From the NCBI GenBank assembly GCA_964036195.1, contig OZ038450.1:6450701-6514700 (forward strand): a stretch of 64,000 nucleotides of DNA. The letters are read 5' to 3'. Within the stretch, counting starts at the first letter, position 1; each line of letters opens with the position of its first letter. The DNA is from Sphaerolaimus hirsutus (Eukaryota; Nematoda; Chromadorea; Monhysterida; Sphaerolaimidae). Of the stretch, positions 1-64,000 are shown in pieces. Made by a program: the position numbers and the translations under genes. The notes under the pieces are model-generated. The model saw nothing but the letters and a program-made list of their open reading frames with translations, did no database searches and was not told the DNA's origin.

Positions 1-515
1 GCTTATACATGTATAACCAAAGAAAAATGAACTGCCTATTTGCGAAGAAAAAACTGTGATTTGAATGTATAACACATCCAACTATGTTTGTGATGATTAT
101 TGACAAGCTATTTCAATTCTTGGAAGTTCATTCAACAACAACTCATTATCCCTCGAATGAATCCAAATTTCTAAGTTAAAAAGTACTGTTCAATAAATAT
201 ATTGTTTCTCAGCTTAAATTATACTAAGAGTAAACGGTTACCACAAAGGAGGCAGAAGACATTTCTATAAGTGTCATACAGTGGATTTATCAATTTCTAT
301 ACCTAGTTCACTGTATACTGTATAGTAGTCCTAAAAAAACTTTAACCCAGTTACTGTGCTCCGAAAAGATCATTTCTCAATATCAAAAGCATGTTCTCAT
401 CTTTGTGGTTGTGAGAAATAGCCATTTTACTGAGGTCACCCATGTTATACACCAATTTGAATTCCCAGAGTTTAATACTGGCGGATTGTGTAGTCTTTTG
501 CTTAGACCCTTACTC
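1..515. other. 5' flank, no gene recognised
   Basis: AT-rich sequence upstream of the first MITE. I see no coding exon, RNA gene or repeat unit here. The short open frame at 405-611 has no recognisable domain, and part of it lies inside the MITE that starts at 516. Confidence 0.5.
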
Positions 516-1459
516 CAGAGTTGTTCAAAGTACCAAACTTTTTTCAAAGTATACATAAATGTAAAGTATTTATTTTTTACTCACCCCTTGAGTACAGAAA
601 ACGTAAAGTAAATTTTTTTACTTTTTCTCAAGAGTGAGTAAACGTACTTTTCCCTGCAGAAAACGTAAACGTGAGTACTTTTGGGAAATGTCGCCAAAAT
701 TTTCAAGAAATTTTGCTCAAAATTAGCTATTTTCATAACTTTGTGCCTATTTTAGGCGATTTTTGACTATATTTCGACTAGTTTCATGTATTTTTAGCTA
801 ATTTTCTCCGTTTTTTCTCCATTCTATGCCTTTAAAAACCTATATAAAAGGCTATCTAAAATACGGTTTCTGTACTCGAGTACTTTCAAAAAGTATACGT
901 AAAAGCGAGTACCAGAACTTTTTTCGAAGGAAATGTAAACGTATTTACTCTGTACTCGAGTACCGTATTTCCTCGAAATACCCCCCGGGGGGTGATTGTT
1001 TCATAGTGGTCCCGAGAGGGGGGGGGTCAAACGAGGGGGGGGGTATTTCGAGGGGGGGGGTGATTATTTCACAAGAAAATTTTTGAAAACCAAGTACGAA
1101 ATTGTCGTCTGAAACGTACGCAGACGTCGAAAAATGCAACAAAAACTGCCATTTATAAGGTTCTGTAGACTAATATTAGTACGTAGATGGTATAAACACT
1201 GTGCTAACGTGATTCCGACATTGTTTTAACGTGTGTTCTGCACTACGCAGAACATAAAATGCCGTATTTGTCATGTACGTTCTCTTTACACTCAATTTGG
1301 GGGGGGGGGTATTTCGAGGGGGGGGTGATTGTTTCATAGTGGTCTCGAGAGGGGGGGGGTCAAACGAGGGGGGGGGGTATTTCAAGGGGGGGGGGGTATT
1401 TCGAGGAAATACGGTATACGTATTTATCAAGTAAAAGTAATTACGTTTTAACAACTATG
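516..1459. mobile_element. hAT-like MITE, CAGAGTTG family, with nested MITE
   Basis: The left terminus starts CAGAGTTGTTC and the right terminus ends CAACTATG, an imperfect inverted repeat. Flanking octamers CCTTACTC (508-515) and CCTTACTG (1460-1467) agree at 7 of 8 bases, as expected of an aged hAT target duplication. The interior is rich in AAACGTA and GTACTCGAGTAC-like segments shared with the copies at 32702-33560, 35421-35924 and 47406-48660. A second MITE is inserted at 963-1414. There is no transposase, so it is non-autonomous. Confidence 0.7.
963..1414. mobile_element. TA-flanked C-tract MITE (copy a)
   Basis: The termini are CCGTATTTCCTCGAAATACC and its inverse complement, flanked by TA on both sides (961-962 and 1415-1416), the duplication left by Tc1/mariner-type transposases. 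Runs of C (left) or G (right) follow the termini. No coding capacity. It interrupts the surrounding CAGAGTTG-family MITE, so it is younger than that copy. Confidence 0.8.
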
Positions 1460-1579
1460 CCTTACTGTCAGACAGTGCACACACTTTTCAAACGTTGTAA
1501 TGCTATTGCATGTTGAACATGCATAAATCCACTGGCATGGTATACAATGAACATTCACATAGGTAAAATATAAACACTG

Positions 1580-1829
1580 TCAGTGTAAATACATGTGATT
1601 TACAGCAGGCGAAAATGCAAAACGATAACCTTTGTTTGTCCAGCTGGGCATCAGCGTCAAAGATAATCACGTTTTGTCTTTTCACCCACTCAAGCAGACG
1701 GGAAGCATTACCAGATTCAGTCTTCCATCCGTTCAAACGGCGACAGCGAATAAAAACTGTTTCGTGATAAGTCGTAATCGTAAAACTCATAGATTTATGC
1801 TGTAGTAACTATTTACAATTGATAAATTG
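1580..1829 (+). promoter_or_regulatory. Upstream region shared by both peptidase copies
   Basis: This stretch upstream of copy 1 matches 39070-39240 upstream of copy 2. Both contain a block beginning near TTTACAGCAG and running through CCAGCTGG and GATAATCACGTTTTGTCTTTTC. The duplication therefore included 5' flanking DNA, which probably holds the promoter. In copy 2 about 400 bp of extra sequence separates the block from the start codon. I cannot place a TATA box or transcription start with confidence. Confidence 0.5.
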
Positions 1830-2114
1830 ATGATGTCGCTGCAAATCCTCACGAACCTTCTATTTGTCGCTCTAACGTCCCTGAACTTGTGCGACTGCGC
1901 GCGGGTGGGGCGCATGGACAAGCCGCGCGCGGGCGCCGTGTCCGCCGAGGACCAGGAGCAGATGGGCGCCGCCAGGCAGATGCTCATGGCTCTGAGCGCA
2001 CAGGCGGGCGCCCACAGAATGACGGAGAACGCAGTCGGCCTGTCGCTGGCCACCGTGAGCAACGACCTGGACGCCGCCGGCACCACCGTGCTCAGGGCAA
2101 ACCAGCTCTACAGG
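1830..2114 (+). CDS. M4 peptidase copy 1, exon 1: signal peptide and propeptide start
   Basis: Starts at tandem ATG codons 1830 and 1833 and ends in phase 0 at a GTGACC donor. It encodes a leucine-rich signal peptide ending near LCDCA, then a polar propeptide segment. It is much more GC-rich than the flanking introns. The open frame extends 5' only through a TTG, not an ATG. Confidence 0.85.
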
Positions 2115-5100
2115 GTGACCCATTTCCAATTTTTATTTTATTTACCTACTATTTACCCTCAACAGCTCAAACTGTGAGGGGGCACAAGTCTGAAATTTTG
2201 GGGGTGATACCTGCAAAAAAAACCCACTACTGTAAATACAGCAGAGTTTTTTCTGTTTCACACAACTGGGTTTTTTTTCTGTTTGTTTCCGCTGATTGTG
2301 AGTCGTGGAAAAGTGACAAAAAGACTGCCAATTTGTTGTGGATAATGTCATTGATGTCATCATTCCATTCACCCACATAAAAATTTATTACGGGTGCATT
2401 GAGAGGGTAATAATTTTTTATGCAATTACTACTTTGATCCTCCTCTAGACTAGAAGGCATCATAAACAGACATATACCTCTTCCACAGCTCAGAAATGAG
2501 TGGGTGCCGGACCTGTGCGGGACAACAGAAAAGCCAATCAAAATTTTGCACTTATGGCGACCCACCCTCTAAGGGGTCGCCGCGAACCCCCGAATTCATG
2601 CGAAGTAGGGGTTGCGCCAATATCCCCCAAGTTTCAGCTTCTGACGCGCCCTGGAGATAGGATGTCACAAGTGAAATCAAAAAATGGTGCCGGATGTGAC
2701 CGGGAATGTGTTTATTTATGTGCTGTAACTCCGGCTTTAGAAGTGATTCAAAAACGGCAGGGCTTGCGCGTGCTGGAGGGCCACGTGGTGCTGCACGTGC
2801 ACAGGGAGCACAGCCTGGCCGTGCTCTCCAAGGCGGACCGGGCGCCCACGGGCGAGACCAAGCAAGTCGCCAACTGCACGCAATTCTTCGGACAGGTTCG
2901 ATCAAATAATTAAGCGTAGTTTGCAAACTGTATAGGTACTCTGCACTACCATATCACAGCTGAATAATAAACCAAAATTCAGCTCGTCAACGGCGTCGAC
3001 GAGGACATTGAACAGTCGAAATTCGAGAAATTGCAACCCAACCCACAGGTCGAATTGTTCAAATTGAAAATTTCCAGCAGCAGAGGGCCATTTAGCGAAG
3101 AAAAAGCAGAAACAGTCATTTACTTGAATGACGAAAGTGTTGCCAGAGTGGGCTATCTGGTCGCAGTGAGGTATTTCGATGGCAGAGTGGATAAGTATCC
3201 TAACAGACTCGTCGATTTGGAGACCGGATTGGTATGTTTATTGACTAAGCACCCATTGAATGATAAAACGAGTGAATAGTTGATTATGTTGAGTAATCAG
3301 GTGCCAATTCCGCAAGCAGACAAGTGTCAAAAAAGACAAGTGAAACTTGATAACAGTCACAAGTGACAGATCGAGTGCCAATTGAACTAAGAAATGACTA
3401 TTCAAATTATATTCAAGGCTTTCCACTTTCATGTTTACATGCCACTTGAGTAGTGATGGAAAAAGCGCCAGGACTTTGGCACCAAGCGCCCAAAGCGCCA
3501 TGGCATTTTTACAGACCACAGCGCCAAGCGCCAATGGCGGCAGAGAAAAATCGCGCCAAGCGCCAAAATCGCCATGGCGCTTTTGCAGTTGGCGCTAGTG
3601 CCAGGCGCCAGCGCCACGGCGGTTTTCCATTACGTACTACACTTGAGCTATTTATTACAACAGCACTACACCTTTACTTTCAAATTACTAAAAAAAAATA
3701 CCTGATCAATATTTACGTCTCCACTAGCACCACATTCTCTACGTTCTCCCAATGGAATGCAGGTGGTGCGCGCCTGGGACGGCATCCAATACATCGGCGC
3801 GCCGGCACTGTTCCACCAGCGGAGAGCGAAGCGGCTGACGGTCACCCAGACAAGGGTGCTGCCCGTGGGCAAGGGCGGCGGCGGCAATGTCAAAATGGGT
3901 TTGTAATTTTTGGAAACATGTTAGCAAATCTGGAACTTCACCGTATTGGTCAACTACACCATGTCTCAAATTCAATCTTCACGTGAGAACTCCTGAAAAT
4001 TTGTTGCTGTTGCTGTTGTTCTCCTGGAAATGTAACTTAACTTTAATGTAACCATTCTTCATGCGTGCCTAGGCTACTGGCTCATAAATATAAAAAGAAA
4101 ATGATGCCATTTTTCCTTTTAAAAAAATTCCGGCATAGGCTCCGCCTACTTGAGCACACTAACTAGTTGAAATTTAGCATAAAAATTTATTTATTTATTT
4201 ATACAAAATAATAAAGAAAATTTTTTGATGTGCACATTGACAAAAGCTTTCAAATGACCTTTTTATGACAATTTTGGTTGACGTTTACAAAAGTTATTTA
4301 GGTACCTGAGCTATCATGTTTTGTGTAAAATGTATACTGAGCATGTGACTGGGATTTTTCAATGTTTCTGATTTCAAATGGTACCATTTTTATGGAGTGG
4401 GGTTATCAACTCTATAAAGGTGCTATTTTTATACCTAGAACATGCTGTTGACTCCAAAATGATGCTATTTTTAAGGAATGTTGTTTTTGACATCAAAATG
4501 GTATCATGTTTATGGAGTCGTTTATGGAGTAATGACTCCAAAACGATACCTGTATACAGTGGCGTTATCAACTCCAAAATGGTACCATTTTATGGAGTAA
4601 AAAATTAATGAGCAAACACACGCACTGCATCAAAACACAGAATACTTTCTTTAGATGATTGAACATTAATCTGGCTCATGCCCAAAAATTGGATACCTGT
4701 TGAGTGATACATGAGGTGGATACAAATAAAAAATTTGCAACTTATTACCCCACATTTAGGATCATGGTACTACGGCCTTGGCAAGCAGGGATTTACAGTG
4801 ACCATATATCCAAATGGAACGTGTGCCATGTTGACGCCGTATGCGCGCGTGGTCGATTACTACGCCAGTTACCCAAACCAAAACACGTTCACGTTCAACT
4901 GCTCCGCAGGGAATGTACGTCATTTGCGTATTTTACAAATTTAGACAAATTTTTAGCACCGAGTTGTATCTGAACGCACGCAGAACAACGACACTGCGAA
5001 CGGGGCGAAGTCGCCGCTCAACGACGCCAGTTTCATTGTGAATCAAGCGGCGCAAATGTACATGAGCTGGTGAGTGCGCGCAAAACCATAAATCTTGAAT

Positions 5101-8100
5101 CTGAGACTACCGTATTTGCTTGAATATTTCCTCCTTGAATAATTCCCCCTCGAATAATCCCCCCTGTAAGACGAGTGAGGAAAAAATCATCCCCCCTTAA
5201 GAGATTTGATCAATTTGTTGTGCCTAGGTTTTACAAAAATGGCACGTTATTGTGTTAATGATGCACATTTCGTGTATTGATTTGATCAAAACAGTCTCAA
5301 AAATTTTGACGAAATAATAATTTCCCCCTCCCTCGAGTAGTTCCCCCCTAAAAAAAGTCTGAGGAAATAATAATCTCCCAGGGGTGTGTAACATTATCGT
5401 AAAATGTAAAACCTTTAATATTTAAGTTGACGTTCTTATGTTCGCTTTATATTTTTAGTTATCAAGATTCCATTTTAATTCACATTCCACCTTTTTAACA
5501 TCTCAATATTCACCATTCAATATCTCAAGCGATCATGTTTACAACGTGCCCTTTACGTTGCTCACATATTTAGATCTTAGTCATTGCTCACATTCCGCCA
5601 TATTTCCTTGACAAGCGGCACGCAAATACGCAGTCATGTTTATGTTAAGCGGCTGGCCCGCCCCAAGCGGGGGGCTGGGCCCGCGCGCCATTTCAAATGC
5701 TGTCTGGCTTGTCTCACATTTTTCACTATCTTGCCAGTTTAGCTCGCTTTTCATCGGAGAAGCGAGCGGGCAAGAGTTGATATTTCACAATTGGAAATGT
5801 TGGGTAAAAATCGGAGATTAGAGCTGACCGATTGGCGCCAAGTCAATCGCCAACGGTCTGGCCCTTAAAAGCCTGGACCTCGTCAACTTCACACGAATCT
5901 CTTCCTAGGATCTAAATAAGCGCCGTTGTCACTTTATTAAGTCGCTTATTTTTGGTGCTAAGTTTAACCCTTGGTGCTTTAAGTCACCTCAGTGCTTTAT
6001 TCACACCCGCGCTGTTTGAGGTGCTTTGTTCACAACCGCGCCACTTAATTGTCGCCTTTTGTCGTAATTAAGTTCCTTATTTAAATTGCCTTATTTCTTC
6101 GGTAATTAGAGCTTCTATTACGTTTCATTTAAGTAATTAATTTAGTTGTAAATTAATTCCTTCTTTTACGTATATTTTATATATTTTGTTTACATTTATT
6201 TCTTTGTACTTATTTGTCTAAATAAAACGTTCGTCAAAACCTTTCGAAAACAAACTAAATTTGCTTCACACTAACTCACGTCAATTCACTTCAACTCAAC
6301 TAATCACATTTGATAAAATAACAGAACGTCAACTAAGAGACGATGCTTCACGTCAACTTTCATATGTTCACATTTGTCCTCTTCCTCGGTTAGGAATAGG
6401 AGCTCGTTCACAAGTCAATTCAACAAGTTCTGTATTATTTTACATGGCGCAGCGAGCAGGGTGACTAATTAATTAATTGGTCACTCTAATTAAGTCGTCT
6501 CGCGCGAAATTTCATTGGAAATTGTGTTTCACAGCCTGAGTCACACGCACGAGGTTACGGTAATACGGTTTTGGACGCAAAATCGTTGGTAACGCGTGCG
6601 TATTTACTTACGATTTTACAAGTACAAGTCACAAGTAACGAAATATTTATTTTTATTATTTTATTTCGTTCACAGCTAGCTACCACTTTGCTAATAAGCA
6701 ATAAATCGATCGAACTTTGCTATGGCCGACGAACGCCTACGCGCTTTGCGAGGTGCAACCGCCGCCTCAGCTATGCCTCCGAGCAACGTAGATGAGTCCG
6801 ACACAACTCATCCGTTGACTCAGCATAGCCGGGCGTTGACTGGAGTACGCACCGGCGTGTTACGATTCACAACTAAACCGATTCCTAAAATCATCAAAGA
6901 CGAGTCACAACCCGCCGCTGTAAACTTGCAAGCGGTGGAGGAAGTATTAGAATCACTTCAGGCATACGTCTACCAAGCCGAGCTGAAATGCTCGGACCTG
7001 TCCACAGCTATGGACAGATTCACATCTACTGTTCAAGATTACATCACAAGCTTGGACAGAGACCAAGACGGTGCGGCCGAAGAAGCGAAAAGCTCCAATG
7101 CGAAATTGGAACGCGCGCTCTATTCAGGCTCGAACAACGCGACGATGCTCATGGACGAGCTGGAATCGAAAATGGCGTCTGCCCAAGCGCACATCAAATC
7201 CGTGGAAAGGTTGATACTTTCCTTGAAAGGTCAGTCCACTGTTGATTTAACTACTCAACCCCCTTCACAACCACCCTTCAATGTCAACATGGGAAGTAGT
7301 TCTCAACCTTCACAACCGGAAACTTTGTTAAAGTTACCAAAAATCGAGCTTGCTAAATATAACGGCGATCCGTTAGAAGGGGCAGCTTGGTGGGAAATTT
7401 TTCAAGCTCAAATTCACGACTGAGCTACTTTGTCAAACGGTATGAAATATACGTACCTCAAGCTCAGCCTTATCGGTCCAGCAGCAGAACTGCTGGCCGG
7501 GTTAAAAGGTGATGGTCGCGATTACATCACAGCGGTCACCATGTTAAAATCAAACTTTGGTGAAACGCATCGGGTACAAGCAGCCCTTTGGGATAAATTG
7601 TATTCACTCGAAAAGCCTTCATCAAGAGGAGACTCTCTCACAAATTTCACACAGACCCTTTTGTCAACTCTCAATCAACTAAAAGAAAGGGGTGAAAGTG
7701 TCGATTCTGGTGCAGTTTTAAGAATAATTCGTGGTTATTTACCCGATAATATTGTTCTTGCCATCACAGAAGAACACCGGAATTCGATGCGCACTGCTGC
7801 AACCGACGACACAGAACTCACAGTCGTCAGGTTTGTTGATGCATTAACTACCATTGCTCGTGCTCGTTTAGACGCGATGAAAACTGAACAGTCAAGTTCA
7901 CAATCTTCAAATGTTGTTCAGAAATCACAAAATTCATCGTCAAAAAAGCCACAAAATGGAGGTGGTTGGCAACAGCAAAAGAAAAAAGGAAATAAATCAC
8001 AAAATACCTTTTCAAAGCAAAAACCTATTCACAACACGGTTGCTTTTGCTGGTACCAATGCTAACGTTGGTAAACCACAAGGAAAAAATAAAAATTCCAC

Positions 8101-11100
8101 TCAACCTCCCAGAACACCCGCGAGCGGAGCGACTAGTCAAAAGCAGTTTTCACAACCTGCTGCTGATTATCGCAAGCCGAAATTCGAGTGCTTGTTCTGT
8201 GGCATTAAAGAGCACTACACCACTGATTGCCCTCAATACGTCACACCGAAACAGCACATCGAACGGTTGCAAGCTTTGGGCGAAGTGTGCACCCGATGCA
8301 CACGCAGAGGCCATCAACCGGCACAGTGCACTCAAAGACTGAGTTGCTACTATTGTCGCCAGATCGGTCAACATCACGGGGCGTTCTGTCCTACCCGACA
8401 GGCACCCGCAAGGCGTCAGGTAAACAATTCACAAAATAAAGCCTTTGTCACAGCAACGAGCGCTAATTTTGTCAACGCTCAGGTAATCACAACGGGCGCG
8501 GCTTCGTCACAAGCAACGCCATCGTATCCGCCTTCACACACGGAACCGATGAGCGTGTGTGTCATTCCCCCGGACGACAACGATTTTCGGTGGAGACAGC
8601 AGACGCTGTACCAGATGGACATGGACGGCCCGCTGGACATGGGCGAATGGCCAAAGCCCGCGAACGAGCTCCAGGCGAGAGCTCAGGAGGAAGCCCGCAA
8701 GTATCACAGCGAAAACGAGCTGTGGACGACGCTCCGTGCCGGCCTCATCAAGGACGGCATGGACATGGAGACAGTCAAAGCCAAAATCCGCGGCTTCCAA
8801 CAGAAACGGTACGAGGTGTACCCACACCTCAACCCGAACCAAATGTCATCGTCGGTGCCACTTCAACCCAGTCACAGGCCCACGGTGGAGGTGCTGAGCG
8901 CACAAGCGGGTTACGGTAACCCCAACACCGCTACAAGGCAGCAAGCCGAACAAGAATGTGAGTTCAATTTTGCGCCTATTGTTCATTTGCAAGTGGCCCA
9001 GGCTTCATTAATTAATAAGGACGCTGAACTAAATCGAGTCACAGACCCTTTGTTAATATTCTTTGACACCGGATGTGAATATTCATACATTAAAGCATCC
9101 GTGGCAAATGAGTATAACTTTGAAAACAAAGGAGACGTTGTTCTTCAAATGAACGTGTTTGCGACAAAAACGCCTGTCACAGTCAATACGTTTTTGATCG
9201 AGGCCGTCATGCCTATTTACAAACACGTTGACAATAAGGGCAATATGTTACAAATTCCGCTCACATTACGTGCAGTCGATAATTTGGCAACATATGCATG
9301 CCCACCTCCTTTGTCACAAGACGACAAAACAGTCATTTATATTGTGTACGGTAAACATGCACAAGAACAATTCGCGGAACCGCTTGAATTGAAAGAAATG
9401 ACTGATGAGTTTTGTCACAAACTATGTCAACCAGATGTAGTCATTGGTCAAGACTATTATTGGAAGTTCGATATTCAACCAACAGAAATCGAACTCCCAT
9501 CTGGATTGATAATAGTTGAATCAATACTTGGATTGATGCTTGGCGGAAATGCATCATCACAGTCATTTGTCACAACACCTGACATTTCGCCACATCAATT
9601 CATGGTTTCATGCTGTTCACACGCATCATCAGCTGTTGCCGTTGGCCAAGAGACATTATTTCAATTTCACAGTCTCGAGTCAATAGGCATCACAGATGAT
9701 CCATTATCACATGATGACGACATAGCTGAACAGTTAATTCTGGAATCAATAACTCTTGATCCAGAAACTGGGCGCTATAGCGTAGATTGGCCATTCAAAT
9801 CAACCATTCACGAATTGCCAACCAACAATGCAGAAGCATTTCGCCGCTTTCTGTCACTGTTGAAACGGTTTCGAAAAGATCCCGATTTATTCGCAACATA
9901 CGCTAAAGTCATCTCAGATCAACTTCACAAAGGTGTCATAGAAACCGTCTATGGTTCACAAGATGGTTTGCAAGAACATATCTTACCTCATCAACCTGTC
10001 ATCACACCTGGCAGATCGACAACATGTTGAATAGTGTATGATGGTTCTGCAGGCAAGCCAAGTCTCAACAATTGCTTATTTTGAGGCCCAGTTCTCACAC
10101 CACTGGCGCTCGGATTAATGCTTCGTTTCAGAGCCGGAAAAGTGGTGTTATTAGCAGATATTGAGAAAGCATTTTTGCAAATTGCTCTTCACCCAAAATC
10201 ACGCGCATTCACAAAATTTTATTGGCTGCGTGATGACACCATTCCGACTCACGAAGACAATATTCAAATGATGCAATTCACAAGAGTGCTATTTGGTCTC
10301 ACATGTAGTCCTTCCATTTTGTCGACTGTTATCAAATATCACCTGGAAGCGGAATTGGCTCACATGCATCCCGCTGATTCACACGAACGAGCGAAATTGG
10401 AGCTGTTGCTCAACAGCATTTACATTGATAATTTAGTTATCAGCGTAGATGATGAAAAATATGCAATACAGCTCTATCGCTTAATTAAAGCTGTTTTTGC
10501 AAGAGCAAATTTCAACATGCGCGAATGGATGACAAATTTGCGTATTGTTTCTGAGAAAATCAAACCTGATGATCTCAACCCGAAACAGTCACAATATATC
10601 AAAGTTATGGGTCTTGTTTACGATCACATCGAAGACACCATCGCGGTGCCAGCTCCCAAGAAAGATTTCACGCTCATTGTCACAGCAACACGCCGCAATC
10701 TGAACAAATTGCTGGCTTCAACATATGATCCTATTGGCATCACAGCACCCGCGTTATTTCAGTTGAAATTTTGCGTATCACAAATAATTCAAAGGTGCAA
10801 TATCACAACCTGGGATGAACTCATCGAAGACCCAGAGGCGGATGATTTACTGGACGATTTGAAACGACATCTCTCGTCCATAAGTCAAATCAAATTTCCG
10901 CGCTCATTTCACTCTTTTGGCATTGATGTCAAAGACGAAACACGTCCATTAGAGTTACATGTGTTTTGTGATGCCTCTAAAGACGGATACGCCGTTTGCG
11001 CTTATTTGCGTCAACAAGCGATTTCACCTGATGAATACGGCTATGAGGATGACCGATATTTTAGTGGTTTTCTCACAGCTCGCACAAAACTAGCCCCACT

Positions 11101-14100
11101 TCCGTCAAAACAAGGTCAACCCCTCACAATCACACGCTTGGAATTGCTCGGTGTCACAATTGGTGCACAGCTCATCGATTATTTACATCACGAACTCGTT
11201 GAGCTAGGTGGATGGAAAATTCACAGCAACTTCCTATGGACTGATAGTACAGTTGTCATCGGCTGGTTATATACTTCAAAGCCGCTGGCTACTTTTGTCA
11301 ACAATCGGGTCACAAAAATCCATTCATTTATGTCAAAGCACTGCATTCAAATTTGCAAAGTTGCTACAAAAGACAATCCAGCTGACATTGCGTCGCGGGG
11401 ATGTACTTTTGATCAACTAATGATCGAAACAATGTGGTTCACAGGACCATCATTTTTCGCTGAACCCTTCACAGCAAATATTGTGGACATTTCGCAATAT
11501 CAAGCTCAACCTGTCACCGAAGAGCTTGCGAAAGGCGACACTCACATCAGTCGACCTTTATACGCTGGTGCAGTAACTTCACAGCCTGCTTCACAGCCAG
11601 CTAATGCTCTTGCACAACAAGTGCCTGTCAATCTGGACCCCAATTTGTCACAAAATGTCACTCCTCAAAATCCGTTTGTTGAAAGTCGACAACGTCACAT
11701 CCCTTCAAATCCGTTTGAAATAGACATTTGACGATTTTCAACGTTGTCAAAATTGTTGCGTACTGTCGTTTATTTGCTTCGGGTCAAAACATATTGGCTC
11801 AATCGCTCTATGCATAAAGCTGCAAAGCGCGAAAGTGAATATTTGTCAAAACCTATCACACAAGCCGATCTGAACGAAGCATTTAGACATGTGTTGCGCA
11901 TTGCACAAGCAGAGGAGTGTGCCAGTTGCATTTCACAAGCGCAACTGGGAAAACACCACATGCTCAAATGGGACGCGTGGAATAATTTATTATATTGTGT
12001 CACGTGTGTGTCTCACAAAGAACACCGAAACCCTTCATTGTTTTACTACCTACCAAAAACAGGGTGGTTAACAACGCTTGTGGTTACTCATTTTCATGAG
12101 CTTGCTGGTCACAGTGGCATGCTTCACACTTTAGCTGATTTACGCGAACACTGCTGGTTGTCAAGTGCCAAGCAAGTAGTTGCGAAAATTTTGCGCAAAT
12201 GCATCACATGCCGCAAAGCGGAAGGAGGTCCATTCACATTACCTGATTTTCACACGCTACCTGTAACTCGAACTCAATCACAAATCAAGCCATTTCAACA
12301 CATTGGCATTGATTATATGGGACCGTTGGTTTATTCACAGAACGGTACCCGTCACAGTCAACACATTTTGTTGCTAACATGCTTCAGTACACGCGCCATT
12401 CATTTAGAGTCAACTAATAGTGTCTCGACAGCCGACACAATTATGGCTCTAAATCGCTTTATTTCGCGTCACGGCATGCCGGACACAATTTGGTCCGACA
12501 ATGCACCCGCGTTCAAAAATTGTGTTAAATTGCTGCCGGATGTAAAATGGCATTTTATCACAGCCAATAGTCCGTGGCAAGGTGGCGTGTACAAGCGCAT
12601 GGTTAAACGCTTGCTTAAAAAAGCATGCGGCCAACGCTGCCTCACATGGCATGAGTTTCTCACAGTCATGCTTGACGTCGAATTTTCCGTCAACACGCGA
12701 CCATTGTCATATTTGTCAAACACAGACATTGGTGCAGCGATACTGCGCCCAATACATTTTCTTTGGGGCACCCCACCACCATGCTACATGGATGAAAAAC
12801 GTGAGTTGGAACTCGATTCCACCACGATTAAACCCATGCAAAAAATTCCAAAAGAGGAATGGGATGGGCCAACTGATGGATCTTTCAATCTCACATCCTC
12901 ACAAATCGAAAAATCCTACACACTCACACCCCCACGTGTCAATGACGTCAATTGCATTGACGAAATGGCACTCAACTCTGTGCCTGAAAAGGACAGAGAT
13001 GACATCACACTACTTTGGGACCAAATTCATCACAATCGTGAAGTGCTTTGGTATGAGTGGTCACGTCAATACATCGACCTACTCAAAGATCGAGCTAAAA
13101 ATCAACGCTTGAAAAAAGGCACTATCAACGAAGCTCCCAAACGTGGCCAAGTGGTGTTAATTACTGATGATAAACAACCACGCGGCATGTGGCAAATGGG
13201 CCGCGTTCACGAGATACACGTGTCAAGCAATGGCAAAATACGTGCAGTCACAGTATTGTCAAGCAATGGCCGTCGCACACGTAGATCTCCATCTAACCTC
13301 GTGCCTCTTGAAATCGACACAGAAGACGGTGTTGAATATAAAATAGACACTGAGGTAAAAGATGATGACAAATCACAACCTCCACCCGATAATGGTGATG
13401 ATTCACAAACAGATCAATCACATCAACAATCACAATCTTCACAACAAGATGCAAGACGCGCAAACCTACGTCGAACATGTCGCTACACTGGCACATATTC
13501 GTTCTGGGGAAACGTGTCGCATTTAATGGCACTCACGTTCCTAATACAATCAAAATTAGCAAACGCGCTCACATGGACAGATCAATATCACAAAACTTTC
13601 AATCTGTGCCATAAAACACGCACTGGTCACGCAATTCAACTTCCGGAAAAAGTAACATGTCACTTTCCTCAAGTTACCGCCATAGAGGATATTGTGATAT
13701 CCATATGGACGTTGCGTGTTCAGCCGCAAACGACACCCATTTATAGATGCTTTCAACAAGAGCATACTATAGTCACATATATGAGTCTGGTGGGTGGAAA
13801 ATCTATGCTGCCACCAGAGATCATTAGAAATCACAGAGTCACAACCTACGATTGCATGATCGCCTACCAAAATAAAACTTGGAAAGGCGAACCCCTAGTA
13901 AAAATCGGTCATGCATTGTGGAGTACCAACAAATCACTTCACATTGATTATTGTTACTTTTGTCACAATACGAGTAACACAGTGATGAATTTTCACATAG
14001 AAGAAGGTGTGGTTGCAAGTCTTGACGGAAAGAAAATTGTTTCCGAAATTCAAGATTTGTCACATTGCAACCCACAAGCCGGCTATTGTTACGACAGCGA

Positions 14101-17100
14101 CAATGGCGTCTCTTTATGGAATGCTACTGCTTTCAATAAACAGTGTGCATTCCAAGAGATTGGTCAATTTGATGCGCAATATTCACAAAATCACTACGTA
14201 GTGGAAACATTACAAGCTGCATTTTCGGTCACATGGAGATCACAACAATTTCCAAATAATGCAGAATGCGTACCAAAAGACGCAAAATACATTGACCAAG
14301 GCTCGGCATTCATTCAATTTCTTCGATATCAACATAAGAAATTGAAGAAACCGAAAGTCGAAAAGGCTCCTCTTCATTTCAAGCTCGCACCAAATCTTGA
14401 TGTTGGTGTATTTCACTTGCTCACAGCCCGTCAACAATATGAAGTTGACAAAATTGCACATCTCGAACGAAAACAATTTGGATCCATCTGGCAACAATTA
14501 TGTCACATCCGTCAAACCCAGCTGGATATAATTCATGCAATCGTCACATTCAATCCCACGCTTGGCTTGCGAGCATTGCTAGGATGTCAAAATCTCTATG
14601 CTGAATGGCATGGAGATATATTGATGTTCTGGGATTGTAAACCTGTCACAGCAGAAATTATTTATTTTCAACATGAATATAACAATACTTGTTATAAATT
14701 TCTGCCGGTCAAAGTCACAGACCACCCACATATTATGTTCGTTGCTCCTGGTACCAATGATCTAATCACACATTCACCAATAGATCATTGTCTCATGAAA
14801 GATCACAAATATTATCAATTAAATGATAACTCATGGGCCAACGAAAACGGACCAACGAACTTGCACGTCACAAAACTCCCAATCGAATTAATTTGGGCTG
14901 GCTCGTGGAAACCATTCACACTAAATGTTTCTGGGTCACCAGGTGTAAGCATGACTGACATTGCGTTCAGTATCATGGCTGCACATCACCACTTTCAAAA
15001 TTTGCAGCGACTCGAACAACAAGTCACACGTTCAGTCGATTATATTGCAACAAAATCCAACGATCCTAAAGCCGTGCAGGCATATATTGCTGGCATCGGC
15101 CAAGGTGTTGGTGCATATTTTGAAGGTGTAGGGAAAGAATTGGGTCACATCATTCACGGTAGTGTCACAGGTGGTGCGTCTGCATTAGACACGTTACTTA
15201 CTGGGCCACTTCAAACAGCTGTAAACATCATACTCATTATTATCACAATTGCTTGTATTGGGTATATTGGTTATGTTTACATGCAGTGGCGGCTCGTAAC
15301 CGGCAGGGGTATGCTGCCAGACATCAAGGGCTTTTTCCGAAGAAAGGGCAGAAGGGACAAAAGCCCAAACAACAAGGGCCCCCGTCCATTCAGCAAGGAA
15401 AAATCAGTAAGCGACGGCGACGTAACCGCCAGAAGAAACCGAAAAGCGGCTTCAACAAACCCGCTTTGTCAAGTCAAACCGTCACACAATCGTCAAGTTT
15501 GTCACAGTTACATTCAAAGTTTGTCACACCCCTCAAGCAAGTTTCTCCATTCAAACGGCTTTCAGGACGCTCGGTACAGCCTAGATCGGATCCCCCGGTC
15601 GGTTATAGTACCCAGCGCGCCGAAGAAATCAAGATGGAGACAGGTGCGCGCCGGGTCACAAAACCTGCACCCCCCTGCGAGTCACAAGTGCAGGGCTCGT
15701 CACCAAACGCCAGAGTCACAGTCACCGAGCCCGTCACAACAGAGGTCACAATGGAAGACGCGATCCCTGACCGCGAGCCCTTGCAAAAGCGACTCAAGAG
15801 ATTCGCTGGAGTCGCAGGGCTCCCAGGTGAGCAGCAATCGTCACACCAGACATTTTCCTCTATACCCCAAACTTTTCACAAATTCAATAACATCAATCTA
15901 AAACTGGTCAAATCAAAAGTTAAACGATCTAAAAAGATCCGTGACTTTTCTCAAACAAACACCTTCACAGTCCGACATAGAGCTCGGAGAGATGGAAGAA
16001 AATCACGTTCAAGATCTAGATCCCCCTCCGTACCAGTTGACCAATTCAACTCAATCACTTCACAATGTACGACCTCATTCACAACCTCCCACATCCCCTT
16101 GCTACCAAGCAAACCGCTTGCAGCAACAGAACAATGGTGTGCTGACCGTGGCAAAATGGATGGATAAAGAAATACAGAGAATTGATAATTAGGTTCATAT
16201 TCGCACATTTACTTATTTGCACTATTTTACTTTTTATGCACTATATTTATTTACCACGCAAAATATCAGAATATATTTCCTGCACTATATTATTTATCCA
16301 TGGAGAATATTTAATTGGGAAAGTGTATTGTAAGTTATTGGTATGTTTATGTGGAATGTTAAGGTTAAAAGGTCAAATATGTTATTATTAGGTGTATTAA
16401 TATAATATTAGGCTCATTCAACTCGCTGTAATTTTCTGATCATGATTATATATACATTTGCATAGTTTACTTACAATTTACAAAAGTCAAATCTTGTAAT
16501 TATTTACGTACCGCGTAATTATCTAGGCCAGCGTCCTAATAGAGAAATGGTGCCCTGCGTGCAACTAGCATTTATTTTACAAAGCCCTTCGCATAGGTAT
16601 AATTGTCATAACCCTGTTCACAACCATTTATATTTACTTAATAATTATAATACCTTGCTCAATCGAATATATTATAAACTCTGCTCAATTACAATACCCA
16701 TTTACCTCAAATAAGTCCCAATTTGCTAGATTATTCAACATACGTTTCCAGGAAGTGATTATTGTTATCATGTTGAATATACCTTATTCTATTTACGTCA
16801 TTAGGAACATTTACACCACTATTTATAATTTCCTAACCCTATCATATTAGTTCCAATGTGCGTCAATGTTTTCTGACAAATTGAAGCAAATTAGTAAATC
16901 GGCCGAGTTTGCCGACTTCGCGCCTCTCAAGATTAATAGTTTTTCTATTAGCCCAATTTGTACTTGGTATTTCTTTACCATAAGTATTTGAATGTATGCA
17001 CGCATAGAATAAGCCAACTGTTTTGGTCAAATGTATCTTATTGTTGTATTTGTGGTTTATTTGTGCATTTGTATTAGGAAATTACTGTAGCTGTTTTTCT

Positions 17101-20100
17101 ATACGTGATTTCCGTGTCTTAGCTACTTTGAGAGTTTTTACTTCAGTCTGCGGACCCCAAGCAACTGAACGAAAATAAGCTAGCGATAGAAACTTCGAAT
17201 AGGAAGCTCGCTAGGCTTTGCGCTTTTGTAACACGCTGTATCTGATCGAAATAAAGTACCTGAAACAATTCGAACCCCCTTTTCAACACAACTACGAAAT
17301 AAACTCAACTTGGCTGTCGACAAGTGGACGTTCGGCTACAACGGGAAATCAACCACTCTAAAGGCCGTTTCTCACTACGGTCTTGGAGCTGCTGGATTCG
17401 GTGGTAGAAGACGCTGACTTCGGTGGCTTCATCACATGGCGCAGCGAGCAGGGTGATTGCATGACATTGTGCTATCACCAAGCCGGAACGGACATTGTGC
17501 GGCAGTTGGCAGAACTTCAAAAGTCCTGCTGAACATCAATTGGCCTTGGCTGAGCGTTGGCTGTTGATTTGCAGACAGCATTGTGCCAAAGTCACGGCAC
17601 TCCTGTCTACATCCTGGGAGCGGTTCTACGCTCACACGCGGAGGACACTGGAGTTCTGACAAGCCTGTCAGGATTTCAGGCAGCTTTCACCAGTGTTCTG
17701 GCAAGGTGCTAGACGCTGGGCGGCACCGGCATTTGACAAGGAGTCATTGTCGGACGGTGGTCAAACTTTCGCTGGACGCTCCTGGACATCCGGACGCCAG
17801 TGACCGCTCGCACGTCCTTCCTATGCCAAGGGAGGGTGACCTGACGGAGACAGGATCGCCACAAAGCCACGCTAGTCAAAGGGCTGTTTTTTGGGCATTC
17901 GCGGAGGTCCCTCGCTCCACTGGGTAAGAGTGGACTCATACCTCGGAAGTGCAAAAGTAGGGGTATCAGTGTACAAAGGGCTGTAGCTGACAGAGGGCTG
18001 TAGCTGACAGAGAGTGGATTTGAAAACCAAGTATTAGGATACTTGGTAGCGTGTAGGGGCTTTGCGGAGCTCCCATCAAATATACACGCTGTGCCTGCTC
18101 GGTACCATCAGATCAGACAGCACAAAAGTGCCAGAAATTCTGCATTGCACAGGCGCAATTGCAGAGCAGTGTACAGAAACACTGCTCAGAATTAGAAAGT
18201 GCACCAGAGTGCACAGAAACGTGTCACAGGCGACACGGCAAGCGCAGCACTGCGCACAGCGGCACAGGAGCCGCTCAGGAAGCAAGTGGCCAGCGTGGTC
18301 ACAAGGCACACAGGCGTGCCAGAAAGAGCGCCAGTTCGCTCAGGAAAAGTGTGTTCGGACCTTCTTTGGGCGCACACAGTTGGGCAAATAAATTGTTTAT
18401 TGTCCAGGTGGATTTGACCGGTGTGTTGAAGTCAAAGCGTGTAAACAATCACGTCAGGGGCTTTAGGAACACACCTGGTGCCAGTGCAGTAAAGGTCAAC
18501 GCGTGAGAACACGTCAGGGGCCTGTAGGACTGCATTGGTATTGTGCGTGGCACAACAAATCCGTGGTGCACAGAGCACTACAGAAAGACGCAGAAAAGCG
18601 TCACAGGCGTCACAGGAGACGCACTATAAGGAGAAACAGTGAAGGAAAAATCATCAGCAAAAATGGTTTCACCAACGGGTCACATCAGAAAGACCCTGGG
18701 GCCGGCAAAGCACAGGGTGGACAACAGATTGGCAAGAGAATATGCCAAATATGATCAAGAGTTATTTGCGGGAGCAACAAAGGAAGAAAAGAGAACAGAA
18801 ATGAGAAGAGTGATTGCATCTGTCAAACAGGAGGGTGCAAAATTGGACAGTGCAATGACGGCTGTGAAAACTCAATTTGACGCATGGAGGGATGTCGTCA
18901 AGGACATTGACGAACCCGACCAGATGGAACAAGAACAGAAGATGTACCAAGACTCATATGAGGAATATGCAAACATGTCAGACTTGGTGACACAGAAAAT
19001 TGCAGCCATGAACGTGTACATCGAAGAGTTACAAGACATGATCCAGCAACTAAGCGGAAGTACCATGTATGAAGTTAACACAGCATTCATACAGCAGATG
19101 GCTGCACAAATGGCTCTGACAGCTCAGGGAGCTGCTCCGGGGGCCAGTTCAACCAATGCAACCACAGCAAAGAGCGTCAAATTACAGAAACTGGAAGTAG
19201 AACAGTTTACTGGGGAAATTGTCAAATTTCGATCATGGTGGCAAATGTTCGAATCCCACATCCATAATCGGACAGATTTGGAGGACATTTCCAAGTTCTC
19301 ATATTTAAGGAGCTTGCTGAAAGGCTCAGCATTTGGTATGATCAGTGGATTGAGTGTGACCGCAGAGAACTATGCACCCGCAATTGCAATGCTCAAGAAG
19401 AGATATGACCAGCCAGTTGTGGTCAGAAACACGCTGATGAGTAATATCATGAAACTGCGACAGGCCAGAAATACCTGTCAGGATATGAGAATTTTGTTTG
19501 ATGCAATTGAAAGGCTGCTCCAGCAGTTGGAGTCACTGGGTGAATCAGTGGAACATCCAATGCTGTTGAGCCAGCTGCAACAGAAAGTACCACCCGAGGT
19601 TCTCAGAGAAATCCAGAAGGAACAGGGAACTGAGGAAGCCTTGACGGTGGAAAAGTTCAGAAAGCTGTTTGGCCAGCAGCTAGCGCTCAGTGAGGCTGTA
19701 CAGCACGCACAGCAAACTGAGGCACCAGTGCAGCAATCGCGCCAAGGATTTGGGAATAATCCCCGCGCACAGCAATTCAATAATCGATTCCAAGGCAATG
19801 GGAATCGATTCAGAGGGCCAGAGAACCCAAGGACCAGCACAGGGAGCATGTCTGTGATCCAGAATGGTCAGAGTGCACCACAGGCTGGAATTATGAATCC
19901 TGGGAGACCGTGTGTGTTCTGCAATGACACACAGCAATTACACTTTAATGATAAGTGTCCAAAGTTCAAAACTGCCAGAGAAAGGAGAGTGATTTTGTCA
20001 AAGGCAGAGCGATGCCTGAGATGCCTGCAGAAAGGGCATTACATGAATCAATGTCAATTTACGAGAAGTTGCTTCTATTGCAAGTCCAATAGGCACCACA

Positions 20101-23100
20101 CTGCGGTGTGCCCAGAGAAATTTGGTGATAATGGCAATGGAAACGCTGGACACCAAATTCCAGCATTCAAAGCAAATGGTCAACAGAGTGGCCAGCAATC
20201 AGCAAACAATGGCAGAAAGTCTGTGCCGATGGCCGGTCGACCAGCACAGAGCCAACAGAGAAAGGCCACAGTGAATTGTGTCACTGTGGAAGAAGCTGGA
20301 CCAGAAATGGTGGAGACAGAGACCATATCCAGCACAGTGGTTACAGAACCAAATACAAAGCAAGAGAATACGTCAGTGAACCTGTCAGTAAACAGGAATA
20401 TGTCAATGCTGATGACAGCCAGAACCGTGATTGAGGCTTCAGAAATGGATACGGAGATGGAGCCTGATCAGCCACCACTACAGATTCAAGCCTTCCTGGA
20501 CACAGGATCCCAGAGAACGTACATGTCAGAGAAAGTGGCCAAGAAACTCAATTTGAAGAGTACAGGTGAACACCACATCCAGGTGTACACATTCGGAAAT
20601 GAAAAGCCGCACTATAAAGTAGTACAGCAAGTGGAATTCAGAATGCGGCTCAGAAATGGCCAGAAAGTTGATATGGTGGCTGATGTGGTCCCGACATTGA
20701 CCACAGAACAAGTCAAAGTGCCTGTGTCAGAACAGGACGAAAAGTACCTGCAGAAGTACTTCCCGGATGAGAGTTACTTTGCAGACAGAATTCCCAAGGA
20801 CAAAGGGACAGAGTGCAAGTTCAAGCCAGACATTATAGTGGGCTTGAATTATTTCTGGGACTTGATGTCCAGAAACACCAGCACCACCAGACTTCCGTCA
20901 GGATTGTATGTCATTCCATCAGAATTGGGATTGCTGATGGGAGGTGGGCAGCTGACGAGCAACAGAAATCAATGGACCACGGATGGTGCATATCCAGTGG
21001 TTGTCAACACAATTGTGCATCAAATTCAGAGAGAAAAGTGGTACGAGGAAGCACCGTTGTCAATTGCTCCTGTACCAAATGTCAAAGACATGGACAGACT
21101 GGATACCATTGGCATAATGGACCAGCCAGACCTCGTCGAGGACAATGAGGCCATCAAGCAATTCAATGAGAGTGTACAGAGAAACCCAGATGGACGGTAC
21201 TCTGTAAAGTTCATGTACAAGCCAAATTTGCATGAACTCCCAGACAACAAAGCAATGGCGTTCAAGAGGTTCAGGTACCTCACCAACAGGCTCAAGAGAG
21301 ACCCAGAATTATTAGAGAAAATTCAAGCAATCATGAAAACGCAAGAGGAGCAAGGAGTGATTGAGAAAGTGCAAGAGGATATTATGGATGGCAGAAAATT
21401 CCATATATTACCTCATCAACCAGTGATAACGCCAGAGAAAACTACCACAAAGGTCAGAGAGGTATATGATGCCTCAGCCAAACCGCCAGGCATGCCAAGC
21501 TTGAATGAGTGCATGTACCGCGGTCCAGTCATACTACCACAGCTGGTAGGGATGCTGATGCGATTCCGATTGCATGGAATTGCACTGGTCGCAGATATAG
21601 AGAAAGCGTTTCTGCAGATTAGTCTACAGGACAGTGATAGAGATGTGACAAGATTTCTGTGGTACAAGGATCCCACGAAACCATCCATGGAGGACAACAT
21701 TCAGATTTACAGATTTGCCAGAGTGCCATTTGGTATAATCTGCAGCCCAGCGCTGCTGGCGCTGACTGTCAGATACCACCTGAATCAAGCTGGCACAGAA
21801 AATGCAACACTGATCGATGAAAATCTGTATGTGGATAATTTGATCCTCAGTGTAGACACAGAGCAGAAAGCAATCGAATTGTACCAGGAATCCAAAGTGC
21901 TGTTCACAGAGGCACAGATGAATCTGAGAGAATGGAACAGCAACAACAAGAACTTCACTTGGCAATTGGCAGAGTCAGATGTGGCCAAGGAAATTGTCAC
22001 AACAGTCCTAGGAATGAAATGGGACACAGAGAGCGACCAGATGTGGCTAAAAACGCCAAAGACAGTTCAGCAATCACAGTTATCAGAAACTGACCAGAAA
22101 ATCAAACTTCCCACAAAAAGGACAGTTGCAAAGGTGACTGCGGGATGTTTTGATCCAATGGGACTCGTCAGTCCTGTCCTACTGCCAGCAAAGAGATTTT
22201 TGCAGATGTTATGGCATTCAGGACCAAGTGCCAAAGAGTGGGACGCCCCCCTGTCTGAGGAACAGACAGCAATTTGGCAGCAATTGGAGACAGAGTTGCT
22301 CAAAGTTGGACAGATCAAGTTCAACAGAAATTTGAATTATCAGAGTGGTGCAGATGCACAACTGCACATTTTCGTTGATGCCTCAGCAATGGCATACAGC
22401 GCAGCGGCATACATATGCCAGAAAACAGAAAATGACAGTGGCACGTCAAGCCTGCTGTACTCCAGATTGAGACTCGCTCCAAAGAAACCAGAAGTGACAA
22501 TTCCACGGCTGGAATTGTTAGCAATGTTGATCGGCAGCAGAATGTCAAAGTTTATTCACAAAGAACTCAAGGACGTCAAATTCAGTCAAACAGTTATATG
22601 GTCAGATTCAACCTGTTGTCTGAAGTGGCTGACAACAGCGAAGCCACTGGCATGTTTTGTCAAAAACAGATTGGATGAAATCAGGAAAATTCAGAGCGAG
22701 ACAGAGAACATGCACATCAGACACATCGCAGGACTGGAGAACCCAGCTGACATGGCCACAAGAGGCATGAATATGTCAGAGTTGGAAGGCAGTAACCTGT
22801 GGTGGAAAGGGCCAGAATGGCTAATGACTGGAGAGTGGCCAGAGCCGAAAGTGGAGCCAGTTACGCCAGAAGTAATGGCAGAAATCGAGAAAGAAGAGCT
22901 CAAGTTCCCAAAAGCCAGTCCAATTTACCTGGGCGCCACACAGCAGGTGGTCAGTGACCCAGATGCCAGCAATGTGCAAGCTGATGAAAGCAAGCAAAGC
23001 AACCCATTGGGAATTGAGATTCAGAGATTCTCATCACTGACAAAGTTACTGGATGCAACAGTATACGTGATGAGATTTGTGCGACAGATGCACAAAAAGC

Positions 23101-26100
23101 GCAACAGAAATGACAGTCAGAATGGATTGTCAGAAATCATGGAAAGTATCTGTGGTACAATAAAACCACAGGGAATTATCAGTATTGAAGAGAGAGAGAT
23201 TGCGTTGAAATATTGGATCAAAGTGACGCAACAAAATCATTACAAAAGAGTGGCAGAGATTCTGGCAACAGGCCATAGCAAAGGCAGCCAGGATGGCAAG
23301 AAAGCAGCTGCAGACCAGCAGTTGATCAAATGGCTCAATGTGCAAATGCATCAGGATGGAATCCTGAAGTGCCACGGCAGAATGGAGCATACAGACCCAC
23401 AGGAGGTCACAGTGCCACTCATACTGTTGCCAGCAACGGCTACAGTGACTCAGCTGATTGTCAGAGACCAGCATGAGAAATTGATGCACGCAGGAGTGCA
23501 ACACATATTGGCAGCGATCAGACAAAAGTACTGGATTACACAGGGCAGACGAGTGATCTACAATGTGACGAGAACCTGCCCAACCTGTAAGAAATTGGGA
23601 GCGAAGCCGTACCAGCTTCCACCAATGCCAGATTTACCAGAAACTAGAGTTCAGAGAGCCAGACCGTTCCAGTATACGGGCTTGGATTATTTGGGACCAG
23701 TTTGGTACAAAGTGGACAAAGATCACAGGAAAATGTGGATCTGTTTGTTCACATGCATGGTGACACGTGCAGTTCACCTAGAAAGTGTGCTAGACATGAC
23801 AGCACAAGAATTCCTGAACGCAGTCAGGAGATTCATCGCCAGGCGTGGAAAGCCTGAGGCAGTGATTTCAGACAATGCGACACAATTCAAATTGACAGAG
23901 AAAGTGCTCAGCACAAGCACTGACAAGGCCATTAATATTGGAAAAGAATGGTCAGAAATGGTCAAAAGTGGAGCAGTACAGACTTACTGCTCACAGCAAC
24001 AAATCCAATGGAACATGACTACTCCTATGGCACCATGGCAGGGAGGAGTCTATGAGAGAATGGTGGGCATTACCAAGAAACATTTCAAGGCAGCTGTGGG
24101 GCACAGAATGTTAACCCTGCAAGAATTGTTGACACTTTTGCCAGAAGTCGAAGCAGTGATCAACAGCAGGCCAATCTCTTACATCTATGGTGATGTAAAA
24201 AGTCTCAGAGTGCTGACGCCAAAAGACTTCCTGACAGGGGAAGGTCAGATTGGAGCACCACAGTTTGATGCAGACAAAGATGGAGAATTTGTACCCAGAA
24301 TGGATAACGCAGCGAAACTGCAGAAATATTGGGAGACAACCCAGCAAACTTTGAATAAGTTCTGGGACTTGTGGCATCAAGAGTATATCCCGAGCTTGAG
24401 GGAAAGGACTCAGGTGACACACAAACATGGCAGATTGACAGCGACCCAAGAGCCCAAAGTGAATGAAGTTGTACTGATTTATGAAGAGAACATGCCCAGA
24501 GGTGCATGGAAGATGGGTCGCATCGAGCAGTTAGAGCCCAGCAAAGATGGACAGATTCGCTCAGCAAAAGTCAGAACTGCCAACAGAAATGTGGTCAGCA
24601 GGCCACTCAATCAATTGTATCCGCTGGAAATCAATTCAAAGACAATGGATATCCCAGAGACAGCAGTGACAGTCAAGGTGGATTTACTGGACCCAGCAAT
24701 TGTCCAGAAACATGTCAGAAATCAGAGCTCGAACAGAGACTCTGTACCAAACCCTGCTCAGAGGAACTTAGCATCAGATAGAGTCCTGAGGAGTGCAACA
24801 GGGAAAGCCACAGCAACCACCAGCAGTCTGGTGATTGGAATGCTGTGCATGGTGTTGATGCTGACAGGCATGTCAGAGTCAGCAACGCTGAGAGAAGCCG
24901 GCAAAGCTTACAGCGAAGTATTTTCCAGAACATACGTTCTAGAAACCTCGACAGTAAGGCCACCATCATTGGCAGCGCATCACGGATTGCCGCCTTTGCC
25001 TTCAGAATGGCCACCAAAATCTGTCAGAGAAATGCAGACTTATGAGAGATTCAAGGATGCAATTAAGGATCATCCTGTGGAACAAGTGATCAGTTCACAA
25101 AGCCAGAAGTATCAGATTTGCACCAGTGGAAGGCATGGACATGCGCTTACAGTTCCTGAAGAAGTGCAGTGCCATATCCCACCAAGGAATTTTGTCAAGG
25201 CAATGAAAGTTACACTTTACGCACAGAGACAGATTCCACAGAAAGAGAAAGCATACAGATGCTACATCAGAATCAAAGAGATCATCACACACACCAGTTT
25301 CTGGGGAGCGAAAGGCATTACAGGCAATTTTGAGAAATACCAGCAAGTTGGCGTGGTAGCCTGTAACTATGCAAGAATTCACAAGATGTTCAGAGGAACA
25401 CCTTTAGTGGAAATGGAGCCCAGAGTGTGGACAACCAATCAAACCTTGAATGTGGAATATTCATGGTGTTGTCATGACAAAGAAAATGTCGTCAGTAACT
25501 TCTACATGGAAGAAGGAACTGTAGCTTCACTCGATGGAAAGACTGTAATCAGCGACTTGCAAGATTTCAGTCAGTGCAGAGCCATGATGGGACATTGCAG
25601 AGACCACAACTATGGAATCACAGTGTGGGACACGGAGAACTTCAAGCATCAATGTGCATATGAGAGAATTGGCAGATTCAAATCAGAAATATCTGGCCAG
25701 ACAATTATTGTGTCAAAATTGCAAGCAGCATACTCCCACAGCAACAAGACAAAGAGACCAATTGGCTCAGAATGTGTTCCAGGAGACACATACTACACCG
25801 ATCAAGGAGGTGTATTCATCCAGTTTGACAGAAGAGAAGATGTGCCTGTAGAATGGGCAATGCCAGGAAAGATAGTGGAGGCGAGAGAGTCAACAATCAG
25901 TGGAACATTGTATGCCAGATTGGACAACAGAAACTCCAAGTTTCAGTTCCTGCAACATGTGGTCAGAGAGATGACTCAGGCACAATTTGCGATTGTATGG
26001 CATCAGTTATGTCATCTTCGCAAGAACCAGCTGGACATGTTGACTCAGCTTTTCCGCATCGATCCAACATTGGGAATTCGAGCCATGCTGGGAAGACAGG

Positions 26101-29100
26101 ATGTTCATGCAGAATGGGCTGGAGAAGCAATTATGTTTTGGGAATGCAAGGAAGTGCAGCCATACATAATTTATCAAACAGGAAAAGTGGGAGAGACATG
26201 CTACAAATACACACCAATGAGATTGGACAAAGACGGGCCCTTGTGGTTCAAGAGCCCAGGCAGCAGAGACTTGGTAGAGAAATCACCAGAAGAGGACTGC
26301 AGCCACACCACACCGCACCTGTACAGAAATGAACATGGACAGTGGAAGTCTGCACATGGAATGGTGCATGTCACAGAGACGCCAATTGAAATGACATGGA
26401 AAGGACAGTGGCAGGCCTTCACGTTTGACGCGCCTCACCTGTTCACCAACATTGTCAACAGAGCGACCAATTTCATGGATGTCAGAGGCCAGATTCAGAG
26501 ACTACAGAATTTGGAACATGTGCAGAACCAGTTGATCGATTACACAGCAGATATGTCGTTGGATCCCAGAGTGATCAGAAATTCAATAGAAGGCATTGGA
26601 GCTGGAATTGGACAGACAGCAGCAGGAATCGGCAAAGCATATGGTCACTATATATCTGGAGTGTCAAAAGGGTATACCAACTTTATGGGAGGAATGCTGA
26701 AAGGACCCTTTCAAGTGATCATCAACACAATCGCAATGCTGCTGGGGATCACAATCCTGATAGCCGGAATTGTAGCTGCAGGATACCTGTGGTACAATTG
26801 GAGGATTGCCACAGGGAAACCAGTGATTCCACCATGTGTATACACATGCATATGGAAATGCATAGTGTGTCCATTCAAATGCATATGGCTATGCTTCAGA
26901 GCCATCAGATATACTATCAAGAAATCAACTCAGAAAGAGACCAATTATCCACAAAGGAAAGTGCGCAAGACAGAGTTGAGACCAGCAATCAAGAGGAGAG
27001 CCAGATCCAACTCAACACAGTCCGTCAGATTTGCCAGGAGAGCAGAAACAGAGGACAGAATGGCAAAGTCACTATCAGCATACGTTCAGCCAGATGAAAG
27101 TTCAGCTGATGAAGGACAAGTCAGAGCCAGGAACAGAGACAGTGTTCACATGCCTGATATCCGCAAATTCACCGCACGCGAACGCGCAGGAAGCGATACG
27201 GGCAACTACCTGCTTCATCATCAGGCTAGGTCGGCGTTGGCATCACCAGCAACCGGACCTGCAACTTCACGCACGACCACGTTCACCACCGAGGCGACTG
27301 TGGAAACGCCACTCATCACTTTGGCGCCCACCACCACCAGCATGTGACGTTGCTGCAACAATGAGGTGCAGCAACTCTTCCGCCCGGAGTGTGCTGACTG
27401 TGGCAAAATGGATGGATAAAGAAATACAGAGAATTGATAATTAGGTTCATATTCGCACATTTACTTATTTGCACTATTTTACTTTTTATGCACTATATTT
27501 ATTTACCACGCAAAATATCAGAATATATTTCCTGCACTATATTATTTATCCATGGAGAATATTTAATTGGGAAAGTGTATTGTAAGTTATTGGTATGTTT
27601 ATGTGGAATGTTAAGGTTAAAAGGTCAAATATGTTATTATTAGGTGTATTAATATAATATTAGGCTCATTCAACTCGCTGTAATTTTCTGATCATGATTA
27701 TATATACATTTGCATAGTTTACTTACAATTTACAAAAGTCAAATCTTGTAATTATTTACGTACCGCGTAATTATCTAGGCCAGCGTCCTAATAGAGAAAT
27801 GGTGCCCTGCGTGCAACTAGCATTTATTTTACAAAGCCCTTCGCATAGGTATAATTGTCATAACCCTGTTCACAACCATTTATATTTACTTAATAATTAT
27901 AATACCTTGCTCAATCGAATATATTATAAACTCTGCTCAATTACAATACCCATTTACCTCAAATAAGTCCCAATTTGCTAGATTATTCAACATACGTTTC
28001 CAGGAAGTGATTATTGTTATCATGTTGAATATACCTTATTCTATTTACGTCATTAGGAACATTTACACCACTATTTATAATTTCCTAACCCTATCATATT
28101 AGTTCCAATGTGCGTCAATGTTTTCTGACAAATTGAAGCAAATTAGTAAATCGGCCGAGTTTGCCGACTTCGCGCCTCTCAAGATTAATAGTTTTTCTAT
28201 TAGCCCAATTTGTACTTGGTATTTCTTTACCATAAGTATTTGAATGTATGCACGCATAGAATAAGCCAACTGTTTCGGTCAAATGTATCTTATTGTTGTA
28301 TTTGTGGTTTATTTGTGCATTTGTATTAGGAAATTACTGTAGCTGTTTTTCTATACGTGATTTCCGTGTCTTAGCTACTTTGAGAGTTTTTACTTCAGTC
28401 TGCGGACCCCAAGCAACTGAATGAAAATAAGCTAGCGATAGAAACTTCGAATAGGAAGCTCGCTAGGCTTTGCGCTTTTGTAACACGCTGTATCTGATCG
28501 AAATAAAGTACCTGAAACAATTCGAACCCCCTTTTCAACACAACTACGAAATAAACTCAACTTGGCTGTCGACAAGTGGACGTTCGGCTACAACGGGAAA
28601 TCAACCACTCTAAAGGCCGTTTCTCACTACGGTCTTGGAGCTGCTGGATTCGGTGGTAGAAGACGCTGACTTCGGTGGCTTCATCACAAATGGCAGCCCG
28701 ACGAGCCGTCGAAGACGAGCGTCGACGAGACCGACACACTCCGACAAGCCCTCAAGCAGCTCGTCGAGGAATCGGAGAAGCTACCCAACTGGCCAGGTCG
28801 ACCAGGAGGGGCTCCAGAAGAACAGGCGCCCGGGCACGGGGAAGGCCGCCAGCCTGAGGAGGATGCCGTCAAACCCATGGATGAGCATCATGAGGAGGGC
28901 CGGGAAAATGCCGGCGTCGAAGACGCCGACGATCTGCTACCACAGGAGTGATGAGTGTATCACAGGCGTTTGAAATTTTGATTTTGTTTCACATCAATTT
29001 GCCGAGATTGGCTGAGATAAAATTAAATTAGATTTAATTTTTATTCTAGTTTCGGGAGTGTGTAACATTATCGTAAAATGTAAAACCTTTAATATTTAAG

Positions 29101-32100
29101 TTGACGTTCTTATGTTCGCTTTATATTTTTAGTTATCAAGATTCCATTTTAATTCACATTCCACCTTTTTAACATCTCAATATTCACCATTTAATATCTC
29201 AAGCGATCATGTTTACAACGTGCCCTTTACGTTGCTCACATATTTAGATCTTAGTCATTGCTCACATTCCGCCATATTTCCTTGACAAGCGGCGCGCAAA
29301 TACGCAGTCATGTTTATGTTAAGCGGCGGGCCCGCCCCAAGCAGGGGGCCGGGCCCGCGCGCCATTTCAAATGCTGTCTGGCTTGTCTCACATTTTTCAC
29401 TATCTTGCCAGTTTAGCTCGCTTTTCATCGGAGAAGCGAGCGGGCAAGAGTTGATATTTCACAATTGGAAATGTTGGGTAAAAATCGGAGATTAGAGCCG
29501 ACCGATTGGCGCCAAGTCAATCGCCAACGGTCTGGCCCTTAAAAGCCGATCTCACAGCTAAAATCGGCAGTGTTTGCAACCTTGTCAACTTCACACGAAT
29601 CTCTTCCTAGGATCTAAATAAGCGCCGTTGTCACTTTATTAAGTCGCTTATTTTTGGTGCTAAGTTTAACCCTTGGTGCTTTAAGTCACCTCAGTGCTTT
29701 ATTCACACCCGCGCTGTTTGAGGTGCTTTGTTCACAACCGCGCCACTTAATTGTCACCTTTTGTCGTAATTAAGTGCCTTATTTAAATTGCCTTATTTCT
29801 TCGGTAATTAGAGCTTCTATTACGTTTCATTTAAGTAATTAATTTAGTTGTAAATTAATTCCTTCTTTTATGTATATTTTATATATTTTGTTTACATTTA
29901 TTTCTTTGTACTTATTTGTCTAAATAAAACGTTCGTCAAAACCTTTCGAAAACAATCTAAATTTGCTTCACACTAACTCACGTCAATTCACTTCAACTCA
30001 ACTAATCACATTTGATAAAATAACGGAACGTCAACTAAGAGACGACGCTTCACGTCAACTTTCATACGTTCACATTTGTCCTCTTCCTCGGTTAGGAATA
30101 GGAGCTCGTTCACAAGTCAATTCAACAAGTTCCGTATTATTTTACAAGGGGGATTATTCAAGAAAATACGGTACTTACATCGACGCGTAGACATACGCGC
30201 CCTGAAATATCCTGGGCGCCTGGCGCCTACATCGTAACTCGCGTGAAAAGCAGTGCGACGCAGGTACGGCGAGGCGGCGCTGACCGAAGGCGGCAAGGGC
30301 CGCGGCGCCAAGCCCATGCAGGTGGTCGTCTTGGCGCACTACGGCGGCGGCGGCGCCGACGTGGTCTACAACGGGTCGGGTGCGGCGACCTACGGCAGCG
30401 GCATGATGAACATACCCGACGGGAACAAGTTCATCTGGTACCCGAACACGGTGGGCGACGTGCTGTCGCACGAGCTGGCCCACGGCGTCACCGAGCAGAC
30501 CAGCGTGCTAGGCACATCTAGTGCGTCAGTGATTGATGTGCATAGCACCAGTTGATGTACGAGATAGGGTTGGGAATTTGAAAAAAGTCCCAAAACAGAC
30601 TTAAAAACCTTTTTGAAAAAGCCCAAAAGTTACAGTTCGGTATCGGATCTCGATGCTTGGTTACTAAAAAAAATTTAGTTAAGGTATCAGTTCCGGTTTT
30701 CAGGTTCAGCTCCAGTTCATTTCTTTCATTTCAAAAATAATTAAACTTTTGGTTAGGTATGTTTGAAAAATGTCTTTGGGTAAAAACTTCGAAAAAACAC
30801 GTTAGAAACCAGAATTTTCACCAAAAACAGAAAATAAAAAAAACCAGAGTCACTCAAGTTGTGATTTGCAAAAAACCCTCAAAACACAGGCATTCAATCT
30901 TGAAAAACGACACAAAACACAAAGTGTTTAAAAGAAAGCTTTCCCATCGATTTCAAGGGCACAACGACTTACGTGTGCAGGTCAAACCAGCGAGGCCGAC
31001 GGGCTCAACGAAGCGTTCTCGGACATGGCTGGCAAGGCGTACGAGCGCTTCATGTACGGCAAGACCGGCGTCGACTGGGGCGTCGCTGGGCGAATGATGA
31101 AGGTGCACGATTGTTGTTTCTTGAATACAACTGCATTCGGTCTATTATCTTCCCCTCGAATATTTCCCCCTGTCAGGCGAGTGATAAAAAATTTCCCTCG
31201 AATTGTCCCCCCCCCCCCCCCGTCAAAAGAAAAGTCTGATGAAAAAAGTAATTCACCACGGCAAGTAGTCAAATAAACATGGTTAATCAATACATTGCCC
31301 TGACCAGGGTTGGCAAAATCTCAGAAAAGAATAAAAATAAAATAAAAATAAAATGGAAAATTGAAGAATAAAATAAAATAAAATAAAATGAAAATTCCAA
31401 AATAAAAATTGTATAAAAATTCGAATTTTTGTAAATTTTTTGTAAAATTGTATACAAATTCATATTTTTGTAAAAATTGTATAAAAATTCATATTTTTTG
31501 TAAAAAATTTTTCTGTTGTTTATACTTCAACCCGTTCATTCGCGGAGCTGGGGCAGTCCCAAGCCATGTAAAGTGTCAAAATGTCATATGAAATGGAATG
31601 GAAAGTGTCAATTTTCATGAAAATGTTAGGTAAAGTGTCAATTGTCATGACAAATATAAATTAAAGTGGAAACTGTAAAGCAAATTCTATCCAAATCTTA
31701 TCTTTTGTATCCAAAGCTGGTTGTTTTTGTAACCAAATCTTATGTGAACATTTGGATACAAAAACATAAGATTTGGATACCAAAATATAAGGTTTGGATA
31801 CCAAAACATAAGATTCAGATACACAATTTACACTCTGCATGACATTTGTCATGACAATTATACTTTGCTTGACATTTGAGATGCCAATTGACACTACTAC
31901 ATTTGTCATGACAATTGACACTTTGCATGATGTTTTATAAATGTGCCCAGCACACTCCAGTAATCCTTCTGCTGAAAATGCAAACCATTCTTATCGATAA
32001 TTGTAACTCAACACTTGCAACTAGCTAACAATACCTACTGCATGCAACTTTTGCAAAGTAATGAAAAAATTTGTCACACGTTTTTTTATATTTAGGTCTA

Positions 32101-35100
32101 ATTATCACATTTTTCTGACCTTGCATGCAAGATTCTGATTTTTTTTGTAAAATTTCTGTAAAATTTTTGTAAAATAGTCAATTTTATTATTTTATTATTA
32201 TTTTGGAATAAAATAAAATAAAATAAAATGAAACAAGAATAAAATTAAAATGAAATACATTTTTATACAATTTTTATACAATTTGTATACAAATGATTTT
32301 TATAAAACCAACCCTGGCCCTGACAAAAACGGAGCCGATGAATCCCTATTGTTTGTGTACAGTGAGGGTAGGATTCCATTGACACCCTTTTCCTGTGGCG
32401 CCATGGCGCCCGGCGGCCACTTATAAAATAACGCATGGTGTCCATTTTCTGGCGTTTTTCGATCACTATACAGCACACAGGGCGACTTACCGCTGCGCTA
32501 CATGGACGACCCAACCAGGAAGGCGGCACAGGACCAGTTCTACCAAGGCAAGACTTCCATTGCCAACGCCAAGGACTTCCCAGCCACGGGCTTGAATAAC
32601 CACTTGTCAAGTGGCGTGTTCAACAAGGCATTCTACTGCATGTCCACCAAATTCCAGTCGGTGCAATTCAAAATGGTTGTGGTAGATGTGCAAATGCATA
32701 ACACAGTTATTGAAATGTACATAAATTTACTCGAAAAATACATATACCTACATATTTGACATATACATACTTACACCTGTACACATACCGACAAGTACAT
32801 GTGTACAGAAAATGTATTTTTTGAAAAGTACATGTGTACAGAAAATGTATTTTTGATGCTAAAATAATAAAAAAACTTAAAGAAATCATGTCATCTTCCT
32901 ATTAAAAATACTAAATACCGTATTACCTCGAATTAACCCCCCCTCGAAATACCCCCCTAAAATTTGGCTGAGGAAATAATAACCCCCCCCCCCTCGAAAT
33001 ACCCCCCCCCTAAAATTGAGTGTAAAGAGAACGTACATAACAAATACCGCAGTTTGTGATCGGTACAATGCAGAAGGCAGAACACACGTTAAAACCGATG
33101 ATTGAGTGACGTTAGGGAAGGGTTTATGACAATATACAGTTATGTATGCCTATAAACACATACACATCTATGTAATCATTTGATTTTTGTACGTCTGTCA
33201 TAGGGAGAATTACCAAAAATTTCTGGCGAAATAATAGACCCCCCTCGAATAACCCCCCCCCCCTCGAATTATCCCCCCCCCCTCAAATGTTGCTGGCGAA
33301 ATAATAAACCCCCTGGGGTATTTCGAGGTAATACGGTAATCATTAAAAAACGACACCTGTGATGTCTTCTGGTGTAAAATCGCTCTCATGTGTAAAAAGT
33401 AGTAGCTTATACATTTTCATGACAAAGTACCCACTTTTACATATTCTATGAATAAAAGTACTCACTTTTACATTTTCTGAGAAAAAAGTACTCATTTTAC
33501 ATTTTCCTGTGAAAAAATTATTTTACTCACTCGCACTCACGAGTAATTTTAACAACTCTGATGCATAAGTGGGGATAATTTGTATACTTAGGGATTTTTA
33601 GTGAATATATAGATGTCAGATGTGTAATTGATATTCAATGCTACATAGGGAGAATGCTGATTGATGCACAGGTAAAAATATTTGTCAAATCTGCAGACTA
33701 CACTGACTGTACAGTGAAAACTCATTTAAGTTTTCCTATATGAGTTCTCTTTAAAGCGTGTGATCTGACCTCTACCAAGGTATATTTGGATTTGCAGAAC
33801 ATTGATGGATTGATGGGCAAATTCTTCCTCCTGGGGGATTGATAGCTGAAAATATTTCTGGGGGCTCGCCGGGCAAAATATGTATGGCAAAATTGACAAA
33901 ATCAAGCAAAATTTAGCAATTTTTAGTAAAAATTGGAGAAAAACCGCTCATAGTTTGCTCCTCATAGGGTGGCGGGTGTCAGGGAAAGTAGCTTCGGGAT
34001 AGATAGCTGAGCAGCTTTCTTCCATGAGACCCACGCAACGGGTCTACATGCGAAGAGGGTTTACATGCCCAGCGAGCGTTCTAATACACGACCACACACA
34101 GGAACGACGTGTGGGACGCGTTCGACATGTTCTACGTGGTGAACACGCGCTACTGGTGCCCACAGAGCAACTTCACCGCCGCTGCAGAGCTCATGCTCGC
34201 AGCCACTGAGGACATCCAGGCTGGCAAATGGGTGCAAGTCCCCTGGGGATACTCGTGAGTAGGGTTGGGAACTCAACCTGACCTGACCCGACCTGAACCC
34301 GATGCCTGTACACTTTTTGGAACTGAAACCCGATACTCGAACCCGACTCTGCTACCCGAACCTGATACCCGACATCAATACCCGAACCCGCACTCAATAC
34401 CCAAAAATACCTGCAAAAATTTCCCACAGTTCAATCTTTCAAGCAGTTTGGAAGCATTGTCAAACAACCTCCAGTTGTTTGGTGCAGTTGTAATTTAGAC
34501 ATGTCTAAATTGGTCTAAATTCTAATTGGTTTGTTTCAATTAGATCTCATTTTACTATGTACTACATGTTTTCATTCATATTTGCAAAAAAATGATTCAA
34601 TTGAAGACAATACAGATAGCTGCCTTTCCCTTGACCAAAATGACTGCCAGATATCTGGGTGCACTTGATTCCAGTTTTCTCCTCAAAGTGTGTTCAGTTG
34701 CACTGGTTCTGTGAGATAGACAGTCTGACTGGGTGCACTGCCTGTCATGATGCCATAGCAACTTAGAAAGAATGATTTGCTCAACTGCAGAATGTCCACG
34801 CAGTTGAGTCTGCAACTGTTTCATGATCAGGCATATCCTGAGTGCACCAACAGTTGCCTCTTATTAGCATCCTGTGAAGGCCACTGGAATACTGGTACCA
34901 TTAACTGAGATGTTTCAAGCACTGTTGAAATTTTCTTTGTTATTTGAAAGTTAGGTTTAGCTTTTATATATAGGTATTCTAGTTTGCCACTGGTTTTTAC
35001 CCAAACATACTGAGGTAAAAACTGTGGGCCAAAATGAAACCAAAAAATGTGTTACACCATTCTTGGAGCCTCAGCAGCCATGGCATGACACTATGCCCCA

Positions 35101-36393
35101 AAAGGTGCAGCCATCACTCACTTTGCAAAATAATAGTTCCATTAAGTTCAATTGCTACAACTTGAAATGATTACTAAGAATCATTGCAACATATTTCTTT
35201 TAGGTTCACAGTGCATTGGCTCTGGCAGTTGTGGAAGTTGAGTTTACACTGTGGGCCAATCTGAATCCACAAAAAAATGTTTTACTACTTTAGTGGCTTC
35301 AACCACCATGGTATGTAAATATTCCACAACAAATCGGCCTATGTTCACTATCACAATTCAATGGTTATGCTTTTTTTCTTGAGCATGATGATTTTTTAGG
35401 ACAAACTGTTGCATTTCCATCAGAGTTGTACAAATACTGGTATTTTCGGAAAACGTAAACGTAAACGTAAATACCTTTTCTAAATTGTGAGTATTAATAC
35501 TGAAAATGTAAAATACTTTTAAAATACATGGGTAAACGTAAAAAAAACGTCAACGTAAAAATTTCTTTGAAGTGCACAACTTGTGATCAGATGCATTGAA
35601 AAACACCCTTGTTTTTCCTATTGCAAGCATTTCTCTGCTAATACGATCACATTTTTGCTTACCTATGTTATTTATCAAACAATTTAGCGGCTAATTGGCC
35701 AAAAATATAAATTGTACTTATTGTATCAGAAAAAAGTTCAAAAATGCACTGTTTTTGTGCATTTTCCATACGATTTTTACGTTTTCTCTAGTACCCAGGT
35801 AATTGTGCCAGGAAAACGTAACAAAACGTAATGGTATTTTTTGAAAACGTAAACGTAAACGTAAATATAAATAACCAAATAACCAGGTATTTTGGGTAAA
35901 CGTAAATACGTTTTTCCAACTCTGATTTCCATTCTCCAGGGGTATTTGCACTTAGTTAGATATTAGTTTTACCTTGTGATAGATACACTACACCATGCTG
36001 TATTTTTCTTGTTCAATCCAATTCTGGATGATTTTATTACCTGATACACAACAATTCTATTACCCAATACCTGACAATTCTATTACCCAATACCTGACAA
36101 TTATATTACCTGATACCCCACATTTTGACCTGAAAACCCAATCCGATGTTTTCCTGTGTCTGGCATTAACACCAAAGTCACTTTCCAAACAATATTTAAT
36201 AAATAATTACATCGACAACCACTATTAATAATTTTGACCTCTTGCCAGATGGATCAAGACGACCGACATCGTGGAGTGCTACAAGCAGGTGGGCATCACG
36301 TGCAAGGACACCAGCAGCGGCACCAAGCTGGACACGAGCGGCGTGCAGAACTGCAAGGACACCAACAAGTGGAGCTGCACTGTCACTGGGTAG
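1830..36393 (+). CDS. Secreted M4 zinc metallopeptidase, copy 1 (spliced gene)
   Basis: Eleven exons: 1830-2114, 2761-2895, 2983-3231, 3763-3898, 4760-4914, 4984-5069, 30264-30520, 30981-31102, 32481-32656, 34102-34254, 36249-36393. Joined length is 1,899 bases, about 632 residues, ending TAG; every intron is GT..AG. Residues 1-24 are a hydrophobic signal peptide. Residues ~60-225 look like the FTP/PepSY-type propeptide. The mature enzyme carries LNDA and MYMSWYG, HELAH (His418, Glu419, His422), NEAFSD (Glu445, third zinc ligand), RYMDDPT, and NHLSSGVFNKAFY (His516, transition-state His). Secreted endopeptidase activity is expected from the family. Order and motifs match vibriolysin/pseudolysin better than thermolysin. 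A Cys-rich tail of ~50 residues follows. The ATG at 1830 is the first in frame. Residue numbers were counted by hand. Confidence 0.88.
2761..2895 (+). CDS. M4 peptidase copy 1, exon 2: propeptide
   Basis: 135 bases, phase 0 at both ends; acceptor after CGGCAG, donor GTTCGA. Encodes GLRVLEGHVVLHVH..., resembling the FTP-type propeptide strand pattern of secreted M4 precursors. Same length as exon 2 of copy 2 (40102-40236). Confidence 0.85.
2983..3231 (+). CDS. M4 peptidase copy 1, exon 3: propeptide
   Basis: 249 bases, phase 0 at both ends; acceptor after ATTCAG, donor GTATGT. Encodes the acidic segment LVNGVDEDIEQ and the strand-rich region VGYLVAVRYFDG, consistent with the PepSY-like half of the propeptide. 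Intron 2 before it is only 87 bases. Confidence 0.85.
3451..3639. mobile_element. hAT-like MITE, GCGCC palindrome family, 189 bp
   Basis: The termini resemble TAGTGATGGAAAA and its inverse complement, with the 8-bp duplication CACTTGAG at 3443-3450 and 3640-3647. The body consists of repeated GCGCCAAGCGCCA and GCGCCATGGCGC units. It sits in intron 3 of copy 1. Relatives are at 55093-55851, 58251-59195 and from 59463. Confidence 0.75.
3763..3898 (+). CDS. M4 peptidase copy 1, exon 4: propeptide-mature junction
   Basis: 136 bases ending in phase 1 at GTTTGT. Encodes VVRAWDGIQYIG..., a basic segment (RRAKRL) that could be near the processing site, and a glycine run (KGGGGNVKMG) matching the start of the mature domain in vibriolysin-type enzymes. 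The cleavage position itself is inference. Confidence 0.82.
3899..4759 (+). other. Intron 4 of copy 1 with inverted 4376-4600 repeats
   Basis: An 861-base intron with no open exon. At 4376-4600 it holds alternating repeats of ATGGTACCATTTT, TATGGAGT and AACTCCAAAATGG. These form imperfect inverted units, probably a decayed foldback element. I could not define target duplications. Confidence 0.5.
4760..4914 (+). CDS. M4 peptidase copy 1, exon 5: mature N-terminal domain
   Basis: 155 bases; acceptor after ATTTAG, donor GTACGT. Encodes WYYGLGKQGFTVTIYPNGT and the two cysteines (TCAM, FNCS) that in pseudolysin-type enzymes form a disulfide. It is 6 bases shorter than exon 5 of copy 2, a two-residue difference in the loop before NTFTFNC. 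Confidence 0.85.
4984..5069 (+). CDS. M4 peptidase copy 1, exon 6: LNDA to MYMSW
   Basis: 86 bases ending in phase 2 at GTGAGT. Encodes the conserved SPLNDA and MYMSW motifs leading into the active-site region. The donor opens a 25-kb intron that contains all the nested retrotransposons. Confidence 0.85.
5110..5384. mobile_element. TA-flanked C-tract MITE (copy b), left half
   Basis: Begins TA (5108-5109) then CCGTATTTGCTTGAATA, followed by C-rich segments. It is cut at 5384 by the LTR of element A. The right terminus resumes at 30152 (GATTATTCAAGAAAATACGG) and ends at 30171, followed by TA. The AGGGG at 5380-5384 is repeated at 30147-30151 as the duplication made by element A. Confidence 0.85.
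5385..6444 (+). repeat. 5' LTR of element A (1,060 bp)
   Basis: Starts TGTGTAACATT and ends TTTTACA. It carries an AATAAA at 6221-6226, a likely polyadenylation signal. Compared with the 3' LTR it lacks 28 bases near 5863. It contains about 12 TCACA pentamers, around ten times chance. Confidence 0.9.
6445..6464 (+). other. Primer binding site of element A
   Basis: TGGCGCAGCGAGCAGGGTGA directly follows the 5' LTR. The same 20 bases follow the 5' LTR of element B. It should pair with the 3' end of a host tRNA ending in CCA; I cannot identify which tRNA from the sequence alone. Confidence 0.8.
6722..15901 (+). pseudogene. Element A gag-pol-env frame, four in-frame stops
   Basis: One frame beginning MADERLR is interrupted by TGA at 7421, 10028, 10082 and 11729 and closes with TAA at 15899. 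Gag has a DUF1759-like core (~7340-7560) and three zinc knuckles (~8197-8390). Pol has a DTG protease site (~9060), RT (LADIEKAFLQI ~10153, YIDN ~10422), RNase H (CDAS, ELLG, TDST, NPAD) and integrase (zinc-binding ~12092; SDNAPAF ~12488). The catalytic Glu expected after GGVY is Lys (12593-12595). An env-like region (~13490-15300) ends in a membrane segment. Each stop is compatible with a C-to-T change in CGA. The element cannot be autonomous as it stands. Confidence 0.88.
15253..16137 (+). CDS. Overlapping alternative frame at the element A 3' end
   Basis: A second frame, offset by -1 from the env-like frame, stays open across the basic cytoplasmic-tail region up to the insertion of B. It continues in phase at 28694 to a TGA at 28949. 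It begins at a TTG, with no early ATG. It encodes Lys/Arg-rich then Ser/Thr-rich sequence, and after B an acidic stretch (TLRQALKQLVEE..., DADDLLPQE). It could be reached by frameshifting or splicing, or may simply be open by chance in low-complexity sequence. Confidence 0.3.
15827..15970 (+). other. Possible small intron in element A env tail
   Basis: A strong donor (CAG/GTGAGC at 15827) and a pyrimidine-rich acceptor (CTTCACAG ending 15970) bracket 144 bases. Removing them would skip the TAA at 15899 and join the env-like frame to a tail containing EMEENH and a DPPPYQ motif, a PPxY late-domain-like sequence. Element B has no matching structure, so this is inference. Confidence 0.3.
16133..16137. 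other. Target duplication of element B (left)
   Basis: AATGG here is repeated at 28689-28693, immediately outside the two LTRs of element B. This proves insertion of B into the 3' tail of element A. Confidence 0.92.
16138..17436 (+). repeat. 5' LTR of element B (1,299 bp)
   Basis: Differs from the 3' LTR at about three positions: CCG/CTG near the start, TTTTGG/TTTCGG near 17020, and AACGA/AATGA near 17170; all are C/T differences at CpG sites. AATAAA at 17250-17255 is a candidate polyadenylation signal. The short open frames within are not credible genes. Confidence 0.92.
17437..17456 (+). other. Primer binding site of element B
   Basis: TGGCGCAGCGAGCAGGGTGA immediately follows the 5' LTR and is identical over all 20 bases to the site of element A. 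Confidence 0.8.
17457..18662 (+). other. Leader of element B
   Basis: About 1.2 kb between primer site and the first ATG. It includes a direct repeat GGCTGTAGCTGACAGAG (near 17980-18015) and a repeated CACGTCAGGGGC segment near 18450 and 18511. CAGA tetramers are frequent. It presumably contains packaging and translation signals. The small open frames are probably not genes. Confidence 0.5.
18663..27347 (+). CDS. Element B gag-pol-env polyprotein
   Basis: A single frame of about 2,894 codons. The first ATG is 18663; the frame is open 8 codons further upstream but only to a GTG. Gag: coiled N-terminus, DUF1759-like core (~19188-19700), three zinc knuckles (CVFC..., CLRCLQKGHYMNQC, CFYCKSNRHH; ~19910-20111). 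Protease: FLDTGS (~20494). RT: VADIEKAFLQI (~21584) and YVDN (~21829), with Asn in place of the usual second Asp of YxDD. RNase H: VDAS, ELLA, SDST, NPAD. Integrase: H2C2 finger (~23470-23590), LDYLGP, SDNATQF, GGVYERM with the catalytic Glu present. A DUF5641-like C-terminus (~24350-24640) precedes an env-like region. No frameshift or stop, so plausibly autonomous. Confidence 0.9.
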   Translation: MVSPTGHIRKTLGPAKHRVDNRLAREYAKYDQELFAGATKEEKRTEMRRVIASVKQEGAKLDSAMTAVKTQFDAWRDVVKDIDEPDQMEQEQKMYQDSYEEYANMSDLVTQKIAAMNVYIEELQDMIQQLSGSTMYEVNTAFIQQMAAQMALTAQGAAPGASSTNATTAKSVKLQKLEVEQFTGEIVKFRSWWQMFESHIHNRTDLEDISKFSYLRSLLKGSAFGMISGLSVTAENYAPAIAMLKKRYDQPVVVRNTLMSNIMKLRQARNTCQDMRILFDAIERLLQQLESLGESVEHPMLLSQLQQKVPPEVLREIQKEQGTEEALTVEKFRKLFGQQLALSEAVQHAQQTEAPVQQSRQGFGNNPRAQQFNNRFQGNGNRFRGPENPRTSTGSMSVIQNGQSAPQAGIMNPGRPCVFCNDTQQLHFNDKCPKFKTARERRVILSKAERCLRCLQKGHYMNQCQFTRSCFYCKSNRHHTAVCPEKFGDNGNGNAGHQIPAFKANGQQSGQQSANNGRKSVPMAGRPAQSQQRKATVNCVTVEEAGPEMVETETISSTVVTEPNTKQENTSVNLSVNRNMSMLMTARTVIEASEMDTEMEPDQPPLQIQAFLDTGSQRTYMSEKVAKKLNLKSTGEHHIQVYTFGNEKPHYKVVQQVEFRMRLRNGQKVDMVADVVPTLTTEQVKVPVSEQDEKYLQKYFPDESYFADRIPKDKGTECKFKPDIIVGLNYFWDLMSRNTSTTRLPSGLYVIPSELGLLMGGGQLTSNRNQWTTDGAYPVVVNTIVHQIQREKWYEEAPLSIAPVPNVKDMDRLDTIGIMDQPDLVEDNEAIKQFNESVQRNPDGRYSVKFMYKPNLHELPDNKAMAFKRFRYLTNRLKRDPELLEKIQAIMKTQEEQGVIEKVQEDIMDGRKFHILPHQPVITPEKTTTKVREVYDASAKPPGMPSLNECMYRGPVILPQLVGMLMRFRLHGIALVADIEKAFLQISLQDSDRDVTRFLWYKDPTKPSMEDNIQIYRFARVPFGIICSPALLALTVRYHLNQAGTENATLIDENLYVDNLILSVDTEQKAIELYQESKVLFTEAQMNLREWNSNNKNFTWQLAESDVAKEIVTTVLGMKWDTESDQMWLKTPKTVQQSQLSETDQKIKLPTKRTVAKVTAGCFDPMGLVSPVLLPAKRFLQMLWHSGPSAKEWDAPLSEEQTAIWQQLETELLKVGQIKFNRNLNYQSGADAQLHIFVDASAMAYSAAAYICQKTENDSGTSSLLYSRLRLAPKKPEVTIPRLELLAMLIGSRMSKFIHKELKDVKFSQTVIWSDSTCCLKWLTTAKPLACFVKNRLDEIRKIQSETENMHIRHIAGLENPADMATRGMNMSELEGSNLWWKGPEWLMTGEWPEPKVEPVTPEVMAEIEKEELKFPKASPIYLGATQQVVSDPDASNVQADESKQSNPLGIEIQRFSSLTKLLDATVYVMRFVRQMHKKRNRNDSQNGLSEIMESICGTIKPQGIISIEEREIALKYWIKVTQQNHYKRVAEILATGHSKGSQDGKKAAADQQLIKWLNVQMHQDGILKCHGRMEHTDPQEVTVPLILLPATATVTQLIVRDQHEKLMHAGVQHILAAIRQKYWITQGRRVIYNVTRTCPTCKKLGAKPYQLPPMPDLPETRVQRARPFQYTGLDYLGPVWYKVDKDHRKMWICLFTCMVTRAVHLESVLDMTAQEFLNAVRRFIARRGKPEAVISDNATQFKLTEKVLSTSTDKAINIGKEWSEMVKSGAVQTYCSQQQIQWNMTTPMAPWQGGVYERMVGITKKHFKAAVGHRMLTLQELLTLLPEVEAVINSRPISYIYGDVKSLRVLTPKDFLTGEGQIGAPQFDADKDGEFVPRMDNAAKLQKYWETTQQTLNKFWDLWHQEYIPSLRERTQVTHKHGRLTATQEPKVNEVVLIYEENMPRGAWKMGRIEQLEPSKDGQIRSAKVRTANRNVVSRPLNQLYPLEINSKTMDIPETAVTVKVDLLDPAIVQKHVRNQSSNRDSVPNPAQRNLASDRVLRSATGKATATTSSLVIGMLCMVLMLTGMSESATLREAGKAYSEVFSRTYVLETSTVRPPSLAAHHGLPPLPSEWPPKSVREMQTYERFKDAIKDHPVEQVISSQSQKYQICTSGRHGHALTVPEEVQCHIPPRNFVKAMKVTLYAQRQIPQKEKAYRCYIRIKEIITHTSFWGAKGITGNFEKYQQVGVVACNYARIHKMFRGTPLVEMEPRVWTTNQTLNVEYSWCCHDKENVVSNFYMEEGTVASLDGKTVISDLQDFSQCRAMMGHCRDHNYGITVWDTENFKHQCAYERIGRFKSEISGQTIIVSKLQAAYSHSNKTKRPIGSECVPGDTYYTDQGGVFIQFDRREDVPVEWAMPGKIVEARESTISGTLYARLDNRNSKFQFLQHVVREMTQAQFAIVWHQLCHLRKNQLDMLTQLFRIDPTLGIRAMLGRQDVHAEWAGEAIMFWECKEVQPYIIYQTGKVGETCYKYTPMRLDKDGPLWFKSPGSRDLVEKSPEEDCSHTTPHLYRNEHGQWKSAHGMVHVTETPIEMTWKGQWQAFTFDAPHLFTNIVNRATNFMDVRGQIQRLQNLEHVQNQLIDYTADMSLDPRVIRNSIEGIGAGIGQTAAGIGKAYGHYISGVSKGYTNFMGGMLKGPFQVIINTIAMLLGITILIAGIVAAGYLWYNWRIATGKPVIPPCVYTCIWKCIVCPFKCIWLCFRAIRYTIKKSTQKETNYPQRKVRKTELRPAIKRRARSNSTQSVRFARRAETEDRMAKSLSAYVQPDESSADEGQVRARNRDSVHMPDIRKFTARERAGSDTGNYLLHHQARSALASPATGPATSRTTTFTTEATVETPLITLAPTTTSM
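24826..27347 (+). other. Env-like region of element B polyprotein
   Basis: Starts with a hydrophobic signal-like segment (VIGMLCMVLMLTG, ~24835). A Cys-containing ectodomain of about 600 residues follows. Then come a Gly/Ala-rich stretch (GIGAGIGQ, ~26590), a membrane segment (~26736-26800) and a short tail with several CxxxC-like cysteines before a long basic C-terminus. Element A has the same layout and shares local motifs (VASLDGK, LGIRA/LGLRA). I cannot assign it to a known envelope family from sequence alone. It is in frame with pol, so release would need proteolysis or a spliced message. Confidence 0.6.
27390..28688 (+). repeat. 3' LTR of element B (1,299 bp)
   Basis: Nearly identical to 16138-17436. 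It is preceded by CCCGGAG rather than an obvious long polypurine tract. AATAAA at 28502-28507. The LTR ends CATCACA, followed by the AATGG duplication and then the interrupted tail of element A. Confidence 0.92.
28694..29058 (+). other. 3' remnant of element A internal region
   Basis: Joins 16137 across element B. The sequence is GC-rich until about 28951, then AT-rich up to the 3' LTR. The frame continuing the -1 frame ends at TGA 28949; the env frame continues to a TGA near 28971. GGGAG precedes the LTR. No clear polypurine tract. Confidence 0.7.
29059..30146 (+). repeat. 3' LTR of element A (1,088 bp)
   Basis: Matches 5385-6444 with scattered substitutions, many at CpG sites, and 28 extra bases near 29545 (CGATCTCACAGC...). 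AATAAA at 29933-29938. The AGGGG target duplication follows at 30147-30151. Confidence 0.9.
30152..30171. mobile_element. TA-flanked C-tract MITE (copy b), right terminus
   Basis: GATTATTCAAGAAAATACGG is the inverse complement of the left terminus at 5110, followed by TA at 30172-30173. It closes the MITE that hosts element A. Confidence 0.8.
30264..30520 (+). CDS. M4 peptidase copy 1, exon 7: zinc-binding HELAH
   Basis: 257 bases; phase 2 in, phase 1 out; donor GTGCGT. Encodes WYGEAAL, a Gly-rich substrate-edge segment, YGSGMMNIPDG, and SHELAHGVTEQTS, the M4 HExxH site (two zinc-binding His and the catalytic Glu). The intron before it (5070-30263) is 25.2 kb. Confidence 0.88.
30521..30980 (+). 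other. Intron 7 of copy 1
   Basis: 460 bases, AT-rich. It contains a TAGGGTTGGGAA terminus-like motif near 30562 that also occurs right after the exon 10 donor at 34260, suggesting another small repeat family. No exon or RNA gene seen. Confidence 0.5.
30981..31102 (+). CDS. M4 peptidase copy 1, exon 8: third zinc ligand
   Basis: 122 bases; acceptor after GTGCAG, donor GTGCAC. Encodes EADGLNEAFSDMAGKAYE, where the Glu of NEAFSD is the third zinc ligand in M4 enzymes. Ends MMK in phase 0. Confidence 0.88.
31305..32316. mobile_element. hAT-like MITE, CAGGGTTGG family (copy 1)
   Basis: Termini CAGGGTTGGCAAAAT and TATAAAACCAACCCTG, flanked by the 8-bp duplication GCCCTGAC (31297-31304, 32317-32324). 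The interior is rich in AAAATAAAAT and in GATACAAAAACATAAGATTTGG-type units. A sister copy is at 37914-38892. No transposase. It lies in intron 8 of copy 1. A C-tract MITE fragment lies just upstream at 31130-31250. Confidence 0.85.
32481..32656 (+). CDS. M4 peptidase copy 1, exon 9: catalytic histidine
   Basis: 176 bases ending in phase 2 at GTCGGT. Encodes LRYMDDPT, as in vibriolysin/pseudolysin, and NHLSSGVFNKAFY, whose His aligns with the transition-state-stabilising His (His223 of pseudolysin, His231 of thermolysin). Nine bases longer than exon 9 of copy 2. Confidence 0.88.
32702..33560. mobile_element. hAT-like MITE, CAGAGTTG family, with nested MITE
   Basis: Left terminus CACAGTTATTG, right terminus CAACTCTG, with perfect 8-bp duplication ATGCATAA (32694-32701, 33561-33568). 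A C-tract MITE is nested at 32918-33336. A 31-bp direct duplication containing GTACATGTGTACAGAAAATG lies at 32795-32860. Confidence 0.75.
32918..33336. mobile_element. TA-flanked C-tract MITE (copy d)
   Basis: Termini CCGTATTACCTCGAATTAAC and GTATTTCGAGGTAATACGG, flanked by TA (32916-32917, 33337-33338). The interior includes a conserved core (AACGTACATAACAAATACCG...) also present in copies at 1176-1290, 47990-48180 and 49560-49620. Confidence 0.85.
33569..34101 (+). other. Rest of intron 9, copy 1
   Basis: AT-rich intronic sequence with no exon, RNA gene or repeat that I can define, apart from the acceptor CACACAG at 34101. Confidence 0.45.
34102..34254 (+). CDS. M4 peptidase copy 1, exon 10: C-terminal domain
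   Basis: 153 bases; donor GTGAGT. Encodes NDVWDAFDMFYVVNTRYWCP and the AAELMLAATEDI helix, corresponding to the alpha-helical C-terminal subdomain of M4 enzymes. The cysteine after YW is absent from thermolysin and may pair within the Cys-rich tail. Confidence 0.85.
34255..35412 (+). other. Intron 10 of copy 1, first part
   Basis: Directly after the donor comes TAGGGTTGGGAACTC and a run of CCTGACCC/CCCGAACC units to about 34430, a repeat of unknown family. The rest is unremarkable AT-rich sequence with no gene. Confidence 0.45.
35421..35924. mobile_element. hAT-like MITE, CAGAGTTG family (504 bp)
   Basis: Termini CAGAGTTGTACAAATAC and TTCCAACTCTG with the perfect 8-bp duplication ATTTCCAT (35413-35420, 35925-35932). 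Repeated AAACGTAAACGTAAACG blocks near both ends. This is the one copy of its family without a nested C-tract MITE. Confidence 0.85.
35933..36248 (+). repeat. End of intron 10 with short tandem repeat
   Basis: At about 36040-36120 a 24-bp unit (TTCTATTACCCAATACCTGACAA-like) repeats about three times. The remainder is AT-rich up to the acceptor GCCAG at 36248. Confidence 0.5.
36249..36393 (+). CDS. M4 peptidase copy 1, exon 11: Cys-rich tail and stop
   Basis: Encodes WIKTTDIVECYKQVGITCKD and a short tail with further cysteines (QNCKD, WSCTVTG), ending TAG at 36391. AFQAVGV-like ends occur in vibriolysin; the Cys-rich extension does not. Codon usage is GC-rich like the other exons. Confidence 0.85.
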
Positions 36394-36546
36394 CCCGGGA
36401 GCTGATGTGATCATGTTCAGAAAATTTTATGAAATTTTTTCTATATGTGATAATTTTTCACTATTTTGTATCAGTTTATTTAAAACGGAGAGAAGTAAAT
36501 GCATCTGTGTTGAGTTTCCTTAGACACGATTCTTCTGTGATTACAA

Positions 36547-36552
36547 AATAAA
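36547..36552 (+). terminator. Polyadenylation signal of copy 1
   Basis: AATAAA lies 154 bases after the stop codon of copy 1, the first such hexamer downstream. Confidence 0.6.
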
Positions 36553-36992
36553 AGTTTTTCAACCATCTTTCCATCACGAATATAAAAAATGTGTCTCGTG
36601 TGATCTTGATCACCCTTGGCCAACGTTGCCATAAACATCAAATATCATGGTTAGGTTATTCAATCGTGCACAGCATATCACTTTTTTCTTGTTATCGACC
36701 ATTGTAGCTGGATTTTTTTTTTTGTCATCACTTGTTGACAAGGATAGGATTTTCGTCAACTGGTTGAGCAATGGTGTTCAAATGCACATAACAATATGGA
36801 TTACTTTTCGACATCGCAGCATGTGCACTTCAAAATTGTCCTGCGACCTGTCAACTCAATTCTGAGTTGTGATGAAGACCAGTTGACACCCAGTGTGCGG
36901 TAGTGCCAAAGTAGCAGTCTAGATGGCAGACGCGTGGACACGGTGCCAGTGGCAGCCTCACAAAACGTTTGTCTTTCTCACTGATCGTCAGG

Positions 36993-37379
36993 GGCCAGTC
37001 CCGCAAGTTGACAAGTACTTTACTTTTGCCGCTTTACTTTACTCTTGACCTTGCTTTTGCCTTTTAATTTGACTCTTAACTTTGCCACTTGTGGAATCAG
37101 CACCAGGCAGTGGTTCCAAAGTAAGTAAGGAAATGTTGAACTTGAGAGTTGGATACACAAACATGAGATTTGAATACATGGATGCAAGATTTGGATACAC
37201 AAACATAAAATTAGGATACACAAACATAAGATTTGGATACACAATTGACACCTTGCAACTGCCCCCGGTGCTGGTTCCGCAAGTGGCACAAATAAGAGTC
37301 AAGTTAAAAGTCAAGAGCAAAGTTAATAGTAAGGTAAAGAGCCAAGAGTAAAAGCACTTGTCAACTTGTGGGACTGGCC
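36993..37379. mobile_element. Foldback element, GGCCAGTCCC termini (387 bp)
   Basis: Long inverted termini (GGCCAGTCCCGCAAGTTGAC and the complement ending GGGACTGGCC) with 5-bp flanks TCAGG on both sides (36988-36992, 37380-37384). Both arms run inward over about 100 bp of CTTTACTTTTG-type sequence. The centre has ATACACAAACATAAGATTTGG repeats like those in the CAGGGTTGG MITEs. Non-coding. Confidence 0.65.
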
Positions 37380-37384
37380 TCAGG

Positions 37385-37905
37385 TGTGTCAGATCGCACG
37401 GTCCAGAATAGTTGAGACTTTTCACCCATACAGAAATAGGAGGCTGCAGCTGCAGGTTCACCATACTTTTGTTGCTTCTTATTTTGTTGTACCTTGCCCA
37501 ATTTTGATGGTGTTCAAGCATGTTGGGGTTTGTGCATGTAGCTATGACCAAATTTCTTTCCTTGAATAATCACTGAGTCCCGAGATGAGGAGGCTGTTAT
37601 TATAATGCATTCATTTTACATCTGGCAAAAATGACCATATGTAAGATGCTAATATCTTGGCCAATATCTTTCTGGGCTGATTTCTACTGTTCAACACTTA
37701 TAACGATCAAGACAACCCATAGATTCCATTTTTGAGGTCAGATAAGTGATTTCTAAATTTCGTATGCCAATTTGACCCAGGGATGCAATGGGATGCCCAG
37801 CGGTGTTTTATGCAACTGTACCCAATGCTCATTGGTCATGTCCAGGGGTGATAGATGTCTACATGTATTTATACATATCCCAAAAATACAGGACACAATC
37901 AACAC
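37385..37905. other. Intergenic spacer
   Basis: Between the two gene copies. No gene, RNA or definable repeat seen. Confidence 0.45.
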
Positions 37906-37913
37906 GTCATACA

Positions 37914-38892
37914 CAGGGTTGGCAAAATCTCAGAAAAGAATAAAAATACAATAAAAATAAAATGGAAAATTGAAGAATAAAATAAAATGGAAAATTTCAA
38001 AATAAAAATAAAAATTGTATAAAAATTCGAATTTTTGTAAAAAATTTGTAAAATTGTATACAAATTCATATTTTTGTAAAAATTGTATAAAAATTCATAT
38101 TTTTTGTAAAAAATTTTTCTGTTGTTTATAGTTCAACCTGTTCAGCTGGGGCAGTCCCAAGCCATGTAAAGTGTCAAAATGTCATGAAATGGAATGGAAA
38201 GTGTCAATTTTCATAAAAATGTTAAGTAAAGTGTCAATTGTCATGATAAATATAAATTAAAGTGGAAACTGTAAAGCAAAAACTCCAAATCTTATCTTTT
38301 GTGTCCAAATCTTGTTGTTTTCGTAACCAAATCTTATGTGAACATTTGGATACAAAAACATAACATTTGGATACCAAAACATAAGCTTAGGATACCAAAA
38401 CATAAGATTCAGATACACAATTTACACTCTGCATGACATTTGTCATGACAATTACACTTTGCTTGACATTTGAGATGCCAATTGACTCTTTACTACATTT
38501 GTCATGACAATTGACACTTTGCATGATGTTTTACAAATGCGCCCAGCACACTCCAGTGATCCTTCTACTGAAAATGCAAACCATTCTTATCGATAATTGT
38601 AACTTAACACTTGCAACTAGCTAACAATACCTACTGCATGCAACTTTTGCAAAGTAATAGAAAATTTGTCACACGTTTTTCTTGTTTAGGTCTAATAATC
38701 ACATTTTTCTGACCTTGCATGCAAGATTCTGATTTTTTGTAAAAATTTTGTAAAATGGTCCATTTTATTATTTTATTATTATTTTGGAATAAAATAAAAT
38801 AAAATGAAACAATAATAAAATTAAAATAAAATACATTTTGATACAATTTTTATACAATTTGTACACAAATGATTTTTATAAAACCAACCCTG
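37914..38892. mobile_element. hAT-like MITE, CAGGGTTGG family (copy 2)
   Basis: Termini CAGGGTTGGCAAAATC and AACCAACCCTG with the perfect duplication GTCATACA (37906-37913, 38893-38900). Closely similar throughout to 31305-32316, indicating recent spread of this family. Confidence 0.88.
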
Positions 38893-38900
38893 GTCATACA

Positions 38901-39640
38901 CAATCAGCCAGCACAGCAAATTGAATCGGAAAAAAACAATTTAACCAAACTTTTGCACGGGACATGCACCTTTTGTATTTTGCAGCACATCTGTGCAGCG
39001 GCAGAGAAAAAATGTGCATATGGATCTGCTAGGGGTGGCAGCTTGGGCTAAGGCAGTGTTAAGTTGAAGATATGTATTGCATATATTTACAGCAGCAAAA
39101 ATGCATAATATAACCTTTGTTTATCCAGCTGGACATTAGCGTCGAAGATAATCACGTTTTGTCTTTTCAATGTGTTCGATTGGCGGAAGCGAATGAAAAA
39201 CCGTTCCATAAAAACTAGTGATCGTAAAATTCATTTCCACTACGATTTCTAGCCGATTTCCCAGTGACTGGACGCTTTGCATGCCAGTTTTTTATCGTTC
39301 ACGTTGGCAGCATGCCAACGATTCACTGAAATGTGTCGCTGTTGCTTGCTAATAGGTAAACAAAAAACGCTTCCGCAGGAAGCAACAACCTTTTTATTTA
39401 TTTTACAATGGTTGCATGTAGAGGCCAAAAAAAACGCTTTTTAAATAACCCAGTTTAAAAAACGTTATTTGTTAAAAACAGTTTCTAGAACGCTAGATTT
39501 ATAGCTGTTAAATTAGAAAAAAGCGGATAAAAACGTCGGCCATTCCTAGTCGAATGCGTAAGTTATTGTTCACACACTGCCAACGTGAACCAGAAATTCA
39601 CCGTGTCGAGCCACCGGAGTTTTCGTAATCATCACGCACT
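38901..39640 (+). promoter_or_regulatory. Upstream region of peptidase copy 2
   Basis: Segment 39070-39240 matches the copy 1 upstream block (1580-1785). Between it and the ATG lie about 400 bases absent from copy 1, including CACGTTGGCAGCATGCCAACG-like inverted sequence near 39300 and a partial complement near 39580, probably an inserted element. Core promoter not identified. Confidence 0.45.
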
Positions 39641-39925
39641 ATGATGTCGCTGCAAGTCGTCACGAACCTTCTATTTGTCGCTCTAACGTCCCTGAACTTG
39701 TGCGACTGCGCGCGGGTGGGGCGCATGGACAAGCCGCGCGCGGGCGCCGTGTCCGCCGAGGACCAGGAGCAGATGGGCGCCGCCAGGCAGATGCTCGTGG
39801 CTCTGAGCGCACAGCCGCCCGCTCACAGAATGCCAGAGAACGCAGTCGGCCTGTCGCTGGCCACCGTGAGCAACGACGTGGACAGCGCCGGCACCACCGT
39901 GCTCAGGGCCAACCAGCTCTACAGG
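39641..39925 (+). CDS. M4 peptidase copy 2, exon 1
   Basis: Same 285-base length as exon 1 of copy 1, starting MMSLQVVTNLLFVALT. Differences are few (for example PPAHRMPENA in place of AGAHRMTENA). Donor GTGACC. Confidence 0.87.
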
Positions 39926-42900
39926 GTGACCCGTTTCAGATTTCTACCTAATTACCTATTTAACTACCTTATCTAACAATTTAGGTAGCCTCTGATATTT
40001 AGGTGATATTTTTTGTTGCTTATTTATCTCTCCGCTCTACCCACCTTATTATTATATATACTTCGTAAATAACACATGACGGTACACGGTTAAAACTGCA
40101 GGGTCTGCGCGTGCTGGAGGGCCACGTGGTGCTGCACGTGCACAGGGCGCACAGCCTGGCCGTGCTCTCCAAGGCGGACCGGGCGCCCACGGGCGAGACG
40201 AAGCAGGTCGCCAACTGCACGCAATTCTTCGGACAGGTGTGGGGGAAATTTCTCATTGTGGTCAGGTCTGATCAGCATTTGGCTATGGATTTTATTGGTT
40301 TTAAAGATGCACATTTCCTATCAGAACTGTGATGTGAATATTCATTTTGAAAAAAGTGCGCGAACGCTGCACTCGAACATCCACATTCGACACGTTGATT
40401 TGTTTCGTTCGATCATGCATCAATTTTGTTTCCCTCTGCATTCAGCTCGTCAACGGCGTCGACGAGGACATCGAACAGTCGAAATTCGAGAAATTGCAGC
40501 TAGACCCAAAACTGGAACTGTTCAAACTGAAAATTTCCAGTAGCAGAGGGCCGTTTAGCAAAGAAAAAGCAGAAACAGTCATTTACTTGAATGACGAAAA
40601 TGTTGCGAGAGTGGGCTATCTGGTCGCAGTGAGGTATTTCGATGGCGGAGTGAATAAGTATCCAAACAGACTCGTCGATGTGGAGACCGGATTGGTACGC
40701 TTCAATTGATATCCCATTGAACTATCAATTTTTGATGTTTAGCCGACTGTTTTTACCGATGTTTAGCGCTGTTTTTGGCACCAGATTGACTACCGTATTT
40801 ACTCGAATAATTCACCCTCGAATAATTACCCCTCGAATAATCCCCCCCCCCCTCAAAAATGTCTGACGAAAAAATAATTCCCCGGGGGATTATTCGAGTA
40901 AATACGGTACTTTCTCCCAATTGAATGCAGGTGGTGCGCGCGTGGGACGGCATCCAGTACATCGGCGCGGCGGCACTGTTCCACCAGCGGAGAGCGAAGC
41001 GGCTGACGGTCACCCAAACCAGGGTGCTGCCCGTGGGCAAGGGCGGCGGCGGCAATGTCAAAATGGGTTTGTACTGGGGCAGATTTATAAAAACTAAAAA
41101 ATAGAATGAAATATAAGATTTGATTATTCTGTACACTTTAATTTATATTTTTTCTGGGGATTTTCAGGGGGATAAAATAAAATGTTTTTTTTTGTGGGAG
41201 AGGGTATACAATTTTTTTCTGGAAGTCACCTTGAAAATTGTGTTTGTATCCAAACCTCAACGAGATTTTCTACTGAAAATTGACAGATTTGTGATGTAAA
41301 AGTGCCATTTTGCTTGGGTGCCACTGGTGCTTGGTGTCATGAATCTGTGTATGCTGTTTTTCTATACGGATCCAGAGAAGTTTGCCATGCACTGCTTTTC
41401 CTATCACCTGCTTGTCTCCGGTGTGCACTGCACAAGGCCCGGAGGTCCAAATGATGCCTTTCAATTTAAGGGAATTTGTCCCGTTAGAATAGAACCAGTT
41501 GTTGTTTGCAGAGCGTGCACTGATCTACTTAGAGATCACGCTGCTCTGTTTTCCCATGGCACGCACAGCGCTTACACTTAGGACAAGCAGCGCAATAATT
41601 AGAAGCGGATGTTAATTAGCAAACATAAAATGAGCACACGTTAGTATAGATACTCAAGGGGGGTCCAAGTTGTTTGAGAAGAGCGCTTTTATTTGGGCGA
41701 TGGAAACATGCTAAAGCAGTAAAGTCGAAGCAATCAAATTTTGGAATATAGTCAAAGTCACGTAAATGCACAACAATCAGCTACTTATAAGGCGTAGGTA
41801 AGTACCATAATCAAAACAAATAAAACGGCTAGGAATACAATATCATAAGGAGTCAAGTAATCACTGTCGAATCTGATAATCAAATCTAATCATAAAATGG
41901 GAAGCACCATATTAATTGAAAGACACAGGTAGTGAAAACAAAAACTTAACGTAAATACATCAAGTAAAAATATGGTAACTGATAAGTACATTAAAAAGCA
42001 TCAAAACATTAGCTTCATGTGACATGGTGCTGAATTCAAGAAATAATAGCATGTACAAAAACACATGAATACTTCCATAATTACCTACAACTACCTACTT
42101 AATTAATACAACGTAAAATACATACAGTAGCAGCGCAATGCTTACTTATACAGAAAGGGAGCGAATGAAATAAAATCAATTCAATGTAAAATTGGAAAAG
42201 ACACATGAATTATACCTAAGCGATAATTAAACAATTAAAATGCGAGCTTACAATCATCACTAATTAATAATCTACTAATTGTAAAGGCTGAAGCTTATGA
42301 AAACTTCAAGGTTGACGTAAAATAATATTTACACAATTTCTACATGCCCTGCAAAGCTTTTTATGGGGGGGGGGTTGTATTCAAGGGTTACGGTAGCTTG
42401 TGGAATGCTCACAAGTGCAGGTGCTTATCACCTTCAACGCCGCGACACAATATTGTGACTATCCGGCTGACTCGTGCCCGTGAGAAAAGTTTCAGCCCGC
42501 TGGCCTCGCCCTTCCGAGCGTGATGGGATATTTATGTTAGGGCGGCAGAAAATGTTTTTTGGACTGCAACTTGTCACTTTGGGGCATGATCAGGAGCTGT
42601 TTCTACTACCCACCAATACTAGAGGCACGTAATCACTGTCGAATCTGATAATCGAATCATAAAATGGGAAGCACCATATTAATTGAAAGACATAGGTAGT
42701 GAAAACAAAAACTTAATGTAAATACATCAAGCAAAAATATGGTAACTGATAAGTACATTAAAAAGCATCAAAACACTAGCTTCATGCTACATGGGACTGA
42801 ATTCAAGGAATAATAGCATGTACAAAAACACATGAATACTTCCATAATTACCTACAACTACCTACTTAGTTAATACAACCTAAAATACATACCAAAGCAG

Positions 42901-45900
42901 CGCAATGCTTACTTATACAGAAAGGGAGTGAATGAAATAAAATCAATTCAATGTAAAATCGGAAAAGACACATGAATTCTACCTAAGCGATAATTAAACA
43001 ATAAAAATGTGAGCTTACAATCATCACTAATTAATAATCTACTAATTGTAAAGGCTTAAGCTTATGAAAACTTCAAGGTTGACATAAAATAATATTTACA
43101 CAATTTCTACATGCCACGTCAAAGCTTTTTATGGGGTGGGGTTTGTATTCAAGGGTTACGGTAGCTTGTGGAATGCTCACAAGCGCAGGTGCTTATCACC
43201 TTCAACGCCGCAACACAATATTGTGACTATCCGGCTGACTCGCGCCCGTGAGAAAGGTTTCAGCCCACTGGCCTCGCCCTTCCTAGTGTGATGGGATATT
43301 TATGTTAGGGCGGCGGAAAATGTTTTTTGGACTGCAACTTGTCACTTTGGGGCATGATCAGGAGCTGTTTCTACTACCCACCAATGCTAGATGATACTGT
43401 CGACAATCTAGTCAACGTGGGGAGAAACTTGGAACAGCATGTTTTGATAGGGTTCAGAAAAGTCATTGTTCCATGCTTCCTGGTCGCCACCTACCTATCA
43501 GTCGCAGTCTCTGCCTATGCCCAAAAATAGATAAGTGTAAAATATGCATTCAGCTGCCCAGAGAGTCACAACACTGCGCCGACAACTTCAAAAGTGTCCG
43601 CACGCCATGCTGCGGCATTTTTATCAGAAATGTGAAATTCCCCTCTCACCTTGTGACACGTGGAATGTAGCTTACGTACAAAGTAATAATGACCTAGCTA
43701 GTCTTAATTAAAAGAGAACGCATTGGGGAAATTAATTCGATGGATGGACACAAACATGCATAGCACTACAACCGCATAAACATGGTAAACTCAGTCTGCC
43801 AGTGTAGTGGGGGCGATCTTGTTGTGCAGTGCTCTGTTGGGGCATTGCGCAGCTCGCTGCATGGCTACGCATGCCGCGCAAGCCCCGTAGACTATGAATA
43901 GTCAACACCATATCTGCGGGGGTTATTTGGATTGTTAGTTTACAAAGTTGTCTTGCAGTTTACGTTACATGAATTGTGATTTCATTTGGTTGTCTAAAAA
44001 TTTGTGGGGTGGTGTTTTCCACTCGTAAAAAGTGGTCTTACACTTGGCACTAAGGGTTATAAAAGTGCCATGGTGCTTTTGGTACTTAGTGTTAAAGTGT
44101 CAATGCTTTTTACATCACTACTCCTTTATAAACACCTTCCCGGACAAGTTCACCACCCATTTTTTTATTTCACTTCGAATGCAATATCTCCGTCCATGGG
44201 GGTGTTATAAAGCTGAAACTTTGTATGTATAAAGTTGTAAGACCCCTCTACTCCCCAACAATGGGGGAGGCGCGGCGACTCTCCACAGGGTGGGTCGCCG
44301 CACCTCCCCCCATTGTTGGGGAGTAAGGGGGTCTTACAACTTTATATATACAAAGTTTCAGCCTTATAACACCCCCATGGACGGAGATATTGCGTTCGAA
44401 GTGAAATAAAAAAATGGGTGGTGAACTTGTCCGGGAAGGTGTTTATATTCATTAAAAGGTTGCTCCATAACAGTGTTTTTTTATTGATTTTCAGTCGAAA
44501 TTGCACCCCACCCCAAACTTAGGCACATGGTACTACGGCGTGGGCAAACAGAGATTCACGGTGACAATATATCCAAATGGGACTTGTGCCATGGAGACGC
44601 CATATGCTCGAGTGATCGATTACTGGAACGAACTGGATTACTCAAACAAAAATACGTTCACATTCAACTGCTCCGAAGGAAGTGTATGTCTCTGCGTAGG
44701 AATTCAGATGTTACTTTGACTGAGTTGTAGATAAACGCACGCAGAACAACGACACTGCGAACGGGGCGAAGTCGCCGCTCAACGACGCCAGTTTCATTGT
44801 GAACCAAGCGGCGCAAATGTACATGAGCTGGTAAGTGATGAACCATGAACGTAAATGTACCTGAACCATCATTAGCATTGAGAAAAATGGCTGATTTTGA
44901 GAAAATATAATTACATATTATCTCAGAAAATCTCTCAAGAAAAAAATATAATTAAATCTCTTGGGTCATTTTCGAAAATATAATTAAATCTCTGCGAAAA
45001 TCTCTTTCCGTTCAAAAAATCTGATAAAATCTCTCAACTTAAATTATGATTTAATCGATAGGTATCTCAAGGTGTTTGAACCAGAGGCGTTTGTTTCAGT
45101 AGACATTAAGCGCTTTATGTGTTGTCTTAGCTTTTACTACCATATACTCCCACCTACTATCTAAATAATCAACATAACTATAATTTAGGTATACTCGGCG
45201 AACATGATACTCTGCCCTTGCACTCATTTATGTCTCACGTTGGAAACGTGCCAATGATGATAAAGCATGCGATTTTTGGATAATAGATGTAAAAATTCAT
45301 TATTGCGTGAGCAAGTGAACGTTTAGCATTACTACAACGATTACTTTTTTAAACTTTTAATGAAAATCCCGTACGTAAAAAAATCGTTGGCACGCTTCCA
45401 GCGGGAACCACGCGTGCAGGGTGTAAAGTAACTGGAGTATACATTGTTCTCACGTGTGAAGATCGACACAGTATTTATCAGATGACTTTTTCACCAAATT
45501 TTGGTATCTGTATTTGCAAAGCATGCAGTCAACTTTATGGCTGTTAAAACATATTTACGTTTACTCAAAAATGCATATATTAGAGTACTGAGTACATACA
45601 TTTACATTGCCTCTGAAAAAGTACCAGTACTCTCTGTTATGTATTCTTTTTGAAAGTACTCGAGTACGTAAGTACTTTTAAGACAAATACGAATGAATAG
45701 ACTTTTTATAGACTCTTTCATGCTATAGAACAGAAAAAGGGAGAGAAGAACCTAAAAATATGTGCAGAAATTGCCAAGAATAGGTATATTAGCACATATA
45801 TAGTAAAAATAGCTGAAAATAGGCACAAATGCACATGATCTAGTGAATTTGAAGGTGAAAATGGACAAATATAGAGAGATTTTCTCAAGAGATTTTCTCA

Positions 45901-48900
45901 ATCAGAAAAAATATAATTAAATCTCCCTGGAAAATCATGGAAAAAATATAAATCTCAGAAAATCTTATATTTTCTGCGATTTTCTGTGATTTTTTAAATA
46001 TAAATCTCCAAGAGATTTTTTCAATGCTAACCATCATAACTGAGCGCCCTACGAAAAGGCGTATTTACTAGGGTTCAAACGGGACCACAGTGAGCGTTCC
46101 AAAAATATCTGGGAGATTTCAATTTAAAAAATATAATTAAATATAAGAAAATCTCTTATTTAATTTAGGTAGTTATAATTTCGCCAGTTTTTTTTTCCAG
46201 AGAGATTTAATCACCGTATTACCTCGAATTATCCCCCCCCCCTTGAATTAACCCCCCCTCGAATTAACCCCCCCTCAAAATGGGCTGGGGAAATAATAAC
46301 CCCCCCCCCTCGAAATACCCCCCCCTTCGGAATGATGTACGTCATGTACATAATAAATACGTCATGTACGCAATGTACATAATGTATTTTACTGTTAATT
46401 TGCATTGCAGCTACACATAGAGTAGTTTGTGTAGCTATCTACGTTTTTATGTCCAAATATATCCTGTTTGGACACATTTATTACCGATTTTGGGTACGCA
46501 AATACCTACTATTTACTACGATCCTTACGAAAATTTCTGACGAAATAATAAACCCCTCTTCGAATAACCCCCCCCCCCTCGAATTAACCCCCCATCAAAT
46601 TTTGCTGGCGAAAAAATAAACCCCCATGGTGGGTATTTCGAGGTAATACGGTATAGTTAATTTATGATAAAAAAATACAATCAAATCTCTCATTTATATT
46701 TATTTATATTTTCTCAGCGTTTTTTCAGATAGATTTAATGATATTTTATTTTTTGAGATATTTTATGAGATTATGTTAAATTATATTTTTTGAAAATCAC
46801 CCATTTTTTGGAAAGCTAACCACAGTCGCGGTAGATGATTCGGTTAAATGCCAGGTCTGGGGCGGTCTCGGTTCCAATGCCTTAGTCCCGGTCCCGGTCC
46901 GGATGCAATACACCAGTCCCGGTCGCGCTCCGGTCCGTAATTTTGTAGTGGTCCTGTTAAAGCCGGAGTTACAGCACAATGGTAAATAGAGGCTGAAGCG
47001 ACAAATACATGTCGCCGCAAATTTGGTTACACAAGAATACTTCGATATTTCCATCCAAAAATTGACATGTTGAAAGCACTAACCGATATCTACGTTGTGT
47101 TAAAAATTTACCAAAAAACCGCAGTGGCGAATTTCCTCATTTCCGCATTTCCTCATTTCTTGTTGAGATTGCCGACAAATAGCGAGATTATCTATATCGT
47201 ATTACCTCGAAATACCTCCAGGGGGTATATTTTTGCGCTAGCACAATTTGAGGGGGGATAATTCGAGGGGGGGTTTATTCGAGGGGGTGGGGTCTATTAT
47301 TTCACCAGAAATTTTCGGAAATTCCCCATACTCAGACGTAGAAAAATCTAACAATTACATAGATGTATATGTGTTTATAGGGATTTATAACTGTATACTA
47401 TACACCAGAGTTGCGAAAGCGTATTTACGCTTACCCGAAATACCCGGGTAAATGGGTATTTATACTTACGCTTACGCTTACGCTTTCATAAAATACCCGT
47501 ACGCTTTATTACGCTTTCCCGGTCGAAATACCCGGGTACTAAAAGCGTAAAAAAGTTTTTCACATGGTCCGGTTTTGTAAAAAGTGTAAAACTACAAAAA
47601 AAGTGAACAAAACTGCATACAAAAAAGACTGCATGTGTACAGTAATGCATTGGACATAACGGCACATGTATTTTACAAATTGTGTCGCAATATGAATGTC
47701 TCCTTTATACTGTGTCATCGGGCGAAATATTTAGATGGCTTTAGATGGCAATGGCTTCAGAATAGAAATTTTGTGACCGAAAATGCACGAGTTCGAAAAT
47801 GAAGATGACATAGGTGTATCTTACGTTTACGCTATATGAAGAAATGTATTGGTAAGTATTTATGAGAATTATGCATACCGTATTACCTCGAATTATCCCC
47901 CCCTTGAATTAACCCCCCCCTCGAAATACCCCCCCTAAATTTCGGCTGAGGAAATAATAAACCCCCCCCTCGAAATACCCCCCCTAAAATTGAGTGTAAA
48001 GAGAACGTACATGACAAATACCGCAGTTTGTGATCTGTAAAGTCAGAACACACGTTAAGACTGATGATTGAGTGACGTTAGGTAAGGGTTTATGTGTATA
48101 TACAGTTATTAATGCCTAAAAACACATATACGTCTATGTAAACGCTTGATTTTTCTACGTCTGAGTATGCGGAATTTCTGAAAATTTCTGGCGAAATAAT
48201 AGACCCCCCCCCCTCGAATAAACCCCCCCCTCGAATAGACCCCCCCCCCCCTCGAATAAACCCCCCCCCCTCGAATTATCCCCCCCTCAAATTTTGCTGG
48301 CGAAATAATAAACCCCCTGGGGGTATTTCGAGGTAATACGGTAAATAAATCACAAAAATCGATAGCACAAAGTCCGAGTTCGGAAATGAAGAGTAATTAA
48401 CTGGTGCTGTCGATTAAGTGCCATCAACATCTAAGGGCAGATTACCAAGTGAACATCTGAAAAATGTCGCTGAAAGCTTGATTTTTAACGAATTCACTGA
48501 GCAAAAACTCCCTGAAAATTTTTACGCTTACGCTTTATTTTACGCTTTCCTAGGTATTTAAAAAATACATTACGCTTTTAGTATCCACACTCAAAATTTG
48601 GAAAGTGTATTTACGCTTACGCTTACGCTTTCCAAAAATACCGGTATTTTAACAACTCTGATATACACATAAACCCGTTCCTAATGTCACTCAATTAACG
48701 ATGGCAAACCCCCCGAAAAAAGTATTTAAATTTTTAAGTGTTTTTTCCTAAATGAATTTTCGAATTTTCGAATTTTTTCCCAAATGAATTTTCGAATTTC
48801 GAATTTAATTTTCGAATTTTTGAATTTTCGAATCTTTTTTTGTCAATTTTCGAATCTTTTTCAGAAAATGTTGAATTTTGAGCTTAAAACACAGTATTTG

Positions 48901-51900
48901 GACTGTTTTCATGTTTGGAACCCCTTTTAACCTTAATTTCACTGTGATTTTGCACCATTTCAGAACGCCTTCCAAAAAAAACGCTTGTGTATATACCGTA
49001 TTTCTTCGATTTTATTGACTGTTCATTTACATGGCCATGCTCGATTACTTTAACGGGTTTGGAGGGCATCTGAAGAATACATTGACAGTCAATAAAATCG
49101 AAGAAATACGGTAACTGCCCCTCGGACTTTTTGATGGACCCGTGTCCCCGTTTCTGCGCCGCGGTTCTAATTGTTCACGGCACGGCTCAGTGCATTCCTC
49201 AATATATGTGTCGGGTCCGCTGCTGTTGCCGCAAACCCCATTTCAATGTTTTATGGGTTTTTTCTATTACATCAGTCTTTTTCAGACCCACCACATATCA
49301 ATTGTCGCTTTATTTTGCACGCTGAACTTAAGAGTGTGTTTTGTCGCCTTGAATTCCCTGAAAAATTCGAAAACTATTTTCGAATTTTTGAATTTTCGAA
49401 TTTTCGAATTTTTTGGAAAATAAATCGATTTTTAAGTGTTTTTTCCAGGGGTGGAAAAAAAATTCAAAAATTATGAAAAAATTCGAAAATTCGAAAATGT
49501 TTTCGAATTTTCGAATCTTTTTTTGCCATCGTTACACTCAATCAACAGTTTTAACGTGTGTTCTGCATTGTACAGATCACAAACTGTGGTATTTGTTATG
49601 TACGTTCTCTTTACACGCAATTTTAGGGGGGTATTTCGAGGGGGGGGGGGTTATTATTATTTCCTCAGCCGAAATTTAGCGGGGTATTTCGAGGGGGGGT
49701 TAATTCAAGGGGGGTTAATTCGAGGTAATACGGTATATGTATTTACTTTAAGCAAGTTTAAGCAAAATTTAAGCAAGTTTTTTGCCGTTTACGGCAAAAT
49801 TTAAGCCAATTTTTTACGTTTCCGGCATAATTTCTGCAAATTTTTCCATTTCTGTTTTCCGGCCTTTCATTTTTCCATTTTCCGGCAAGTGCAAATTCTT
49901 TTCCGTTTCTGTTTCTGTTTTCCGGTAAGTGCAACATTTTTTCCGTTTACGTTTCCGTTTTCCGTCAAAAAGTTTTTGTTGACACCGTAGTCATAATCAA
50001 AGTGAGAGTCTTGCATTCCCTATCCATCGCAACTTCAATCATTTCTGCTGCCTTTTTCCCAACCATTTCAATTCGTTTTAATCGTTTTTGCTTTTTATGC
50101 ATCCCATTTATTTTTGGTTTTACGTTACCGTAATTTTTGCGTTCAAAGGGTAAACGCACCTAAACGTATTTTCTTAGTACTCGAGTATACGTATTTTCGA
50201 GTAAACGTAAATACGTTTGAACAGCTATGTTAGAAATCACTGCCCATAGTGGACTTACTGTTAACATTTTTTGCTTCTTTCCAACAAAAAAGTGTGCACA
50301 AGATCGGGAGCGGCCACAGATGACATTTCGGGACTAACTTATAATTTTCAACAGTTGGACTAGAATTAGATTGGACAATATTAGAATTTGACGCCTCAAT
50401 TCAAACGCAGGTACGGCGAGGCGGCGCTGACCGAAGGCGGCAAGGGCCGCGGCACCAAGCCCATGCAGGTGCTCGTGATAGCACACTTCGCCGGCGGTGC
50501 CGACAATACGGGGAACTTCGGGAGCGGCTATGCGACCTACGCCGGCGGCGAGATGAGAATACCCGACGGGAACAAGTTCATCTGGTACCCGAACACGGTG
50601 GGCGACGTGCTGTCGCACGAGCTGGCCCACGGCGTCACCGAGCAGACCAGTGTTCTAAGCACATCTAGTGCGTCAACGATCGCTGTGCTTTGATTTTATC
50701 CTATGCCATAACATTTGATCCGGATATGGGTGCCAACTTTCTTTTTTCCGCTTTCTTGGGCGGAGTTGGAACTTTTTTCAAGGTATATGTATATGTAACA
50801 GACTTTTTCACTCACCCCCGGGTACAGAAAATGTAAAATACTTTTACAAGTACTCAAGCGTACGCACAAGTAAAATATTTTTCCCCGGAAAATTTAAAGG
50901 CGATCACTTTTTACATGTTAAAGCTATTTTTACACATATCTACTACCATATTATAAAGCCACTATTTATTCGTGTGGTAAGGATGCTCCAACGTAAAAGA
51001 TAGGACGTTTCTGCTTCTGCCCGATTCGTGTGTGTTTTTACACACAAAGTGGACACTTTTTATCAGCACAAAATGCCCTTTACAAACACGATCCCTTTAC
51101 AATCTTGACAAACAGGGTTTACATATGGCAGAGTAGCTTTCCAAGAATGCAATTGCACATGTATAGGGGGTTGGCTTGAGTTTTTAAGGGTTGAGTTTAC
51201 AATTCAGGGTTGAGTTGACAGGTGTTTATAAATTAGGGTTGAGTTGACTGAAGTTTAAAAATAAGGAGCTGTGTTGACAAAAGTTTACAAATTAGAGGCT
51301 GAGTTTATGGGAGTTGACAATAACATTACCATAACCCTTAAGTGAGGCCCCCGGGGCTAAAAAAATATAAATTGTGAAATGATGCATTTGTGGGTTTCTG
51401 ATTACAATGATTTGAAATATGCACTCCATTCTGACAGTACATTACCATAACCCTGAAATTGAACCCCTGCGGCCAAAACTTTCAAATTGTGAAATGATAC
51501 ATTGTGGGTTTCTAATTGCACTGATTTGATATATAATGCACTCCATTTTGACACTACATTACCATAACCCTGAAAATGAACCACTGGGGCCAAAAACTTT
51601 CAATTTGTGAAATGATGCATTTTTGGGTTTCTGATTGCACTGATTTCAAATTTGGGTTTCTAATTACACTGATTTGATATATGCACTCCATTCTGACACT
51701 ACATTACCATAACCCTAAAAATGAACCCATGGGGCCAAATACTTTCAATTTGAGAAATGATGCATTTTCAGGTTTCTGATTGCACTCATTTGAAATATGC
51801 ACTTCATTTTGACACTACATTTACCATAACCCTACAAATGAACCCCCTGGGCCAAAAACTTTCAAATCATAAAATGATGCATTTGTGGGTTTCTGATTGT

Positions 51901-54900
51901 AGCAATTTCAAATATGCACTCCATTACTAAAACCCAGAAATTGAACCCCTAGACCCAAAAATTTCAAATTGTGAAATGATGCATTTGGGTTTCTGATTAC
52001 AATGATTTGAAATATGCACTCTATTCTGACAGTACATCACCATAACCCTGAAATTAAACCCCTGGGGCCAAAACTTTCAAATTGTGAAATGATACATTGT
52101 GGGTTTCTAATTGCACTGATTTGATATATAATGCACTCCATTTTGACACTACATTACCATAACCCTGAAAATGAACCACTGGGGCCAAAAACTTTCAATT
52201 TGTGAAATGATGCATTTTTGGGTTTCTGATTGCACTGATTTCAAATTTGGGTTTCTAATTACACTGATTTGATATATGCACTCCATTCTGACACTACATT
52301 ACCATAACCCTAAAAATGAACCCATGGGGCCAAATACTTTCAATTTGAGAAATGATGCATTTTCAGGTTTCTGATTGCACTCATTTGAAATATGCACTTC
52401 ATTTTGACACTACATTACCATAACCCTAAAAATGAACCCCCTGGGCCAAAAACTTTCAAATCATAAAATGATGCATTTGTGGGTTTCTGATTGTAGCGAT
52501 TTCAAATATGCACTCCATTACTAAAACCCAGAAATTGAACCCCTAGACCCAAAAATTTCAAATTGTGAAATGATACATTTTGCAGGATTCTAATTGCACT
52601 GATTTGAAATAACTCAATTTCAACTCTACATTACTGTAAGCCTTAAATTGAACCCCTGGGGCTAATAAATTAGAACTTGTGAAATGATGCATTTGTGGCT
52701 TTTTGATTGCCTTCATTTGAAATATGCACTTGATTTTGACACTACAATACCATAACACTGAAAATGAACCTCCAGGGCCAAAAAATTTCAAATCATAAAA
52801 TGATGCATTTGTGGGTTTCTGACTGTAGCCATTTCAAATATGCACTCCATTTTGACACCACATTACTAAAACCCTGATAATGAACCCCTGGGCCCAAAAA
52901 CTTTCAATTTGTGAAATGATGCATTTGTGGGTTTTTATTGCAGTGATTTGAAATATGCACTCCATTTTTACTCTACATTACCATAACCTTTAAGTCTAAC
53001 CCCCGGGGCTAAAAAATTGAAAATTGTGAATTGATGCATTTGTTGATTGATGATAGCAATGATTTGAAATATTCATTCCATTTTGACACTACATTACCAT
53101 AAACCTGAAAATGAGTTTACAGGGGTTTCCAAATTAGGGACTGAGTTTATGGGAGTTTCCAAGGGAGTTTAAGGGAGTTTCCAAATTAGGGGCTGAGTTT
53201 ATGGGAGTTTCTAAATTAGGGGCTGAGTTTAAGGGAGTTTCCAAATTAGGGGCTGAGTTTACAGGAGTTTCCAAATTATGGGTTGAGTTTACAGGAGTTT
53301 CCAAATTAGGGGCTGAGTTTATGGGAGTTTCCAAATTAGGGGCTGAGTTAACAGGAGTTTCCAAATTATGGGTTGAGTTTACGAGAGTTTCCAAATTAGG
53401 GGCTGAGTTTATGGGAGTTTCCAAATTAGGGGCTGAGTTTATGGGAGTTTTCAAATTAGAGGCTGAGTTTATGGGAGCTTACAAATTAGGGGCTGAGTTT
53501 ACAAGAGTTTGCAAGTTAGGGGCTGAGTTTACAGGAGTTTGCAAGTTAGTGGCTGAGTTTACAGGGGTTTCCAAATTAGGGGCTGAGTTTACAGAAGTTT
53601 CCAAATTAGGGGCTGAGTTTATGGGAGTTTCCAAATTAGGGGCTGAGTTTACAGGATTTTCCAAACCAGGGGCTGCATTTACTGGATTTATAGGGGGTCC
53701 CCATGGGGTGCCATTTTGGGGGGTCTCCAGGGGGGCCATTTTTTGCTGGTCCTCAAGGGGGTTCTATTTTTTTGGGGGGGGGGTCCATAGGGGGTGCCAT
53801 TTTTGGAGAGTCCCCAGGGGGGGCCATCTTTGGGTGGGTACCCAGGGGGTGCCATTTTCATGGGGGTTCCAAGGGGGTGCCATGTTTGGGGGGTCTCCAG
53901 GGGGGTGCCATTTTTTTTGGGGGGGGTCCCTAGGGGGTGCCATTATTGGGGGGTCCCTATTGAGTGCCATTTGTTGATGGTCCTCAGGGGGGTGCCATTT
54001 CTGTGGGGTCCCTCGGGGGTCCCATTTTTGGCCAGTTCTCAGGGGGTGCCATTTTTGGGGGGTTCCCCGGGGGTGCCATTTGGAAGGGGGTACCCACTGG
54101 GGTGTCAGTTTTTGCAAGCCTCTGAGTAGTGGGTTTTGTGGTTCTCTACAATTAATACCACAAGGATTTACAAACACAAAAAGAACAGCAAAGCACAAAT
54201 GTAACCAATTTAAGATTACAACAAAGTTTGACACCTTGCATAAACCACACTATCATATCACAAAACCTATACCACACAGAATGCACACTGCACACTGTCA
54301 TACCAAATCACTAACTGTCCACATTTTACTACTGAGTTTCATGCCCAACCATTTTACGGAAGTTTACAAAAATCCATTCCAAAACATTGCATCTTAGGTA
54401 TTGGTCTTGTTATTGTTGGTACACTACATACTGCATTTCAAAACACATGCCTAGCATGTGGGCAAACTTAACTAAACTATCATATTTCCTCCAATGACAG
54501 AGGACCCATATATTTTTTCACCACCTCTTTACCCACCTCTCCATTGAAGACACCAGTCTAGACTTTAAACCATATTATAGGAAATACACCACTCTAATTA
54601 AGGTTGCCCACATGCTAGCCATGTATTTTGATGTAATGTACCAACAATAACAAGACCAATACCAAAGATGCAATCTTTTGGAATAGATTTTTGATTAGTT
54701 CCTTAAAATGGTTGGGCATGAAACTCAATGGTAAAATGTGGACAGTTTGCAATTTGGTATGATGGTGTGCAGTGTGCATTCTGTGTGGTATAGGTTTTGT
54801 GATATGATAGTGTGGTTTATGCAAGGTGTCAAACTTTGTTGTAATCTTAATTGGTTATGTTTATGTTTTGCTGTTCTTTTTGTGTTTGTAAATCCTTGTG

Positions 54901-57900
54901 GTATTAATTGTAGAGAACCACAAACCCCGACCGAAGGTCGGAGAGAATCCTGCTAGTAAACATATAAACAGATGTATTTTTTTATTTTGAAGAATCTAGT
55001 GTATGGAAAAATGATGTGATTTCATCAAGGTTTCTTTATTTTGGCAATAAAAATTAACACACACTAAAACAACACATTTTGTTAGCTGCAGTTACTGATG
55101 GAAAAGCGCCAGAAAAAAGGGCGCCAATGGCCCCACGGCGCCATTCAGAAAGTGGGCGAAGGGCGCCACAGAAAAAGGGCGCCAAGTGCCAATGGCGCCA
55201 CGAAAAGAGGGCGCCAAGCGCCAAGGGCGCCATGGCGCCATTTGAAAAAAAGGGCGCCAGGCGCCAAGGGCGCCAGGCTAAATAAGTGCATGAAGTACTG
55301 TGCGTGTGCTAAAAAGAACACATTCACTTCGTTTTCACGTTCTCCAGGATGAAATCAACAAAAACGAGAATAGCAACAAAAATCTTGAACAAAAAAACGC
55401 CATTTCATCAATAAGTTGTCATTCGATGAAAAATGTGTTCACTCAAATATGTTTTCTGTGTTTTCATGTATTCTGTTTGCAAACATTTTCTTGAAGTGGA
55501 CAAAAACGGAATTGTTGTGATTTGTTCACATGACAAATCTGTTCACATGAGGGTTTGCCGCTTTGAATTTCAACGTTCATTATCAGCTTCTGATCCATCA
55601 GATGCATCTGATGTATTGTTGGAAGATAGATTTCCATCCACTCGCACCACTTTTCATTATCAGTGGACACGTTTTTTATTTTTTTTTGCATTTACGCAGC
55701 ACTCACCTTGAAACTCTGCTGGCGCCACTTTGGCGCCCATTTAAGGCAGGGCGCCAGGCGCCAGTGGCGTCACGGAAAAAGGGCGCCAAGCGCCAATGGC
55801 GCCATGGCGCGGTGCCGTTTGGCGCCCTCAAATGGCGAAGTTCCATCACTAGCTGCAGTGTGTTGTTAACAAATGAATACCTTAAATATTATTTAAGCCA
55901 TCACTGAATTTTTAGAATACCGATGCTCTAGCAGACTTGCGAAAACATATAGACACGCATCGAATATGTACATCATGTATGCAATTCATGTCGATATAAT
56001 AAACCTCACTCGAAATACTCCCCTAGTTAACCAACCTCAAAACTTCCATTCTGATACAATCACCCCCGGGGTATTTCGAAGATAGGTATACTGTATTTAT
56101 GCAGGCCAAAACAAACAAGCGGACGGACTAAATGAAGCGTTCTCTGACATGGCCGGAAAAGCCTACGAACGTTACATGTACGGCAAGACCGGCGTCGACT
56201 GGGGCGTCGGGGCAGCAATGATGAAGGTGCGCCGCTTGGAATACCTGACTGAATACTAGGGTGTCAAAAAAAATTTTTTACTAAAAAAATTTCTACCGGA
56301 GAACGGAAAACGGAAAGGTAAAAAATTTCACACAGCGGAAAACGGAAAACTGAAAGGTAAAAAAAATTATCGGCCGGAAAACGGAAAACGGAAAAGGGAA
56401 ATGCCGGAAAACGGAAAAAGGAAATGCTGGAAAATGGAAAACGGAAAGTGAAATTTTCATGGAAACGGAAAAAATAAAGTGAAATTTGCACAGAAATGGA
56501 CAAATTTGCAGAAGGAAAACCTGCATGCAGGTTTGCCTGTTTGGCTTTGATTGTGATTGCTGTACATTCTGCAACTATGGATCATGCCAGAAAAATCATC
56601 AACTGTACACTGTACCACTGTACACTACAACAACAATAAGAATTTAGCAAAAGTGAACTTTGATGTAACTGAACAGTAAAAAGTATACTCAGCGGACTGC
56701 AAAGTATGTGACCAAAATTACTTTGTGTTTTTTAAAGATTTGGATACAGATAAAAATTATTAACGACACAAGAACCTGGTAGTTAAAACACCATAGTGGA
56801 AAAAGATAAATACAGATTGGAAAAAATGCCAGAAAACTGAAAATCAAGCCAGAAAATGGAAAAATGGCCTTGAAAAATGGAAACAGAAAGGTAAAAAATC
56901 GTCAGCTGGAAAACGGAAAAATGGGCCGGAAAAACGGAAACAGAAAGGTAAAAAATTTTCAGCTGCCGGAAAATGGAAAACGTAAAGGTCAACAATTATC
57001 GGCTGCCGGAAAACGGACAACAGAAAAGGTAAAAAATATTTCAGCTGGCGGAAAACGGAAAACGGAAAGGTAAAAAATTTCCCTGCGGAAAAGCGGAAAC
57101 GGAAATTTGACACCCTACTGAATACCTATGTAAAGAAAGAGTTGTAAATTGCACTTGCTTACCATCATTTGTTAAGCCGAGATTACAGCTCAGCGTGATC
57201 TTGACGTGAAATGACGACGTAAAATGATGTTGTAAAATAAATTACACGAGTGTGGATCATGCTACAGGTCTATAATTTTTTATGGATAATATATGAAACA
57301 AAACCTTAATCGTGTCCAATGCTGAGTGTTATCAGCCACAGCTAGAGCAAATTGACAAATTCATTTTTTTTCATTTTACGGCATCATTTTACGTCAGGGA
57401 ACTAATTTTACATTTTATGTCAATGGTTGCATGCAATCATTGACGTGAAATGTAACATTAGTTCCCTGATGTAAAATGATGAGGTAAAACAAAAAAAATT
57501 GAATTTTCAAATTCGTTCTAGCTGTGGCTGACCAAACACTCAGTATTGGACACGATTAAGGTATTGATTCATATATTATCCATAACAAATTGTAGACCTG
57601 TAGCATCATCCACACTCATGTAATTAATTTTACGACGTATTTTTACATCGTCATTTTACGTCAAAATCATGCTGAGCTCTAATCTCCGCTTTATATCTTT
57701 GTGTTTTGGCACTCTTCCAACGCCACTCTCTGTCATTCTGTCCAACATCATCATTCATACCGTATATTTATTTACCTATAGACTTGAAAGGTATATTTTC
57801 CCACTTGATGAACGAATTTGCTCGCCATACATGCCTTTTAAATAAAATGTCTTTGGGAAATTTTATGATTTTTGAGGGGCACTATGACCTTGAGATTCTG

Positions 57901-59457
57901 ATGACATACAGGGCGACTTGCCGCTGCGTTACATGGACGACCCAACAAAGAAGGGAGCACAGGACCAGTCCTTTGGGTCGATTGCCAATGCCAAGGACTT
58001 CCCTGCCGCGGGCTTGAATAACCACTTCTCAAGCGGCGTGTTCAACAAGGCATTCTATTGCATGTCCACCAAATTCCAGTTAGTCCAATGCAAAAATGGG
58101 GATTGTAGATATGCACATGCAGTAGATAAAAACATTACTTGGAAAATTTTTTGACTAGATACCGTACATCCTCGTTAATGCCGTATAGCCTCGAATAACA
58201 CCTCTAGAAAAATTTCAACCTGTAACAATTCCCAATCCCATACAGAGGATTAGTGATGGAAAAAGCGCCACAGTTTCGGCGCCAAGCGCCAAAAGCGCCA
58301 TGGCGCTTTTCAGGGTCCAGCGCCAAGCGCCAATGGCGCCAGACGATTTTAGCGCCAAGCGCCAAAAGCGCCATGGCGCTTTTTCAGACCATAGCGCCAA
58401 GCGCCAATGGCGCCAGAAGGCAATGGCGCCAAGCGCCAATAGCGCCAGCGCCAACATTTTTCGAACATATTACTACCTAACTAGCCATGTATTTATGTAT
58501 ATAAATAGGTACATGTATTATGTATTACACTTTTATGTCTTTACAACGTCTTATATAATTAAATAAGAGATTTTTTATATTTAATTATATTTTTGAAATA
58601 TAAATCTCCCAGAGATTTTTGGAATGCTAAAGGTTGCAATCAATACTGTTGCATTTGAACATCATTTGTCAACTCCTCCTCAAGCTTAATTTACATTGGT
58701 TCGGACCAGTTGACATTTGGTGTAGTGTGAATGGTATGCAAGATTCCTTGTAAAGCGTGACATGTTACATATTTTCATTTTATTGGACAAAAAGCTATAC
58801 AGCAGCTGACTGTTTAAAAAACGGGTGAAAATATGCAATCATTGATATAAATATTTAGGTACTGTGTTTACAGGCATCTGGACACGAAAAACATTTGGAC
58901 GAATCACTGAACAATAGTTATCTCTTATTTTTGGTGGCATATTTGGTAAATCCCCTGAAAAATACGCAAATGGTGTGGCGCTTTTTTGGCGCTTTTTAAG
59001 ATGCTAGCGCCAAGCGCCAATGGCGCCAGTCCATTATAGCGCCAAGCGCCAAAAGCGCCATGGCGCTTTATAGGATTGCAGCGCCAAGCGCCAATGGCGC
59101 CAGAGCGTTTTAGCGCCAAGCGCCAAAAGCGCCATGGCGCTTTTTGCTTTGGCGCTAGCGCCAAGCGCCAGCGCCATGGCGCTTTTCCATCACTACAGAG
59201 GATGCATTAAAATATGAAGTTATTTGAAAGGTGTCAGACTTTGTCATCAAGCGTCAAAGGGCCGTGGCACTTTCGCGTCAGTCATTTCACACGCCCGCAC
59301 GCAGGAACGACGTGTGGGACGCGTTCGACATGTTCTACGTGGTGAACACACGCTACTGGTGCCCGCAGACCAACTTCACCGCCGCCGCAGAGCTCATGCT
59401 CGCAGCCACCAACGACATCCAGGCCGGCAAATGGACCCAAGTCCCCTGGGGATACTC
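39641..59457 (+). CDS. Secreted M4 zinc metallopeptidase, copy 2 (3' end outside window)
   Basis: Ten exons: 39641-39925, 40102-40236, 40446-40694, 40931-41066, 44523-44683, 44745-44830, 50411-50667, 56105-56226, 57912-58078, 59305-59457 (1,751 bases). The final exon, which should encode the Cys-rich tail, is not found before the window ends. Exon lengths and phases match copy 1 except +6 in exon 5 and -9 in exon 9. HELAH, NEAFSD and NHFSSGVFNKAFY are intact, so the enzyme is predicted active. Substitutions are sparse in exon 1 and more frequent in exons 5, 7 and 8. Intron contents are entirely different from copy 1, so nearly all the MITEs came after duplication. The in-window reading frame is unbroken. 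Confidence 0.87.
40102..40236 (+). CDS. M4 peptidase copy 2, exon 2
   Basis: 135 bases, nearly identical to 2761-2895. Acceptor after CTGCAG, donor GTGTGG. Intron 1 here is 176 bases against 646 in copy 1. Confidence 0.87.
40446..40694 (+). CDS. M4 peptidase copy 2, exon 3
   Basis: 249 bases, phase 0 at both ends. Encodes LVNGVDEDIEQ and ARVGYLVAVRYFDGG; donor GTACGC. Confidence 0.87.
40793..40907. mobile_element. TA-flanked C-tract MITE (copy e), minimal palindrome
   Basis: Termini CCGTATTTACTCGAATAATT and ATTATTCGAGTAAATACGG, TA on both sides (40791-40792, 40908-40909). At 115 bp it is the shortest complete copy and close to a pure hairpin. In intron 3 of copy 2, only 23 bases from exon 4. 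Confidence 0.85.
40931..41066 (+). CDS. M4 peptidase copy 2, exon 4
   Basis: 136 bases, ending ATG G at donor GTTTGT as in copy 1. Differs from exon 4 of copy 1 by GAAALF against GAPALF. Confidence 0.85.
41067..41854 (+). other. Intron 4 of copy 2, first part
   Basis: Intron 4 is 3.5 kb here, against 0.86 kb in copy 1. This segment is AT-rich; the open frame at 41318-41581 contains CxxC-like pairs but has no recognisable domain and is probably chance. No defined repeat boundary. Confidence 0.4.
41855..43391. repeat. 768-bp tandem duplication
   Basis: Two adjacent copies (about 41855-42623 and 42624-43391) of a unit beginning near GTAATCACTGTCGAATCTG and ending near GGCATGATCAGGAGCTG. The offset between matched anchors is 767-768. 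Copies differ by scattered substitutions and small indels. The unit includes a G-run followed by AAGGGTTACGG and a GC-rich segment. Its origin is unknown; probably part of a larger repeat. Confidence 0.75.
43392..44126. other. Intron 4 of copy 2, later part, with decayed GCGCC MITE
   Basis: At about 44010-44121 the sequence has the layout of the GCGCC-family MITE, including AAAAGTGCCATGGTGCTTTT and the end TTTTTACATCACTA, but with most CG changed to CA or TG. The rest has no recognised feature. Confidence 0.5.
44127..44447. mobile_element. Near-perfect 321-bp palindrome (foldback element)
   Basis: The two arms (from TATAAACACCTTCCCGGAC inward and its complement) are almost exact inverse copies over about 150 bp. 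The hairpin tip is near 44275-44300 (CGGCGAC...GTCGCCG around a short loop). A transcript through intron 4 would form a long double-stranded RNA hairpin. Target duplication unclear (flanks are TA-rich). Confidence 0.8.
44523..44683 (+). CDS. M4 peptidase copy 2, exon 5
   Basis: 161 bases; acceptor after ACTTAG, donor GTATGT. Encodes WYYGVGKQRFTVTIYPNGT and YWNELDYSNKNTFTFNCSE; two residues longer than copy 1 and one of the more diverged exons. Confidence 0.85.
44745..44830 (+). CDS. M4 peptidase copy 2, exon 6
   Basis: 86 bases, almost identical to 4984-5069; donor GTAAGT. The 61-base intron 5 before it also resembles the 69-base intron 5 of copy 1. Confidence 0.87.
44873..46029. mobile_element. 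hAT-like MITE, TAGCATTG family (1,157 bp)
   Basis: Termini TAGCATTGAGAAAAAT and ATTTTTTCAATGCTA with the perfect 8-bp duplication ACCATCAT (44865-44872, 46030-46037). Both ends are built of AAATCTCT/GAGATTTTCTC units; the centre has GTACTCGAGTAC-like sequence. Related AGATTT-rich pieces lie at 46110-46210, 46660-46800 and 58560-58630. Confidence 0.85.
46214..46651. mobile_element. TA-flanked C-tract MITE (copy f)
   Basis: Termini CCGTATTACCTCGAATTATC and TATTTCGAGGTAATACGG, right flank TA, left flank CA (one base off TA). It interrupts AGATTT-rich sequence of the TAGCATTG-type family. Confidence 0.8.
46660..47194. other. Intron 6 of copy 2, middle part
   Basis: AGATTT-rich sequence to about 46800, then a GC-rich stretch at 46810-46980 with repeated CCGGTC/GGTCCCGG units. 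No gene; the reverse-strand open frame here follows the repeats. Confidence 0.4.
47406..48660. mobile_element. hAT-like MITE, CAGAGTTG family (1,255 bp), within copy g
   Basis: Termini CAGAGTTGCG and AACAACTCTG, with 8-bp flanks CTATACAC and ATATACAC (7 of 8). TACGCTTACGC repeats near the ends. It contains another C-tract MITE at 47878-48341. Confidence 0.8.
47878..48341. mobile_element. TA-flanked C-tract MITE, innermost layer
   Basis: Termini CCGTATTACCTCGAATTATC and GTATTTCGAGGTAATACGG with TA on both sides (47876-47877, 48342-48343). It lies within 47406-48660, which lies within copy g of the same family. Confidence 0.88.
48696..49534. mobile_element. hAT-like MITE, TAACGATGG family (839 bp)
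   Basis: Termini TAACGATGGCAAA and TTTGCCATCGTTA, a perfect 13-bp inverted repeat, with the perfect 8-bp duplication CACTCAAT (48688-48695, 49535-49542). The body is rich in GAATTTTCGAATTTTCG. An inner inverted pair, TACCGTATTTCTTCGATTTT (from about 48995) and its complement ending near 49112, suggests a small MITE nested inside. Confidence 0.88.
49736..50410 (+). other. End of intron 6, copy 2
   Basis: Contains AAGCAAGTTT, TTTCCGTTT and CGAGTAAACGTAAATACG-type repeats up to about 50230, with an end resembling a CAGAGTTG-family terminus (GTTTGAACAGCTATG). The matching left end was not found. The remaining bases lead to the acceptor ACGCAG. Confidence 0.45.
50411..50667 (+). CDS. M4 peptidase copy 2, exon 7: zinc-binding HELAH
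   Basis: 257 bases, same phases as copy 1. SHELAHGVTEQTS is unchanged; the Gly-rich edge segment differs (VLVIAHFAGGADNTGNFGSG against VVVLAHYGGGGADVVYNGSG), so substrate preference could differ between copies. Confidence 0.88.
50668..51326 (+). other. Intron 7 of copy 2, first part
   Basis: The 5.4-kb intron 7 begins with sequence containing GTACAGAAAATGTAAAATAC-type pieces shared with the CAGAGTTG family (50760-50890). Degenerate GGGTTGAGTT units at 51175-51320 look like ancestors of the 30-bp minisatellite at 53124. Confidence 0.45.
51327..53110. repeat. Satellite array with a 594-bp higher-order duplication
   Basis: Units of roughly 115-150 bp, each containing TACCATAACCCTGAAAATGA, GGCCAAAAACTTTCAA and GAAATGATGCATTTGTGGG. 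A block from about 51361 to 51954 is repeated almost unchanged at 51955-52554; anchors are 594 bases apart. Outside that block the units are more diverged. Non-coding. Confidence 0.8.
53124..53690. repeat. 30-bp minisatellite, about 19 copies
   Basis: Unit GGAGTTTCCAAATTAGGGGC plus TGAGTTTATG. Because 30 is a multiple of three, both strands stay open (GVSKLGAEFT on plus, NLETPINSAP on minus), producing long but repeat-only frames. No sign of a real gene. Confidence 0.85.
53691..54110. repeat. G-rich tandem repeat (GGGGGTGCCATTTTTGGGG type)
   Basis: About a dozen degenerate units of 27-36 bp with GGTGCCATTTT and GGGGGTCCC. The G runs on the plus strand are spaced suitably for G-quadruplex formation. 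Open frames here (53201-53977 plus, 53764-54234 minus) are products of the repeat. Confidence 0.75.
54129..54929. mobile_element. Foldback element, 800 bp with ~330-bp arms
   Basis: Left arm 54129-54470 (GTGGTTCTCTACAATTAATA...) and right arm 54598-54929 are inverse copies with a few differences, around a loop of about 130 bases. No coding capacity. The ends GGGTTTTGTGG and CCACAAACCCC suggest the termini; target duplication not resolved. Confidence 0.75.
55093..55851. mobile_element. hAT-like MITE, GCGCC family (759 bp)
   Basis: Termini TACTGATGGAAAAGCGCC and TTCCATCACTA with the perfect 8-bp duplication GCTGCAGT (55085-55092, 55852-55859). GCGCC palindromic modules lie at each end (55100-55275, 55720-55850); AT-rich unique sequence between. 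Confidence 0.82.
55860..56104 (+). other. End of intron 7, copy 2
   Basis: A decayed C-tract MITE remnant is visible at about 55975-56085 (ACTCGAAATACTCCCC and CCGGGGTATTTCGAAGATA). The acceptor TATGCAG ends at 56104. Confidence 0.55.
56105..56226 (+). CDS. M4 peptidase copy 2, exon 8: third zinc ligand
   Basis: 122 bases; donor GTGCGC. Encodes QADGLNEAFSDMAGKAYERY. The nucleotide sequence is visibly more diverged from copy 1 at its 5' end than exons 1-3 are. Confidence 0.87.
56257..57117. mobile_element. hAT-like MITE, TAGGGTGTCAAA family (861 bp)
   Basis: Perfect 12-bp termini TAGGGTGTCAAA and TTTGACACCCTA, with the perfect 8-bp duplication CTGAATAC (56249-56256, 57118-57125). Both ends carry tandem CGGAAAACGGAAAACGGAAA units. 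It starts 30 bases after the exon 8 donor. Reverse-strand open frames (56264-56574, 56783-57113) are translations of these repeats. Confidence 0.9.
57172..57693. mobile_element. Foldback palindrome, about 522 bp
   Basis: Arms of about 255 bp run from TTAAGCCGAGATTACAGCTC inward, with the complement ending GAGCTCTAATCTCCGC. The centre is at ATGGTTGCATGCAATCAT (about 57425-57442). Arms differ by scattered changes. No coding capacity. Confidence 0.78.
57912..58078 (+). CDS. M4 peptidase copy 2, exon 9: catalytic histidine
   Basis: 167 bases; donor GTTAGT. LRYMDDPT and NHFSSGVFNKAFY are kept; three residues shorter than copy 1 in the loop after QDQ. Confidence 0.87.
58251..59195. mobile_element. 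hAT-like MITE, GCGCC family (945 bp)
   Basis: Termini TAGTGATGGAAAAAGCGCC and GCGCTTTTCCATCACTA, with the perfect duplication CAGAGGAT (58243-58250, 59196-59203). End modules 58251-58456 and 58976-59195 are arrays of GCGCCAAGCGCCA and GCGCCATGGCGC. In intron 9 of copy 2. Confidence 0.88.
59305..59457 (+). CDS. M4 peptidase copy 2, exon 10
   Basis: 153 bases, near-identical to 34102-34254. Encodes NDVWDAFDMFYVVNTRYWCP through VPWGYS; donor GTGAGT. The next exon is expected beyond the window. Confidence 0.87.
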
Positions 59458-59462
59458 GTGAG

Positions 59463-59807
59463 TAGTGATGTAAAAAGCGCCAGACTTTTGGCGCCAAGCG
59501 CCAAAAGCGCCATGGCGCTTTTCCGGAACTAGCGCCAAGCGCCGATGGCGCCACAGCAAAATGGCGCCAAGCGCCAAAAGCGCCATGGCGCTTTTCTGGA
59601 CCTTAGCGCCAAGCGCCAAAGGCGCCAGGGGGACATGGCGCCAAGCGCCAATGGCGCCAGCGCCAAAATGATATTGCCTTTAATCATACAGGTGAGACAA
59701 AGTACTTTTTTCTTCACTTTCAATAACTTGTATTGCCTCCAAAAACACAAAAATGGTCAAATAATGGAAATCCATAAGTCTTCTTGCTCAACATCCAACT
59801 GTAACTA
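59463..59807. mobile_element. hAT-like MITE, GCGCC family, left part
   Basis: Begins TAGTGATGTAAAAAGCGCC immediately after the exon 10 donor, followed by a GCGCC module to about 59668 and unique sequence. No right terminus within the window. The octamer before it, CTCGTGAG (59455-59462), overlaps the exon end and splice donor and should be repeated at the missing right end. It is interrupted by the C-tract MITE from 59808. Confidence 0.7.
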
Positions 59808-59978
59808 CCGTATTACCTCGAATTATCCCCCCTTGAATCGAATTACCCCCCCCCCCCCTCAATATGGGCTGGGGAAATAATAACCCCCCCCCCTCGAAAT
59901 ACCCCCCCTCCGGAATGATGTACATCATGTATGCAATGTACATGATGTATTTACGACTACTGATTTGCATTGCAGCTA
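59808..59978. mobile_element. TA-flanked C-tract MITE (copy j), left part
   Basis: Starts TA/CCGTATTACCTCGAATTATC and matches copy f (46214 on) through GATTTGCATTGCAGCTA. The match ends abruptly near 59978, where the non-LTR element begins. The right part presumably lies beyond the window. Confidence 0.75.
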
Positions 59979-60265
59979 TACTCCAGCATAGCTATAGGCA
60001 GCGGTACTCGCATAGCTATAGGCAGCGGTACTCGTTAGTAGTGGATGTAAATCCCTTGTGCGAGTGGATTGGAGCGGTGACTGAGCAGACGGGGGTCAGA
60101 ACAGCCGAAACAATCTGCTCGCACTCGCCGGACGTAATAAATTGGGTTCGGCGCGCGCTTCTGGTAGATTCACAGGGGGGTGAGGTTGATTGGAACACAC
60201 CGGTAGCTAGTGATCAGCTCGGAAACACGACTATTAGCGAGGTTCTGCGCGGAATGCGCTACGCG

Positions 60266-60268
60266 TGA
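60266..60268 (+). other. In-frame TGA within the LINE frame
   Basis: Upstream of this codon the same frame is open from within the inserted element (through LLVDSQGGEVDWNTP). Downstream it is open to the window edge. CG to TG decay of an Arg codon would explain it; a short separate upstream ORF is the alternative. Confidence 0.6.
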
Positions 60269-63200
60269 GGTGACTGGCAGCCGTGGTTAGACAAAAGTTT
60301 TAACTACAAGAAAAACTGGCGGCTGCCAAAGTGGGCGGAGACTCCGCCCAGGTTTGGTGGGCCAAGCGATCGATTCTGCAGAAACACTGAATTCGGACAG
60401 GATAGGGGCGGAGATCGCAATCAGTTGCAACTGGGCATCCCGACCCAGTTCTGTCCGATTTCGGTTTGGCTGCTAGGAGACAGCACGGCGACTGGTGAAT
60501 TCCGGGTGCACCTACAAAACATGCTGCGAGGGTCGGTGCAGTCCGGGCTTGGCGACGCGCGCAGGCGCTTCGACCTATGCTATGTGTCAACGCTGTGCGA
60601 AGTGTACCGCGGGTGTCGCTTGGCGATTATGAAAGGTGCCTGCAATTTGCAAGTGTGGGAGTATGTCGGGGCCGTTATTATAAAATCGGTGCTAGACTAC
60701 TTCGACACTGTCTACCTGACGGTACGCGACGCGTCTACATTTTGGATGGAGATGTTTGTGCAGAATGTGTACACCATGTGCGCACAGCTGCGCAGATGCC
60801 TGAGCGAGTCCGGCAAGCCGCATGTGCCGATCGTCGTGTGTGTGACGCAGCCACTTTACCCGCCGCAGCCGGGGTTGGCGCAGAATGCGCAGGTGCTGTC
60901 CAGCCTATTGCTATTAGGCAGGGACATCGAATCGGCGCTTAAGTACGCGTGCAGCACAATAAACGGTGTTGTAATCGTACAACCGGTGCACTACGTGTTG
61001 CGCAATCATGAAAACTTGAATGCGTACACGGGTGAAAATACTGCAATGGGGCTATGCAACGGCATCGTGAATGCCGATGGCTTGCATTTGTCACCATATG
61101 GGGCGGCTTTAATGGCGCGCATTATCTCCCGCGAACTTGTCTTCTACCTACACGATCACGGGTGCACGACAAAGGGAAGGTGTGTCTGGACAAGTAGGGC
61201 AAACTCATCTCATGCACAACGCACAACTACTACTCTTATCACAGGTGGCTTCAGCGTCTCGGCGTGGAGAGTCACGAAAACGTACAAAGTCGGGCGGAAG
61301 CGGAGACACTCGGCAGAAATCGAAAGAGCGCAGGAAAAGTTGGTTTACTTTGAAGAGCACTGTAGTGATACTTATAGTACAACATCTATAAATCACACTA
61401 ATCCGACTCAGATAGCAAAACTGGCAGTCCTGGGGGCTCTCGGCGAAATTCAGTATCCGACCGCAGTGATCGCCGCGGCGGCAGCGGGGGGCCGGCCGAC
61501 CGTGGTTCGGACCGCGGCCCTAGCAACTGGGGCGGACGCTTCTTCCAGCGCGGCGGGCGTGGGAGGTGTGTTGGTAAACTTGCTCACACTATCGTCCACG
61601 CCAGTAGGATGTCTACTTATCAACATTATCCTTAAGGTCGGGCGGTGGCTACCGTGGGCGCGGCGGGTCCCAGTACGGGGCCGACCGCGGCGAGTACTTG
61701 GAGGGTGGCCGCGGCGACTACTACGAGGGGGACCGCAGAATGGGGCGCGGGGACTACTTTCGGAAAGGGCCCGGGCGCTGGGAGTAGGAAGTAGAAAAAC
61801 TCCTGGTTGGTTATCACTAGAAACAGCATTAACCTTGTTTCTGATGCTGTGTGCTGCTAGAATAATTGCGCGCTTCACTGTGGTAACATTGAAAAATATT
61901 GAAATTCTGGCCCTGTTACAAACAAACCTATTTCCCTTCAGATCTGGATCGCATTACGTCTGCATCCTTGTCAGGAGGGCTGTTAGAGGGCTAGTTTTCG
62001 CAGTACGGGTGAAAAAGGGACTACCTTCAAAATGTTTGATCTGTGTAACTTCGACTTTACTTAAGTTTCTGTTGGTTGTGTCTGCTGCGAGAAAGTGTCA
62101 GCTGGCACGCTTAGCAAAAACTCCTAAAGTGGGCGTAAGTAACGAGTCACACCAATCACAGATATCACATCAAACACGGGACCTAAATGGGACGGCTACA
62201 AACAAAAACGCTTGGGTAAATACCCGACTAAATCAACGGTGCGAAGCTCTGCACAAACACGAAACTCAAGGGGGGGCAACATTGACGGGGAAAAAGCGAC
62301 ACAATGAGAGCGATGATTTTATAAACTTAACGTTCCAGAATGTGCATTCGGTGAAAAATAAGAAAATTGAACTAACAAATTTGTTCAAAACGGGGGAGAA
62401 TGATGTGATAGGCCTAGTGGAAACGAACATGCTCAGTAACGTCGACATACCACCTGCAAACGACTATGACTCATTCGCCAAACACAAAAAAGTTGGGGCA
62501 GCTGGGACAGGTGGTTTGCTGCTTATGGTGAAAAAGGGACTACAAGCGATGGCAGATGGAGACGACTTTTTGGACAAAACGGACCAGGTGCTTTCAGTCG
62601 GGTTCAACCTAGACTCCGGTCGTAAGATGCATGTTGCCATTGTTTATATGCACGACTACGGTAAAGTGTGCAGGGATGTTCGATACATGCATGAAAATAT
62701 GTGCATATTGGACGGCTTGCATAACCTGAAAGTGCGACTAGACGAACAGGGAGATGATTTATGCATACTCGGGGATTTCAATGGGCATATAGGGAATGAT
62801 GAACTAGGCTGCAGCCAGAATACAGCAACAGTGAACAAAACAGGGGAACTGATAAGAGGCTGGATGGTTGCAGATAGCTGGGAACTTTGTAATAGGCAAG
62901 CTGAGCAGTGGTGGTCATTCAAGAGTGGAAAAGTTAGAACACTATTGGATCTCGCTCTGGTAGACTCAACCAAGGGGCCGCTCTACAGAATAACACTCTC
63001 TAATGGACTGCCGGGTGTATCGTTACTATCCGACCACTCGGCTATCCATTTGAAACTTGAACTAAACGGGTTCACCTGTCGTAAGATCACTCATCAGAAA
63101 AACTGGACTGTCTCGGGAGCAGAGAAGGCTAGGCGTTTTGGAAATGAAATGGAGAGCTACCTAAGTAATGCTAACGTGATATGTAATGACTACAACAGCC

Positions 63201-64000
63201 TACATACCGCTCTTTTAGTAGTGGCAGCACAAAAGTTCGCAAAGCGGAGATCACCACATGCGGCTACACCGGTTGAAAAGAAACTTAAGTCTGCAAAACG
63301 GGAAATTCAAAAACTTCGTCGCAAATTCCACCAAGGCGCAATCCAATATGAGGAATTCAAGGGGCTAAAGAAAATCCAACGAGACCTCATGTGGGATGCC
63401 GAAAAGGAAGGGCGACAACATGAAATGCAGAAGTCCCTCAATAGGGAATTGGCAAGCTCAGGGGCGGACACCGATCTATATCGACTGGCGAAGAAATACC
63501 GATCTGCAGGCGTCAAATATGCAATGCTCAGAATGGCAGACGGTAAAATGGCACAAAGTGATGAACAGGTGGTAAGCGTGCTCAAAGACTTCTGGGGGCG
63601 TATCCAAACACCGAACCCAATGTCAAGTGAGGTAATGCTAGAACCTCTCATGAGGAACATCATTCTCTCACACGACAAGCCAGGGCTGTTCTCTGACATC
63701 GATGCCGCCGAAGTAAAGTTCTGCTGCAACAAACTTAAGTTGGGAAAATCGGACAGTACAACGCAAATTACGCACGAAATGCTGCGCCATCCAGGGGGAC
63801 ATCTGTTGCATATATTACAGACTATATTCAACAGATGGCTCAACGGGGAGGCAATACCTGAAGCCGCAAAAACATGCAAATTAATACTGCTGCATAAAAA
63901 AGGATCAAAAAGTGATGTCAACAATTACAGGACGATCGGATTGCAATGTAACATTCTAAAGCTCTACTGCTCAATTCTGAACAGACGGCTATTGCGTGCG
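60269..64000 (+). CDS. LINE polyprotein: SGNH-like, endonuclease, start of RT (partial)
   Basis: Open for 1,244 codons without a stop to the last base. Numbering from 60269: residues ~64-290 resemble an SGNH hydrolase, with GDS (70-72) and DGLHLSPYG (270 on) supplying the Ser and Asp/His. A basic, partly hydrophobic linker spans ~290-680. An exonuclease-endonuclease-phosphatase domain follows (NVHSV ~689, VETN, GDFNGH 835 on, SDHS 921 on), with catalytic motifs intact. A charged segment precedes the RT start (KLILLHKKGS ~1204, NNYRTI). Where translation begins is uncertain; the first in-frame ATG after the TGA is near 60515. ORF1 and ORF2 appear to be one frame, unusual for this group. The reverse-strand open frames here are antisense shadows. 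Confidence 0.82.

Follow-up and report, generated by a model that had tools for sequence, protein, structure and literature searches.

M4 peptidases are usually regarded as bacterial, and their standard examples are thermolysin and the elastases. This locus raises the question of how a gene for a peptidase of this kind came to lie, split by introns, on a large animal contig. The window, that is, the whole stretch of 64,000 nucleotides that was analysed (G000:C1:6450701-6514700), belongs to an assembly of 348 Mb in 762 contigs. We consider it likely that it holds a tandem pair of apparently functional nuclear genes (group A) from a small animal family of M4 peptidases, and that this family descends from one ancient, probably bacterial, ancestor on the vibriolysin/pseudolysin side of M4. 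An intron-bearing, multi-gene and constrained animal M4 family would be an example, open to dating, of a bacterial-type protease that has settled in animals; it would also test intron gain, with one old shared intron and group-specific introns added later.

Two M4 Genes in Tandem

Copy 1 lies on the forward strand and runs from an ATG at 1830 to a stop codon ending at 36393, exactly the span given in the earlier note. It has 11 exons and 10 introns and encodes 632 amino acids; all ten introns are GT-AG, and the joined exons form a single frame without an internal stop. Exon 1 (1830..2114) encodes a signal peptide, as judged by eye, and the start of the propeptide, which continues through exon 2 (2761..2895, FTP-like) and exon 3 (2983..3231). 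Exon 4 (3763..3898) contains the end of the propeptide, a lengthened stretch, and the GGGGN with which the mature enzyme starts. The N-terminal part of the mature enzyme, with two conserved cysteines, is encoded by exon 5 (4760..4914), and exon 6 (4984..5069) encodes NGAKSPLNDA...MYMSW. Exon 7 (30264..30520) carries the HELAHGVTEQ zinc site and has lost the NAFW motif; exon 8 (30981..31102) carries NEAFSDMAG with the third zinc ligand, and exon 9 (32481..32656) carries LRYMDDPT and NNHLSSGVFNKAFY, which includes the catalytic His. Exon 10 (34102..34254) encodes WDAFDMFYVVNTRYW and the first part of a C-terminal insert; exon 11 (36249..36393) encodes the end of this insert, the last helix, a Cys...W-x-C tail, and the stop. 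The motif MYxxWYG, listed in the earlier note, is present; however, it is not contiguous in one exon, since it is completed only across intron 6 (5070..30263), with MYMSW before the intron and YG after it. This intron is 25,194 bases long, enlarged by two BEL/Pao-type elements, one apparently nested in the other.

The stretch in exon 4 (3763-3898) is about 22 amino acids longer than in most relatives, and P0006 likewise has extra residues there. Because it lies close to an intron of paralogue C (see below), it may be an exonised intron.

A comparison of the window with itself revealed that the exons of copy 1 recur downstream. The locus had been described as a single gene; in fact it contains two in tandem, the second of which ends just beyond the window. 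Exons 1 to 10 of copy 2, also on the forward strand, are located at 39641-59457 (39641..39925, 40102..40236, 40446..40694, 40931..41066, 44523..44683, 44745..44830, 50411..50667, 56105..56226, 57912..58078, and 59305..59457), with HELAHGVTEQ in exon 7 and NEAFSDMAG in exon 8. Exon 11 lies just past the window end, at C1:6517934-6518078 (L007:3234-3378). Copy 2 encodes 631 amino acids, and inner stops are absent across the joined frame.

The intron columns and phases of the two copies are identical for all ten introns. The ten spliceosomal introns of consistent phase that the earlier note proposed for copy 1 are thus repeated column for column in copy 2. The proteins are identical at 560 of 629 aligned residues, and across the 629 aligned codons dN is 0.064 and dS 0.228 (dN/dS 0.28, Fisher p 2e-15), a pattern of purifying constraint. 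Together, the identical intron columns and phases and the dN/dS value make chance untenable as the source of the gene model. With tblastn at an E-value of 1e-3, the 100 kb flanking each side contained no additional group A exons except exon 11 of copy 2; an Rfam scan gave 0 matches.

Paralogues and Genome Setting

A search with PF01447 also matched two other large contigs, and the matches led to paralogue B on C15 (26 Mb) and paralogue C on C3 (32 Mb). Both are diverged multi-exon M4 genes with GT-AG introns and open frames; the models cover the catalytic part. The same search missed the window's own genes on C1 (34 Mb) because introns split them, and the assembly holds at least four M4 genes on three large contigs. 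One intron, at alignment column 376 and in phase 0, five codons ahead of a conserved NG, occurs in A, B, and C alike; in copy 1 this is intron 5, which precedes exon 6. B and C have three additional introns in common. Within the part that can be compared with both B and C, the other five introns of group A are private to A. The presence of distant cousins in the genome suggests that the M4 family has long been resident in this animal lineage.

The same assembly includes a mitochondrial contig, C762 (L091, L101), of 14,754 bases and 17% GC, which is compact and of animal type. Its gene order is rearranged, with nad2 and nad1 on the minus strand ahead of cox1, and there is scant space for tRNAs between most genes; ARAGORN, run with the bacterial code, found 0 tRNAs on this contig. 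AGA codons occur at conserved Ser positions and AAA codons at conserved Lys positions; we take AGA as Ser and AAA as Lys to fit the invertebrate mitochondrial code and to argue against a vertebrate, tunicate, cnidarian, or flatworm source.

If the genes were bacterial contamination, a misassembly, or dead pseudogenes, the heavy retroelement insertion would be the one observation to fit. Spliceosomal introns, a chromosome-scale contig, and two constrained open copies all speak against this explanation, which we regard as highly improbable. The earlier note had excluded contamination, and the introns, the 34-Mb contig, and the compact animal-type mitochondrial genome bear it out: as the source of the window genes, contamination is as good as excluded.

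Family Assignment

Two Pfam domains matched the copy 1 protein well above their cut-offs: Peptidase_M4_C (5.3e-19, 69.1 bits versus 24.4) and Peptidase_M4 (1.5e-10, 42.1 bits versus 22.4). The FTP propeptide domain fell just under its cut-off of 21 (5.1e-4, 20.3 bits). In a search of the PDB with the single sequence, the M4 family peptidase 7ecc (1.6e-33), the LasB pro-elastase (5.6e-33), vibriolysin MCP-02 (5.2e-30), and ProA together spanned 1.6e-33 to 4.6e-29, whereas bacillolysin, protealysin, and aureolysin reached only 3.6e-10 to 5.9e-8. A five-row profile of animal and JGI sequences (the latter are described below) scored 292-377 bits on the LasB, MCP-02, and ProA enzymes, with the LasB pro-enzyme best at 377, versus 97-156 bits on thermolysin, bacillolysin, protealysin, and aureolysin. 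For the MCP-02 propeptide, a separate chain, the score was 23.8 bits. The higher scores for the LasB, MCP-02, and ProA enzymes place the window gene on the vibriolysin/pseudolysin side of M4. The identification as an M4 peptidase made in the earlier note thus holds, with both M4 domains over their cut-offs and the best PDB matches of vibriolysin/pseudolysin type.

Vibriolysin (MCP-02, PDB 3nqx) and pseudolysin (LasB, PDB 1ezm and 8cr3) have the same pre-pro layout, zinc site, and catalytic His as the animal genes. MCP-02 and LasB, which give the best sequence scores, also have the N-terminal Cys pair in common with the animal genes, and both window copies retain this pair. Unlike these enzymes, the animal genes have introns, a C-terminal insert of 12-14 amino acids, and a C-terminal Cys tail; in addition, the window copies lack Tyr157 and NAFW and have additional residues in exons 4 and 7. 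Thermolysin, bacillolysin, and aureolysin, also M4 enzymes, share the fold and the zinc ligands but are clearly more distant by score. Only one NCBIfam model, that of Legionella ProA (NF045902), was matched by the window protein at E <=0.001; its 179 bits lie far under the cut-off of 900, so the protein is not a member of ProA.

The Active Site

In M4 peptidases, zinc is bound by both His residues of HELAH and by the Glu of NEAFSD. The Glu within HELAH activates water, and the transition state is stabilised by the His of NNHLSSG. The residues H142, E143, H146, E166, D170, R203, and H231, in what we take to be thermolysin numbering, are kept in all 17 rows of our residue map, including A1, A2, B, and C, as are HExxH and the downstream Glu ligand in NEAFSD. 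Tyr157 is replaced by Thr in both A1 and A2, with three extra residues at the site; the Asn112-Ala113 position reads D-V in A1 and N-T in A2, and the NAFW stretch is lost in both. Tyr157 and Asn112-Ala113 are both intact in B, in C, and in the five JGI rows. The claim that all M4 catalytic motifs are present therefore stands for the zinc ligands and catalytic residues, but not for Tyr157 and NAFW. These are auxiliary positions in M4 and do not define membership of the family.

The loss of Tyr157 and NAFW probably altered specificity in the window copies, and the group A peptidases are probably active with an altered cleft. The group A branch is also long in the 38-row tree described below (1.68 changes per column); considered with the lost positions, this suggests that activity may differ or be low. 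The family would offer a natural experiment in M4 specificity, as group A has changed residues that B, C, the JGI relatives, and the bacteria in the residue map all keep.

Each group A gene, presumably expressed, would yield a zinc endopeptidase preceded by a signal peptide (as judged by eye) and an N-terminal propeptide; by analogy with vibriolysin and pseudolysin, the propeptide would fold the enzyme and inhibit it until cleaved off. The secreted enzyme would then cleave proteins outside cells, with digestion or attack on foreign protein as its most likely role.

The C-Terminal Insert and Tail

An insert of 12-14 amino acids ahead of the last helix and a Cys tail are found in A, B, and C. 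We surveyed 376 proteins for the insert by pairwise alignment, of which 365 could be scored and 11 were not. The insert is 12-14 amino acids long in all nine animal and JGI rows and at most seven in the other 356 scored rows.

The JGI proteins P0091, P0152, P0187, P0188, and P0189 have the insert and Cys tail as in the animal genes and fall on the same side in the 38-row tree. Unlike the window copies, they retain Tyr157 and the NAF core, and unlike the intron-split animal genes, they are single open frames on contigs of 1.3-1.8 kb, which suggests that they are probably transcripts. P0152 and P0091 came from a region search and were chosen partly for their insert and tail. Searching with a profile of one group A row plus B, C, P0091, and P0152 retrieved three more of the kind, P0187-P0189; these are nearer to an independent check of the insert, though the same profile retrieved them.

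The fold prediction covers the JGI relative P0152. The model, made from 34 rows, has a pLDDT of 86.0 and a pTM of 0.69; its tail forms a beta hairpin (residues 524-537) in well-scored blocks, and the C-terminal tail would carry a putative disulfide. In a Foldseek search, the first match of the model was vibriolysin MCP-02 (TM 0.94 by target, 46% identity).

Similarity to Bacterial Enzymes and Distribution

The window protein is 27-36% identical to all 86 relatives from the protein search, and identity in the catalytic core is about 40% at best. Over the 151 residues around the zinc site (395-545), identity rises to 38-50% among the best 120 of 165 matches. This higher identity near the zinc site explains the likeness of the motifs to those of gammaproteobacterial enzymes.

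Relatives that carry an organism name (among the 86 of 86, the best 120 of 165, and the best 120 of 2,019 matches) are bacterial, chiefly Pseudomonadota; the exception, P0024, was deposited under an isopod name and is flagged UNVERIFIED_CONTAM. The 80 loci retained from at least 566 relatives are also bacterial, in a collection that holds prokaryotes only. No named eukaryotic homologue occurs among the matches listed; the eukaryote coverage of the database is uncertain, and absence from other animals is not implied. Comparison rows that lack an organism label, including many of the P rows, were taken as bacterial. Of two scans of viral contigs, one gave two weak and distant M4 matches, and the other, with the animal-type profile, gave none.

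Judged by title and the opening of the abstract, none among the papers listed in literature searches deals with an animal M4 peptidase, though supplementary lists of horizontally transferred genes may include this gene. The available portion of PMC13342648 does not mention thermolysin, vibriolysin, peptidase, protease, or elastase. In the available part of PMC3681718, vibriolysin appears solely in a cited bacterial paper, and the passage on a ctenophore in the accessible text of PMC6005172 concerns an M13 peptidase, not M4.

Phylogenies

Catalytic cores were taken from 270 sequences (266 of them non-animal; P0080 and P0127 lacked the motif), and 26 were retained by identity and length, including L089 and L090. 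For the 38-row tree, ten P rows (four of the JGI kind) were added to the 30-row set and L089 and L090 were removed; for the outgroup tree, L089, L090, L014, L036, L050, and P0095 were added to the 38-row set. The comparison rows come from searches that started from these proteins themselves, with no deliberate sampling of Bacillota or Actinomycetota.

In the unrooted 38-row tree, the nine animal and JGI rows are split from the 29 others with support of 98/95. B and C group together (99/94), and so do the JGI rows, all five of them (100/98); this tree does not fix the branching order among the nine. In the 30-row tree, whose only JGI-type row is P0152, two label changes are needed for the four animal rows, which fall together on one side in 23% of the 200 bootstrap trees. 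With the distant L089/L090 outgroup, the 33 other rows form one clade (99/90), and the nine form a weakly supported basal grade (88/66, 88/62, and 80/42); they were held as one side in 0% of 200 bootstrap trees. An AU test with the nine constrained together just failed to reject the constraint (p-AU 0.066). This grade is suspect because L089 is long and of odd composition, but it tells against a single clade of the nine and we weigh it accordingly.

In no tree was a comparison row of the vibriolysin/pseudolysin kind placed among the animal genes with support, and the animal genes branch outside the sampled bacterial rows (29 of 29 in the 38-row tree, 33 of 33 in the outgroup tree). This placement bears on whether the genes arrived by a recent transfer from a gammaproteobacterial donor of vibriolysin or pseudolysin. 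The likeness of motifs, the 38-50% identity across the 151 zinc-site residues among the best 120 of 165, and the bacterial, chiefly Pseudomonadota, names of the listed matches (apart from the flagged P0024) would fit such a transfer. However, identity to the 86 relatives is just 27-36%, none of the 29 or 33 other rows falls among the nine, and the family has paralogues on three large contigs, ten introns, and a shared intron and insert. We judge a recent transfer improbable, and the close or recent gammaproteobacterial kinship suggested in the earlier note is not borne out.

Group A and the B+C pair could also have been acquired independently from different bacteria. They have a single intron in common, do not form a clade in the 30-row or the outgroup tree, and their order is open in the 38-row tree. 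Yet that one intron agrees in position and phase across A, B, and C. The insert and Cys tail are also alike, with the insert absent from the other 356 scored rows; we judge independent acquisitions improbable.

Origin of the Family

That the family numbers at least four genes, spread over three large contigs, and that its members have an intron and an insert in common, points to a single old origin. As the ultimate source, transfer from bacteria is the likelier, because M4 is chiefly a bacterial family. The alternative is descent from an early eukaryotic or metazoan M4 gene that was lost in most model lineages, with no transfer into this lineage. The position of the animal rows outside the sampled bacteria would suit such descent, as would the JGI relatives on short contigs, whose insert and tail make the type seem wider than this species. 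Nevertheless, M4 is a largely bacterial family and the whole group still lies on its vibriolysin/pseudolysin side, and no named eukaryotic homologue is among the matches listed, where eukaryote coverage is uncertain and most rows lack an organism name. We regard vertical descent as a serious but rather unlikely alternative, and a single ancient transfer, ranked ahead of it, as the best reading.

Under a single ancient transfer, the ancestral gene would have gained introns, the 12-14 amino acid C-terminal insert, and the Cys-bearing C-terminal tail, and would then have duplicated into A, B, and C; group A would have duplicated in tandem later. More tentatively, and with less confidence than we would need to favor it, the genes with insert and Cys tail may represent an undescribed animal, possibly wider eukaryotic, M4 clade that arose from one ancient bacterial gene and spread in planktonic and other animals, with a tandem pair here whose cleft was rebuilt (Tyr157 and NAFW lost) while catalysis was kept.

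Repeats and Mobile Elements

The two BEL/Pao-type elements in intron 6, apparently nested, occupy 5381-29878 and have env-like (Monjiviricetes_fusion) domains. Their presence fits an animal host (available text of PMC3118150). The outer repeat pairs are 5381-5680/29055-29354 (98% identical) and 5877-6176/29579-29878 (99%). The inner pair, 16137-16436/27389-27688, is 100% identical, so the inner element looks very recent; it contains an uninterrupted stop-to-stop frame of 2905 amino acids (18630-27347) with matches to Pao protease, reverse transcriptase, integrase, and env-like domains.

A probable non-LTR element with an Exo_endo_phos endonuclease domain (8.5e-7) is located at 62258-63997, and its frame reaches the window end. 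The region 51194-54104 is dense in tandem repeats with unit lengths near 116, 30, and 27 bases; a frame there had a Dad1 Pfam match under the cut-off, which is probably spurious. Dispersed repeats of the GCGCCAAGCGCC type occur around both copies, at 3447-3633, 55159-55232, and 58248-59667.
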